Part shown: piece after piece, positions 1-64,000 of the stretch
How positions within the stretch are numbered: position 1 is the stretch's first letter
Layout: each line of letters starts with the position of its first letter
Source of the DNA: Crambe crambe
Taxonomy: Eukaryota > Porifera > Demospongiae > Poecilosclerida > Crambeidae
Length of the DNA stretch: 64,000 nt
Reading direction: 5' to 3'
Assembly: GCA_963924555.1 (NCBI GenBank)
Contig: OZ004593.1
Coordinates: 2,910,480 to 2,974,479 of the forward strand
Made by a program: the position numbers and the translations under genes
The notes under the pieces: generated by a model
Told to the model about the DNA's origin: nothing
Database searches by the model: none
The model's input: the letters and a program-made list of their open reading frames with translations, nothing else

Positions 1-1449
1 GCATAACATCAATGAAGGAAAATGTAATAGAGCAAAGGAAACCTTAGTTCCAACCCAAATTGATTTGCAGGGTTCTATCTACTGGGGTAGGTGGGGTAGA
101 AGCTTCTACCCCAGACACTCCAGCTTCTACCCCAAAACTTGTCTGCAGACAGTCTTAAAATTAGTATTGAGTGTAGCACTTATACACAGGGCTGGATCCA
201 GGGGTGGGGTTGAACCCCCAGGGTTCTCCCCAGGATTTTCTTAAGGCATAGGGGTGAGCTTGTATGGCATCCACAGGGGGTGGGTGCGGGAGGGGGATGT
301 TCCCCCTCCCATGCATAGTGCAGAAGCTGAAATATAGCGAATCCAATAAGGTCCCAGATTAGCTCTATTTGCACTATAACAGCTTATTAATCACAAGAGG
401 TTTAGAGGCTGAGCTGCACTTACTACTTCCACTATTGGTCTGACTACAAAGATCTTTAGAGCAATTATGCATTGCAACCTACACGTGTACTACAATAACA
501 ACACCTGCCTTATAAGGAATTATGTTATTATTGCAAACCACGCATAATCTGGTGTGCTACATCAAGAATAATCTATCTACAAGGCATAGCGGTACAAGAA
601 GAAGGCATAGCGGTAAGGGGCAAAGCATAGCGGATAGAACTGAGGCATAGCGCCCCGCTATGCCTTAAGATGCCTAGGGAGAACCCTGACCCCCTTTTTG
701 TTCCCAAGCAATGAAAATGCAATTTGACAATTTTTACTTAGCCATGTCTATTTTTCTTTGATAACTTGTTTCTCCTCTAAAGTAATGTAATTAGAAGAGA
801 GAACATGTTACATGTGTGAACTAACTAAATTAGGAACTAATGCAGTTACTATATCATCTAAGGCTACAGTCAAAGAAAAATGTATACATGACACATCCAT
901 TTTGACTTTCACTTTCAAGGTCACACATTGGATAACTTGGTGCATACTAACTGATTTTCTTTTACGATCACACCTGTGACCTTGCACATGTCACTTCAAA
1001 GATATCTTTTGGAGCACTTTGGCTTACATTTTCAAGGTCACATGTTAGATAACTCAGTGCATACTAACTGTGATTTGAGGTGTGATCTTGCATGTGTCAC
1101 TTCAAGTTTGAGTACAAGTGGGTCCTCCAAAATTTAATAAATATGCTCCTTCCTTATGGTCCAGTGTTTGTGTTCCCGTCTACGTTGTCACTAAAATTGG
1201 ATCCTAAGAAATGGGAATGATGGACAATTAATTTTGTGCAGCCAGCTACCTAGATTGTATCTGTTACTGTTGTTTATAATGATGATTTCATTTAAATTAA
1301 AAGTGATGTAACTATACCAGTGTAAGGGTCCCATCCATATTTAAATACTAGGGCAATGTGCAACATTAATTATTAATTTTTTACAGCAAGCGAACAAGTA
1401 TTTCCAGTCACCTATCTACGGTCTAATATTATAGAAACCTGAGAGCCCT
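1..1449. other. Non-coding, repeat-derived flank
   Basis: I find no gene here. Short direct repeats containing AGGCATAGCGG lie at about 594-660. A dispersed repeat built around TTTCAAGGTCACA occurs twice at about 909-1100 and again near 17880 and 62900. The remaining sequence is AT-rich with no supported exon. Confidence 0.5.
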
Positions 1450-3484
1450 CCCGTGTTAAACTTTGCACGAGCAATTGCGTAATCTAGCGATGTTCGCACA
1501 ACTACGTGTATTTACGTCAATTCACGTCAATTCGCGCGAACTTCATCCGCGAGCGGTGGCGAAGGATCGCGAGAAATCATCCGCGCTATCACGCGAACGT
1601 GGCTATTTTTTTCATGCGAATTTGGTTATTTCATGGTGCGCGCATTTATATATAACTTGGTAATTTTTTCCCCTTCCCAGGCATACTACAGCAGTACTAA
1701 TCCAAGATGCTAGCCATTCTATAGTATTATACATCATATTGCTGTTGTTGTTTGTTTATTTTCAGTGATAATTATATGAAATTTGGATACATAAGATTGT
1801 CAGAGAAACATTTGTATGACTAATTCTGAAGACACCTTGACAGGAGTAGCTAATTCTTAGCTGGAGTAGCTGGTACAATAAACCTACACTTGAAATAGTG
1901 ATTCTAGTGTCTATTTCTTGTATCAGTTGATATTCAGTATCCTTGTTTCTATATCCAAGAGCTGTTAGGGGACTATAACTGTAAATTAAGGATAAATAAA
2001 TATCAATGAATAGTGGACAAAAATTATGGACTGGCTTCAAGTATAAAATAGTCATACAACTATACAAAGCCCAACATAGCTATCTGACTGTCAGTCACAT
2101 GACCACAAAACCCAACATATATCCGACTACCAGCCACATGACTACAAAGCCCAACATATATATATATCAGACTGCCAGCCACATGACTACAAAGCCCAAC
2201 ATATATATATGACTACCAGTCACATGACCACAAAACACAAAGCCCAACATAATATCAGACTGCCAGTCACATGACCACAAAGCCAAACATATATATACTG
2301 CCAGCCACATAACTACAAAGTCCAACATAATATCAGACTGCCAGTCACATGACCACAAAGCCCAACATATATATCAGACTGCCAGCCACATGACTACAAA
2401 GCCCAACATATATATATGACTACCAGTCACATGACCACAAAACACAAAGCCCAACATAATATCAGACTGCCAGTCACATGACCACAAAGCCAAACATATA
2501 TATACTGCCAGCCACATAACTACAAAGTCCAACATAATATCAGACTGCCAGTCACATGACCACAAAGCCCAACATATATATCAGACTGCCAGCCACATGA
2601 CTACAAAGCCCAACATATATATCAGACTGCCAGCCACATGACTACAAAGCCCAACATATATATCAGACTGCCAGCCACACGACTATACAAAGCAAAACAT
2701 GCCAGCCACACAACTACAAAGTCCAACATAATATCAGACTGCCAGTCACATGACCACAAAGCCCAATATATATATCAGACTGCCAGCCACATGACTACAA
2801 AGCCCAACATAATAATTATATCAGACTGCCAGTCACATGACCACAAAGTCCAACATATATATCAGACTGCCAGCCACACAACTACAAAGCCCAACATAGA
2901 TATATCAGACTGCCAGTCACATGACCACATATATATGACTACCAGCCACACAGCTACGTACAAAGCCCAACTTATAGTCACAGTCACATGACCACAAAGC
3001 CCAACATATAATCAGACAGCCTGTCACAAAGTATATCAGAAGCCTAACAGACTGCCTCACATCACTACAAAGGCCAGTACTAGACTGCATGCCAGGGTAT
3101 GAGAAGCACCTTCTCCCTGCTAAAGCTAGCCATTTACAACTAACTTTATAGTTAGCTAGTAGTAGTAAGTACCTAATTATAAAGCAAGATTAGCTAGTCT
3201 GCTTACATAAAAAAAGCTCAGTCCTTCTTACCTGTCGATGCCATGTGTACATTGCATCACGTGCACCTCACTTATAATCTTGCGTTATTAAATAATACGC
3301 ATAATTATTAACTTGCGCATTTATATCCACCTATTTTTTTGCGCAATTTCATTAACGTGAATCCGCGGGAAAAGGGGCCAAAATAACGCGTAATCCGGCG
3401 CTATCAGGCGTGTCTTCGCGGTCATTTTGCATGCGATTTATCGCAATAATCCGCGTAAGCGCGAGCAAAGTTCAACACGGGCTG
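1450..3484. mobile_element. Putative TIR element containing a minisatellite
   Basis: The left edge reads CCCGTGTTAAACTTTGC at about 1451. The right edge near 3484, read on the minus strand, is CCCGTGTTGAACTTTGC, so the two ends are inverted repeats of about 17-20 bases. Inside both ends (about 1450-1650 and 3290-3484) the sequence is unusually rich in CG and GCGA/GCGC words compared with the AT-rich surroundings. The interior is mostly a minisatellite (2090-3015). I see no transposase. This fits a non-autonomous DNA element, but I could not define a target-site duplication. Confidence 0.45.
2090..3015. repeat. About 41-bp minisatellite with 207-bp higher-order repeat
   Basis: The unit is about 41 bases, with cores such as CAGCCACATGACTACAAAGC and CAACATATATATCAGACTGC repeated more than 20 times. 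A higher-order unit of about 207 bases is duplicated: 2167-2358 and 2374-2565 match almost exactly, including the same minus-strand reading frame. Open frames here are a by-product of the repeat. Confidence 0.9.
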
Positions 3485-3996
3485 GGCTGTAGTCCCGAGC
3501 ACAATGAGGGCGCTATTAAGGGCCCAAAGGTTTTTAAACAGACCGTAGATCCCGTTGGTCGGTCGAGGTGTCTGACTTATTTATAGACTATAGCCAATCT
3601 TACGTACCTCAACATGAATAACCATGGTTTTTAATCCAGTTTGGAATCCGGATTGAATCTCAACCCGAGTTGGGCACGCGTGTAAACACAGCTTTAGATA
3701 TATATTTTATAATTTCAATGAGTCATGACCTGATCGAGAGCCAGCTCGCTCGCTCACTGAATTATAACTACATTCATATAACCATACATACATAATAATG
3801 TAAGTTTAACATAATTAACTACATAAATAATAATACTAACTATGCATAACACCACCTACACACAATACACTAACAATAATAATTAAACTCACTTTAAGTG
3901 TGTAGGCTTTTTTCGGGCTGGATTCTCACTGCAAGCATGGGCCAGGCTGCCATCGGGATGGAAAGAAAGACCAGCTGGTGACTATAATGTAAATAA
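3485..3996. other. Non-coding spacer
   Basis: AT-rich sequence between the putative TIR element and the open frame at 3997. I see no exon, RNA gene or clear repeat. Confidence 0.4.
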
Positions 3997-4374
3997 GTAT
4001 ACAGTGCAGCCAGTATAATATCAGGATCAAGGATTGCTTCAAGCAACTCTAGCAGAGATGCCAAAAATACAATAGCCACCTACGTACTGCTTTTTCGATG
4101 GGCTTCTGAGCACCTGAGAAGAGTTGCTGAATCAGCTTGCCATCTTTTGAACAAGTTAATAGTAACTGATCATTCAGCCAAAGAAAATCTGCATGAAAAG
4201 GATAATTATTATGACAGTGTAAATTCATCTAGCAGTTTGGCAAGTCATTTTCCTGTTGGTCTGACACGCTATATATTACAGCAGGCATTTAAAATTAGTT
4301 GCAAATTCAGTGCTACATTATCAAATGTCAGGTCAACTGTGCGTGATTTGTGTATAATTGGCCCTGACTCGTAA
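3997..4374 (+). CDS. Unidentified open frame, possible terminal exon
   Basis: One plus-strand frame stays open for about 126 codons and ends in TAA at 4372-4374. There is no good ATG at its left end, but possible splice acceptors (AG) lie near 4004 and 4009, so it could be the last exon of an unrecognised gene. The translation looks protein-like, with a mixed helical segment (WASEHLRRVAES) and no low-complexity bias. I do not recognise the family. It lies just downstream of the last visible WDR24 exon but on the opposite strand. It could equally be a decayed transposon frame. Confidence 0.3.
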   Translation, partial: VYSAASIISGSRIASSNSSRDAKNTIATYVLLFRWASEHLRRVAESACHLLNKLIVTDHSAKENLHEKDNYYDSVNSSSSLASHFPVGLTRYILQQAFKISCKFSATLSNVRSTVRDLCIIGPDS

Positions 4375-4722
4375 TTAGGAGGATTGTGAAGGGACACAAG
4401 AAGCCACATGATAGACCACACCCACTACTCATCCACCATTCATTCATTCATTACTGCATCTCTCAATGACTCAATCAGTCACTTATCAATTACTTAAGAC
4501 TAGCTCTAATGATGCATAATGTTACATAGTATTATTCTTAATGTTTCAGCCATAATGTTCTCTCTATGACTTCTTGCACATGTAGCTATACAGCTATACA
4601 TTAGTCATACTATAGTCCTTGGTTAGAGAGGTGTCCTGGACACAGGAAAGTATCAAGGTTATGGGTTTTCAGGGATCCCATACTGATTGCTATATACTCT
4701 ACGTACATACACAGTCACATAC
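4375..4722. other. Non-coding, beyond the last visible WDR24 exon
   Basis: This is where the following WDR24 exons would be expected on the minus strand. I found no frame resembling the rest of the protein, only short repeats such as CATTCATTCATT near 4437. Confidence 0.45.
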
Positions 4723-7338
4723 CTGTTACATCATCCGTGTGTTCTGAGAAGGAAGCAAAGGGAATGAATGGTCTTCTAGAGTCCCACAACAGAACAGTGT
4801 TGTCCAGAAAGTGGGAGCAACTATGCATGTAGTTAGAAAAAGGAAGTTCAATACAGTGACTTGTGGGAAGAAAAGGATCCAGTGACAATTGGAATTGGCT
4901 TGTAAATTTTTGATAAGCAATCACAATGACAGGATTAAGAAGCTTTTATCAATATAATGGGAAACTGTATGTACAATAATTATAGAGTGGGAAATATGAA
5001 TATGCTTTCAAGAACCATACAGTGAAACCTCACCTTTAGGAAAAGGGACTATTTTTATTGTTTGTAACAATAATACATGCCGAAGCCTTGCTTTCAACCT
5101 ACTATTAAAACCTGAAACCAAAATTCCATTCCAATTCCATTCCATAATAAAAACAGCAAAGTTCACAATTATCTTCAAAAACATGTTGTTTTTTGCTCAA
5201 AATGGTCGCTTCTCCCAAAATGATGAGGCTGTGTCTGCAACTTGCCTTGTGACATGACTCTTGTGATTGGGTCGCCACTTGGCACGTGCTACTGAGAGGC
5301 GTGTGGATATAGTGAACTGCTCCCTGGGCCTACCTTCAATGTAAAATGCCTAACAACGAAAGATAAGAATAAAGCACACATGCTCAGTTTACAATATGTA
5401 CTGTGTACGTATGCAATCAGGCAAATGTAGCAAAATGAAAAATGTTACTGAGCATGTGCAGTTGGCTAAAACCACATGTGCACATGCTCAGAAATAGTTT
5501 ATCACTTTTTTTGTTATTGTTTTTTTGTTTCTGTTTGTTTTTGTTATTATTATTTTTTGCTGAAATTGCAAGATCACTGTAGCTACTTCCATAGATGCAA
5601 GAATTTTATCAGTTGGGACAAACTCATTATCATTATACAGTGGAACCTCTGAGTAAAGGACACTTTGGGATCAGCCACTTTGTCCTTTGTAGAGAGGTTG
5701 TCCTTTTCTCGGAGGTTAAAAATATACTAATGATAGGGAAAGGGGCCCAAAAGAGTGTCCTCTGTCGGGAGGTTGTCCTTTTCTTGGAGGGTCCTTTACT
5801 CAGAGGTTCCACTGTAATTGCTATATTTATGGATTCAGTGAATAACTTGCCCCCCAGTAATCTCTAACTTCCTTCCTGAGCCCATCCTAACAGTAGCTGG
5901 TCATACTTTGATCATCTTGTCCCTGCCAGCTGTAAGGATGGTGTTTTCCGAGTCGGGGTGCCAAGCACAACAGTACACTGGTCCACTGTGGCAGGGCACT
6001 GTCTTCAGGGGGTGCTCACCATGACGACGATCCCATACCTATGTAAGAAAGAAGTTATTATGGATGTGGAACTAATTAATCAACCAAACCATGTGTATGT
6101 ACTTGACGAGCGAAGTGAACCCCACCCCCTATTCATGCAAATTGAGATTTTGATATGTAGGGTCACATATGCATACATTCATTTGACCTTTGACCCCACA
6201 AATAAAACATGCCCACAACACTTAGCAACAAACAGGTAGAGCTTATTGCTTTCTACAGCATTTAGGCGCTAATGGAGCTGTTCTAATCTACATACAATCA
6301 TGTGTTACATACAGAGTTGGACTAAAATTATGTGGATTTTGGAAAGAAGAAAAAAAGCCAAAATTAACTATCTTATGTACTTGTGTGGATTAACTAGACC
6401 ATGGAAAAAATTAGACTGGGGCCCTGTGGTCTGAGGCTGAGTTTATAGTACATATGTACATGGGCTAGCCCTAGGGCTAGGGTCTAGGGCCTAGGGTGAG
6501 GGTACATACATGGAGAACTCCATTGTCGTAGCACGCTGCAAAGAGATGGTCACTGCTCACCAGAGTGGGGAACTGTTCCATAATTATAATCAAATTAATG
6601 TGTGCAGTGTAGCAAAGAAAGTCCACAGTCACTACAGTACAGTCATGTTAGCACTTAAACAGTGGAACCTGTCTATCCAGAGCTGCATTTAGAAGAAGCA
6701 TTCAGCTTAGTAATCTATTGCCTATTTGATTAAGATATTCAATACAAATTAGGCACATTAAATCGTTAGTTTCACTCCCTAAAATACCACAGCAGCTATT
6801 ATGTCCCCTCTTAGAGCTCTGTTATCTCTAGGCCAGCCTTTTTTAAATATAATAGTAGTAGAGAATATTCAGAGAAAGGTTCCACTGTATGAGAGTAGTT
6901 ATTATAATTATAGAGACTCACGGCCACATCTCTAACACAGTCTGCTCCCTTATATGAAGCACACACTGATCGTTGACGGGTATCCTACAACATAAAGAAT
7001 CATCACCAGTTGTGTACTTTACTTAAAAACTGAGGTAGCCACACACACATGCATGTACTCATGCACGCGTACACCTTGACCTTGAAAGGGGGCCACCCCT
7101 TGGGGTGATGCTCCTCTGCCAAAGGCAGATTGAAACGTATGGCTCAAATTAAGCTGGAGGCCTTGATATCACTTGACCCTTAGGGCAAGTAGTGACACAT
7201 CTGTGTCTGACGATGTCCTGCCTGCGCCTAAAGGCTCTCTTGCAATTATCACAGTTGAAAGCTAAAACAATGGCTTCCCCCAACTGATTGCCAGCTTCAT
7301 CACTTAGCTCTGCGGCTTTTCTTTTCTTTCTCAACTCG

Positions 7339-7386
<48 letters not shown>

Positions 7387-8648
7387 CACGCACACACACA
7401 CACATGCAAGCATGCACACATAACATACACACACACACAACTCACAAAGAGTTTCATAGTGCCATCTTGGGAGCCACTAAGAAGCATGTTAGGCTCTCGA
7501 CGATGGAAACTCAATTTATTCACGGCCCTCTGGTGGTATCCATCAAAAGCATGGGCTGGAAAATCAGGTAAAGGGTAAACAGATCAACAATCCCATACGT
7601 ACTTCATGCATGCAAGTTGTGTTCAATACTTTCACCCTTACCTAATTTAGATTTTGTGTTTTTTGTAATGTCCCAGAGAATGATGCATCCATTAGTAGGA
7701 GCTGTTGCCAGTTGTGAGCCTATACATAAATCATACAATGTCATGCAGTTAGTCATTTATAAGCCATTTACTAATCATAGGAGACCCTTTTTACTTCTAG
7801 CCAGCTAGAAATAAGTCTTACTACAATCTTTTGGGCCAGTTCTAAAAAGACACCATCACCTCATTAAAGGAACGTTTTCTTTTGGTAATACTATAGTGAC
7901 TTTCCTTGAGTATAGCTAGGTAAAAAGGGAAGGGACTCAGCAATGTGAGAAACTGTACAGAGTGAAGGCTGATGAACTAATATACTGACGAATATACTGA
8001 CTTTCTTTGGGGTTCCATTGCACGTCGTTGTTGCTGTAGTTGAGGTTCATCTGCTTGTGAGTGAGATCTCTCAAGTTGATGGCTGGCTCAATCACATCAG
8101 GAAACACCTTCAAGATCTTGAAAACTGCATGGGAGGGAGAGAGAGACTATTAGTGAAATTGGAAAACTGGCAGAGAAGGAGAGAACAAACTGGGAGAGAA
8201 TAAACTGGGAGAGAAAAAACCAAAATTGATAGAAAAAGAGAAAATTAACTGGGTCTACTACTAATTACACATAATTGTAGTGAAACTTCTGAATAATAAC
8301 TTGTGGCCATAGCCACATGCCTGCAGGTAAAAATGCACCTCTGTTGGCTACAGCTAAATTTCATTGAACAGTTTGTTTTATGTGACTTCACAATTTACAT
8401 TGGCCATGCTTAATTTTGGAATGACTAGATGACCTAATACTGTGTTCTCCCAGTTTCGGTAAAGGGTGAGCAAGTGTGACTATATACCCCCACAATATAT
8501 AGTACCCACCTTTCCTTCCAACCACTGCCAGCAGGTTTCCTTCATTGTTGGTGCAGAGTGCAGCACAGGGATTCTCTAGATCCACCACCACCCTGCGAGG
8601 GCTTCTCAGAGGACCCAAACTCCCAGAATCTGTTGAAGTACAAACCAT
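4723..8648 (-). CDS. WDR24: WDR24, GATOR2 subunit (beta-propeller half only)
   Basis: Nine minus-strand exons join in phase: 8510-8648, 8002-8124, 7642-7719, 7446-7555, 6922-6984, 6510-6572, 5907-6038, 5246-5349 and 4723-4820, giving about 303 codons. The ATG at 8648 fits the family N-terminus. WD40 signatures in order include LLSGSQDGTMKLF, a GRDKMIK strand end, and LLWDSRRPFIPFASF followed by SEHTDDVTG, all close to vertebrate WDR24. WDR24 is known as a subunit of GATOR2, which activates mTORC1 in amino-acid sensing at the lysosome. The intron after 5246 uses a GC donor (AAG|GCAAGT). The family protein is near 790 residues, with a linker and C-terminal zinc domains. None of that is visible between 1 and 4722, so the gene is truncated, misassembled or has a very distant 3' end. 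Confidence 0.85.
5638..5814. mobile_element. 177-bp MITE with TA target duplication
   Basis: Ends are CAGTGGAACCTCTGAGTAAA and its reverse complement, both perfect, with TA on each side (5636-5637 and 5815-5816). The TA duplication and CAGTGGAACC terminus fit a Tc1/mariner-type non-autonomous element. It sits in the WDR24 intron between exons 5246-5349 and 5907-6038. Confidence 0.85.
6660..6887. mobile_element. Diverged MITE of the CAGTGGAACC type
   Basis: It begins CAGTGGAACCTGTC and ends GGTTCCACTG, the same termini as the element at 5638. The inner arms are less well matched, and a TA duplication is not clear on the left. It lies in a WDR24 intron. Confidence 0.5.
7337..7384. repeat. (CG)5(CA)n microsatellite
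   Basis: Five CG dinucleotides are followed by about 19 CA units, with further CA-rich sequence to 7440. It lies just downstream of the WDR24 exon at 7446-7555. The reading frames across it are artefacts. Confidence 0.95.
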
Positions 8649-9500
8649 CCTTAAAAATATTAAATTTATAGCTAAAATCTATATACAGTAGCACCCATTT
8701 TTGTCACCAAACTGGTCATATTGATGTTAGAGTTTATTTCTATGAAATAAATTGACAATCAATAGAAGCTAGAACAGTGGGTAATTTCAAACAGTGAACT
8801 CTTTCAAATATTACTCCTCGAGCTTATGAGCTCCATTTTGAAAAATACAATCGACTGTCATAGTAGATTAGCTATATCCTCCAACTCTAAGCTCAGAACT
8901 CAGAAATAATCAATTGAATCGTTCAGAATTACCCTGCTGTTACCCCACGTTTATCTTATGTACACATCCCAGGGTCAATTACGACAATCACAGGCATAGC
9001 GACTGATTTTAAATCACATGCTCTATTATAATAGTCAGTGTCAGACCAACAAGAGGAATGGCCAACTAAACTGCCTTGACATTTAGTTTTGTCCTGCGTC
9101 AGACTGCCCATGTCATACCTACACTCATAAACATGTATGAACATCAGTCTGATATCATAACTCTTATGTACCAGCTGAAGCAGGTCTCATACTTGTAACT
9201 ATGAGCCTAATCATTATGTAACACCTACCTGATTCATGCCTCAGCCTCCTGCTCGTCATATTAGCAGCATGAAAAACTAAACGCCATGTACAGCTCTGTG
9301 TGACCTCAAAGTTTAGGGGCGGGGCTAACACTATAGGTAAAGGGTAGATCGTTACGTGGACTAGGGAATATAGGGTTAATAATATTATAATCGCTAGCTA
9401 GCGCGCGCGATCCCTTAAATATACAGACGGTAGCCCTAAAATTTAACACATAATAACAGCATGTAGCACAATTAAATATTTTGCAGGATGGTTTTAGTTT
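8649..9500. other. WDR24 upstream / CACYBP downstream interval
   Basis: About 850 bases separate the CACYBP stop from the WDR24 start; both genes are on the minus strand. WDR24 promoter activity and the CACYBP 3' UTR must lie here. I see no convincing core promoter or coding exon. A GC-rich stretch (GCTAGCTAGCGCGCGCGATC) is at about 9393-9412. Confidence 0.45.
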
Positions 9501-10059
9501 TCAAACATCCATTCCCATTCCAGTCGGGTCCTTCTTCCTCTTCTCTTGGGACTCGTACCACGATTTGGCAATGGTTCTCTTCATCTCATCGTCCCCATCA
9601 TCATACATCTGCTGCATCAGCTTCATGAGACCCTGACTTGGATTTTCCTTATCCTCATCATCCATTTTAGGAGGCTTTCTTCTGCAAAAAAAAAAAGAAG
9701 AAGAAGAAGAAAACATAACTATGTACAAGTGGAACCTCTGAATAATGGACACTTGTGATATTTTCGTGGGTAAAAATTTTCTGGTTTTGAAAAAATAATA
9801 CACAAGAATAATGGTTCACACGTCAATATTTGCAAAATTTTGACCCACGAAAAAATTTTTTTTTGCTATACGGTATCCTCTTTAGGATGATACAAGGGTA
9901 CTTCAGATTGTCCTTTGTTGAGAGGTTTTCTTCTTTCAGAGTGTCATTTATCAGAGGTTCCACTATTATAGAACACACTGTGCATATAAGACATTTGGGA
10001 TAAGTTTTTGTTATGAGGTGGTTTCAAAATTCCACTTTATGTACAGTGATGTTTATTTT

Positions 10060-10095
<36 letters not shown>

Positions 10096-11452
10096 TGGGG
10101 GGATACTAGTTTCCACAATAAATAAATACGTACTCCTTAGAAGCTTTCAGCTTCTTTTCTCTCGCTGTAAGGCATGACCATTCCTCTTTTCTTGTCTTCC
10201 GAAGACTAATAATCACCATGCCACTCTTGACCTGCATTCCATGTCATTTATAAACAGTCAGGAAGTGTCATACAGTGTATTAAAGAGATCACCCTATTCA
10301 GAGACCACCTCCCTTTAAAGACCACTTGGTTATGTCCCGATAGTGCTTGTACCATTGATTTTGACTCCTGTAAGGAGACCACCTCCATTAAGAGACCACC
10401 CTATTCAGAGACCACCTCTCTTTAAAGACCACTTGGTTATGTCCCAATAGTGCTTGTACCATTGATTTTAACTCCTGTAAGGAGACCACCTCCATTAAGA
10501 GACCACCCTATTCAGAGACCACCTCTCTTTAAAGACCACTTGGTTATGTCCCAATAGTGCTTGTACCATTGATTTTGACTCCTGTAAGGAGACCACCTCC
10601 ATTAAGAGACCACCCTATTCAGAGACCACCTCTCTTTAAAGACCACTTGGTTATGTCCAGATAGTGCTTGTACCATTGATTTTGACTCCTGTAAGGAGAC
10701 CACCCCCATTAAGAGACCACCCTATTCAGAGACCACCTCTCTTTAAAGACCACCCTATTCAGAGACCACCTCTCTTTAAAGACCACTTGGTTATGTCCAG
10801 ATAGTGCTTGTACCATTGATTTTAACTCCTGAAAGGAATTAAGAGACCACCTTTTGGTGGACAGGCTTCAGTGTATAATATACATTTATTATATAGGTCC
10901 AACATAAAAATCTCCTCCGAAGTGAAAGGCAATTCCAATGCTATAGTTTGCACTTAATATAAAACACATCATTGTTACTACAATGTACATACATAGCAGT
11001 GCTTAAAATAAATGCAAAGGTAGTAGATAAAGATAAAACACTGCCACCTACAAAAGAAGTATGGTTACTAGTATAGGAAAGATAATCTCCCCCAACTCAA
11101 GGTCAAAATTGAATGTATTACATTGCTGCCTACAAAAAATTAATAATTAGTCTCCCCCAACTCAAGGTTGAAATTGAATGTAGTGTTATTTCAAATATTG
11201 CTGCCTACAAAAAGTAGTTACCACTAGTACACACAAGGCAAAAACAACTGTTATCTTGCTACCACTATAGGTAAGATGATCTTTCCCAACCCAACTCTCT
11301 CCACTGTAGAAACAGTACCTTGACTGAGCACTGATCGGGGAGAATAGCTGCATAGAGGTCATTGATAGTGAGTCCATAATTCTTCCCAGATACATCGAAT
11401 AACTCCACCTTGATGTATCTACAGATCAGTATGACACAAGAGTCCAGTTGAT

Positions 11453-11524
<72 letters not shown>

Positions 11525-12115
11525 ACACTGAAACTACCTAGTTTTCACTGCAGGAGAGACTACATTAAGTGAATGAGAGTTCAGTGTTTTTGAATGGTGT
11601 GGGTATATCTACTTACCCCATATTACATCAGAGTACTGGTTCTGTCTCATTAACACTTTGTCAGGGAATGATAATATCTGGTCATGCAACATTCCAACTA
11701 ACTTACTTTTGATTGAATTCTGATGTAACGTTTTCCTGCTTAATCTTATCAATGCCACTGAGGTCTGATATGTAGATCTTCACAAACTTCTCAGACTGAT
11801 CCCATCCTTACGTACAATAGTAATAGCTTAAGTATTACACATCTCAGACCCATACATACCATAATTGCTGATCTTTGCCATGCTGATAGAGCTGTCCTTC
11901 TGCTTCATGATGGGTTTCATAATGGTCTCTTCTGTCAGACCAAGATCTGCCGACTCAGTAGATCTTACAGTCTCCGGTTGTCCATTCTGTTGTTCTGTTG
12001 AGGGGAGAGCTTCAGTGATCGCTTTTTGAAGAATATTGATTGTCTTTGGATGCTTTGCATTGCTTAGAAGCTGTTTTAGTTCGTCTACATACTCCTGCAG
12101 CGTAGAAAACAACAT
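9501..12115 (-). CDS. CACYBP: Calcyclin-binding protein / Siah-interacting protein
   Basis: Five minus-strand exons (11860-12115, 11707-11806, 11319-11418, 10134-10231, 9501-9681) join in phase to 244 residues; human is 228. Domains in order are a helical Siah-binding N-terminus with LQEYVDELKQLL, a CS (p23-like) domain from ISNYGWDQSEKFVKIYI to about residue 165, and a C-terminal SGS domain with SQGLMKLMQQMYDDGDDEMK. The family links SIAH1 and SKP1 in a ubiquitin ligase that degrades beta-catenin and also binds S100 proteins. An alternative start is possible: ATG at 12204-12206 with donor CAG|GTTAGT and acceptor CTGCAG|GAG, starting the protein MDQEY and giving 240 residues. The gene is divergent from TRAF7. 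Confidence 0.93.
9725..9964. mobile_element. Diverged MITE of the GTGGAACCTCTG type
   Basis: It begins AGTGGAACCTCTGAATAATG and ends CAGAGGTTCCACT, inverted and related to the element at 5638. It lies in the last CACYBP intron. Confidence 0.6.
10060..10094. repeat. (TTG)n microsatellite
   Basis: About eleven TTG units lie in a CACYBP intron, next to a short G run. Confidence 0.95.
10286..10868. repeat. About 107-bp tandem repeat, five copies
   Basis: The motif GGTTATGTCC recurs at 10328, 10435 and 10542, giving a period of 107 bases. Each unit also contains GAGACCACCTCTCTTTAAAG. Copies are nearly identical; the fifth has an internal partial duplication near 10750. It lies in the CACYBP intron between exons 10134-10231 and 11319-11418. 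Confidence 0.9.
11456..11522. repeat. (CT)n microsatellite
   Basis: About 33 uninterrupted CT units lie in a CACYBP intron, some 40 bases from the acceptor of exon 11319-11418. Confidence 0.97.
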
Positions 12116-12407
12116 CGCGGTGGTAAAGGTAAGGTTTAGCTGGCTAGTTCTATCCTAAGATCGAGTTCTCACTATCTTATGAACTAGCTATACTAACCTG
12201 ATCCATTATACTGCTTATTGATGCCTCAGTTATTAAGAAGACTGAAAGCGAACTCAAGAATCCAGAAGTTTCTGTAAGAGTAACCGCCCACGTGGATTCG
12301 ATTCTAAATGTAGCCCACCACAGCACAACTAGCTCCACCTACCCATAGCTCAGCTAGCTCTAGACAATTTCCGGTGTGGTAGAATTCAACTGTGTACCTA
12401 GCAGCTG
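12116..12407. promoter_or_regulatory. Shared divergent promoter of CACYBP and TRAF7
   Basis: The two start codons point away from each other with 292 bases between them, or about 200 if the upstream CACYBP start is used. Both promoters must lie here. No TATA box is obvious on either side, as is common for housekeeping genes. This is inferred from layout. Confidence 0.6.
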
Positions 12408-15400
12408 ATGGCATCCCAACTCAGTCCTGTGGTGGTAGGTGCTCGAGGAGAGCGTACCAGAGAGGTAGGTTCTGGCTCACTTATTTTAATACCTGTTTGC
12501 TAGAAACATTGCATGCTTCAGTAAAAACTGCCACGCCTTTAACCATAGTTTTTAATCCCACCAATCACTTCTGTTATTGGAACAACCTTGTTGTCCTGAA
12601 GATAATTAGGTTTGGTTTCCACCACATAGAGTAATGTAACTAAAGTGGCCTGTGATTAAAGAGGTAATTGACTGTCTTTTGAATATTACGAGTGTCTTCT
12701 AGTGACCTGAATGTCACACTAGAGGCCAAACTAGTTTATAACACTTAGCTTCAACCATTAACACTTCTAAATTATATTGTAGGATTCCATTAATTGGTGA
12801 AATTCATATCCCTTCAACAGAGTTTTCCCTAGCTGTACTTTCAAACAGGGTGCTTGAGTATATTCATGAGAATATAATAGTGCCATAGACCCAGCCAGTT
12901 CTATATCCAAACAGGGTGGCCTGCCCTGCATTTAGTATACTGGGGGAAACAATGATTATATTATATTATTAATGTAGAGTAATCAACACATCTTATTCTC
13001 ATATGAACAGAATGCGATACTTTTAGCTGATGAGAAGTCTAAGAATATGAAAGTGTTCTGTCCTCTGTGTCATGGTGTCTTCCAGGACCCCTATATAGCT
13101 TCTTGTGGGGTGAGTGAATCCCTATTAACGAGTCGACTTCCTTTCTTTAGGTTTTTCTATTGTGTCATATTCTTCGATAGCATAATAATGTGCTGGTAGA
13201 AGTTAGATTCTTCCCTAGCTGTACACAGGGTACTGTATATTAATTCATGCCATAGGCCCAGCCCACTTTCTTTATCCAAACAGCTACAGGGTTCCTGCCC
13301 TACATTTAGTATACTGGGGAAAACACTTCAACTCTTCATGATCTTAGGGCTGAAACTTGTTTCTACCTGCTACTCACATATTATTATAATTGTTTGTTTG
13401 TTTATTTGCTGTTTGTTTGTTTGTTTCATCACAGCATACTTTTTGCAAAGATTGTGTGTCAGTAGACACAAGAGGTCAGTATAATATTGCATGTGATTAC
13501 ATATTACATCTACTAGTTCAGTGAGCGAGCTGCCAACAGCAAAATCTTCTAAGTAGCACAAGGACAAGGAATTGAAGCACAAATGAATATCAGCTCAAAA
13601 ACCCTATGGGAATACTGACTCAAATGTACATTGCCTAAGTTATTATTATCATGCTTTCTTTACAGTTTCCTGCCCTCAGGACGGTGTTTCTTTGTCTCTA
13701 CTGGTAAAGAATCTTGCAGTAAGTACTGTAGGTGATGATGATGCAATATAAACACTCTTACCACATCAAAGTAGCTGGGGCACTGTAGGGAATGCAGATG
13801 TAATGATCATGGTGAAGGCAATAAGACTAATTGTGTTAAGTATTTGATAATAAAACTTACCAATGGAAAGGAAAAGTGCCTTTAATAATTATGACATTGT
13901 ATACAATGATTGATGTTTGTTTATCAGTTGGAAGCGAGCCAGGGGGTGTGTCTTATTTGTGTGAAGTGACACTTGGGTTTGATTATAAAGAATTCCTTTC
14001 CTGAAGGCTGGCTAGCATGTGACTGTACCAGATAGAAATCAAGTTATTAATCAGTCTTTTCTCAAAGATACGTACTATTGATTCAAACCTCCTTCATGTG
14101 TTTTTACAATGCTTAGACTGTCTCTGGAACAAATTTTAGCCCTGAGGCCATTACTAATCATGAGTTATGTATGAAAGAGTGACCAATGCATCTAATATTC
14201 ACTAGCTACGTATGTGAACTCCACAGGTGGCAGAAGAAGTGGGTGAATTGAAGGTCCATTGTTACTATGGGTGCAAACTAAAAGATCCTTCTACTGGGGA
14301 GTATGAAGTGGACCCACAAGGTACGCGAGATATCTGTGTGTTAATGAAAATTAATGTGAAGAAGACAGCCACTTCCTACACTTGATATATAGAGCTAACC
14401 AACTATGCTAAACTCATTTCGTCATAATAAAAAAGCTCACACAGAGCGTAAAATCAACTTTACATATTTTTAATGATCACAGGTTGTCCTCTAATCATCA
14501 AATTTTCACAAAGAAGGTGAGTCCCAAGAACTGTTATGCGAATTGCTGGTGGATAATGACCATTTCTTGGTTATTGACTGTCCTAGAATAGAATAGAGGA
14601 ATGACTAGAATAATTATGATCAATTGTTCTCTAACTGTGATAGCCAGCATAACAAATACACTATCTGTTCTGTGTTTTCAGAGAACATGAAGCGCAATGT
14701 ATGTTTTCACCTGTCAGTTGTCCCAACAGCTCCTCCTGTGGTCAACTCTTGCTCAGGGTGAGTTTTGCCAACATGATGCAGAGGTTTGTTGACATATTCC
14801 ATTCCGAATCATCTCTCCAAGTTACAATACTTAGTTTCAATACAGAGTTTTGTTAACCGACAGCTCTAAATTATTCCATTTCCATAAAAGAGTATAAACC
14901 TATAATTTTAATATAGTACTTTCAGAGGTTACCATCTCTCTCTAACAACAATACAACTGTAGCTCAATCTCTGAAAAGTATATTATGCAGGGGAGTCACT
15001 TGATTGGTGACCATGTACATAGCGAGCATATGTACATATGTAAATCAGATAATTAGTATATCTCTATCTTGAATTAGGATCTAGAAGATCATCTGCAGCA
15101 TTGTGAACACACTCCGTGTCCTCATCACAAATACAAGTATGTTTCATATCAGAGAATAATAATTGTAATGAATAATTTTGTATAACAATAAAGGAGGTAA
15201 TATATATAATTATTTTGTTTGTGAAATAAATTATATTTTTGATCGTGTCAGTTGCTTAACCTCTTGCTGCACATGTGCACGCAGGGATGGGGGATGATCA
15301 CACTCACGCTTAGTTTGACCATAGTAATGTAATTAACATACCATACCTTTTACGTGCATGCAGATGCAGTTTTCAAGGAACCAAGGAAGAAGTAGAAGAA

Positions 15401-18400
15401 CACTTAAAGACCTGCGAATATGAAGGAATAAAGGTACTAGTACATGCATATATAACGTACACACTGAACCCTCAATGATATAAATTATGTACTTTAACTC
15501 TTCAGTAACTTTCTATGTATATTATAATAACTGAGTATTGGTTGCCTATTATAATACAGTCACATGCATAATCTGTATAATCTTACTGGAGGTAATGCAA
15601 ATAGTTTTATGAATGAGACAAGACAAAAGTATTGTCATGGGGTTAATAGGGAATCAATGTTGTTATGGTTTGATTACAATTATTGTGTGGAAGATGTGCT
15701 GCACATTATTAAATAATTATATTTCAGGGTGTGTTGGCAGAGATGGAGGATCAGATAACCAATCTTCAGGAGCAGCTAAACTCAAGAGACTCACTCGTAC
15801 AAGATCTGACCTCCTCAGTTGCAGAACTGAGAAAAGAACTGAGCACCATGGAGACATCAAACCAAACAGCTTCTCTTAGAATAGGTATCTATAGCATGGC
15901 ATAAGCAGTGCTCTAACTGGTTCAGAATAGGCCTTCATCTTTCTGTGATTTCTAGCCACTTTAGAAGAGCAGCACTCTAACTTGAAGAAGGAAGTGACTC
16001 AAGCAAAAACAAGCATTGGGAAAATTCTGGTACATAATGTACAAATGTATCATATGCATTATACATTATTAACTGATCTTTGAAACTTCCTCTTCTTTTG
16101 TTTCTTACTCATGAACTCCATGTATAGAATGACTTGAAACACACTCAATATGAATTCGGAGCTGGTGGTAAGTTTGGAATAGAATTGTCCATTTGAATAG
16201 AGAAATTCATTACACTGTATGTAGCTAGTGTTTCCTTATAAGGAATAGAGAAATTCATTACACTGTATGTAGCTAGTGTTTCCTTATAAGGAATAGAGAA
16301 ATTCATTACACTGTATGTAGCTATGTTTCCTTATAAGGAATAGAGAAATTCATTACACTGTATGTAGCTAGTGTTTCCTTATAAGGAATAGAGAAATTCA
16401 TTACACTGTATGTAGCTATGTTTCCTTATAAGGAATAGAGAAATTCATTACACTGTATGTAGCTAGTGTTTCCTTATAAGGAATAGAGAAATTGGGTCCA
16501 CTCACTGTGCATAGTACATAAGAGATTGGACTCCTGGTCATACGTATTCTTATGGATTTTTTTTTCTACAGATATTGAATTTCAACATCAGTTCAAGTGT
16601 CAGGGAACATTTGTGGGACATAAGGTATCCCCCTCCTTCCAGTCTCTCCTTGAATAGCTCTACTACATAACCTTGTATCCAAACCCAGCTAAGCCAAAAC
16701 CTCTTACATACAGTCATAGCTAACACACTGCTGACATATCTAGCAAAAATGGGCCTCAGTGCAGGTGTTCCAAGCTGTAGACCATCTGTACTTAGTGGGG
16801 GTCGCACCACTGCTAAGATGAATACTTCTAAAACAATGTTGTAGGGTCCACTATGGGATCTGTGTAAGAATGGGGACTTGTTGTTCAGTGCTTCATCTGA
16901 TAACTCCATTAAGGTACGTAATCCAATGGTGTGGTTAGTTAATGGCTGCCACCTCTTCTCCTCCTTTAGATTTGCACCAGCTAGCTTGTTTCCTTGTATT
17001 ATTGCAGATGTGGAACTTGAGCAATATGTATGGTGGTCCCACCACACTTACTGGTCATGACGGCATCGTGTTAGCTCTCTGTACTCAAGGGTATGTACAT
17101 AACAATAAAGAGCTTTTTTTTCAATGCAATAGTAATATTAATTATGTACCCCCTGAGGTTACAATAGAACATTAAATTTAAGTTTATCGATGAGGTTCTG
17201 TTCTGAGATTGGCTTCCATTAACAGGGTTCTGCCCAGGATTCTTGAGTGGTGTCCGAAATTATTTGCCATGCCCCATTTTATGTTCATTTAGGTAGGGTG
17301 TCCCTTTGGATGATCAAAACCATCACTGATATGTAGTACAAGCCTAAAGTTACTACAGCTGAGTATAATGAGTGGTGGCCAAAATAGCCCAAGTGGTGGC
17401 CGAAATAGTCGAGTGGTGGCCCAAATGGCCACTGTTGACCAGTGTGGGCAGAACCCTGCATTAATGATTTCACATCTAGCTATACTATTGAATGTTGTTC
17501 TGCTTCTTAGTGACTACCTTTTCTCTGGTTCCTCTGACAATACCATCAAGGTTTGGAACATAAAGACCATGGAACTGCATAACACTATCAAGGGTCACAG
17601 TGACCCCGTGTGCACTCTGGCCTGCACGGAAACATTCCTATTCAGTGGCTCCCTCAGAACTATCAAAGTTAGTACTTATAGAATTGAAATTCAATGACAA
17701 GTGGAAACTCCTTAGTAACAAAATTTCCCCTGTAGGGATCCCATATGAACAGTGACTAGTAGGGTCCTGTAGATTATACTTGAGATTATATCCTTGAAAT
17801 TTTGCCTAAAATTCTATTCCTGGATTCTCCTATTATTCTATCTATTATTCTCATTCAAAAATAATTGCACTGTATTAAGGCTTGTGCACTTTCAAAGTCA
17901 CACATTAGATAACTCACATAGTATCACACCTGTGACTATGCATGTGTCACTTCAAAGATGTCTCTCGGAGATTGATGCAGCACACAATTTTGGGGGCACC
18001 TTACCCCCAAGCACTCCTTTGGTTCCACACCATGTCCTCCCCCTCCCTCCAACTTTCCCTGTGTTCGATTCAAAGGCTTCTTGATCTTTCATGCTTTCTG
18101 TCTCCCTATAATTCCTGGAAGATTCTTGTATTCCCAAGCACAGCTATTATTCTCAAAATAATTATGCCGGCATAATCTACAGGACCCTTGACTAGGATAG
18201 ATAAATAATCATAATGGCCCAACAACATGCATGTTACATGTGATGTCTAGGTCAGGGTTCAGAGTCCAAAGTTCATGACCTTGCATCTCCCATGGAAACA
18301 GTACAGCAAACCTACTCTATATATGCAGGTATGGGATGTTCACACATGTGAATTGGTCAAACAACTTCCCAGCCAAAATCATTGGGTAAGGGCCCTTGTC

Positions 18401-20077
18401 ACTTATGGGAAATATCTCTACTCAGGCTCCTACCAAGCTGTTAAGGTACATAGTGTTACACAATGTATAATGTGGCAGTCCCAAGTAGAAATAAAATAGA
18501 AGACACATTTTTTAAAACTTTGGCTCACCATAACTCATTGGCCATGGTCTGGAAATTTGGTATAGGTCTAACCACATGCATTTCTTGTTTTGCATTTTGC
18601 ATTGTCTTGCATTTCGCACAGAGTGACGGGCACAACGTTTTGGCTTTTTTGGCTCTTTCTGTTATCAATACTTTTGTGGTTTGTTTTGTTTTTAGATCTG
18701 GAGTTTGGAGAGTCTTGAAGTGGTGCACGTGTTGAAGTGCGTGGGAGCAAGTGTTTACTCCCTCGCAGTCACCAACAAACACATCATATGTGGCACCTAT
18801 GAAAACCTCATTCATGTGAGATACGTATTAGTATGTATAGTCTTGTTCCCGGGCCTTCCTCTCTCACTAGATATAGTCTCTCATCGAAGGAAAAGGTCAA
18901 GAATATCTATAGTGAGAGGGCTACAGTACCTACATACATAGTTACAAGTCATATGTAGCTAAAACTTGCAACAAGTCACTCAAATGTAAACACATTATGT
19001 ATACTCCAAGTCTTGTACTAATATAAATTTAAGTTTTGCTGAATAGTATGCATGGAAGTGGCTAATATTATTTTTATGGCCCTGGTAGAAGTTTAACTAT
19101 AGTTACAAAATCAACAAGGGAGGGAAACATTACTGTATTTATTGGGGAGTTTGTGTTTATCTTGTTCATGTTGTTATTTGTTGATTTTTCATGTCGTACA
19201 TAGGTATGGGATATCCATACTCTCAAAGAAATTGCAACTCTCTCTGGTATGTAAAAACTAAACATACAGCAGATCTATCTGTACATGCAAAAGAACTTCT
19301 CAATTAGAAAAAAATGTCTTGATCAGAGAGGTATCCTTATTATAAAGGTGTCCTGATTAGAGAGGTGCCTTATTGGAAAGGTCCTGATTAGAGAGGTGTC
19401 CTTATTGGAAAGATGTCCTGATTAGAGAGGTGTCCTTATTATAAAGGTGTCCTGATTAGAGAGGTGTCCTTATTATAAAGGTGTCCTGATTAGAGAGGTA
19501 TCCTTATTAAAAAGGTGTCTGATTAGAGAGGTGTCCTTATTAAAAAGGTGTCCTGATTAGAGAGGTGTCCTTATTAGAAAGGTGTCCTGATGAGAGAGGT
19601 ATGACCTGCATGATTATAGAACTCGTTTTAATGATTCATAGTAGAAGTCCACATTGAGGGATTCTACTGTATGGGGTTTCACTTAAGGGGTTCCACTGTA
19701 TTGCATCAGTATTGAGAGGTCTATTATTGTGAGGTTCCACTATTATATTGTTTACAGCTGCAATGGTCACATGATATGAATAGCTACTTGTATACTGTAA
19801 ATGCAGGACATGTTGGGATTGTGTACTCTCTAACAGTCTTAAAGGCACCAGGAAAAATGAGACTCTTCAGTGCTTCATATGATAAAACCATTAGAGTAAG
19901 TACTGTACAATTATGTTCAGGTGCTAGTGGCAAAATAGTAGCAGTGAAACATCTGAATAACAGACACTCTTGGGACCCATCTTTTTGTCCTTTGTAGAGA
20001 AGTCCTCTATATGCAATGACACAGTTGTCCTTTGTTGCAGGGTTTATCCTCTTTTAAAACATTCACTTTTAAAAAAT

Positions 20078-20118
<41 letters not shown>

Positions 20119-20321
20119 TTGCTATGATTATGCAGATATGGAACATGGAATTGATGAACTGCGCTCAGATCTTGGCTAGACATGAAGGCAGTGTGACTTG
20201 TGTCCTGGCATCCAGTGGGAGGGTGTTTTCTGGAGCTGTGGACAGCATGATCAAGGTTCATATCATAATAATGATACTGCTAATATTAATTCCCCTTTTA
20301 ATAACACAGGTTTGGCAATAG
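12408..20321 (+). CDS. TRAF7: TRAF7 E3 ubiquitin ligase (RING, TRAF zinc fingers, WD40)
   Basis: Twenty-two exons join in phase to 571 residues: 12408-12464, 13011-13109, 13435-13474, 13666-13718, 14227-14320, 14483-14516, 14682-14757, 15078-15136, 15364-15433, 15728-15884, 15956-16029, 16128-16167, 16572-16624, 16845-16913, 17008-17090, 17511-17667, 18329-18445, 18696-18815, 19204-19246, 19807-19895, 20136-20255 and 20310-20321. The RING spans residues 36-71 with ligands C36, C39, C51, H53, C56, C59, C68 and D71 (C3HC3D). TRAF-type zinc fingers follow (about 84-194), then a coiled coil (about 195-284) and seven WD40 blades ending V-W-Q-stop. TRAF7 is known as a ligase acting with MEKK3 in JNK/p38 and NF-kB signalling. 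Human TRAF7 is 670 residues; the N-terminus is shorter here. All splice sites are GT-AG. Confidence 0.96.
16196..16490. repeat. 48-bp tandem repeat in a TRAF7 intron
   Basis: Six near-identical units contain GAAATTCATTACACTGTATG and GTTTCCTTATAAGG, mostly 48 bases long with some copies about 46. The array ends just before the exon at 16572. Confidence 0.93.
19310..19610. repeat. GATTAGAGAGGTGTCC minisatellite
   Basis: About ten units of roughly 30 bases built from GATTAGAGAGGTGTCCTTAT lie in the TRAF7 intron between exons 19204-19246 and 19807-19895. The same repeat accompanies the TRAF7-derived fragments near 25480-25780 and 39320-39390. Confidence 0.9.
20077..20115. repeat. (TTTA)n microsatellite
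   Basis: About ten TTTA units lie immediately upstream of the penultimate TRAF7 coding exon. Confidence 0.95.
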
Positions 20322-21259
20322 AGGGTGTAATCTACTCGGACTACTACGTAATAGTAATAGATAGCGATTCTCTTCAACTTATTCCAGAGTCCAATCATAT
20401 GTAGCTTTGCATTAGCTTATGAAATTTTTAATATTCATCATAGCCATTCTCATTTTATGTTTTTAACTTTGTTGACACACAATGGTATTGATATTGTTCA
20501 GCTATTGTATAGACTATGAGCTAGTTTTCTTTTGAGCTATAGGTCTCCTTCCCATCAATAGTAGAACCTACAAGTGAATTTCATTGGCTGGTCTCTGCTC
20601 CTCCAATAATCAGAGAGTACGATAGTACTAAGTAGGGATGGCACGGATTACCCCATTGGACTAATACTTAACATTTTATTTCATTGTACCAGTGCAGGAT
20701 ATAGCCAGAACACCTTCGGACTCAAGTAGCTATGAAGAGCAGAAGACAAAGCAGTATCATTTTACAGCGACTTCTAAAATTGCTATTTTCATCTGGTCGT
20801 TCATCAACTTATTTCAGAAATGTTCCAAATGCTATAATTTTTATACCACACTACTCAAAATTGACTGCGCTATAATCTTTAACTCGACATGTTCAGTAAT
20901 GGCACGTCATCGCTAGTTTTCTACCTACAATGTGGCAGACATTACCCCCACCTTCAAAGATAGCTAAGTGACTCTTGAATTGTATACTGCATTTGGAGCA
21001 CAATTATGAACTGCTTAGTATTGTAGCTGGTATAATGTGGTTATATACAATGTTTTAGTATCTACTTTGGAAAACGTGCGTTAAACTTTACTTTTAAAAA
21101 GGGAGAGTGGGGGATGATCTGGTCTACTGCATTTTTGAAGTTTGAATCTTCAGTTTATGAAAACAGATGTCTGGGTAGATACATTGACAAGATTGTCTTT
21201 ATCTAACAGCTGTTATCTGGATAGATACATCTACAAAGGTCTGGGTTACTTTTGAAGCA
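20322..21259. other. TRAF7 3' flank, source of dispersed copies
   Basis: There is no coding region. Parts of this stretch recur further right: a segment with AGTGAATTTCATTGGCTG reappears near 48350 (inverted) and 63220, and 21000-21130 matches 27184-27310. It probably includes the TRAF7 3' UTR; the exact polyadenylation site is not clear. Confidence 0.6.
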
Positions 21260-21415
21260 ACAGATTTTTTTAATTCCTTGAGTAGAGGTGAAGCATACTC
21301 TAACAGTAAACAACCTCAATCCTCCAAGGAAGTGGAGGGTTTAAGATTCACTCTTACACTTGCATGTTCGTTGATGAAGATGGATATAAAGAAATCAAAA
21401 AAGAAAGGTAAACGT
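21260..21415 (+). pseudogene. Relic of a receptor cytoplasmic tail
   Basis: The sequence retains AACAACCTCAATCCTCCAAGG and GATATAAAGAAATCAAAAAAG, matching the SKQPQASKEAG and V-K-K-S-K-K segments of the tail exon of R2, R4 and R6. It is frameshifted and lacks everything else. This is the receptor-family piece nearest TRAF7, and a matching relic is at 27480-27740. Confidence 0.75.
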
Positions 21416-21739
21416 CTTTGCTACGTACCTACGCAGACATTGTAAAAAATGATTAAGCTATAAGTTCAGAGAAATCGAATTGCTTGAAATCTCACTCAAG
21501 CCACTATTATTGATTCTCATTACATAGCTATTGTTAGTTAGCTATACTCATAAGGTTTTTGTCTAATGTAGCTGTTTCTTACAAGAGGAAAATCTGCCAG
21601 CTGCTTCAGATGGTAACATATGTAGGCTAGTCAAACCTGTATTCTCAGGTTCTCACTTTGTTCTCTGGCTAGTTAGCTACTTAGCACACCTAGGCTACGC
21701 AACATGATTTGGTTTTGCACTAACTAGTTTCTGTAACTT
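21416..21739. other. Non-coding spacer
   Basis: No gene seen. A version of this sequence recurs near 28000-28130. Confidence 0.4.
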
Positions 21740-22110
21740 GTGTCAAGATGGAGAAAAGGTTGGAAAATTACAAGGGCCATTCCCCTTATGTGGGTGGGAT
21801 TCCTGACCCATCCCAGGCTAACTGGCCCGTACACTCTATTTGACATCCACTTGTCCATGGACTGTCTGTCCACATTTATTGCTACCAGCCATACTAAAAG
21901 TGCACGCCTCCCCCCCTATAAATTTGATGGCCTGGCATAATGCAATTAATGTGGCTGAGACTGCTCCTTGTGGGGTGCGGATGTATGATTCAAATGCTGA
22001 TGATTTCCAGTGTCCAAGAGTCTTTATGAGAGAGTCACTCAAGCCCATTTTTGCAGCCGTCATTGCCACACTGATGCGGAAACACTAAAGGATGAATCAT
22101 CCACTCCTGT
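21740..22110 (-). mobile_element. Tyrosine-recombinase fragment (DIRS/Crypton-like)
   Basis: The minus strand at 22069-21836 encodes a piece with GLSDSLIKTLGHWKSSAFES followed by YIRTP. This layout (helix, L-G-x-W, then the catalytic Y in Y-I-R-T-P) is typical of the C-terminal end of tyrosine recombinases from DIRS-type retrotransposons and Cryptons. Only the end of the protein is present, and no intact element surrounds it. It separates TRAF7 from the first receptor copy. Confidence 0.7.
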
Positions 22111-22499
22111 TGCCTGCAGAGCCTGGTGTAGTGAGTGCACCAGCATAGAGTACAGATGGTAACATGTGTAGCAAGGCTAGTCATGTCTCTATTCTCAGAT
22201 TCTCTCTGGCTAATTACTTAGCACCCCTAGGCTACACTACATGATTAATATTAATTTTAGCTTAATAAACAACAACAAAAAAACTTGAGTATGGTTAATC
22301 CTTTAGCTATAACTATTCTTATACCTGTTGAATATGCGTATCTGCCATGGAGATGAAATCCTGGATGACACCTCCACCATGGATACATGACTGCACATGA
22401 AGGCTGAAATTAAAGGAACCACTGCACCTGTTATTTGTAATCATAATTGGGACCTATTTATCAATCATAACATTCCATGATTAACTATACTGATAGCAA
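22111..22499. other. Upstream region of receptor copy R1
   Basis: Non-coding. It contains the conserved array motif around GGAGATGAAATCCTGGATGA and CATAACATTCCATGATTAAC, also found upstream of R2, R4, R5, R6, R7 and R10. Confidence 0.6.
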
Positions 22500-22621
22500 A
22501 ATCTGATAAAAGTCATGCCTGTTCTATCAGCCAGTCAGATTTAAGAGCAGTGAAGCATCAGTTTCCTGAAGTCTGACTAGCAGTTAAACTCTATACAGTG
22601 TGAAACTACACAATGCTAAAG
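22500..22621 (+). promoter_or_regulatory. R1 promoter and first exon (conserved array type)
   Basis: GATAAAAGTCATGCC is followed by TCAGCCAGTCAGATTTAAGA and the 5' UTR, then ATGCTAAAG at 22613-22621 with donor GTAAGA. The block is nearly identical upstream of R2, R4, R7 and R10. A-T-A-A-A-A-G lies about 105 bases before the ATG and may be a TATA-like element. Confidence 0.65.
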
Positions 22622-23032
22622 GTAAGACTAGCTAATACTTTAACTATTGACTAGTCAGCAAAGGCTATGTAGACTCTTTTCCTTTGTTTTGCTCTGTGTG
22701 TATTTTGGAGGAGCTCTAGCTATTTAGAAAATATCACCACAGTAGCTATCATCAGCATTTGGTCAGCCAGAATTGAAGTTTTCTCTATCCTCCTTATTGA
22801 TGGTACCTAGTGTAATTCCTTGCAAGAGTTTAAGTAGTGTGACCTGCATGGAATCGGTGTGATAATTAACAGCAATTTTCAATGATATAGCAAAATCACA
22901 TGCTCTTTATAACTAGATGTGCTGCAGCTAAGTCATTGTCATCGTCTTTGATTTTTTATTCCTTTTGAGCATCTTCCTTCCTCTTGTTTCATCTCAAGGT
23001 ATGCTACCTGTAACCAAAATAGAGAGACTGTC

Positions 23033-24001
23033 ATGTATAAATATAATACCACTACACCACTACAAGTTCACCAGATACCTCTACACCACTACCATCAGAT
23101 ACGTACAATGAGTTTGCCAGATACCACATCACCATCAGTGAATACAACACCAGCAGCTACAACACCACCAACCTCTGGCAGTGTCATCATCATAGCAGTA
23201 GTGGTTCCTCTCTCCATTATCCTCATTATTGTTATGATTGTAGATGTCCTGATCCGGTACCAACTCAGAGCCAAGGAGGACCACACAACGAACCACAGAC
23301 AAATACACAATCATCAACTTCCACAAGACAGAGGAAGCAACCTGTGTGAGGAGACATACTACTCCTCACTACACACCATACGAGGAGAAGACATTCCAGC
23401 AGATCAAGTCTACAACTGCCTTGAACGAGACACAGGTCCAGTGAGGGAAGGGACCAAGTCTTCCTGGGGGGCTACTGTGGACAAAAACAAGGCAGAGGTG
23501 GGAGCACACTCTACTGTGTCCTACAGCAAACAACCTCAAGCCTCCAAGGAAGCTGGTGTAGAGGGTATGGAAGATCCACTCTCGTATGCTCAAGTCGATG
23601 AGGATGTAAAGAAATCAATAAAGAAAAGTGAAGACATCTTTGCTACTGACCAACAAGAAGAGGCTTCTGCTTCTGCACTATATGCTCAAGTGGATGAGAA
23701 GAGAAAGAAGAAGATGATGATGAAGAATGCACAAGTGGACAAGAAAAAAAAAGACAGTCCACCCCATGAGCCAGACCAGCTGTATGCACAAGTGGAAAAG
23801 AAGAAGAAAAAGGACAGTCTACCCCCTGAGCCAGACCAGCTGTATGCTCAGGTGGGCAAGAAGAAGAGGAAGAAGAGAGAGAATGAGGTGACTGAGGAGG
23901 TACCTCCACAGGAGTCAGGGGATGTGTACTCTGTAGTTAATAAACCTAGCGCTCCTCCAGTACCTCTCAAGTCACACCTCCTCATGAAAGAACTCCAGTA
24001 A
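23033..24001 (+). CDS. R1: membrane protein with YAQV tail and no ectodomain
   Basis: An open frame of 322 codons starts at ATG 23033. It begins in a Thr/Pro-rich stalk, then has one membrane helix (IAVVVPLSIILIIVMIV, about residues 53-75) and the family tail. Tail tyrosine motifs are SYAQV, LYAQV three times and VYSVV, followed by KPSAPPVPLK. One repeat has lost its tyrosine (NAQV). The normal signal-peptide exon is damaged: at about 22955-22998 the acceptor and the first residues are missing, and the whole ectodomain is deleted. It is either a pseudogene or a membrane-anchored adaptor lacking an outside domain. AATAAA lies at about 24157 downstream. Confidence 0.6.
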   Translation: MYKYNTTTPLQVHQIPLHHYHQIRTMSLPDTTSPSVNTTPAATTPPTSGSVIIIAVVVPLSIILIIVMIVDVLIRYQLRAKEDHTTNHRQIHNHQLPQDRGSNLCEETYYSSLHTIRGEDIPADQVYNCLERDTGPVREGTKSSWGATVDKNKAEVGAHSTVSYSKQPQASKEAGVEGMEDPLSYAQVDEDVKKSIKKSEDIFATDQQEEASASALYAQVDEKRKKKMMMKNAQVDKKKKDSPPHEPDQLYAQVEKKKKKDSLPPEPDQLYAQVGKKKRKKRENEVTEEVPPQESGDVYSVVNKPSAPPVPLKSHLLMKELQ

Positions 24002-25190
24002 ATGAGCACATAGTGTGTCAATAACTTCATTACAGTTACAGTAGCCATACAGAGATAGCACTGTAAAAATGAAAGTGTGTACTGCACACTAAATTGTCCC
24101 AATAAAAACACTAAAAACAAAACAGTGTGTGTATATAAACCAGTGTATAAGTGTGCAATAAACCTGAAATTATTACAAGTGTGTAAACTTACTGCTAAAA
24201 ATATGAAAATACAGTTGCTAGCTATTGCCATCTCACCATTCCTTTCAATTTTACTGAGTAATTGTGTGTGCATTAAAAACAATTACTGTGAAATTGTACA
24301 CATTGGATAAGTGATCTCGTCCTGTTCTTAAATGGAAATTGACAAGATCACCAATCAGATTGAAGCTTTTATCCACGCACCCATAATAGCTACATATTAC
24401 AAGTAGCTACATGTACAGATTTCAGTAGAATATGCACTCTGATGTTGAATAACTGTATGACTAGCTAAAACATACATTCAGGCCATGACCTGATCCATAT
24501 GGTGCAATCATAACTGTAATCCTTCTAGCACAGATTGCAATAGCTACAACTGTTAACTAACCTCAAAAGCTATGGAAGGATTGGAATCATAGCTGTAACA
24601 GTGTTATGTAACTAAGTGACAGAAGTTCTATTTTAAAACCATGCCTGTTAAATAGCTATATTTTCTGAAATTCATCTATAGCTAGCTAAAGTCTTACAGC
24701 TATAATACGTATGTAAGGTAAGATCATAATATTACTGTAGACGCTGAAGAACAACACTGTGTGCTATTTTTCATGATAGTATTATGTATGGGGAATCAAG
24801 TGTAGGGTTACTTTATTTTACATATGTACACAGCTATACAAATAATAATTATGGTAGCTCTATAATTATTATAGCTAATAGTAGTTCTAGCTAGTTTATG
24901 AATGGATTCAACATCAAGGGATCACTACAAGACAAGTGGAAGTAGTGATGTTGGAACTGACAGCAGTAACTATCAGCTATTTCCTTATCCCGACTTTTGA
25001 AATTAACACATGGTAGCCATCAGTTTGATATGGGGTACTATGATCCTACAGTATTGTGATTACTTTGAGCTAACCATTGTGCATGACTTAAATTGCACGC
25101 CAGACTGAATGGTTTAGTATAGTTACCTCAAAGACAGTTTTCTCCATAGGCATAGAAAGTTTGTTTAAAGTGGTGCAGCCATTGCATGGA
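24002..25190. other. R1 3' flank (shared array unit)
   Basis: Non-coding. It contains sequence such as AGTAGAATATGCACTCTGATG shared with the flanks after R2, R4, R5 and R7. I see no exon. Confidence 0.6.
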
Positions 25191-25339
25191 GATGGAGAGG
25201 AGGACGCTTAATGAAAGGTATACTCTAAATAACTAGTTTATCGAAGTGCTGACCACTACCAACTATTGCATAAACTGTACTGCATTATCCACTGAATCTT
25301 TTAATTTATAAAAACATGGATGTAGGAAGTGGGGCAATG

Positions 25340-26720
25340 TGTGCCTGGCTAGGTGTATTTTTCATGTCGTAGGTATGGGATAATTATAAAGAAATTGCAA
25401 CTCTCTCTGGTACGTAAGTTCTGAACACAGCAGCTTTGTCTGCACATGCACGAAAACTTCTCAGGTAATGTGACTAGAAAAAAAGTGTCCTGATTAGAGA
25501 AGTGTCCTTATTAGAGAGATGCTGTGTCCTGATTAGAGAGGTGTAGAAGTGTCCTGATTAGAGAGGTGTCCTTATTAGGAGATGCTGTATCTTGATTAGA
25601 GAGGTGTCCTTATTAGAGAGATGCTGTGTCCTGACTAGAGAGGTGTCCTTATTAGAGAGATGCTGTGTCCTGATTAGAGAGGTGTAGAAGTGTCCTGATT
25701 AGAGAAGCACCTTAATTAGAGAGGTATCCTTTATTAGAAAGCAAAAGTGTCTTGATTAGAGAGGTATGACCTGATTAGAACAGAGTCCTCATTCTCAAGG
25801 GTGAAATACAATGACAATAGCCATCATAGAGGAAGTCCACATTGAGGGGTTCCACTGTATGGGGTTCCACTGTATTGTATTCAGGAGTTCCACTGATTTT
25901 ATTTAGGGGTTCCCCTGTATCGCATTTAGGGGTTCCCCTGTATTGTATTTAGGAGTTCCCCTGTATTGCATTTAGGAGTTCTACTAGGGGGGGGAGGGGG
26001 GGGGGCTTCAGCCCCCCCACTCAGAATGGATAGTACCTGTAGGCATTAGCTATACTGTAGTCTGCAAATTCAACATCACAGATGCTGCAGTATTAACATC
26101 ACAGAATGAGATGTGGTTAATTAGTAACACCTAGCTCAGCAATTAGCTTGAAAGTATCCATCAACTGGCTCAGTGGCATCAGTGCTTTTGCAACTACAAT
26201 TATAATGCATGCAATCTTACATCGAGAACTGAATTGCATTGAATTCTCCTCTATGATGATAGAGTCCAGGAAGACTTAGCAGTGGCAGTACACTGGTATT
26301 CAAAATGGGCGTGGTTAAGTAAGTGGGCGTGGTCATCAAAAATTGCTCGGATTATACATCAGTCCCCCCCACCAGAAAGAATCTTCTTACGCCCCTGCTT
26401 TGTAGCTAGAGAGGTAGTCTTCTTTTGGAAGTTATTTTGTATGGAGTGTATATATACAATGGTACATGGTACAGTTGTCCTTTGTTGTGAGGTTGGCCCT
26501 CTTTTGAAGGGTCCCTATTAGAGGCTCTACTGTGTACGTATCAAAAAAGCTTTATTGTTACAAATAATATGGAACATGGAATTGATGAACTGTGCTCAGA
26601 TCTTGGCTAGACATGAAGGCAGTGTGACTTGTGTCTGGAGCTGTAGACAGCACGATCAAGGTTCATAGCTACCATAAATGAAATAAGGTTTGGCAATGGA
26701 GGGTGTGATCTACTTGGACT
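25340..26720 (+). pseudogene. Duplicated TRAF7 3' end, decayed (first copy)
   Basis: It is collinear with TRAF7 19150-20350: an exon-19-like piece at 25372-25409, the GATTAGAGAGGTGTCC minisatellite (25480-25780), an exon-21-like piece at 26567-26661, and the last exon at about 26687. Exon 21 has lost an internal segment, exon 20 is missing, and the final stop reads TGG. It cannot make a WD40 blade. Collinearity continues to about 27310 with the TRAF7 3' flank. Confidence 0.85.
25985..26400. mobile_element. Possible insertion inside the TRAF7 copy
   Basis: A G-rich hairpin (GGGGGGCTTCAGCCCCCC) starts the segment and TTACGCCCCTG ends it. The segment interrupts collinearity with TRAF7. Similar sequences occur at 55755-55790 and in the element at 59172. 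The boundaries are approximate. Confidence 0.35.
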
Positions 26721-27479
26721 AATAGCAATTTATTCCAGAGTCCAATAAATTTGCTTATTAGTTCGTATTGATTAATTGTACAGCTACTACTGCATAGACT
26801 ATAATAGCTAGTTTTCATTTGAGGTCTCCTTCCCATCAATAGTATCACCCCTGCAAGTTTCAATTTGACTACTTTTTTTCACTCTGAATTTTAACTGCAA
26901 GGCATGACCACATAGCTAGCTATGATTATACAACCCCCTTGAGAATGCTTTGTTTATTTGTTTGTTTGTTTTTTGTTGTTTTTAATGCCTCCAGACCCAA
27001 ATGTGGTGTCACAATAATATATGACCACTTCATTTTCTCTCTTGTCACTCTGCCCCTGAGAAGTACACAGGTCTATAGGGGAGACATGTGGCTATTCGAG
27101 TTACCACTAGCACTCTTCTTGAATTAGCCCCCCCCCCAACCTTTAAAGTCAATAGCTATAGCTAAGTAACTCTTGAATTTTATACGCATAATTATGAACT
27201 GTATAGCTGGTATAATGTGGTTATACAATGTTTTAGTATCTACGTACTTTGGAAAATGTGTGTTAAACTTTACTTTTAAAATAGGAGAGTAGTGGATGAT
27301 CTGGTCTACTGCATTCTTTGAACCTTCAGTTTATGAAATAGTTGTCTGGGTAGTTACATTGACAAGATTGTCTTTCAATCCAACAGCTGTTGTCTAGATA
27401 GATACATCTAGCTACAAAGGTCTTGGCTACTTCTGAAGCAACAAATAGTCACAGTAGACTCATTCCTCAAGTATAGAGG

Positions 27480-27740
27480 CGAAGAATACTGTGTCCTACA
27501 GTAAATAACCTCAAGCCTCCAAGGAAGTGGAGGGTTAAGATTCACTCTTACACTTGTATGTTCGTTGATGAAGGCGGATATAAAGAAACCAAAAAAGAAA
27601 AGTAAATGTCTTTGCTACCTAAGAAGCTTCTCATTTTGCATTATATACATGTAGCTAGCTATGCTCAAGTGGGTGAAGTAGATGATAAGAGAGCAAAAGG
27701 AAGTCTAACAAGACCACCTGTATTTGAAGATTATTGGCAT
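27480..27740 (+). pseudogene. Relic of a receptor tail upstream of R2
   Basis: It retains CTCAAGCCTCCAAGGAAG, AAGAAACCAAAAAAGAAAAG and a later YAQVGEVDDK-like stretch, all from a diverged family tail with stops and frameshifts. It matches the relic at 21260-21415, and shorter versions lie before R3 and R6. Confidence 0.75.
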
Positions 27741-28430
27741 GTTATATATAGATATCCTTTCATCGTTCAAGTATTGGCATGCTGGTATTTACTTTCATTA
27801 TTGTAGCCATAATTATTTTTGCCTTGAATATGATATTGGGCTGGAGAGTTTCAAAAATTATAAGACAGTGAGAATGCAAAATAGTTATGCAGGTCTTTTA
27901 AAAACAATAATTTAGCTATAAGTTCAGTGAAATTGAATTGCACATAAGCCACTATTATTGATTCTCAATAATAGCTATATTGTTATACTGCATTGAGGTT
28001 CTATGCATGTATGTTGTAGCTGTTTGTTAGAAGAGAAAAATCTGCAGCTGTTTTAGCTAGGCTAGTCATGCCTCTATTCTCAAATTCTCACTTGACTCTG
28101 GCTAGTTACTTAGCACCCTAGGCTACACAACATGATTAATATTTAATGAACTTCAAAAAAAAAAAAAACTTGAATATTGTCAATCTTCCTTGGCTATAGT
28201 TATAAAAGCTATTCTTGTTGAATGTATCAGCCAAGGAGATGAAATCCTGAAGCTGGATGACACCTCTAAGTACAACACCATGGACACATGACTGCACGAG
28301 TGTGAAGGCTGGAATTAAACTCATGAAAGGAACTACTGCACCTGTTATTTGCCAAAAAATAAGCAGTCATAGTTATGATATACTTACCAATCATAACATT
28401 CCATGATCAATTATATTGACCATCAAAATC
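27741..28430. other. R2 upstream region
   Basis: Non-coding. It carries the array-specific upstream blocks (GGAGATGAAATCCTGAAGCT near 28233) and no supported exon. Confidence 0.55.
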
Positions 28431-28539
28431 TAATAAAAGTCATGCCCGTTCTATCAGCCAGTCAGATTTAAGAGTAGTGAAGCATCAGTTTCCTGAAGTC
28501 TGACTAGCAGTTAAACTCTATACAGTGTGAAACTACACA
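28431..28539 (+). promoter_or_regulatory. R2 promoter / 5' UTR
   Basis: TAATAAAAGTCATGCCC at 28431 is followed by the conserved TCAGCCAGTCAGATTTAAGA block and a 5' UTR running to the ATG at 28540. The same order and spacing are kept in R1, R4, R7 and R10, pointing to a shared core promoter. The TATA-like role of AATAAAAG is inference. Confidence 0.6.
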
Positions 28540-30421
28540 ATGCTAAAGGTAAGACTAGCTAATACTTTAAACTATTGCAAGTCACCATTTAGCTAGCTAG
28601 TCAGCAAAGGCTATGTAGACTCTTTTCAAATAAGCTAAAAGATACCTTTGTTTTGCTGTGTGTGCATATATATATATATTTAATTTTTTTTTGGGGGGGG
28701 GGGAATATAGCAAAAAATCACCATAGCATCATCAGCTGCATTATCACTGTCTTTAGGAGCACAAGTTCAAAACACTCCTTTTGAGCATCTTCCTTCCTCT
28801 TATCTCATCTCAAGGTATGCTGTACTGGTATAGAGAGATTATCATATACGTATAAGGTCCAGTGATTAGCTAAGTACAGCATATGTAGGAGCAATGAAGT
28901 TGACTCTCAATCATGAAAACATGATATGTGTCTTCTTGTCCCATGCATGCATTTACAGTTCCAGCAATCTTTCCAGAATACTATACATTTTACAATGATA
29001 ATTCAATGACAGTGAATGGATCATCTCCTACTGGAAACTGTTCCAATCATAGCTCATCTAGTAACAGACTAATAACCTGTTGGCAACCAAATTCCAGTGT
29101 TCTGTTTGATTGGCGTGTCCCCACACTCACTGAACTAGATGGTGACATGTGGGCAAGTCAATTACTCCCAATACAATCAATAAAAGGACGTGTTGATATC
29201 AGATCAACTTTTGCATTTAATGTAACAATTGAAAGGGTTGAGGTGTTGATGTTTGCTTGTTCAATAGTGAGTCGAAATATCACCCTCGAACTCTTTGGAG
29301 GACCTACGACTACGAGGTACATAACTACAAAGCATTTTGGATCTGTTACTTCCTGTGACTCCCTTGTGAGAGTGTGCATATCAGTCAATACTTCAGATTT
29401 ACAAGAGATTTTAATGAGATTTACCTCTAACAAAGACTACTGGCTGTACCTTGCTGAGGTGATCTTCTACAGTCATAATTCTACCTGTTCACCAGATGCC
29501 ATCTTTAATTCAACTACACTACTACCACCAGATACAAGTTCACCAGATACCACGTCACCAGTTGAACCATCAGTGAATGCAATCACCATAGCAGTAGTGG
29601 TTCCTCTCTCCATTATCCTCATTATTGTTATCATGATAGTTATCCTGATCCTCTCCATAGTCTGTACCACTAAACACAAGCACCAACTCAGAATCAAGGA
29701 GGACCACACAACCACCCACAGACAAACACACAATCATCAATCTCCACAAGACAGAGGACACAGCAACCTGTGTGAGGATATCGAGACAGGACAAGCATAC
29801 TACTCCTCACCACACACCATTCGAGGAGAAGACATCCCAGCAAGTCAAGTCTACAACCGCCTTGAACGAGACACAGGTCCAGTGAGGGGAGCGACCAAGT
29901 CTTCCCGGGGGGTTACTGTGGACCAAGACGAGGCAGAGGTGGGAGCATACTCTACTGTGTCCTACAGCAAACAACCTCAAGCCTCCAAGGAAGCTGGTGT
30001 AGAGGGTATGGAAGATCCACTCTTGTATGCTGAAGTCAATGAGAATGTAAAGAAACCAAAAAAGAAAAATGAAGACATCTTTGCTACTGACCAACAAGAA
30101 GAGGCTTCTGCTTCTGCATTATATGCTCAAGTGGATGAGAAGAAGAAGAAGAAGAAAATGAAGAAGAAAGAGGAAGACACTCAACCCCACAAGCCAGACC
30201 AGCTGTATGCACAAATGGTAAAGAAGAAGAAAAAGAAAAAGGACAGTCCACCCCCTGAGCTGTATGCTCAGGTGGACAAGAAGAAGAGGAAGAAGAGAGA
30301 GAAGGAAAAGACTGAGAAGGTGCCTCCAAAGGAGTCAGGGGACATGTACTCTGTAGTTAATAAACCTAGTGCTCCTCCAGTACCTCTCAAGTCACACCTG
30401 CTCATGAAAGAACTCCAGTAA
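28540..30421 (+). CDS. R2: intact ITIM-like receptor, 509 aa
   Basis: Three exons: 28540-28548 (ATGCTAAAG), 28757-28814 and 28959-30421. Exon 2 supplies a signal peptide core TLLLSIFLPLISS. An acceptor nine bases later (28766) is also in frame. The ectodomain (about residues 23-205) has six cysteines, many N-x-S/T sites and ends DYWLYLAEVIFYS, which recalls the last strand of galactose-binding-like (F5/8-type) folds. A short Thr/Pro stalk precedes the membrane helix (about 231-259). The tail has VYNRL, AYSTV, LLYAEV, LYAQV, LYAQM, LYAQV and MYSVV between lysine tracts, then KPSAPPVPLK, a class II SH3 ligand. No family name is known to me; a phosphotyrosine-signalling receptor is inferred. Four tail repeats make this the shortest intact copy. 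Confidence 0.82.
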
Positions 30422-32240
30422 ATGAGCACATAGCTAAGTGTGTCAATAATCTCATTACAGATACATGCAGTGAGTATAGCTACGTACTTGAATGCTTGAG
30501 TTAAACTAACAGTGTCATTATGGTCACAATACAAACTTTTTTCCCATACAGAGTTTAAGTTCTATAGCTTTTAGATGAAGCCATGTTGAAAGAATAATTG
30601 TGTACATTCTAAAAAAGTTATACAAATATAAGTGATCTTATACGTAAATCAATATAACAACCAGTTGTTTGCACTTAACATTATACTGGAAATGATGTGG
30701 TAGTTAATATTCAAGATCATCCTGTACTATTGATATTCACAAGAATCTATACTAGGTGGAATAATAGGTATAATGTACGTATGTATCACTGTAAAATGAA
30801 AGTGTGTACTGCACACTAATACACATGCACACTAAAAAAACAACACAAAACAGTGTGTGTATTAGGACAAAATGGCTGCAAACCAGAAATATTTCCCACT
30901 CTATTACAAGTGTGTAAACTCACTCCACCTGATAATACCCTCTCTCCAGTACAACTGCTAAAAAATATGAAAATACAGTTGCTATTTCCATCTCACCATT
31001 CCTTTCAATTCCACTGAGTAGCTAGTTGTGTGTGCATTAAAGTCAAGTTGTGATAACTAACGAATTTGTACACATTGGAATACTTAGCTAAGTGATCTCG
31101 GTTTTTAGTCTTGAAAGATCCCATTCTTAATTAAAAATGAAGATGCACCTTACACTAATGGAACTGGTGTGATAAGATCACCAATTAGATTGAAGCTTTG
31201 TATCCAGCTAGCTATACTACATGTACAGATTTCAGTAGAATACGCACTCTGATGTTGAACAACTGTATGACCATGACCTGATCCCTAGCTAGCTATATGG
31301 TGAAATCAAGCCCATGATAGCAAATTGCACTCAGATTAAGCTTTGCTACAATACAACTGTTAGCTAACCTATAAAATGCTATGGAAGGATTGTAATTATA
31401 GCATAATACACAAACAGTGTTATGTAACTGACAGAATTCTACGTATTTAAAAGCACACCTGTTGAACAGCCATACTTTCTGAGATTTAGCTATAGCTAGC
31501 TAAGCCCTACAGCTATTACCTATACTATACGAAATTTATAAACTCACTACATTACTTTCTACGCTGAAGACATGACATGCATTATGAATGAGGTGTTATA
31601 TATAATTAATGTGTACAAATGATTGTGGTAGCTGTGGGAACTATTACCTATCATAGTAGTTTTCTTTCTTTTAAAATAGGCGGTTATTAATGTGATGATC
31701 CTGTTATGAACTTCATCACATAGATACAGTATTGCTAGGTATAGATACTTGAATCATTATGGGTCACAGGACCAAACCTTTTTCTTCTATAGCTAGTCAT
31801 ACAGTTTATTTTCTATAGTTTTATAGTTTATTTTTTTATATTGTCGTTGTTGTTGTTATTGAAAGCCATGCATGTTGAAAGAATAATTGTGTACATTCTT
31901 AAAAGGTTGTACACGTGGAATAGAGCTAAGTGATCTCATAAATCAATAACAACCATACTGGAAATGATAATTGTGCAGCTACATAATATTCAAAACCACC
32001 AAGGTATGTAGCACTGCATGATTGCACAATCATATAACGGCTTGGATTAAGCTATCTGTTCAGATATGCTATTGGTATTCACAAAAGTGATATTATAATT
32101 ATTATACGTAACATATGTGGCCAGAAATTTTTCCTGCCATGACTAGTGAGTGTGTAAGCTCACTTCACCTGATAATACCCTCTCTCCAGTACAACTGCTT
32201 CCATGTAGATTTACACAGAGTTGCTATTTTCATATTCCAC
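30422..32240. other. R2 3' flank (shared array unit)
   Basis: Non-coding. The blocks after the stop (GAGCACATAG..., then GTTAAACTAACAGTGTCATT) recur after R4, R5, R6 and R7 and inverted at 61200-62240. Microsatellite-like GTTGTTGTT lies near 31850. Confidence 0.6.
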
Positions 32241-32244
32241 TGAG

Positions 32245-32350
32245 TAGCTAATAGGGTGAAGTAGATGATATAAAGAGAAAGAAAACGAGAAGGAAAAGGA
32301 AGTCTTCCCATGTACAAGATCTCCCATGTACAAGACCACCTGTATTCAAA
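32245..32350 (+). pseudogene. Receptor-tail relic upstream of R3
   Basis: It retains AGGGTGAAGTAGATGATATA and CCCATGTACAAGACCACCTG, shared with 27675-27740 and 44630-44720. It is a decayed tail fragment with no frame. Confidence 0.6.
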
Positions 32351-32579
32351 GATAAGGTTACTGCATAAGTGTGATGGCTGGAATTAAACGGAATCACTGC
32401 ACTTGTTATTTGTCAAAATAAGCAATCATAATTGTGACTTATTTACCAGTCATAACATTCCGTGATCAAATAATATACAGTTTTATATTGACAGCAGGAT
32501 GTAATTAAAGCCATGCCTGTTCTATACCAGCCAGTCAAATTTGAGAGTAGTGAAGCATCAGTTTTCTGAAGTCTACACA

Positions 32580-33405
32580 ATGCTAAAGGTATATAAGACT
32601 AACTAGCTAATACTTTAACTATTGCAAGTCACCCCTTAGCTAGTCAGTAAAGGACTCTTTTCAAATAAGCTAAAAAGATTGCCATGTGTGCATGTTGTGG
32701 GGGAGCACTAAAATATAACTACAGCATCATCAAGAATACATAGCATTTGCTCTGCCAGCATATTTATTATTAATTTTCTGTATCCTCCTTATTGATAGTA
32801 GTAATTCCTTGCAAGACTGTGACCATGGAATCAGTACAATAGCTGATTTTCAATGGTATTGGAGTTATAGCAAAAAAGCTAGCTCTGTAATTATTAATTA
32901 TCACATGTTCTTAGTTATTATTGCTGCTCCTAAATCATTATCATTGTCTTTAATTATTAGGAGCACAAGTTCAAAGCACTCCTTTTGAGCATCTTCCTTC
33001 CTCTTATCTCATCTCAATGGTAATTCAATGACAGTGAATGGATCATCTCCTACTGGAAACTGTTCCAATAGTAGCTTATTTGGCACACTAATAACCTGTC
33101 TGCAACCAAAATCCAGTATTCTGTTTGATGAGCATGTCCCCATGTTAACTGGACTAGATGGTGACATGTGGGCAAGTCAACTACTCCTGATACAATCAAT
33201 AGGTGGACGTGTTGACATCAGATCAACTTTTGCATTTCATGTAACAATTAAAAGGGTTGAGGTGATGATATTTAACTATCCAATAGCGAGTCAAAATATT
33301 ACCCTCGAACTCTTTGGAGGACCTGCTACTATGAGGTATATAGCTACAAAGCATTTGGGATCTGTTACTTCCTGTGACTCCCTTGTGAGAGTGTGCATAT
33401 CTGAT
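32580..33405 (+). pseudogene. R3: broken receptor copy, forward arm
   Basis: First exon ATGCTAAAG is at 32580-32588 and a signal exon starts at about 32961. The signal exon runs straight into ectodomain sequence at about 33018 (CTCAATGGTAATTCAATG), removing intron 2 and the ectodomain start and bringing an immediate in-frame TAA. The ectodomain frame resumes at 33028 (MTVNGSSPTGNC) and stops near 33425. The stalk, membrane helix and tail are absent. Confidence 0.85.
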
Positions 33406-33723
33406 ATCAACACGTCCACTTATTGATTGTATTGGGAGTAATTGACTTGCCCACATGTCACCATCTAGTTCAGCGAGTGTGGGGACACGCCAATCAAACA
33501 GAACGCTGGAATTTGGTTGCCAACAGGTTATTAGTCCATCACTAGATAAGCTACTATTGGAACAGTTTCCAGTAGGAGATGATCCATTCACTGTCATTGT
33601 ATTACCATTGCGAAATGTATAGTATTCTGGAAAGATTACTGGAACTGCAAATGCATGCATGGGACAAAAAGAGAAACATTATACACACATCATGTTTACA
33701 TGATTGGGAGTCAACTTCATTAT
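33406..33723 (-). pseudogene. R3: inverted ectodomain arm (fold-back)
   Basis: The minus strand encodes VPVIFPEYYTF through GGRVDIR, the start of the ectodomain exon, including its acceptor (TTTACAG) and part of intron 2. It abuts the forward arm head-to-head at about 33405, where ATCAACACGTCC-type sequence is shared. The two arms form a large imperfect palindrome. Confidence 0.85.
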
Positions 33724-33726
33724 TCA

Positions 33727-34630
33727 TACACATGACAGTGACAGGAACTACACTAGTGGATTACTCATCTAGAACAGTGGAATGGCAAAAGCCTAATTGT
33801 TCACCAGCCAGAAGTGACAATAGAATCGGATGCATCCCTCAGATAGACAACACAACAGCTGTAGCCTATATAAACCACCTTGGAGGGACAGTGTCCCCAC
33901 AAGCAGTAAACATCACCAGAGATATGTGGATGTGGTGCTTGGAGAGAAAAATTACCCTTAAAGCACAGTTACTTACCAGGTGTGGAGAATGTCAGGGCAG
34001 TCCAGGGAAATGAGGGATCGATCAGATTGGATGCTGAACCCTTGAAAATAATGACAACAATGGGCCCTGTCGAGATGGACCTTTTTGCAGCTCACCTGAT
34101 AACACAACTTCCTCAGTGCATCCAGACCCCCTGGCGCTAGCAACAGATGAACATTCTGTTAGCAACTGCAGAGTCAGCTCTCCCAGATGTGATCCCCCAG
34201 CTAGCCGTGTAGCCTAGCTATCTCAAACAAAGACTTGAGGCAGAAAGCCTTTCAGAAGGAGCTTCAAACCTCCTGCTGGCATCATGGTGGAAGAAGTTAT
34301 CAACATCATATGCAGTTTAGACATTAACAATTTAAAATCAAGTCTTCTATGGTTTCACCCATCTAAACCAGTGAAATAGACCAAAGCAGGGAAGCTAGCT
34401 CAGAGTTTCTTCTTCCCTCGTTTTGATGAAAACAAGCAGTAGATGCACTTGGTGGAAGGCAGTAAAAAGACGACTCTGATGCACTTACTTGAAGATGACA
34501 GAGGCTCTTTGTAGTCATGGCAACACATCGGTATCAGCTTTTCATATAGCCTGCATCAAACCTAACAGGGCAGTAACTTCATCCACTATAGCACATTGGC
34601 TAAAATCAGTATTAAAGAAGATAGGCAGAT
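33727..34630 (+). mobile_element. Degenerate DIRS-like retrotransposon fragments
   Basis: At 33840-34013 the frame contains IDNTTAVAYINHLGGTVSP and MWMWCLERKI, the RNase H-like part following DIRS-type reverse transcriptases. At about 34490-34630 another frame contains IACIKPNRAVTSSTIAHWLK, typical of the tyrosine recombinase of the same elements. Between them are stops and frameshifts. The order (RNase H then recombinase, same strand) fits one decayed element inserted beside R3. Confidence 0.75.
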
Positions 34631-34859
34631 ACTTTTATATTCAAAGCTCACTCCACAAGAGGTGCTTCAACGAAATGCAGCTGCTGTACAGAATGACAAA
34701 GACCATACAATGGTTGCATGCTATTCTGAATTATATGAGGAAGGGAAGTCGATCATATCAATGGTCCCATTTTTTCCCCCTTTGGTCACCCACCCAACCA
34801 TTTGTGATAGTACTTGAGAAAAGGGGTCTTATCACGCAAAACATTAAAAGCTGTTAAAT

Positions 34860-35640
34860 GCTTGTAAAGTTTACAAGCTACATATAAAATGTACATACAT
34901 GAGATGTAAACTCAGGAACAAAATGGGGTATTAATTAGATTTAAAAGCCATGTAAATCTCCAGATTAAGAGCTTTAGAATGATACCAATAACTCCATTTT
35001 GAATTTTTGCTCCATATGGCCCCTTTTCTCAAGTACTATCACATTTATATGATGTATGATGCATAAATAGCTAATGGCTGAAAAAAGGCCACTGCTACTG
35101 ACCATGTGTTGGCTTATATACTTAAAATAAGCCACACCCCTTCTGGGAATCATAATCTCTACAATAATTAGATAATTAGCTCCAAGCTGCATTAAGGCAG
35201 TGCCTTTTTCTGCATATCTATGGATTAATCCTGATAGGATTGAGAAAAGCTGGCTCAACAGTGGCTAACAACTTTTTTTCACTCTGAATTATAAATGTGC
35301 TGTGTAGTCACGATCTTTTGAACTCTGGTTACTTAGGCTATATATACAACATGATTGATATTTTTAAATGAACTTCAAAAAAACAAAACAACTTGATCTT
35401 CCTTAGCTATAGCTATTCTTATACCTTCATTATACTGTTGAGTATATCAGCCATGGTTATTAAATCCTATTGAAGTTGGATGACACACAACACCATGGAC
35501 ATGAGCATGATGGCAGGAATTAAACTCATGAAAGGAACCGCTGCACCTGTCATTTGTCAAAACAAGCAATCATAATTGTGACATTTACCAATCATAACAT
35601 TCCATGATTAACTATACAGTTTTATATTGATCAGCAGAGT
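34860..35640. other. R4 upstream region
   Basis: Non-coding. It contains array-type upstream blocks (CATAACATTCCATGATTAAC near 35595). I see no exon. Confidence 0.5.
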
Positions 35641-35750
35641 CCAATAAAAGTCATGCCTGTTCTATCAGCCAGTCAGATTTAAGAGCAGTGAAGTATCAGT
35701 TTTCTGAAGTCTGACTAGCAGTTAAACTCAATACAGTGTGAAACTCCACA
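35641..35750 (+). promoter_or_regulatory. R4 promoter / 5' UTR
   Basis: CCAATAAAAGTCATGCC is followed by the TCAGCCAGTCAGATTTAAGA block and the 5' UTR. It is nearly identical to that of R2. Confidence 0.6.
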
Positions 35751-37863
35751 ATGCTAAAGGTACAACTAGTTAACTAATGCTTTAACTGTTGCAAGTCATC
35801 CTTAGCTAGTCAGTAAAGTCTATAATATAGACTCTTTTCAAACAAGCTGAAAAGCCATCATCAACTGCACTTAAATCATTATCACTGTCTTTAATTATTA
35901 GGAGCACAAGTTCAGTACACTCCTTTTGAGCATCTTCCTTCCTCTTATCTCATCTCAAGGTGTGCTATCAAACTCTACTGGTATAGAGAGACTGTCATGT
36001 ACGAATCATGCAAACATAATGTGTGTATAATGTTTCTCTTCTTGTCCCATGCATGCATTTACAGCTCCAGTAATCTTTCCAGAATACTATACATTTTACA
36101 ATAATAATTCAATGACAGTGAATGGATCATCTCCTACTGGAAACTGTTCCAATAGTAGCATATCTTATCATGGCAGAAACAGACTAATAACCTGTCAGCA
36201 ACCAAATTCCAATGTTCTGTTTGATGAGTGTGTCCCCACATTAACTGGACTAGATGGTGACATGTGGGCAAGTCAACTACTCCTGATACAATCAATAGGT
36301 GGACGTGTTGACATCAGATCAACTTTTGCATTTCATGTAACAATTGAAAGGGTTGAGGTGTTGCTATTTAACTGTTCAATAATTTTGAGTCGCAATATCA
36401 CCCTCGAACTCTTTGGAGGACCTAGGACTACAAGGTATATAACTACAAAGCATTTGGGATCTGTTACTTCCTGTGACTCTCTTGTGAGAGTGTGCATATC
36501 AGTCAATACTTCAGATTTACAAGAGATTTTAATGAGATTTACCTCTAACAAAGACTACTGGCTCTACCTTGCTGAGGTGATTTTCTACAGTCAAAATTCT
36601 ACCTGTTCACCAGATGCCATTTTAAATTCAACTACACCACTACCACCAGATACATGTTCACCAGATACCACTACACCACTACCATCAGATACAACAAGTT
36701 CACCAGATACCACTACACCACTACCATCAGATACAGGTTTTCCAGATACAGCGACACTAGTTGAACCATCAGTGAATGGAACACCAGCAGCTACAATACC
36801 ACCAACAAGTACAAATCCCTTTGAATCATCATCACCTGGCAATGTCACCATAGCAGTAGTGGTTCCTCTCTCCATTGTCCTCATTATTGTTATCATTGTA
36901 GTTGTCTTGATCCTCTGCATAGTCTGTACCACTAAACACAAGCACCAACTCAGAGCCAAGGAGGACCACACAACCACCCACACACAAACACACAGCCATC
37001 AACCTCCACAAGACAGAGGACACAGCAACCTGTGTGAGGAGACAGGACAAGCATACTACTCCTCACTACATGCCATTCGAGGAGAAGATGTCCCAGCAGA
37101 TCAAGTCTACAACCACCTTAAACGAGACACAGGTCCAGTGAGGGGGGGGACCAAGTCTTCCCGGGGGGTTACTGTGGACCAAAACGAGGCAGAGGTGGGA
37201 GCATACTCTACTGTGTCCTACAGCAAACAACCTCAAGCCTCCAAGGAAGCTGGTGTAGAGGGTATGGAAGATCCACTCTTGTATGCACAAGTCAATGAGA
37301 ATGTAAAGAAACCCCAAAAGAAAAGTGAAAACATCTTTGCTACTGACCAACAAGAAGAGGCTTCTGCTTCTGCATTATATGCTCAAGTGGATGAGAAGAG
37401 GAAGAAAAAGAAGAAGAAAATGAGGAAGAAAGAGGAAGACACTCCACCCCATGAGCCAGACCAGCTGTATGCACAAGTGGACAAGAAAAAGAAAGACAGT
37501 CCACCCCATGAGCCAGACCAGCTATATGCACAAGTGGATAAGAAGAAGAAAAAGGAAGACAGTCCACCACCTGAGCCAGACCAGCTACATGTATATGCAC
37601 AAGTGGAAAAGAAGAAGAAAAAGGACAGTCCACCACCTGAGCAAGACCAGCTGTATGCACAAGTGGAAAAGAAGGAAAAAAAGGACAATCCACCCCCTCA
37701 GCTGTATGCTCAGGTGGACAAGAAGAAGAGAAAGAAGAGAAAGAAAAAGAAGACTGAGGAGGTACTTCCACAGGAGTCAGGGGATGTGTACTCTGTAGTT
37801 AATAAACCTAGTGCTCCTCCAGTACCTCTCAAGTCACACCTCCTCATGGAAGAACTCCAGTAA
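35751..37863 (+). CDS. R4: intact ITIM-like receptor, 621 aa (most repeats)
   Basis: Exons 35751-35759, 35902-35959 and 36065-37863 join in phase. After the signal peptide the ectodomain (about 23-205) carries seven cysteines, one more than R2 because a F-D-W-R segment reads F-D-E-C here. The stalk is long, with repeated TTPLPSDT-like units. The membrane helix is at about 284-312 (IAVVVPLSIVLIIVIIVVVL). The tail has seven Y-A-Q-V motifs (one HVYAQV, six LYAQV), plus VYNHL, AYSTV and a final VYSVV, with lysine-rich linkers and D-S-P-P-P-E-P-D-Q spacers. It ends with KPSAPPVPLK. Signalling by SH2 proteins on phosphorylated tail tyrosines is inferred from motifs. No lesion is visible. Confidence 0.82.
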
Positions 37864-39080
37864 ATGAGTACATAGTGTGTCAATAACTTCATTACAGATA
37901 CATGCAGTGAGTGTAGTTACATAGTATAGATACTTGAATGCTTGAGTTAAACTAACAGTATTATTATGGTCAGGACCATGCACATGCAAACCTTTTCCCC
38001 TCAATAGTATAGTCATACAGAGTTTAAGTTCTATATATAGCTAGTTTTTTGTTGAAGCCATGTTGAAAGAATAATTGTGTACACTCTAAAAAGGTTGTAC
38101 AAGATATAAGTAATCAATAATAACCAGTTGTTTGCACTAACACTATACTGTATAATATTCAAAACCCGTCTGACCACCAGGTACAGTATCTGGATATTAA
38201 CAAGAGTGTACTAAGTGGAATATATTATGAACGTACGTGACATATATGGCCAGAAATATTTCCCACTATTACAAGTGTGTAAACTCACTCCACCTGATAA
38301 TACCCTCTCTCCAGTACAACTGCTAAAAATACAGTTGCTATTGCCATTCCATTCAATTCCACTTTGTGTATGCATTAAAGACAAGTTGTGATAACTGTGA
38401 AATTGTACACATTGGAATACTTAGCTAGTTAAGTGATCTCAGTTTTTAGTCCTGAAAGATCCTGTTCTTAATTGAAAAATGAAAATGCACCTTACACTAA
38501 TGGAAATGGTGTGACAAGATCACCAATCAGATTGAAGTTTTGTATCCACACACCCATAGCTAAAGTAGCTACATACAGATTTCAGTAGAATACACACTCT
38601 GATGTTGAACAACTGTATGACTAGCTAAAATATATGACCTGATCCCCATGCTCTCCTTCTAGAATGGATTAAGCTTTGCTACAATAGCTACAACTGTTAG
38701 CTAGCCTCAAAAGCTATGGAAGGATTATAGCATACATACTACACACAAGTATTGTAACAGTGTTATGTATAGGATGTTACTTATGTTATGTAGCTATATG
38801 ATATGAATGTGTACAATTATGGTAGCTATGAGAACTCTTTAATAATAATTATTATAGTAGCTTTTCTTTCTAGCTAGTTTATAAATGGATTCTCAAAGAA
38901 AACTTGTAGCTAGCTACTTCTGGTAGTTATGAATGATGAAAGCAAGGATTAACATCAAGGGATCACTACAAGATAAGTGGAAGTAGTGATGTTGGAACTG
39001 ACAGTAGTGACTATGAGCTTCTGGTAGCTATTAGCTAGTTCGATATGGGGTGCTATAATCCTGCAGTATTGTGATTATAC
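37864..39080. other. R4 3' flank (shared array unit)
   Basis: Non-coding and homologous to the flanks after R1, R2, R5 and the block at 58470-59060. Confidence 0.6.
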
Positions 39081-39089
39081 TTTCAGAAG

Positions 39090-39880
39090 TGATGACCACT
39101 ACCAACTATTGCATAAACTGTACTGCATGGCTAATAGGTATCTGGATTTATAGGCATAAGAAGCGGGGCAATGTGTGCGTGGCTAGGTTTATTTTTTATG
39201 TCGTAGGTATACATAATTATTCTTGCAACTCTCTCTGGCACGTAAGTTTTGAACGCAGCAGCTTTGTCTACACATGCACAAAAACCTCAATGAATGTGAC
39301 TAGTCCAGATGTTGTGTCCTGATTAGAGAGGTGTCCTTTATTAGAAAGCAAAGGTGTCCTGATTAGAGAAGTATGACCTGATTAGAAAGGAGTGTCATTT
39401 TTAAGGGTACAATGATACGTAGCCATCATAGAGGAAGTAGGGGTTCCACTGTATTGTATTTAGGGGTTCCATAGACTGCATGTATTAGGGGTTCCACTGT
39501 ATGGTATTTGGGGGTTCCACTGTGGTTTCCACGGTATTGTATTTAGGGGTTCCACTATAATTATTGTATTTAGGGGTTCCATTGAGGGATTGTATTTAGG
39601 GGTTCCACTGTATTGTATTTAGGGATTCTATTTAGGGTTTCCATTGTGTTGTATTTAGGGATTGTATTTAGGGGTTCCACTATTGTATTTAGGGGTTCCA
39701 CTGTGTTGTATTTAGGAATTGTATTTAGGGGTTCCATTGTATTGCATCAAGGGGTACGTTCCACTATTATTGCAACGAGAGGTGTCCACTCTATAGTTTA
39801 TTGTGTATGCACTATAATTATTGTACATTGGGGTGTTCCCAACAAAGGACACTCTTTAACTTACACTTTCAGAGTTAGTA
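39090..39880 (+). pseudogene. TRAF7-derived relic with minisatellites (second copy)
   Basis: A diverged exon-19-like piece (near 39200-39240, with CTTGCAACTCTCTCTGG) is followed by GATTAGAGAGGTGTCC repeats and then by about 15 copies of AGGGGTTCCACTGTATTGTA. The order matches the duplicated TRAF7 block at 25340-26000. No coding capacity remains. Confidence 0.7.
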
Positions 39881-40363
39881 CACACTCTACTACATGCCCT
39901 CATACCTAAAATGTAGTGTGTATTCGATATAAATTACAATTGTTATACTGCATGAGGTTCTACACATGTGAGTAGCTATGATCAATGTTCCTTAGCTATA
40001 ATTATTAAACCTTCATTACTGTTGACTGTATCAGCCATGGAGATGAAATCCTGTTGAAGCTGGATGACACCTCTACGTAAGTATAACATCATCCATAGAC
40101 ACATGAAGAAGATGACTGCATGAACATGATGGCTGGAATGAAAGGAACCACTGTACCTGTTATTTGCCAAAACAAGCAATCATAATTGTGACATATTTAC
40201 CAATCATAACATTCCATGATTAACTAGCTATACAGTTTATATTGACCAGCAGAGTCTAATAAAAGTCATACCCATTCTATCAGCAAGTCAGATTAAACGG
40301 CAGTGAAGTATCAGTTTTCTAAAGTCTGACTACATACGTAGCAGTTAAGTGTGAAACTACACA
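39881..40363. other. R5 upstream region and promoter
   Basis: Non-coding. TAATAAAAGTCATACCC at about 40258 begins the conserved promoter block, here with substitutions (CAGCAAGTCAGATTAAACGG). Confidence 0.55.
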
Positions 40364-42609
40364 ATGCTAAAGTTAAGACTAGCTAATGCTTAACCATTGC
40401 AAGTCACCCCTTAGCTACTCAGTAATGGCTATTGTAGACTCTTTTTCAAAAGAGACCTTTGTTTTGCTGTGTGTGCATAATATGGGAAAAAAATATAACC
40501 ACAGCATCATCAGCTGCAACTAAGTCATTATCACTGTCTTTAATTATTAGGAGCACAAGTTCAAAACACCTCTTTTGAGCATCTTCCTTCCTCTTGTCTT
40601 ATCTCAAGGTATGCCATCAAACTCTACTGAGACTGTCATATACGTATAAGGTCCAGTGATTCTAGCATGATGGTAGGAATAATGAAGTTGACTCCCAATC
40701 ATGCATTTCCAGTATAATCTTTCCAGACTATTATGAATTTTACAATGGTAATTCAATGACAGTGAATGGATCATCTCCCACTGGAAACTGTTCCAACAGC
40801 AACTTACCTGATAGTGATGGACTAATAATAACCTGTCAGCAACCAAATTCCAGTGTTCTGTTTGATTGGCATGTCCCCACACTTCCTGAACTAGATGGTG
40901 ACATGTGGGCAAGTCAATTAGCTACTCACAATACAATCGATAAAATAAACATGTTGATATCAGATCAACTTTTGCATCAATTAAAATGGTTGAGATGTTG
41001 CTATTTAACTGTTCAATGATATTGAGTCGAAATATCATCCTTGAACTCTTTGGAGGACATGAGACTAAAGGGTATATAACTACAAAGCATTTTGGATCTG
41101 TTACTTCCTGTGACTCCCTTGTGAGAGTGTGCATATCAGTCAATACTTCAGATTTACAAGAGAGTTTAATGAGATTTACCTCTAACAAAGACTACTGGCT
41201 GTACCTTGCTGAGGTGATCTTCTACAGTCATAATTCTACCTGTTCACCAGACGCCATCTTTAATTCAACTACACTACTACCACCAGATACAACAGATACC
41301 ACGTCACCAGTTGAACCATCAGTGAATGCAACACAAGCAGCTATAACACAACCAACTTCTGGCAATGTCATCATAGCAGCAGTGGTTCCTCTCTCTATTG
41401 TCCTCATTATTGTTATTATTGTAGTTGTCCTGGTTCTCTGCATAGTATGTACCACTAAACACAAGCACCAACTCAGAGCCAAGGAGGACCATACAACCAC
41501 TCATAGACAAACACACAGCCATCAACCTCCACACGACAGAGGACACAGCAACCTGTGTGAGGAGACAGGACAAGCATACTACTCCTCACTACACACCATT
41601 CGAGGAGAAGACGTCCCAGCAGATCAAGTCAACCACCTTGATCAAGACACAGGTCCTGTGAGGGGAGGGACCAAGCCTTCCCGGGGGGCTACTGTGGACA
41701 AAAATGAGGCAGAGGTGGGAGCATACTCTACTGTGTCCTACAGCAAACAACCTCAAGCCTCCAAGGAAGCTGGTATGGAAGATCCACTCTTGTATGCACA
41801 AGTCAATGAGAATGTAAAGAAACCAAAAAAGAAAAGTGAAAACATCTTTGCTACTGACCAACAAGAAGAGGCTTCTGCTTCTGCATTGTATGCTCAAGTG
41901 GATGAGAAGAAGAAGAAGAAAAGGAAGAAGAAAATGATGAAGAAAGAGGAAGACACTCAACCCCGCAAGCCAGACCAGCTGTATGCACAAGCGCACAAGA
42001 AAAAGAAGGACTCCACACCCCCTGAGCAGTGGCGGATCCAGGATTTCAACAAAGGGGGGCAAAGGGTATCCTCACGCTTGCGTGTGGAAATTTTTTGCAT
42101 GACCATGCCCACTTTTGCCTGATCACCCACTTGCTATACTAGTACAAAAGAATAATGCAAAAGAAACTGCTTAGAAGAACCAAACAGCTGAAACTTTGCT
42201 GAGCACACAATCTACATAGCTAATCACATACAAAAGTAGGGCAGTGCCACACCTTTATTCATAGCAAAAGGGGGGGGGGGGGAAATTGCCCCCATTGCCC
42301 CCCTCTGGATCCGCCTTTGCTGAGCCAGACCAGCTATATGCACAAGTGGATAAAAAGAAGAAAAAGGAAGAGAGTCCACCCCCTGAGCCAGACCAGCTGT
42401 ATACACAAGTGGAAAAGAAGAAGAAAAAGAAAAAGGACAGTCCACCACCTGCTCAGGTGGACAAGAAGAAGAGGAGGAAGAGAGAGAAACAGAAGACTGA
42501 GAAGGTGCCTCCACAGGAGTCAGGGGACATGTACGTACTCTGTAGTTAATAAACCTAGTGCTCCTCCAGTACCTTTCAAGTCACACCTCCTCATGAAAGA
42601 ACTCCAGTG
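40364..42609 (+). pseudogene. R5: receptor pseudogene with several lesions
   Basis: First exon ATGCTAAAG (40364-40372) is followed by TTAAGA, so the usual GT donor is lost. The signal exon (40551-40608) is intact. At the third exon (about 40713) a small deletion beside the acceptor breaks the phase. The ectodomain frame shifts near 40920-40985; the second part (ILELFGG onwards) stays open to the tail. A 292-bp transposon interrupts the tail at 42028-42319. A 4-bp GTAC insertion near 42535 shifts the final YSVV frame. Four intact YAQV-type motifs remain across the two parts, and others have lost or altered residues (QAHKK, PAQV). Confidence 0.9.
42028..42319. mobile_element. 292-bp MITE inside the R5 tail
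   Basis: The ends carry inverted GGCGGATCCAG / CTGGATCCGCC. The element interrupts the spacer between two tail repeats, and CTGAGC is found on both sides (42022-42027 and 42320-42325), a likely 6-bp target duplication. It has no coding capacity and contains an internal run of G at about 42270. Confidence 0.82.
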
Positions 42610-44490
42610 ATGAGCACATAGTGTGTCAATAATTTCATTATAGATACATGCAGTGAGTATGTAGTATAAATACTGAGTTAAACTAACAGTGTCATTATGG
42701 TCACAATACAAACTTTTTTCCCATACAGAGTTTAAGTTCTATAACTTTTTGATGAAGCAATGTTGAAAGAATAATTGTGTACATTCTAAAAAAGTTATAC
42801 AAATATAAGTGATCTTATACGTAAATCAATATAACAACCAGTTGTTTGCACTTAACATTATACTGGAAATGATGTGGTAGTTAATATTCAAGATCATCCT
42901 GTACTATTGATATTCACAAGAATCTATACTAGGTGGAATATAGGTATAATGTACGTACGTATCACTGTAAAAATGAAAGTGTGTACTGCACACTAATACA
43001 CATGCACACTAAATAAAAAAAACAGTGTGTGTAATAGGACAAAATGGCTGCAAACCAGAAATATTTCCCACTATTACAAGTGTGTAAACTCACTCCACCT
43101 GATAATACCCTCTCTCCAGTATAACTGCTAAAAATATGAAAATACAGTTGCTATTTCCATCTCACCATTCCTTTCAATTCCACTGAGTAGCTAGTTGTGT
43201 GTGCATTAAAGTCAAGTTGTGATACGTAGCTAACGAATTTGTACACGTTGGAATACTTAGCTAAGTGATCTCAGTTTTTAGTCTTGAAAGATCCCATTCT
43301 TAATTGAAAAATGAAAATCCACCTTACACTAATGGAAATGGTGTGATAAAATCACCAATCAGATTGAAGCTTTGTATCCAGCTAGCTGTACTACATGTAC
43401 AGATTTCAGTAGAGATATGCACTCTGTCTGATGTTGAACAACTGTATGACCAGCTAAAACACATTCATGCCATGCTATAATTATGGTGAAATCAAGCCCA
43501 TGATAGCAAATTGTACTCCTTCTAGCACAGATTAAGACTTTGCTACAATACTAACCTATAAAAATTAAATGCTATGGAAGGATTGAAATTATAGTGTAAT
43601 ACACACGTGTACTGTAACAGTGTTACGTATGTAACTGACAGAATTCTATTTAAAAGCACACTTTCTGAGATTTAGCTATAGCTAGCTAAGCCCTACAGCT
43701 ATTAGCTATAGCTACAATACGAAATTTGTAAACTCACAACATTACTGAAGAATAACACCAGGTGTTATTTTAGATAATAGTGACGTGCATTATATATATA
43801 TATTAATGTGTACAAATGTGGTAGCTATGGGAACTATTAGCCATCATAGTAGTTTTCTTTCTTTTTAAATGGAAACTTGTACATCCAATTCTACCAGTAG
43901 TGTCTACCAGTAGTGAATGATGGAACAACATCATGGGATCCCTACAAGACTATAGTGATAGTGACTAGCTAGCTATTAGCTTTTTTTTTTGTCCTGACTT
44001 TTAGCTTTTAAAAAGTAACACCTGGTAGCTATTTGACTGTTATTAATGTGATGATCCTGTTATGAACTTCATCACATAGATAGCTACAGTATTGCTAGTA
44101 TAGATACTTGAATGCTTGAGTCATTATATGGGTCAGGACCAAACCTTTTTCTTCAATAGCTAGTTTATTTTCTATATAGTTTTATAGTTTGTTTTTGTTG
44201 TTGTTGTTGTTGAAAGCCATGCATGTTGAAAGAATAATTGTGTACATTCTTAAAAGGTTGTAGCTACTTGTACACGTGGGATAGAGCTAAGTGATCTCAT
44301 GAATCAATAACAACCACTTAACACTATACTGGAAATGATGATTGTGGTACAGTAGCTAATATTCAAAACCATCAAGGTGATTGCACAATGGTATAGTAAT
44401 GGCTCAGACTAAGCTATCTGTTCAGATGTGCTCACAAGAGTGATATTATGTACGTAACATAATGTGACCAGAAATTTTTCCTGCCATGAC
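42610..44490. other. R5 3' flank (shared array unit)
   Basis: Non-coding and very similar to 30422-32240 after R2, which suggests that the R2 and R5 units are recent duplicates or have undergone conversion. Confidence 0.65.
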
Positions 44491-44624
44491 TAGTGTGTAA
44501 GCTCACATCACCTGATAATACCCTCTCTCCAGTACAACTGCTAAGAATATGAAAAAGAAAGAAGATCTCATGTAGATTTATACAGGGTTGCTATTTTCAT
44601 CTCACCATTCCATTCCACTGAGTA

Positions 44625-44720
44625 GCTAATAGGGTGAAGTAGCTAGATGATATGAAGAGAAAGAAAACAAGAAGAAAAAGGAAGTCTTCCCATGTACAAG
44701 ACCACCTGTATTCAAAGCTA
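44625..44720 (+). pseudogene. Receptor-tail relic upstream of R6
   Basis: It retains GGGTGAAGTAGCTAGATGAT and CCCATGTACAAGACCACCTG, the same decayed tail piece as at 27675 and 32250. Confidence 0.6.
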
Positions 44721-44866
44721 AGTACAACACCATGGACACATACTGTATGAGCATGAAGAACCACTGCACCTGTCATTTGCCAAAAATAAGCAATCATAAT
44801 TGTGACTTATTTACCAGTCATAACATTCCACAATCAAATATACAGTTTTATATTGAAAGCAGAGGG

Positions 44867-44940
44867 TAATAAAAGCCATGCCTGTTCTACCAGCCAGTCA
44901 AATTTAAGTAGTGAAGCATCAGTTTTCTAAAGTCTGCACT
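44867..44940 (+). promoter_or_regulatory. R6 promoter / 5' UTR
   Basis: TAATAAAAGCCATGCCTG is followed by CCAGCCAGTCAAATTTAAG. About 30 bases of the 5' UTR present in R2 and R4 are missing, and the ATG follows at 44941. Confidence 0.55.
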
Positions 44941-47292
44941 ATGCTAAAGGTAAGACTAACTACGTAGCTAATACTTTAACTAGCTATTGCAAGTCACCCC
45001 TTAGCTATAGTCAGTAAAGGTATAGACTCTTTTCAAATGAGCTAAAAGATTGCTGTGTGTGCATGTTGTGGGAGAGCACTAGCTACTTAGAAAATATAAC
45101 TAGGGTATATTCGTGTAACATATTCAATCGGCGAGCGAAGCAGTTGGTGAAAGTCATTTGTACTTTGACTTACTAAGATATTGCAGCTGCATACATAGGA
45201 GGCTGTATAATGCTTACCACAAGCACTTAGAAAGCCAAGCGCCTACAATTGCAGTTATAGCAAAAATGCTAGCACCATAATTATCACTTAATAACTAGAT
45301 ATGAATTATTGCTGCACCTAAGTCTGTCTTTTATTATTAGGACCACAAGTTCGAAGCACTCCTTTTGAGTATCTTCCTTCCTCTTATCTCATCTGAAGGT
45401 ATGCCATCAAACTCTACTGGTAACATGTAGCTATTAGGTCCAGTGATTCTAGCATGATGGTAGGAATAATGAAGTTGACTCCCAAACATGCAAACATGAT
45501 GTGTGTATAATGTTTCTCTTCTTGTCCCATGCATGCATTTACAGTTCCAGTAATCTTTCCAGAATACTATACATTTTACAATGGTAATTCAATGACAGTG
45601 AATGGATCATCTCCTACTGGAAACTGTTCCAATCATGGCTTATCTAGTAACGGACTAATAACCTGTTGGCAGCCAAATTCAAGTGTTCTGTTTGATGAGT
45701 GTGTCCCCACATTATCTGGACTAGATGGTGACATGTGGGCAAGTCAATTACTTCCGATACAATCGATTGGTGGACGTGTTGACATCAGATCAACTTTTGC
45801 ATTTAGTGTAATAATTGAAAGGGTTGAGGTGTTGCTATTTAATTGTTCAATGATGTTGAGTCAAAATATCACCCTCGAACTCTTTGGAGGACCTATGACT
45901 ACAAGGTATATAACTACAAAGCATTTGGGATCTGTTACTTCCTGTGACTCCCTTGTGAGAGTGTGCATATCAGTCAATACTTCAGATTTACAAGAGATTT
46001 TAATGAGATTTACCTCTAACAAAGACTACTGGCTGTACCTTGCTGAGGTGATCTTCTACAGTCGTAATTCTACCTGTTCACCAGACACCGTCTTTAATTT
46101 AACTATACCACTACCACCAGATACATGTTCACCAGATACCACTACACCACTACCAGATACGAGTTCACCAGATACCACATCACCACTACCACCAGATACA
46201 ACAAGTTCACCAGATACTACTGCACTACTACAACCAGGTACGAGTTCACCAGAGACCGCTACACCACTACCAAGTTCACCAAATACCACGTCACCAGTTG
46301 AATCATCAGTGAATGCAATACCAGCAGCTACAACACCACCAATCATCATAGCAGTAGTGGTTCCTCTCTCCATTGTTCTCATTATTGTTATCATTGTAGT
46401 TGTCCTGATCCTCTGCATAGTCTGTACCACTAAACACAAGCACCGACTCAGAATCAAGGAGGATCACACAACCACTCACACACAAACACACAGTCATCAA
46501 CCTCCACAAGACAGAGGACACCTCAACCTGTTCGAGGAGACAGGACAAGCATGCTACTCCTCACTACACGACATTCAAGGAGAAAACGTCCCAGCGAATC
46601 AAGTCTACAACTGCCTTGAACGAGACACAGGCCCAGTGAGAAGAGGGACCAAATCTTCATGGGAGGATCAAAATGAGGCAGATTTTAGAGCATACTCTAC
46701 TGTATCCTACAGCAAACAACCTCAAGCCTCCAAGGAAGTTGGTGTGAAGGGTATGAATGATCCACTCTTGTATGCTCTAGTTGATGAGAATGTAAAAAAG
46801 AAAAGTGAAGACATCTTTGCTACTGACCAACAAGAAGAGGCTTCTGCATTATATGCTCAAGTGAATGAGGAGAAGAAGAAGAAGAAGAAGAAGAAGAAGA
46901 AAAAGATGAAAAAAGAGGAAGAAACTCCACCCCATGAGCCAGACCAGCTGTATACACAAGTGGAAAAGAAGAAGAAAAAGGACAGTCCACCCCCTGAGCA
47001 AGATCAGCTGTATGCACAAGTGGAAAAGAAGAAGAAAAAGAAAAGGGACAGTCCACCCCCTGAGCCAGACCAGCTGTATGCACAAGTGGAAAAGAAGAAA
47101 AAGGACAGTGCACCCCCTGAGCAAGACCAGCTGTATGCGCAAGTGGACAAGAAGAATAGGAAGAAGAGAGAGAAAGAAGAGACTGAGGAGGTACCTCCAC
47201 AGGAGTCAGGGGACATGTACTCTGTAGTTAATAAACCTAGTGCTCCTCCAGTACCTCTCAAGTCACACCTCCTCATGAAAGAACTCCAGTGA
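44941..47292 (+). CDS. R6: intact ITIM-like receptor, 604 aa (longest stalk)
   Basis: Exons 44941-44949, 45341-45398 and 45545-47292 join in phase. The signal exon reads EALLLSIFLPLISSE in its core. The ectodomain (about 23-205) has the seven-cysteine form (F-D-E-C). The stalk is the longest of the family, about 80 residues of repeated SSPDTT and PLPPDT units, probably O-glycosylated. The membrane helix is at about 289-316. The tail has LLYALV, LYAQV (x4) and LYTQV, then MYSVV and the SH3 ligand KPSAPPVPLK. AYSTV and VYNCL lie nearer the membrane. A lysine run of 11 follows the second motif. No lesion is visible. Intron 2 encodes an in-frame ATG (45529) that is not the start. Confidence 0.82.
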
Positions 47293-48300
47293 ATGAGCAC
47301 ATAGTGTGTCAATAACTCCATCACATAGATACATGCATAACATAGATACTTGACTAACAGTCAGGACCATGCACTTTTTTCCCCATACAGAGTTTATTTT
47401 TTGTTTAAGCCATGTTGAAAGAATAATTGTGTTCATTCTAAAAAGGTTGTACAAGATATAAGTATAATCTCATAAATGAATAACAACCAGTTGTTTGGAG
47501 TAACACTATGCTATAATATTCAAGACCACCAGGTATCTGTACTATTGATATTCACAACTACGTAGGTGGAATATATTATGTATGTAACATAATATGACCA
47601 GAAATATTTCCCATGCACTGTAAACTCACTCCACCTGATAATACCCTCTCTCCAATACAACTGGTAATATAAAAAATATTTTAAAAAAACAGTGCCATCT
47701 CACCATTCCATTCAATTCCACTGAGTAGCTAATTGTGTGTGCATTAAATCAAGTTGTTGATAACTATGAAATTGTACACATTGGAATACTTAGCTAAGTG
47801 ATCTTGGTTTTTATATAGTCCTGAATATAGTCCTGAAGGATCCAGTTAGTACTTCACACTAATGAACAACTGTATGACTAGTAGCTAATCGTAAAAAGCT
47901 TGGAAGGATAGGAATGCTAGGATAATACACACATGTATAGTGTCTATATGCAGAATTGATTTTTAAAACCACAACTGTTGAACGATTACATTTTTCTGAT
48001 TCACCAAAGACCATAGCATACTAGCCATAAACACTGAAGAATAACACCAGGTGTTAGTTTTGATAATAGCCAGTGACATGAATAGGGTGCTAGGATGTTA
48101 TTATTGTGTACAATGTATGAGAAGTCTATAAGTTTAAGAATGTTCTTGCCAGTAAGAATGGATTGCTACAAAACGGAAGTAGCTAGTGGTGTTGGAACTG
48201 ACAGTAGTGACTGCGGGCTATTTTTTGTCCTGATTTTTAGCTTTTGAATTAACACCTGCAGTATTATTCAAATTGCATGCCTTCTAGTTGTGCTCATCAG
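47293..48300. other. R6 3' flank (shared array unit)
   Basis: Non-coding and closely related to 52332-53400 after R7, including CACTGAAGAATAACACCAGG and the downstream GTGACATGAATAGG block. Confidence 0.6.
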
Positions 48301-48339
48301 TGTTAGCTACACAGATATTCTTCTTCATAGGTGTTCTTT

Positions 48340-48600
48340 TAAAGTGACCAGCCAATGAAATTCACTTGCAGGTGCTACTATTGATGGGAAGGAGACCTCG
48401 AAAGAAAACTAGCTCTTTATAGTCTATATACAGCAGCTGTACAATCAATAACTTGTGTTAATTGTAATGGTTGATCATGCTGTCCACAACTCCATCCCAT
48501 TCGATGCTAGGACACAAGTCACACTGCCTTCATGTCTAGCCAAGATCTGAGCACAGTTCATCAATTCCATGTTCCATATCTGCATAATCGTAAATATAGC
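48340..48600 (-). pseudogene. Inverted TRAF7 3'-end relic (third copy)
   Basis: On the minus strand, 48582-48478 matches TRAF7 exon 21 (ATATGGAACATGGAATTGAT at its start) with mutations. 48340-48410 matches the TRAF7 3' flank inverted (AGTGAATTTCATTGGCTGG). It is in opposite orientation to TRAF7 and to the other copies. Confidence 0.85.
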
Positions 48601-51112
48601 TACGTAGTGTAGTCTCTAATCAGGACACTTTTTTCCAGTCACATTTATTGAGGAGTTTTTCTGCATGTAAATAAAGCTGCTGTGTTCAGAACTTACGTTT
48701 GAGATTATACCTACAACATGAAAAATCAAACCTATAGCCATGCACACATTATAGGAGATATACAGGAAAGAGTAGGGGCCATGGCCATCCCTGCCACCCC
48801 ACTTCATATGATATGCTACAAAATTTAGTGGTCCTTGAGATATCTAGCTAATTGAGATACAAGAAGTGAAGCTGTACGTATGCATGGAAAACAGTGCAAG
48901 TTGGTAGTGGTCATCACTTCAATAAACTTGTTTCTTCAGAGCATGCCTTTTATACAGATGAAGCCCATACAATAGCTAGCTGCCCTTAGGTAGCTTAATT
49001 GCAAAGGACGGAACTGAAAGAATGTACGTACAATAATAGTGCCCTCCCTAGTGGTTCACTTACTATGTGCAGCCACCCTTCATCCTTCATCCCTACCCTT
49101 GTTTCCTTAGCTACATTCTTGAGCAATGGTCATCCCTACATCTTTTTTTTTCTTTTCATGGAAATGTTTTTTCCCTCTGGAATATAAGTGATCTCATAGT
49201 AGCTAATGAAGACCTCTAGTTATAGCTACCAGTTCTGTTTCACACTTGTAACATCAATCATATCATAGCTACTTGTACCCGGGTCCAAAATGTATCATAC
49301 TTTCACTCAAGTACAGTTGGAGGGCTTTGCATACATGTATATATAAATCGAGCATGTATAAAGTCTTCAAGACTGAGTTGAATAAAAGAATACAGTAGCT
49401 AACATCGTTGATCCCTTGACCCTGCTAATTGTTTTCCCATTAGCTATAACATTCCATATTATTCTCATTATGCTCAAATTTTTGCTCATGATTCTACTCC
49501 AGAAGAGGTACAATATGTAGTTTGTCACTATGACAGTGACTGTTCAAATGGAGTGGCCATTCCTTACCACACTGCAAAAAAAGAAATGTTATTAATTTTT
49601 GTTAAACATACCTGTTAGGTAGCTAAGACTAAAATAACCCAACAGTTTGTTAGCTATAGCTATTCACCAAAAATATAGTGTCATTTTGATGATTAACCTA
49701 ACTAGCTAGCTTGCTAAGTTTTTTAAAATCACAATTTCGTTTTGCAGTGCACTAAGTGCTTCTTCTTGTAAGGCTAACAAGCTATAACCATCACAGCAAT
49801 AATTATTTCAGCTATGACATTTTTCTGCTAGCTGCATTTTTTTCTGGTATAGCTACTAGCTGTGGTTATTATAAAGTTCTAAACGTCATAATTAATACTT
49901 ATGCTATTTTGGGTACTTATGTAGCTACAGCAGAATCAATAAGACAACAAGAAATAAAAAAGAAAGGTGTGTCTGAAGACATGAAGTCATAGTGACATAG
50001 GCTTGTCCTACCAAGGTTGATTCTATTCTCAGACTCCCACTCAAGTCCCTATTATTCTTTTCAACTGTATTCATACACAAATGAAAAAATCTGGCATTAT
50101 ACACACAGCTTAATATTAAGTAAATACAATAGCCAGTTCTTTCACTGATCAAAAGTACAGAATCTAATTGGCATGTGTATTCTATCATTATACAGTATAA
50201 GTAGAAAAAATATTGACAGCACATTGTATGGAACACGGGGTGTGTATAGAAGCTAGTTACATCATATAGCTAAATCTTGTTGTTGTTTTTTTTGTGTTTT
50301 TTTGCATTTTGTTTTTTTGGAAGAAACTAGAGAAAAGTCTGCAGTGACTTCATTAACCAATTTGTGTGATTCTTTCAAAGTTTATGCACATCTCCTGACA
50401 TCCCATCAGCCATATAATCTTTCCTTAATTAAGATTCTGCCTAAGTACTACCTTCCTTATTGAAGCTGATTATCTGCCTGGTCTGACCTCTCAAAATTCA
50501 TAAGTAGCTATGTAATTATCTGGCCTAACCTATTAGAATTTTTTCTGACGAATCAACTAGTTTTACAGAACACTGCACCCTTGCATGACCATGCAGTAAT
50601 AATCTATTGTACAATATGTTTTGTCAGTTCCTGAGCTGCTTTTTCGAAATAAAGCTATTTTAAGAGGTTCCTTTTTATGTCCTTGAATAGCTACATCTTT
50701 AGCTATAGCTGAACATATCTACCAATTTATCTATTGTTATAGTAGTATGTGATAAGCAGTCCTACGTATATGTAGACCAATCAGAGCACTCTGGTTAATG
50801 GTACATCATATAAGCACCCCAGAGCCCCAGGCTATAACGTAGCAACATTGATATCCTGCTGAATCAAAAATTTGAGTATTACCATCATCCTGACTACTCA
50901 CATACCTTTCTTTACAGATCAGCAATGGAGATGAAATCCTGTTGCAGCTGGATTGCATTTCTACCATGGACACATGAAGAAGGTGACTGCATGAGCATGA
51001 AGGCTGGAATTAAACTCATGAAAGGAACCACTGCACCTGTTATTAGCCAAAGCAAGCAATCATATTGACCAATCATAGAACATTCTATAATTAACTATAC
51101 AGTTCGCAAAAT
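48601..51112. other. Non-coding spacer between R6 and R7
   Basis: No supported gene. A 78-codon frame at 49756-49992 with a hydrophobic centre has no recognisable family and no clear start. R7 upstream blocks begin at about 50930. Confidence 0.45.
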
Positions 51113-52331
51113 CTAATAAAAGTCATGCCTGTTCTATCAGCCAGTTAGATTTAAGAGTAGTGAAGCATCAGTTTCCTGAAGTCTGACTAGCAGTTAAACT
51201 CTATACGGTGTGAAACTACACAATGCTAAAGGTATCATAAGACTAGCTAATATTTTAACTATTGCAAGTCACCCATAGCTAGTCAGTAAAGGCTATGTAG
51301 ACTCTTTTCAAATAAGCTGAAAATATAGCTACTACGAGGTATAACTACAAAGCATTTGGGATCTGTTATTTCCTGTGACTCCCTAGCTTGTGAGAGTGTG
51401 CATATCAGTCAATACTTCAGATTTATGAGGGATTTTACTGGCTGTACCTTGCTGAGGTGTCGTAATTCTACCTGTTCACCAGAAGCCATCTTTAATTCAA
51501 CTACGCTACTACCACCAGATATGAGTTCACCACCTGAGCATACTGCTGGTCTGGCTCAGGGGGTGGAGTGTCTTTCTTTTTCTTGTTCACTTGTGCATAC
51601 AGCTGGTCTGGCTCGTTGGGTTCCACTCGAGCATATAATGCAGAAACAGAAGCCTCTTCTTGTTGGTCAGTAGCAAAGATGTCCTCACTTTTCTTTTTTG
51701 GTTTCTTTACATCCTCTCGACTTGAGCATACAAGAGTGGATCTTCACTGTAGGACACAGTAGAGTATGCTCCCACCTCTGCCTTGTTTTCGTCCACAGTA
51801 GCCCCCCAGGAAGACTTGGTCCCTGGACCTGTGTCTCGTTCAAGGCGGTTGTAGACTTGATCTGCTGGGACGTCTTCTCCTCGAATGGTGTGTAGTGAGG
51901 AGTAGTATGTCTCCTCACACAGGTTGCTGTGTCCTCTGTCTTGTGGAAGTTGATGATTGTGTGTTTGTCTGTGGGTCGTTGTGTGGTCCTCCTTGGCTCT
52001 GAGTTGGTGCCGGATCAGGACAACTACAATCATAACAATAATGTGGACAATGGAGAGAGGAACCACTACTGCTATGGTGACATTGCCAGAGGTTGGTGGT
52101 GTTGTAGCTGCTGGTGTTGTCTTCACTGATTGTTCAACTGGTGACATGGTATCTGGCAAACTCGTTGTAACTGGTGGTAGTGGTGTAGTGGTATATCTGG
52201 AAAAAAAGAAGAGAGAGAAAGAGAAGACTGAGGAGGTACCTCCACAGGAGGGACATGTACTCTGTAGTTAATAAACCTAGTGCTCCTCCAGTACCTCTCA
52301 AGTCACACCTCCTCATGAAAGAGCTCCAGTG
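51113..52331 (+). pseudogene. R7: receptor pseudogene with inverted middle
   Basis: Promoter (TAATAAAAGTCATGCC at about 51115) and first exon ATGCTAAAG (51223-51231) are normal. No signal exon follows. A short ectodomain piece (about 51335-51525) leads into inverted sequence: 52195 down to about 51526 encodes, on the minus strand, stalk, membrane helix (TIAVVVPLSIVHIIVMIVVV) and tail to YAQV. The plus strand then resumes at about 52196 with the tail end (PPVPLK region) and stop near 52331. So about 670 bases of the gene centre are flipped in place. Confidence 0.88.
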
Positions 52332-53400
52332 AATGAGCACATAGTGTGTCAATAACTCCATCACATAGATACATGCAGTGAGTATAACATAGATACTTGA
52401 ATTCTTGAGTTAAACTAACAGTCAGGACCATGCACCTTTTCCCCATACAGAGTTTATTTTTTTGTTTAAGCCATGTTGAAAGAACAATTGTGTACATTCT
52501 AAAAAGGTTGTATAAGTAATCTCATAAATGAATAACAACCAGTTGTTTGGATCGAGTAACACATGCTATAATATTCAAGACCACCAGGTTTCTGTACTAC
52601 TGATATTCACAACTAGGTGGAATACATTATGTATGTAACATAATAATAATGACCAGAAATATTTCCCATGCACTGTAAACTCACTCCACCTGATAATACC
52701 CCCTCTCCAGTACAACTGCTAAAAATACGGTTGCTATTTCCATCTCACCATTCCACTCAATTCCACTGAGTAGCTAATTGTGTGTGCATTAAAGTCAAGT
52801 TGTGACAACTGTGAAATTGTACACATTGGAATACTTAGCTAAGTGATCTCGGTTTTTATGTAGTCCAGCACACTAATGGAAATAGTGTGATAATATCACC
52901 AATCAGATTGAAGCTTGTATCCACACACCCTACATGTACAGATTTCAGTAGAATACACACTCTGACGTTGAACAACTGTATGATTTATTGTAATCATAAA
53001 AAGCTTGGAAGGATAGGAATTTTAGCATAGTACACACATGTATGGTGCTTATATGTAACTGACAGAATTGATTTTAAAAACCACACTGTTGAACGATTAC
53101 ATTTTTCTGATTCACCTATAGCTACCATATTAAAGGAAAGACCATAACATACTACCTATAAACACTGAAGAATAACACCAGGTGTTATTTTTGATAATAA
53201 CCAGTGACATGAATAGGTGCTAGGATGTTATTATTGTGTACAAATGTATGGAGAAGTCTATAAGTTTAAGATGAATTATCTAACACCAGTAAGAATGGAT
53301 TGCTACAAAATGGAAGTAGCTAGCTAGCTAGTGATGTTGGAACTGACAGTAGTGACTGCAGGCTATTTTTTATCCTGACTTTTAGCTTTTGAATTAACAC
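52332..53400. other. R7 3' flank (shared array unit)
   Basis: Non-coding and nearly the same as the R6 3' flank at 47293-48250. Confidence 0.65.
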
Positions 53401-54310
53401 CTTAGATTTATATGGGGTGTTTTGAGGGTTAATTTAACAGCATGGGCCCATCAAAGTTTGGCAGATGGAGTGTAGGGGCAGAGTGATTATTCCTCATGTC
53501 ATGATGGTACTGGCCTGTATTTACCTTTGACCCTTGATCTCGCTATTTAACTTGACCTTTGGACTCATGAGAGTGCTCCATCAGTTTACTTTTCATCATA
53601 ATTATCCTTGTAATCATCATTTTGTCATTTCTGAACGAACTTATCTTATTTTGTTGGCTATACTTGAACTCACAATCATCCACATGCATCCTTCGGTTTA
53701 CTTTTCATCATTATAATCCTTCATACTCTAGCCCGTATCCACATCCTAGATCGCACGTGTCCATAATAATTATTCATCAGAGAAATGTGCATGCGCAATA
53801 AATTATTTAATAATTGCAGAGTGCCGAGGCATCGAGTCTTTTTAAAGTTTAACTTACTTGGTAGTTTGGAGAACTAGAATGGACGCAAGGTATGCTATAA
53901 GCATTAATTCCTGGCTAGTGTGCATGTATGTGCAAGTATAAAATTTTGTGCTAGTGCTGTAAATCAAAGGCCCCTACAAATATTATTGAGTTTGGCCAAG
54001 AAAATACTACTCCTCATAGCTACCTGATTTGCTACATGGAGGCCATAGCCCCCACAGATCTTTGGCATCATTGCCCCCACAATATAGCTAGCTCTCACAA
54101 CAACACTAGCACAGAATATGTAGGTACACTGAGCAAACACTGTAATCCACCATGGCACCAAAGCTAACTATGGATTAGCATAACTGACATGACCGACTCT
54201 GACTTCTATATTCCTATGGCCAGGTGTATTGTAAGCTACCCCATGAAATTTCCCTATGATGAAAAGTGTCCAGATCAACATTACTGTATGCCCCTTGAAC
54301 TGAGGTTATG
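53401..54310. other. Unique spacer
   Basis: No gene or repeat that I can support. Short open frames here have no protein-like features. Confidence 0.4.
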
Positions 54311-56645
54311 ACATAAAAGTAGTAAAAATGCCTTGAGTTACTCATGGCATTGAATTAAGTCATCCATGCCTTGAGTCACTCATGCATGACATTGATCTAA
54401 GTCAAACATGCCACAAGTATACATGGCACTGAATTAAGTCAGTGACTTAATTCCATGCCAATATAAGTATTCAACATTAAATGGCAGCTTTTTAAGTCAG
54501 AGTAGGTCCCTGGTAATTAGAATAATAGGATGACTTAATTCAGTGCTATTATAACTAAGTGGGCAATTATTTAAGTACACTAAAAAAATATACAAAATTG
54601 GAAAAATTACAAGCTAGCTGTAGCAACGGAAATAAATAAACATGAAATTTGTAAACAAGCCAATTTACAGTAGCAACATAGCTGATAGATTACTGTGGTG
54701 ATTGAGAGTATAGAATTTCTACACCATCTCAGATAGGCATGGGGCTAAAATGCTCTATTATTCTATTCTGTAGTGCTCCTCCAGCAGACCCATTATTGTA
54801 TATATTATTCTCATTATCATAAAAATTAATGTCATGATGAGTGTACTATACACTGTAAAATGAAAGTGTTTACTGCACACCATTTTGTCCCAATGCACAC
54901 ACTGTTTTGTTTTCTTGCTGCTCCCCAAAAGGAAGTCCTATTTAGCCTATTATGCTGCTATTCCAGGTATGCTAGCATATTAGCCCCATGACCTTATAGT
55001 TTTCATTGCTTGGTCAAACCCTTTGCCCATTTCTTTGTATTGATTCTTTATGTGACCTGCAAAATGAAAATAGTGAACAGTTCATTACAACTTTGTCTGG
55101 TGAACCAAATCATGCTTTATTGATACAACATTGCATGGTTCTGGCAAGATATGGCTGTTTTTCTTCTGACTTATTCACAATGATGTAGAGATCATCAGCA
55201 ATTTAGCTAAATTCTTTGCCACGGCTATCTTTTAAAGTGTAGTCATTAATGATAACTGGGTGTGATTGGTGTTAGCTAGGTGGCTGGTCTTTGAGCAGTG
55301 CAAAGAGTAAAAGAGAGGGTGATATCTTAAAGTAATAAGCCATATAATTGCAGCATCTATTCAAAGACTATCTGGTTCAGGTTTTATAAACAGTTTTTCA
55401 TTAAAAAGAATGTGATTGAGAAGATAAATTGCAATGCATCACTCCAGCCAGTTACTATACCCCCTTTAATGTTTTCCCAACATCATAATCTGAGTATGCA
55501 GGGCCATAGCTATGTCTTTTAGCATCGAACAACAACAATAACCCACTCAAGTTGTGTATCTAGTTCCAGTTTGTATTGAAAGAGCATTTTCACAATGTAT
55601 GAAGATTGCTGGCTTAATTAGAATACTCATCCTTCTTTTAATGCAATGGTAGCTATTTACAGTTCCATAAACTATGATACTTGGAAAGGCGAATTGGATT
55701 TCCTGCTGAAGATAACTGGTCCCTGCTTCACAAAAAATCAGGATCACTTCTATGGGGGCTGGGCGGCTGAAGCCCCCCTCCCCTCCCCTCAAATAAAAAT
55801 TTAAAAAACTAGGGGGAGTCAGTGAATGCTCAACATTGTACAGGAAGTACTGATACATGAGGGAGATGCTCCCACAATACATAGTGGCGGGCTCCCGGTA
55901 CCCACCATCAACAGCTCAGCCCTTCCACCTCTCCCTGTGACTCATGCATGGAGAAAACACCAGGAGATAGGAACATTAGTGTGATGAGTAGCTACCCTCA
56001 TCTGTTTCACTGAGGATGACTGATCTTCACATTCTCCTTGCTTAGTACACTGGGTAAAGGGTTTGACATTTCCAGTTCTAGAAAGGTATAATAGAATTCT
56101 TGAACCTTCTAACTAAAATTATAAGGTCTTGGAAGAAGATGAATATGACATAGCTAGAGAATAGTGTGAAGAATGAGTGATTTTGAGTTTTGGGTTATGT
56201 TAAATGAAATGCTGTGTGTTGTAGCTATCTCTGAAGATAGAAACCATTTTAGTTATTGAATCTGGAGATTGTACAATAATCTTTTGATCATCTTGCAAAT
56301 TTTATACTTTCAATCACCATGGCTATGTTGCTTAATCATTGTTTTTGACTTTCGACAGTTTTGAGTGTACTTAAATAATTGCCCATTTAGTTATAATCAT
56401 TATCATGGCACTGAATTAAGTCTATTACTCTTATTACCAAGGACCTACTCTGACTTTAAAAAGCTGCCATGAATACTTATTGGCATGGAATGACTTAATT
56501 AATTCAGTGCCATGTATACTCGTGGCATGTTTGACTTAATCAATGCCATGAGTGACTCAAGGCATGGATGACTTAATTCAATGCCATGAGTTCCATGTCA
56601 TGAGTAACTCGAGGCATTTTTATGTTATTTTATGCAACCTTGAAC
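54311..56645. mobile_element. 2.3-kb element with about 270-bp inverted repeats
   Basis: The left arm, about 54311-54589, is rich in TGAATTAAGTCA, CATGCC and TGAGT words. The right arm, about 56374-56645, is its reverse complement with small indels. The arms meet the interior at TTAAGTACACT. The 1.8-kb interior has no intact transposase. One plus-strand segment near 55570 has an ERAF-like motif reminiscent of the hAT dimerisation region, too weak to call. A G/C-rich insertion lies at about 55745-55800. This fits a non-autonomous or decayed fold-back DNA element. Confidence 0.75.
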
Positions 56646-57127
56646 TGAGTTAGTAGTAAAGTTTATCAAAACAGGTAGTTCTTATCTAGAGTATTCATAG
56701 CTATAACCATATTGGGATGATGACAGCTACAATAATCATCATTCTCTATGTTTATGAACTAGAGTTTTTGCTATCAATTTTAATTGCTCATCTGATTAGG
56801 TCTGATTATGATACCCTCAAGAATAAGGAAGTAAAGGTTTGATAATATTAATAGCTATAATTATGACTATCTTCATTAGTAGATGAAACGTAAAATTCAA
56901 TCTGAATATAATAAGCACGTAGATGTGGCTGAAGATGAAATAAGGGGACTGAGTGAAAATGCAGGTAGCTATTCATGTTGTAATAATTTAATATGTTACA
57001 TGATTGGTGTGTTGAATAATTATGATAGCATTGATAGCTGAAGCACCTGATTATTTCCAGAAGACATCACGTTCAAGAAGGGTGAGGTATAATATTCTAG
57101 ATAACAGCACTCGCTTCAAGCTCTCTC
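56646..57127. other. Non-coding spacer
   Basis: AT-rich sequence with no supported exon. Confidence 0.4.
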
Positions 57128-57144
57128 TCTCTCTTCCCCCCCCC

Positions 57145-57175
<31 letters not shown>

Positions 57176-57184
57176 ACACACACA
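57128..57184. repeat. (CT)n, poly-C, (CA)n compound microsatellite
   Basis: A CT run is followed by more than 25 C and then about ten CA units. The frame across it is an artefact. Confidence 0.95.
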
Positions 57185-57349
57185 ACACAGAAAAATTTTT
57201 TTAGATATTCATGCTGCTCTGTGATGTGATTTTTAAAGTGACTGTTCGCTTTGTAATATTTTTATTTTTTATTTAGATTAGCTATACATTATGATTGTAT
57301 TTTTTTTTCTACTTGGTATGTAACATTAAATAAATTATACATACAATTT

Positions 57350-58460
57350 GCAAGTTAGTTCATAAAATTGGAATATAAAGTAGTCTGAAGATATTGGAGG
57401 ACTACTGGGGAATTCCTGATGGCATAGCCCTGATGTGAGTAGGCTCCCCTGATACATCTGATTGCTGATCGTAGGAGGGAGAAAGTAAGCCTGCATCTCA
57501 GCCAAGACAATGTGCAGCTGTGAGGATTGTCCCATTTGTTGGCTAGTAGGGTTACTAATCTTCTGTAGAAAATCTTTGCACCACATACCATATACCACCA
57601 GATGCTGAGACGACCAAAGGAGTAAATGAAGAGTATTCCACCTCCTCTCATAATGCTCCGATATGGTGGTAGTGCAATTTGAGGGGACATGCTCTGACAT
57701 CGCAGAAGGCTCTTTTGTGTTGGCTTTCCCAAACATCACTCATCAAGTCGTGCACCCTCTTGAGTCTTGAATATTTGTAGACTTAAGGTTAAAGCTTTCG
57801 TTTGTGATGGACTGTAATTTAGGCTCAGTGCTGACTTCATGGCAGACCTCTGTTAGAATGTCTGCAGTTAGGTCTCTTATCTCATGGAGCAGAATTGGAA
57901 AAACCCCTCTCTTGCAGGGTAGAGCATGATCAACTGAAAAGCTTGCTCCACATTCACAGTTAGTAGACTTGGTGTACGCTTTGGTGGCCATCCATACCTC
58001 AGTGCTAGTGCATCATGGAAAGCACCCTTGTGTAGTATAAAACCAAACTCTGTAATTGGTAATGTGGTCAACCAATGTGAGGCTCATTTTTCTGACGCTA
58101 GCTCCACTGACCTTCTTAGTGATTCAGGCAGTGATTTCGACAGGTTTCTGCAACCATTGCTGCATGCTCTTGATATTGCATGTGTATGCCAGTCTTGGGA
58201 TTCATCTGATCACACATCAATTCATAGGAGTACTCACTGGCATCAGAAAGTAGCTACTGCCTGTTTCAGTGGTTTTCAAATTCTGGACGATGTGGAGAAT
58301 ATCTCGTCGGCAGTAAGACAAGGGTTAGTGATTGCTAATCCACCAAACCTGGCAGGCAATGAGAAGAGTACTCTTTCAGGGTTGTTGGGAGGTGCTCTGT
58401 CTCTTAGGGTTGGAATCAGTTTCATTCGCAGTGCATCTTCCAAAGGTTGGAGTAGCTAGG
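57350..58460 (-). mobile_element. Retroelement 3' fragment with CxC...DHALxC domain
   Basis: Read on the minus strand from 58460 down, pieces include RVLFSLPARFGGLAITNP, then TTLPITEFGFILHKGAFHDA, CECGASFSVDHALPCKRG, IRDLTADILTEVCHEV and finally LSWLRCRLTFSLLRSAI. This order matches the C-terminal part of a reverse-transcriptase polyprotein repeated widely in sponge and cnidarian genomes. At least three frame changes and several stops are present, so it is dead. The family assignment is from recall of similar proteins, not a search. Confidence 0.75.
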
Positions 58461-58469
58461 TGGCTAATA

Positions 58470-59060
58470 GTCCATAACCTGATCCCTATGATCAAGCCCA
58501 GGATAATTGCACTCCTTCTAGCAATGATTAAGCTTACAACTTTTAGCTAACCTCAAAAGCTATGGAAGGAGCATAATACACACATGCATGTACTGTAATA
58601 GTGTTATGTAGCTAAGAACATCTAATTCATCTACAACCATAACGTAAGGTAAGACCATATAACATTACTGCAGATGCAGAAGAATAACACCGGGTGTTAT
58701 TTTTGATTGCATTATGAGTGGGATGTTATGGTGCTACTTTATGTTACGTAGGCTATACAAATATGGTAGCTATGAGAACTCTATAATAATTATCATAGTA
58801 GCTTTTCTTTCTAGCTAGTTTATGAATGGATTCTCTAAGAAAACTTGTAGCTAGCTACATCCAATTCTACCAGTTGTGAATGATGAAAGTAAGGATCAAC
58901 ATCAAGGGATCACTACAAGCTATTTCTTTTGATGGGGTGCTATAATCCTGCTTGTTACTTACATATGGGGTGTTATTCTTCATCATGGTAGCTAACCATT
59001 GGCTCTAAAGAATACGTTTATTGAAGTGATGACCACTACCAACTATTATCTGCCTAATGT
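58470..59060. other. Detached receptor-array 3' flank
   Basis: The sequence matches the R4 3' flank at about 38640-39100 (CCTCAAAAGCTATGGAAGGA; GAAGTGATGACCACTACCAAC). No receptor gene directly precedes it; the retroelement and the 2.3-kb element lie between it and R7. It is probably the remainder of a unit split by insertions or deletion. Confidence 0.65.
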
Positions 59061-59171
59061 GGGAGTGGCGGGCAAATAAGATGGCAGAAAAAGGCGGAAG
59101 GAAATGGCCCGATAAACAGTTACCATACAATCATAATTGTGACATACCAATCATAATCAACTAGCTATATA

Positions 59172-59453
59172 CAGGGGCGTAACTACCATTGAGGCAGAGG
59201 AGGCCGCTGCCTCCTCGCTTGCTAGCACTAAATTATAACACTTATTAAATTCTAGTTCTAAAAACGAACATGTCAAGGCTTCCAAAGCCTGTAACAGGTT
59301 ATTTCTAGTTGCTGGCTAGCTGTTAGTGTCGACGAAAATGCATTATTTATGATTAAAGTGGGCGTGGTCGGGCAAAATTTTTTCCCGCGCGCAAGCGCGC
59401 GGATATTTTTCTATCTTTGCCTCCTCAGTATTCAAATCCTAGTTACGCCCTTG
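59172..59453. mobile_element. 282-bp MITE with GGGCGTAACTA inverted ends
   Basis: The left end is CAGGGGCGTAACTA and the right end is TAGTTACGCCCTTG. ATATA flanks both sides (59167-59171 and 59454-59458), a likely target duplication. It is inserted in the upstream block of R8 and has no coding capacity. Confidence 0.82.
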
Positions 59454-59545
59454 ATATAGTTATATATTGACAGCCTGTTCTATAGATTGAAGCATCAGTT
59501 TTCTGAAGTCTGTCCAGCTCTATAGCTACAGTGTGAAACTACACT

Positions 59546-60899
59546 ATGATAAAGGTAAGACTAATACTTTAGGCTATTGCAGGTCACCCCTTAAGGCTAT
59601 GTACTAAGAAAATGTAAACCACCACAGTATTATCGAAAATGCATAGCACTTGCTCTGCCAGCATAATTATTTATAAATTATCCTATAAGAGTTTAAGTAT
59701 AGTGTGCCTGCATGGAATTTTCAATGATAGATAGCTCCATAATTGGCTAATTACCACATGCTCTTTATAAGCAAAATAGCTAGAATCTGATGTGATTCAT
59801 ATCAAGGATTATTATTATTGCTATGCCTAAGTCATTGCCCCGTGCAAGGAGTTAAGCAATCATTTGGGGTTACGTGGCAGAAATTTTTGTAATAACTACT
59901 AAAATACACGCTTATTCTGCTAGCATATTTCATACTTACATACAATGTTTTCTTGAAGCCATAATGCCTAGTTATCACTGTCTTTAATTTTTAGGAGTAC
60001 ACGTTCAAAACACTCCTTTTGAGCATCTTCCTTCCTCTTATCTCATTTCAAGGTATGCTATCAAACTCTAATGGTATAGATTGTATAGGTCCAGTGATTC
60101 GAGTATGAATAGTGTTGACTCCAGCATGATGTGTGTATAATGTTTCTCTTCTTGTCCCATGCATGCATTTACAGTTCCAGTAATCTTTCCAGAATACTAT
60201 ACATTTCGCAATGGTAATTCAATGACAGTGAATGGATCATCTCCTACTGGAAACTGTTCCAACAGTAGCATATCTGACAAAGGCAGACTATATAATCAAT
60301 AATTTTGAGTCAAAATATCACCCTCAAACTCTTTGGAGGACCTACAACTACAAGGTATATAACTACAAAGCATTTGGGATCTGTTACTTCCTGTGACTCC
60401 CTTGTGAGAGTGTGCATATCAGTCAATACTTCAGATTTACAAGAGATTTTAATGAGATTTACCTCTAACAAAGACTACTGGCTGTACTTTGCTGAGATGA
60501 TCTTCTACAGTCATAATTCTACCTGTTCACCAGACACCATCTTTAATACAAATGCATTATTACCACCAGATACCACTACACCACTACCACCAGATACAAG
60601 TTCACCAGATACCACTACATCTGTCATCATCATCGCCATTGTCACAGCTCTACTGGCCACAGTCATCTTTGTGGTGGTGCTGGTTGTCATATGCAAGTGC
60701 CACCCAAAGTTCAGACCTGGAGGGACTGAGACGGGAGCCTCAGCAGGAGGGGAGGGGCAGGTATGAAGTGATGGGTGGGGATGAGGGAGGTGTGGTTGTG
60801 AGAGGTGGCAATGATCCCATGTACATGGAGGTTGGTGGAGAAGAGAAAGGCCACACCTTTGAACTGAAGGAGAATGATGCATATGGCACTCTCTCCTAG
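59546..60899 (+). pseudogene. R8: broken receptor with a different tail
   Basis: Exon 1 is ATGATAAAG (59546-59554). Exon 2 (59995-60052) keeps only the first of the two acceptors, because ACAAG has become ACACG. Exon 3 starts at 60175. A deletion of about 200 bases in the ectodomain joins CAGACTATA to ATCAATAA and makes a stop near 60302. The frame reopens at about 60305 with the ectodomain end and stalk. The membrane helix differs from other copies (IAIVTALLATVIFVVVLVVI) and is followed by CKCHPKFRPGG. The tail, one frame away after a G-rich run near 60750, reads RYEVM, PMYMEV and DAYGTL to the stop at 60899. It has no lysine repeats and no PPVPLK. Confidence 0.8.
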
Positions 60900-61200
60900 T
60901 CAAAGTTCAATTACACAAACAGAGTGTGTCCATAGTTTTACTAGTTTATAAAAAACTTACACATGCACTTGCTAACACCAATGCAATGTTCATAGATAAA
61001 CAGTTAATGGTAATGTGTTCTTTAATAAACATGTGCAGATTGTGTCTGAGTGATCTGTGTTTTAACGGTTGTCATTGTCATGGTGGTGGTATATCTACTT
61101 GGTGATTAGAAGATTGCTTACAGGTACAGCTGTGTAATTACACTACATGGGGGAGCTACAGGCTGTGCATTTCATGTCATTCACACACTGTAGTAGAACC
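60900..61200. other. R8 3' flank
   Basis: No gene. Possible AATAAA at about 61024. Confidence 0.45.
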
Positions 61201-62246
61201 ATGGTAAAACAAGGGTGTGGATATGTAAAGCTTCAATTAATCTGGTTGATCTTATCATACCATTTCCATTAGTGTAAAGTGCATTTTCATTTTTCGATTA
61301 AGAATGGGATCTTTCAAGATTAAAAACTGAAATCCCAATCTGTATTACTTGTCTTTAATGCACACACGATTACTCAGTTGGAATGATGAGATAAAAATAG
61401 CAAGCTATGTAAATCTGGATTCTCCTCTCTTTTTCATTTTTTTTTCAGCAGTTGTACTGCGTATTATCAGGTGGAGTGAGCTTACACAGTGGGAAAATTA
61501 ATTTCTGCCATATTATGTTATGTACATAATATATTCCACCTAGCTAGTACATTCTTGTGAATATCTATAGCACATCTGAACAGATCGTTTCAAAACTGAG
61601 CATTACTGTCCAGCATAGTTTTAAGTGCAAACTGGATGTTATTGATTTATGAGATCACATTTATCCCATGTGTACATGCAGTAAAACCTTAAGTTTTTAG
61701 AATGTACACAATTTCTCAACATGGCTTTGAAAAAATATACAACTATAGAAAAGAAACGTTATAAGACTATAATAATTATTGTGAAAAAAGGTTTGTGTAT
61801 GTGCATAGTCCTGCCCATTGTAATGGATTGATGGGTTAGTTTGTGCAATCATTTTCATTAATTAATTACTTTTGTGCTGTGTGTGCTTTTTGTTGAGACA
61901 GGCTTTTTCTTGTTTCTAGATTTGTCATTTGTGCATTATGTAATGGGATAGTGGTTATTGGTTTTGTGCATGTCTTTTCCTGTTTTACTTGGTTGTGCGT
62001 GTTTTTTCTTGTTTTAGTCCTTTTTGTATAAATAGGAGCTTAGTTGAACTGGATAGTTAGTTGAGAATTTGTGCTCTAGTCAGTGTCGTTTGTTATTCTA
62101 TCAATTAAAATTTAATATACTTGCAAACTCCCGCTCCGGGTCCTCTACACCCATAATGACACTGTTAGTTTAACTCAAGCATTCAAGTATAGCTATACTC
62201 ACTACATGTATCTGTAATGAAGTCACTGACACAATATGTGCTCATT
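61201..62246 (-). other. R9 3' flank, inverted
   Basis: This is the reverse complement of the flank seen after R2, R4 and R5 (for example CCATTAGTGTAAAGTGCATT and TCATTATGG read in reverse). It shows that R9 lies on the minus strand. A solo LTR interrupts it. Confidence 0.75.
61819..62149. mobile_element. Solo LTR, 331 bp, with 5-bp CCCAT duplication
   Basis: The insert begins TGTAATGG and ends CTCTACA (TG...CA) and is flanked by CCCAT on both sides (61814-61818 and 62150-62154). Inside are a TATA box (TATAAATA, 62027-62034) and an ATTAAA-type signal near 62105. Comparison with uninterrupted flanks after R2 and R4 shows exactly where it inserted. No internal retroelement genes remain. Confidence 0.9.
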
Positions 62247-62740
62247 TACTGGAGTTCTTCCATCTAGAGGAGGTGTGACTTGAGAGGTACTGGAGGAGCA
62301 CTAGGTTATTAACTACTGAGTACACGTCCCCTGATTCTTGTAGAGGCATCTTCTCTGCAGTCTTCTCATTATATGCTCGAGTTGATGAGAAGAGAAAGAA
62401 GATGATGATGATGATGATGAAGAAAGAGGAAGACACTCCACCCCATGAGTCAGACCAGCTGTATGCACAAGTGGACAAGAAAAAGAACAAAGCAGAAGAC
62501 AGTCCACCCCCTGAGCTAGACCAGCTGTATGCTCAAGTGGACAAGAAGAAGAGGAAGAACAGAAGCAGATGCCTCTTCTTGTTGATCAGTAGCAAATAAT
62601 AATCATGTTCTTTTTTGGTTTCTTTACATTCTCATCGACTTGAGCATACAAGAGTGGATCTTCCATACCCTCTATACCAGCTTCCTTGGAGGCTTGAGAT
62701 AGGGTATGCTCCCACCTCTCCCTTGTTTTGGTCCACACTA
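62247..62740 (-). pseudogene. R9: tail-only receptor fragment with flipped centre
   Basis: The minus strand carries the tail end (stop at 62247-62249, PPVPLKSH region) up to about 62366. 62367-62563 is on the plus strand and encodes the repeat block LYARVDEK, LYAQV, LYAQV with lysine runs. 62564-62740 is again minus-strand tail (SKQPQ-like region reversed). The ectodomain and membrane helix are absent. The repeat block has therefore been inverted inside an already inverted tail. Confidence 0.85.
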
Positions 62741-62939
62741 GCCACCCGGATGGAAAAACTTCCTTTTCCTTCTTGTTTGTTTATCATGTACTCCACCCAC
62801 TTGAACATATAACTAATGGAAAGGAGAAGCTTCTTCTTCTTAATATTTTTATGCTATGCATGACACATCTGTATTGCACTGTACTTTGGGTTATAATTTC
62901 AAGGTCACATACTGCATACTAACCGTTACTGTTCCTACG

Positions 62940-63360
62940 CCAGTGTCATAGGCATAGGAAGCTCTTTTAAAGTGGGACAGCCATTACATGGAGAGGGGAA
63001 CACTTTATCTCTTCAACATGTATAAAAGGCATGCTCTGAAGAAACAAGTTTATTGAAGTGATGACCACTACCAACTATTGCACATTGTTTTCCATGCATA
63101 CAGCTTCACTTCTGGTACCTCAATTAACAAGATTATCTCAATAATAACCTGGACCACTGAATTATACTTAGAACATTGGTATAGGAAGCGGTTTGAGGTC
63201 TACTTCCCATTAATAGCACCCTGCAAGTGAATTTCATTGGCTGATCTTAGGTACATAGCTTAAGCTTCAGTTTAAGTTCCAGTACCTTTTTCTACATATC
63301 TATGGATTAATTCTATTGAAAAATGTTGGCTCATAATAGAGGAACAATGGCTAACCACTT
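62940..63360. pseudogene. TRAF7-flank relic (fourth copy)
   Basis: It shares GAAGTGATGACCACTACCAA with the duplicated blocks near 25240, 39090, 48910 (inverted) and 59030, and GTGAATTTCATTGGCTGATC with the TRAF7 3' flank. No TRAF7 exon survives. Confidence 0.6.
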
Positions 63361-63810
63361 TTTTCACTCTGAATTTTAAATACAAGGTATGACCACATAG
63401 CTACACTGTAGCCAAGAATGTTCTAGCTTTTAATAGTTGTTTGTTTGTTTATTTGTTTGTTTTTGTTCTGGTTACTTAGGCTATATATACAACATGATTG
63501 ATATTTTTACTTAATCTCAATGAACTTTAAAAAAAAAACAACAAGCAACTTGATCCTCCCTAGCTATAGTTATTCTTATACCTTCATTATACTGTTGAAA
63601 GTATCAGCCATGGAGATGAAATCCTATTGAAGCTGGATGACACACAACACCATGGACACATGAAGGTGACTGCATGAGCATGATGGCTGGAATTAAACTC
63701 ATGAAAGGAACCACTGCACCTGTTATTTTCCAAAACAAGCAATCATAATTATGACATGTTTACAATCATAACATTTCATGTAACTATACAGTTTTATATT
63801 GACAGCAGAG
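63361..63810. other. R10 upstream region
   Basis: Non-coding. Array upstream blocks (GGAGATGAAATCCTATTGAA near 63613) are present. Confidence 0.55.
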
Positions 63811-63930
63811 TCTAATAAAAGTCATGCCCATTCTATCAGCCAGTCAGATTAATGAGCAGTATAGTATCAGTTTCCTGAAGTCTGATTAGAAGTTAAACTC
63901 TATACAGTGTGAAACTACGCAATGCTAAAG
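63811..63930 (+). CDS. R10: promoter and first exon, continues beyond window
   Basis: TCTAATAAAAGTCATGCCC is followed by the conserved 5' UTR and ATGCTAAAG at 63922-63930 with donor GTAAGA. Only three codons (M-L-K) are in the window. By analogy with R2, R4 and R6 the signal exon should lie a few hundred bases beyond the right edge. Whether this copy is intact cannot be judged. Confidence 0.6.
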
Positions 63931-64000
63931 GTAAGAGACTAGCTAATACTTAACTATTGCAAGTCACCCCTTAGCTACTCAGTAATGGCTATTGTAGACT

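Follow-up and report, generated by a model that had tools for sequence, protein, structure and literature searches.

Organisation of the receptor array

The window analysed in the present study is a 64,000-nucleotide stretch of the Crambe crambe genome (contig OZ004593.1, positions 2,910,480 to 2,974,479), and its 21.2-64 kb part is the first portion of a tandem array of receptor-like genes starting at about 21.2 kb (Table 1). A sequence-only reading had placed the array at 22.5-64 kb; the array is real, but a relic lies upstream of that start, and the copies continue to about window coordinate 92 kb, i.e. approximately 28 kb beyond the window end. Repeat finding over 22.5-64 kb revealed eight families (D1-D4 and D6-D9) of four to five copies each, with 61-94% identity to the reference copy. 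Long open frames were listed at 28925-30421, 36031-37863, and 45511-47292, and tblastn queries with the ectodomain and the tail of R4 recovered further pieces at 23.2, 27.5, 33.0, 33.3 (minus strand), 40.7-42.6, 51.3-52.3, 60.2, and 62.2-62.8 kb. The repeat families and the tblastn pieces bear out a tandem array of one repeated design, and the match between the R4 and R6 ectodomains (tblastn, E 1e-109) is far beyond chance. As had been claimed, three copies (R2, R4, and R6) are intact and at least five are broken; R1, R3, R5, R7, and R8 have each decayed in a distinct way, and this difference in the kind of breakage supports the suggested birth-and-death pattern. The window is a small portion of a genome-wide receptor family, with at least 150 ectodomain matches across the genome. 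An Rfam scan of the window returned no matches.

In the long-tail gene, a 9-bp exon encodes Met-Leu-Lys (MLK), a 58-bp exon the signal peptide, and a single large exon the ectodomain, a Thr/Pro stalk, a membrane helix, and the tail. The GT/AG sites of this three-exon model were read directly in R4 and R6 and recovered by pattern in R2, as were exons 1 and 2 of R3, and both the exon layout and the receptor-like architecture proposed earlier are upheld. Seven MLK exons with a GT donor lie between 20 and 64 kb (R1, R2, R3, R4, R6, R7, and R10), and splice sites are conserved across copies. The idea of a single gene design fits the long-tail form, but a second gene form also exists, in which a short tail is encoded on a separate exon. 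The introns, the signal-peptide exon, and the spread of copies through the genome point to a host gene rather than a bacterial or viral origin.

Table 1. Features of the array in window coordinates.
Feature	Position	Strand	Basis or remarks
Tail relic YSNSKQPQSSKEVEG	21188..21442	+	ORF listing; upstream of the start reported earlier; resembles R4 tail YSTVSYSKQPQASKEAGVEG (by eye)
R1: ectodomain lost; MLK exon (22613) and tail present	22497..24001	+	repeat family D8; tail match 23186-23998 (tblastn); ORF 22952-24001
Isolated tail fragment	27467..27646	+	tblastn, 48% identity, E 8e-6
R2 exon 1 (Met-Leu-Lys)	28540..28548	+	
R2 exon 2, signal peptide	28757..28814	+	start inferred from 58-bp length in R4, R6
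R2 exon 3, intact: ectodomain, stalk, membrane helix, long tail	28959..30421	+	
R3: exons 1-2 and truncated ectodomain	32580..33423	+	
Inverted ectodomain fragment adjoining R3	33226..33678	-	inverted repeats I1-I4, tblastn
R4 exon 1 (Met-Leu-Lys)	35751..35759	+	
R4 exon 2, signal peptide EHKFSTLLLSIFLPLISSQ	35902..35959	+	
R4 exon 3, intact	36065..37863	+	ORF, tblastn; ectodomain at 36067-36636, then stalk, membrane helix (by eye, ~36850-36927), and tail up to the stop
Coding minisatellite (57-66-bp unit), encodes R4 YAQV repeats	37416..37702	+	
R5, broken copy	40551..42610	+	start inferred from 58-bp exon 2; ectodomain frameshift, second frameshift near stop; insert of ~285 bp with inverted ends at about 42030-42320
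R6 exon 1 (Met-Leu-Lys)	44941..44949	+	
R6 exon 2, signal peptide DHKFEALLLSIFLPLISSE	45341..45398	+	
R6 exon 3, intact	45545..47292	+	
Coding minisatellite, R6 tail	46926..47156	+	
R7	51107..52329	+	MLK exon (51223); on +, a piece of the ectodomain (51335-51505) and the end of the tail (52252-52329); tail body inverted, ~51531-52267
R8: internally deleted ectodomain, stalk, membrane segment of the short-tail type (ICKCHPKF)	60114..60763	+	ectodomain lacks residues ~38-103
R9: rearranged long-tail relic, mostly inverted	62245..62763	-	tblastn; one piece, 62354-62566, on +; may be part of the R8 unit
R10 exon 1	63922..63930	+	remainder beyond window end: ectodomain 64341-64907, short-tail exon in ORF 65077-65412

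Tail motifs, selection, and concerted evolution

Two tail types were observed. Long tails carry 6-16 YxxI/L/V motifs (YAQV, YSVV, YMEV, and similar) and a PxxPxK SH3 ligand, and the short tails, on their own exon, carry two to three tyrosines in the four tested. Both C-terminal features were kept in only 31 of 102 relatives; some of the 102 are truncated or have another tail type. A strict ITIM ([SIVL]xYxx[ILV]) was found once per long tail in all four tested and in two of four short tails. No ITAM (two YxxL/I/V motifs spaced by 6-12 residues) was detected in any of the eight tails tested, ruling out ITAM logic there. In addition, an SH2-SH2-PTP arrangement, that of a SHP-type phosphatase, is encoded in the same genome, which silicatein motifs identify as that of a demosponge.

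Two long-tail clusters (A and B) lie about 2.8 Mb apart. In a comparison of 17 of the 26 cluster A and B genes, synonymous divergence between the clusters was 0.64 for the ectodomains vs 0.17 for the tails, and the change from one level to the other falls at the membrane helix. This is concerted evolution of the signalling module (membrane helix plus tail), and it offers a clear natural example of an exon that is homogenised across clusters in one part and diverges in the rest. Among the loci tabulated, C16 has 26 long-tail open frames of at least 490 aa and C20 has one. Two C20 copies were counted with set A in the selection tests, and one in the tail-sharing comparison. Selection, a check put forward with the sequence-only reading, gave a mixed result: the tails are constrained (dN/dS ~0.5-0.6), and the ectodomains (36 of 42 full-length copies) have medians of 0.76-0.86, overall below 1. 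The ectodomains have invariant core sites and a few fast segments, the fastest being model residues ~149-156 (omega ~4, p 0.0004, uncorrected for the many overlapping windows and with gene conversion ignored). Positive selection was rejected as a strong claim: cluster A alone yielded zero positive sites, and the best windows in B and C carry no correction. On an apparent alternative haplotype, three of the 14 listed proteins match the assembly at 97% or more and 11 at 69-93%; the reading is based on protein records, and their contig could instead come from a different individual or a closely similar species. Outer parts that vary above tails that stay alike are the pattern expected of self/non-self or microbe recognition molecules.

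Ectodomain searches and predicted fold

The earlier statement that no named family has this layout holds for sequence. Among 13 ectodomains, the sole Pfam family at E <=1 was Myf5 (E 0.042, meaningless), and no F5/8-type C or DDR-type Pfam model matched; the best NCBIfam match (E 0.032) was likewise meaningless, and no PDB sequence scored below E 1.9 against the ectodomain profile. TMEM154 (PF15102) was rejected, as its match reached at best 22.3 bits, below the cut-off of 30.3, and spans the stalk, the membrane helix, and the adjoining tail. A kinase receptor identity was ruled out, since four long exons showed no Pfam kinase match at E <=1 and end in the motif tail. However, the ectodomain is not without kin, because its predicted fold (AlphaFold2, pLDDT 82; 106 of 120 fetched homologues taken into the alignment) is a beta-sandwich jelly roll of the discoidin/galactose-binding type. 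The top VIA-align match of the model is the DS-like domain of DDR1, at 12% identity, and among the other structural matches are a fucose-binding lectin and numerous CBM32/CBM6 domains that bind sugars. As modelled, the ectodomain belongs to the discoidin/galactose-binding-like superfamily by structure, without a curated sequence match. Receptor homologues are conserved in other clades among the proteins listed, which comprised 120 of 174 and, in a second listing, 120 of 916. No account of the family was found in the titles and abstract openings of open-licence PMC literature, and it may be described elsewhere.

Proposed mechanism and comparison with known systems

Herein, we propose that these genes probably encode, in the germline, type I membrane receptors that serve a demosponge as a repertoire for recognising self/non-self cells or microbes. 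For phosphorylation, partners, ligand, and purpose, we infer the following course. First, the long-tail receptor carries one predicted discoidin-fold domain atop its Thr/Pro-rich stalk, and once a ligand is bound, Src-type kinases would phosphorylate tail tyrosines such as those in YAQV, YSVV, and YMEV. Second, the phosphotyrosines may dock SH2 proteins, e.g. the SHP-type phosphatase of this genome, and the C-terminal PxxPxK peptide may dock an SH3 protein; the outputs of long tails (6-16 motifs) and short tails (two to three tyrosines) would differ in strength or sign. Under the same proposal, the coding minisatellite alters motif number in long tails, tandem duplication, decay, and rearrangement alter the ectodomain set, and gene conversion keeps the membrane-plus-tail module common to both long-tail clusters.

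This repertoire explanation has two special cases. Possibly, the receptors are carbohydrate-binding microbe sensors, the discoidin/CBM32-like domain binding bacterial or symbiont glycans, so that repertoire diversity follows microbes and not kin. The CBM32/CBM6 and fucose-binding lectin matches are consistent with such sensors, and a filter feeder with symbionts would need a repertoire of this kind; however, the best structural match is a DDR1 domain and not a lectin, and a fold alone is no proof of sugar binding. Equally tentative is an allorecognition role, likened to Hydractinia Alr and Botryllus fuhc, in which polymorphic haplotypes decide sponge fusion or rejection by homophilic or receptor-ligand matching. 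The haplotype-like difference in gene content (its source contig possibly being a very close species), ectodomains that change faster than tails, and tyrosine tails common to the copies point this way, as does the convergence of other allorecognition loci on ITIM, hemITAM, and Y-x-x-I/L/V tails described in a review (PMC12065747), although the loci are far more numerous than a single fusibility locus requires. We consider it improbable that the family comprises DDR-like adhesion or matrix receptors that bind collagen or spongin and expanded as structural copies: the closest fold and the SH2- and SH3-type tail motifs would suit them, but birth-and-death, haplotype-like differences, and lineage-specific expansions are atypical of such receptors, and the four long exons scanned lack a kinase domain. 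That the copies are mostly decaying duplicates without current function is very improbable, for although five or more copies in the window are broken and the ectodomain dN/dS medians are 0.76-0.86, the long open frames tabulated on C16 (26) and C20 (one), tail constraint, invariant core residues, conserved splice sites, and conservation in other clades argue against it.

To our knowledge, no sponge receptor for discriminating self from non-self grafts has been established. Sponges make this distinction (PMC5450542). A review describes no conservation among the proteins proposed for allorecognition in sponges, cnidarians, and ascidians, yet a convergence of cnidarian-to-mammal systems on one kind of ITIM/ITAM signalling (PMC12065747). 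The convergence question becomes directly testable in a large sponge receptor family whose ectodomains vary above a shared tyrosine tail and whose genome also encodes a SHP-type phosphatase. Going beyond the repertoire explanation, we tentatively suggest that the self/non-self receptors of sponges might be a multi-cluster, haplotype-variable family of discoidin fold, in which gene conversion keeps the signalling module uniform and a coding minisatellite adjusts it. If true, allorecognition through YxxI/L/V tails would have evolved at the base of the animals on one further ectodomain, unrelated to the others.

Several known systems resemble this family in part. DDR1 and DDR2 share the DS-like domain fold; however, the sponge exons scanned lack a tyrosine kinase domain, the likeness (12% identity) has no sequence-level match, and the long-tail form has one such domain and lies in tandem arrays. 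The aggregation factors of sponges, candidate self-recognition genes, are secreted proteoglycan components, and none of their domains appeared in Pfam scans of the receptor proteins. Mammalian KIR/LILR and SLAM-type receptors are clustered and copy-number variable, with tails of varying length, YAQL/YAQV-like motifs, and Ig ectodomains. Unlike KIR/LILR, the sponge tails tested contain no ITAM, and the long ones among them have just a single strict ITIM each; of the hallmarks of ITIM/ITAM paired receptors, the tandem gene cluster is present, and an Ig-superfamily or C-type lectin ectodomain is absent, as Pfam scans matched no Ig or lectin domain in the receptor proteins. Hydractinia Alr is a clustered receptor family in an early-branching animal. 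Its candidate genes carry ITIM/ITAM-type motifs, as here, but on Ig-like ectodomains; the sponge ectodomain is discoidin-like and, unlike Alr, shares its exon with a tail that carries a minisatellite. Botryllus FcoR/fester receptors (fuhc), as described in PMC12065747, also have long tails with ITIM, hemITAM, and core Y-x-x-I/L/V motifs, but they belong to another phylum and combine these tails with Ig and sushi ectodomains and with ligands encoded at the locus.

Extent and architecture of the receptor array

The sequence-only reading had placed a tandem array of receptor-like genes at 22500..64000 of the window. The array is present, and its limits lie further out: tblastn with the ectodomain and tail of R4, an intact copy, and a listing of open reading frames over C16:2.89-3.02 Mb (contig C16 holds the window at bases 2910480-2974479) set the start at about 21.2 kb and the end at about 92 kb in window coordinates. 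The same analyses revealed six ectodomain copies past the window end, namely R10 and five more. The three-exon design proposed earlier (an MLK exon, a signal-peptide exon, and one long exon) was confirmed by reading in R4 and R6 and by pattern recovery in R2 and, for exons 1 and 2 only, in R3. Exon 1 of R4 reads ATGCTAAAG and exon 2, of 58 bp, encodes the signal peptide; after a phase-1 intron a single exon holds the remainder. A pattern search placed the MLK exon upstream of 8 of 12 copies (it is also present in R1 and R7), with no match for R5, R8, or the two at 69.4 and 83.9 kb. The signal exon of P0110 and P0114, relatives from other genomes, seems to end in SQ-G, followed by an intron.

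Four units carry an inverted long tail beside a + strand ectodomain, and three of these also have a short-tail exon (tblastn, ORF listing); the arrangement suggests that a single inversion was likely passed on through tandem duplication. The tail of R5 is interrupted by an element of ~285 bp with inverted ends (GGCGGATCCAG / CTGGATCCGCC; window 42030-42320), which looks like a short DNA transposon. Overlapping fragments at window 57338-58456 resemble by eye a decayed retroelement reverse-transcriptase region, and the two pieces tested had no Pfam match. On the left flank, WD40-type coding fragments, which we take to be WDR24-like and TRAF7-like, were noted by eye at window 7152-9815(-) and 17314-19994(+). 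Directly beyond the array lies a very large Ig and fn3 gene, from ~95 kb on the - strand (C16:3004480-3014479 and onward); among five of its exons scanned, three were above a Pfam cut-off, one was just under, and one had no match.

Ectodomain copies, inverted tails, and minisatellites in and beyond the window (window coordinates)
Feature	Position	Strand	Detail
R10 ectodomain	64.3 kb		short tail
Ectodomain past window end	69.4 kb		short tail
Ectodomain past window end	74.6 kb		long tail
Ectodomain past window end	78.3 kb		short tail
Ectodomain past window end	83.9 kb		short tail
Ectodomain past window end	89.4 kb		long tail, frame ends early within tail
Inverted long tail	51531-52267	-	
Inverted long tail	62245-62763	-	
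Inverted long tail	65963-66482	-	past window end
Inverted long tail	71514-72204	-	past window end
Minisatellite	2063-2929		41/207 bp unit
Minisatellite	10283-10753		107 bp unit
Minisatellite	16195-16493		48 bp unit
Minisatellite	19308-19602		34/101 bp unit

Family size and lineage

The genome around the window (143 Mb in 119 contigs) contains at least 151 and at least 150 ectodomain matches with two queries (best 150 of 184 candidates scored), on C16 (2.93-3.00 and 5.38-6.07 Mb), C21, C20, C13, C12, C1, and C18; by our count, ~110 of the at least 151 span most of the domain. The long-tail query gave 83 matches (92/92 candidates scored), confined to C16 and C20; by our count, the pair of C16 clusters holds 26 open frames of at least 490 aa and C20 holds one. 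At C21:0.88-0.95 Mb, several ectodomains are paired, ~0.9 kb apart, ahead of one short-tail segment, and some genes may therefore encode two-domain receptors. In a large protein database, 174 proteins were found with the long-exon query and 916 with the ectodomain profile. The identity of 120 fetched proteins of the 174 to the receptor loci used for comparison exceeded 90% in 7, was 60-90% in 11, and was 60% or less in 102. A tree of 147 ectodomains placed 54 of the 57 tips drawn from the Crambe crambe genome and P0001-P0018 in one clade (support 0.91) with no other tip inside; outside it fell two C13 copies and a copy from C16:6.01 Mb. Of the remaining 90 tips, one stood alone and the rest made up five groups of 9-48, four with support of 0.95-1.0 and one with 0.37. 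Thus, the expansions are largely lineage-specific.

A separate search located seven motifs of the form Cys-Gly-Ala/Ser-Ser-Tyr-Ala-Phe, which we take to be the silicatein-type active site, at C15:0.866-0.885 Mb, all within Peptidase_C1 matches; an eighth match, on C9, encodes Cys in place of Ser, and the reversed control pattern gave one match. The silicatein motifs are the mark of a demosponge.

Divergent ectodomains and concerted tails

First, the ectodomains change faster than the tails. Median pairwise dN/dS of the ectodomain was 0.76 (55 pairs), 0.86 (105), and 0.80 (45) in long-tail clusters A and B and in C21 plus two C16 copies, respectively, and 0.63 (A) and 0.50 (B) in the tail. Counts along trees gave overall ratios of 0.76 (A), 0.95 (B), and 0.84 (set C), with 0, 7, and 3 positive and 7, 12, and 4 negative sites at p<0.1. 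Per-site correlation between B and C was higher for replacement counts (rho 0.57-0.60) than for silent counts (0.26-0.32); the fastest segment was model residues ~149-156, and strands and loops showed no consistent difference in the per-site comparison. These results fit an ectodomain with a fixed core with free or favoured change elsewhere, short of proving positive selection.

Second, the receptor set itself might differ between haplotypes. Fourteen proteins among the matches listed (P0002, P0004, P0007-P0018) derive from one contig of 270639 bases. P0014, P0002, and P0017 are 97-99.5% identical to three adjacent genes at C16:5.864, 5.870, and 5.877 Mb; the other 11 have best matches of 69-93% among the fetched long-tail loci, and the ectodomains of the nine that could be cut out reach 70-91% after the last missing ectodomain was added. 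The tails of two of these nine proteins are 96-98% identical to one gene. P0001, P0005, and P0006, from another contig, and P0003, a fragment of the window itself, are 100% identical to the genome. The 270639-base contig would be best explained as another haplotype whose receptor set differs.

Third, the tails evolve in concert. Between five A and 12 B genes, ~2.8 Mb apart, the ectodomain had a median dS of 0.635 and the membrane-plus-proximal tail a median of 0.173, compared with tail values of 0.175 (A) and 0.123 (B) inside clusters. A-B identity is 43-68% across most of the ectodomain and stalk, apart from two conserved blocks (83 and 90%), leaps to 93% on reaching the membrane helix, remains within 79-93% up to the coding-region end (one window without a value), and drops to 65-44% past the stop codon. 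Because protein-level selection alone does not reduce synonymous divergence, we read this pattern as that of a signalling module probably shared between the clusters by gene conversion; ectodomain exchange onto a common tail would look alike.

Signalling tails and putative function

Each long tail carries 6-16 YxxI/L/V motifs (17 genes); R2, R4, R6, and the long-tail copy R12 have 6, 11, 10, and 16, compared with means of 1.3-2.1 after shuffling. Because the YAQV units stem from a coding minisatellite with a 57-66-bp unit, motif number shifts through repeat gain and loss. The tails of all four genes finish with YSVV or YSVI and then PxxPxK, which by its consensus is presumably a class II SH3 ligand. 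The short tails, on a separate membrane-plus-tail exon with 97 matches across the genome, have two or three tyrosines (four tested).

Arrays of SH2 matches occur at C5:1.468-1.522 Mb, where they are often paired ~0.4 kb apart, C9:1.49-1.61 Mb, and C12:1.64-1.84 Mb, as if tandem-SH2 genes had expanded as well; their products are possible partners of the multi-tyrosine tails. In the tyrosine-phosphatase search (best 150 of 601 candidates scored), large match arrays were noted on C12, C9, and C13, and the top match, C18:6539084-6539980 (-), directly follows a pair of SH2 matches that share its strand, an order that we take to be that of SHP phosphatase.

The analysis establishes the gene architecture, the predicted fold, the excess of tail motifs, the size of the family, and the concerted evolution of the tails. 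The tyrosines may be phosphorylated and dock such partners, and the ectodomain may bind a ligand. We consider a repertoire of recognition receptors the most likely purpose of the family, with fair confidence, and weigh microbe and self recognition about evenly. Because its ectodomain, a predicted discoidin/galactose-binding jelly roll, is not of their type, the sponge family stands outside the paired and allorecognition receptors of other animals, but its way of working would be similar to theirs.
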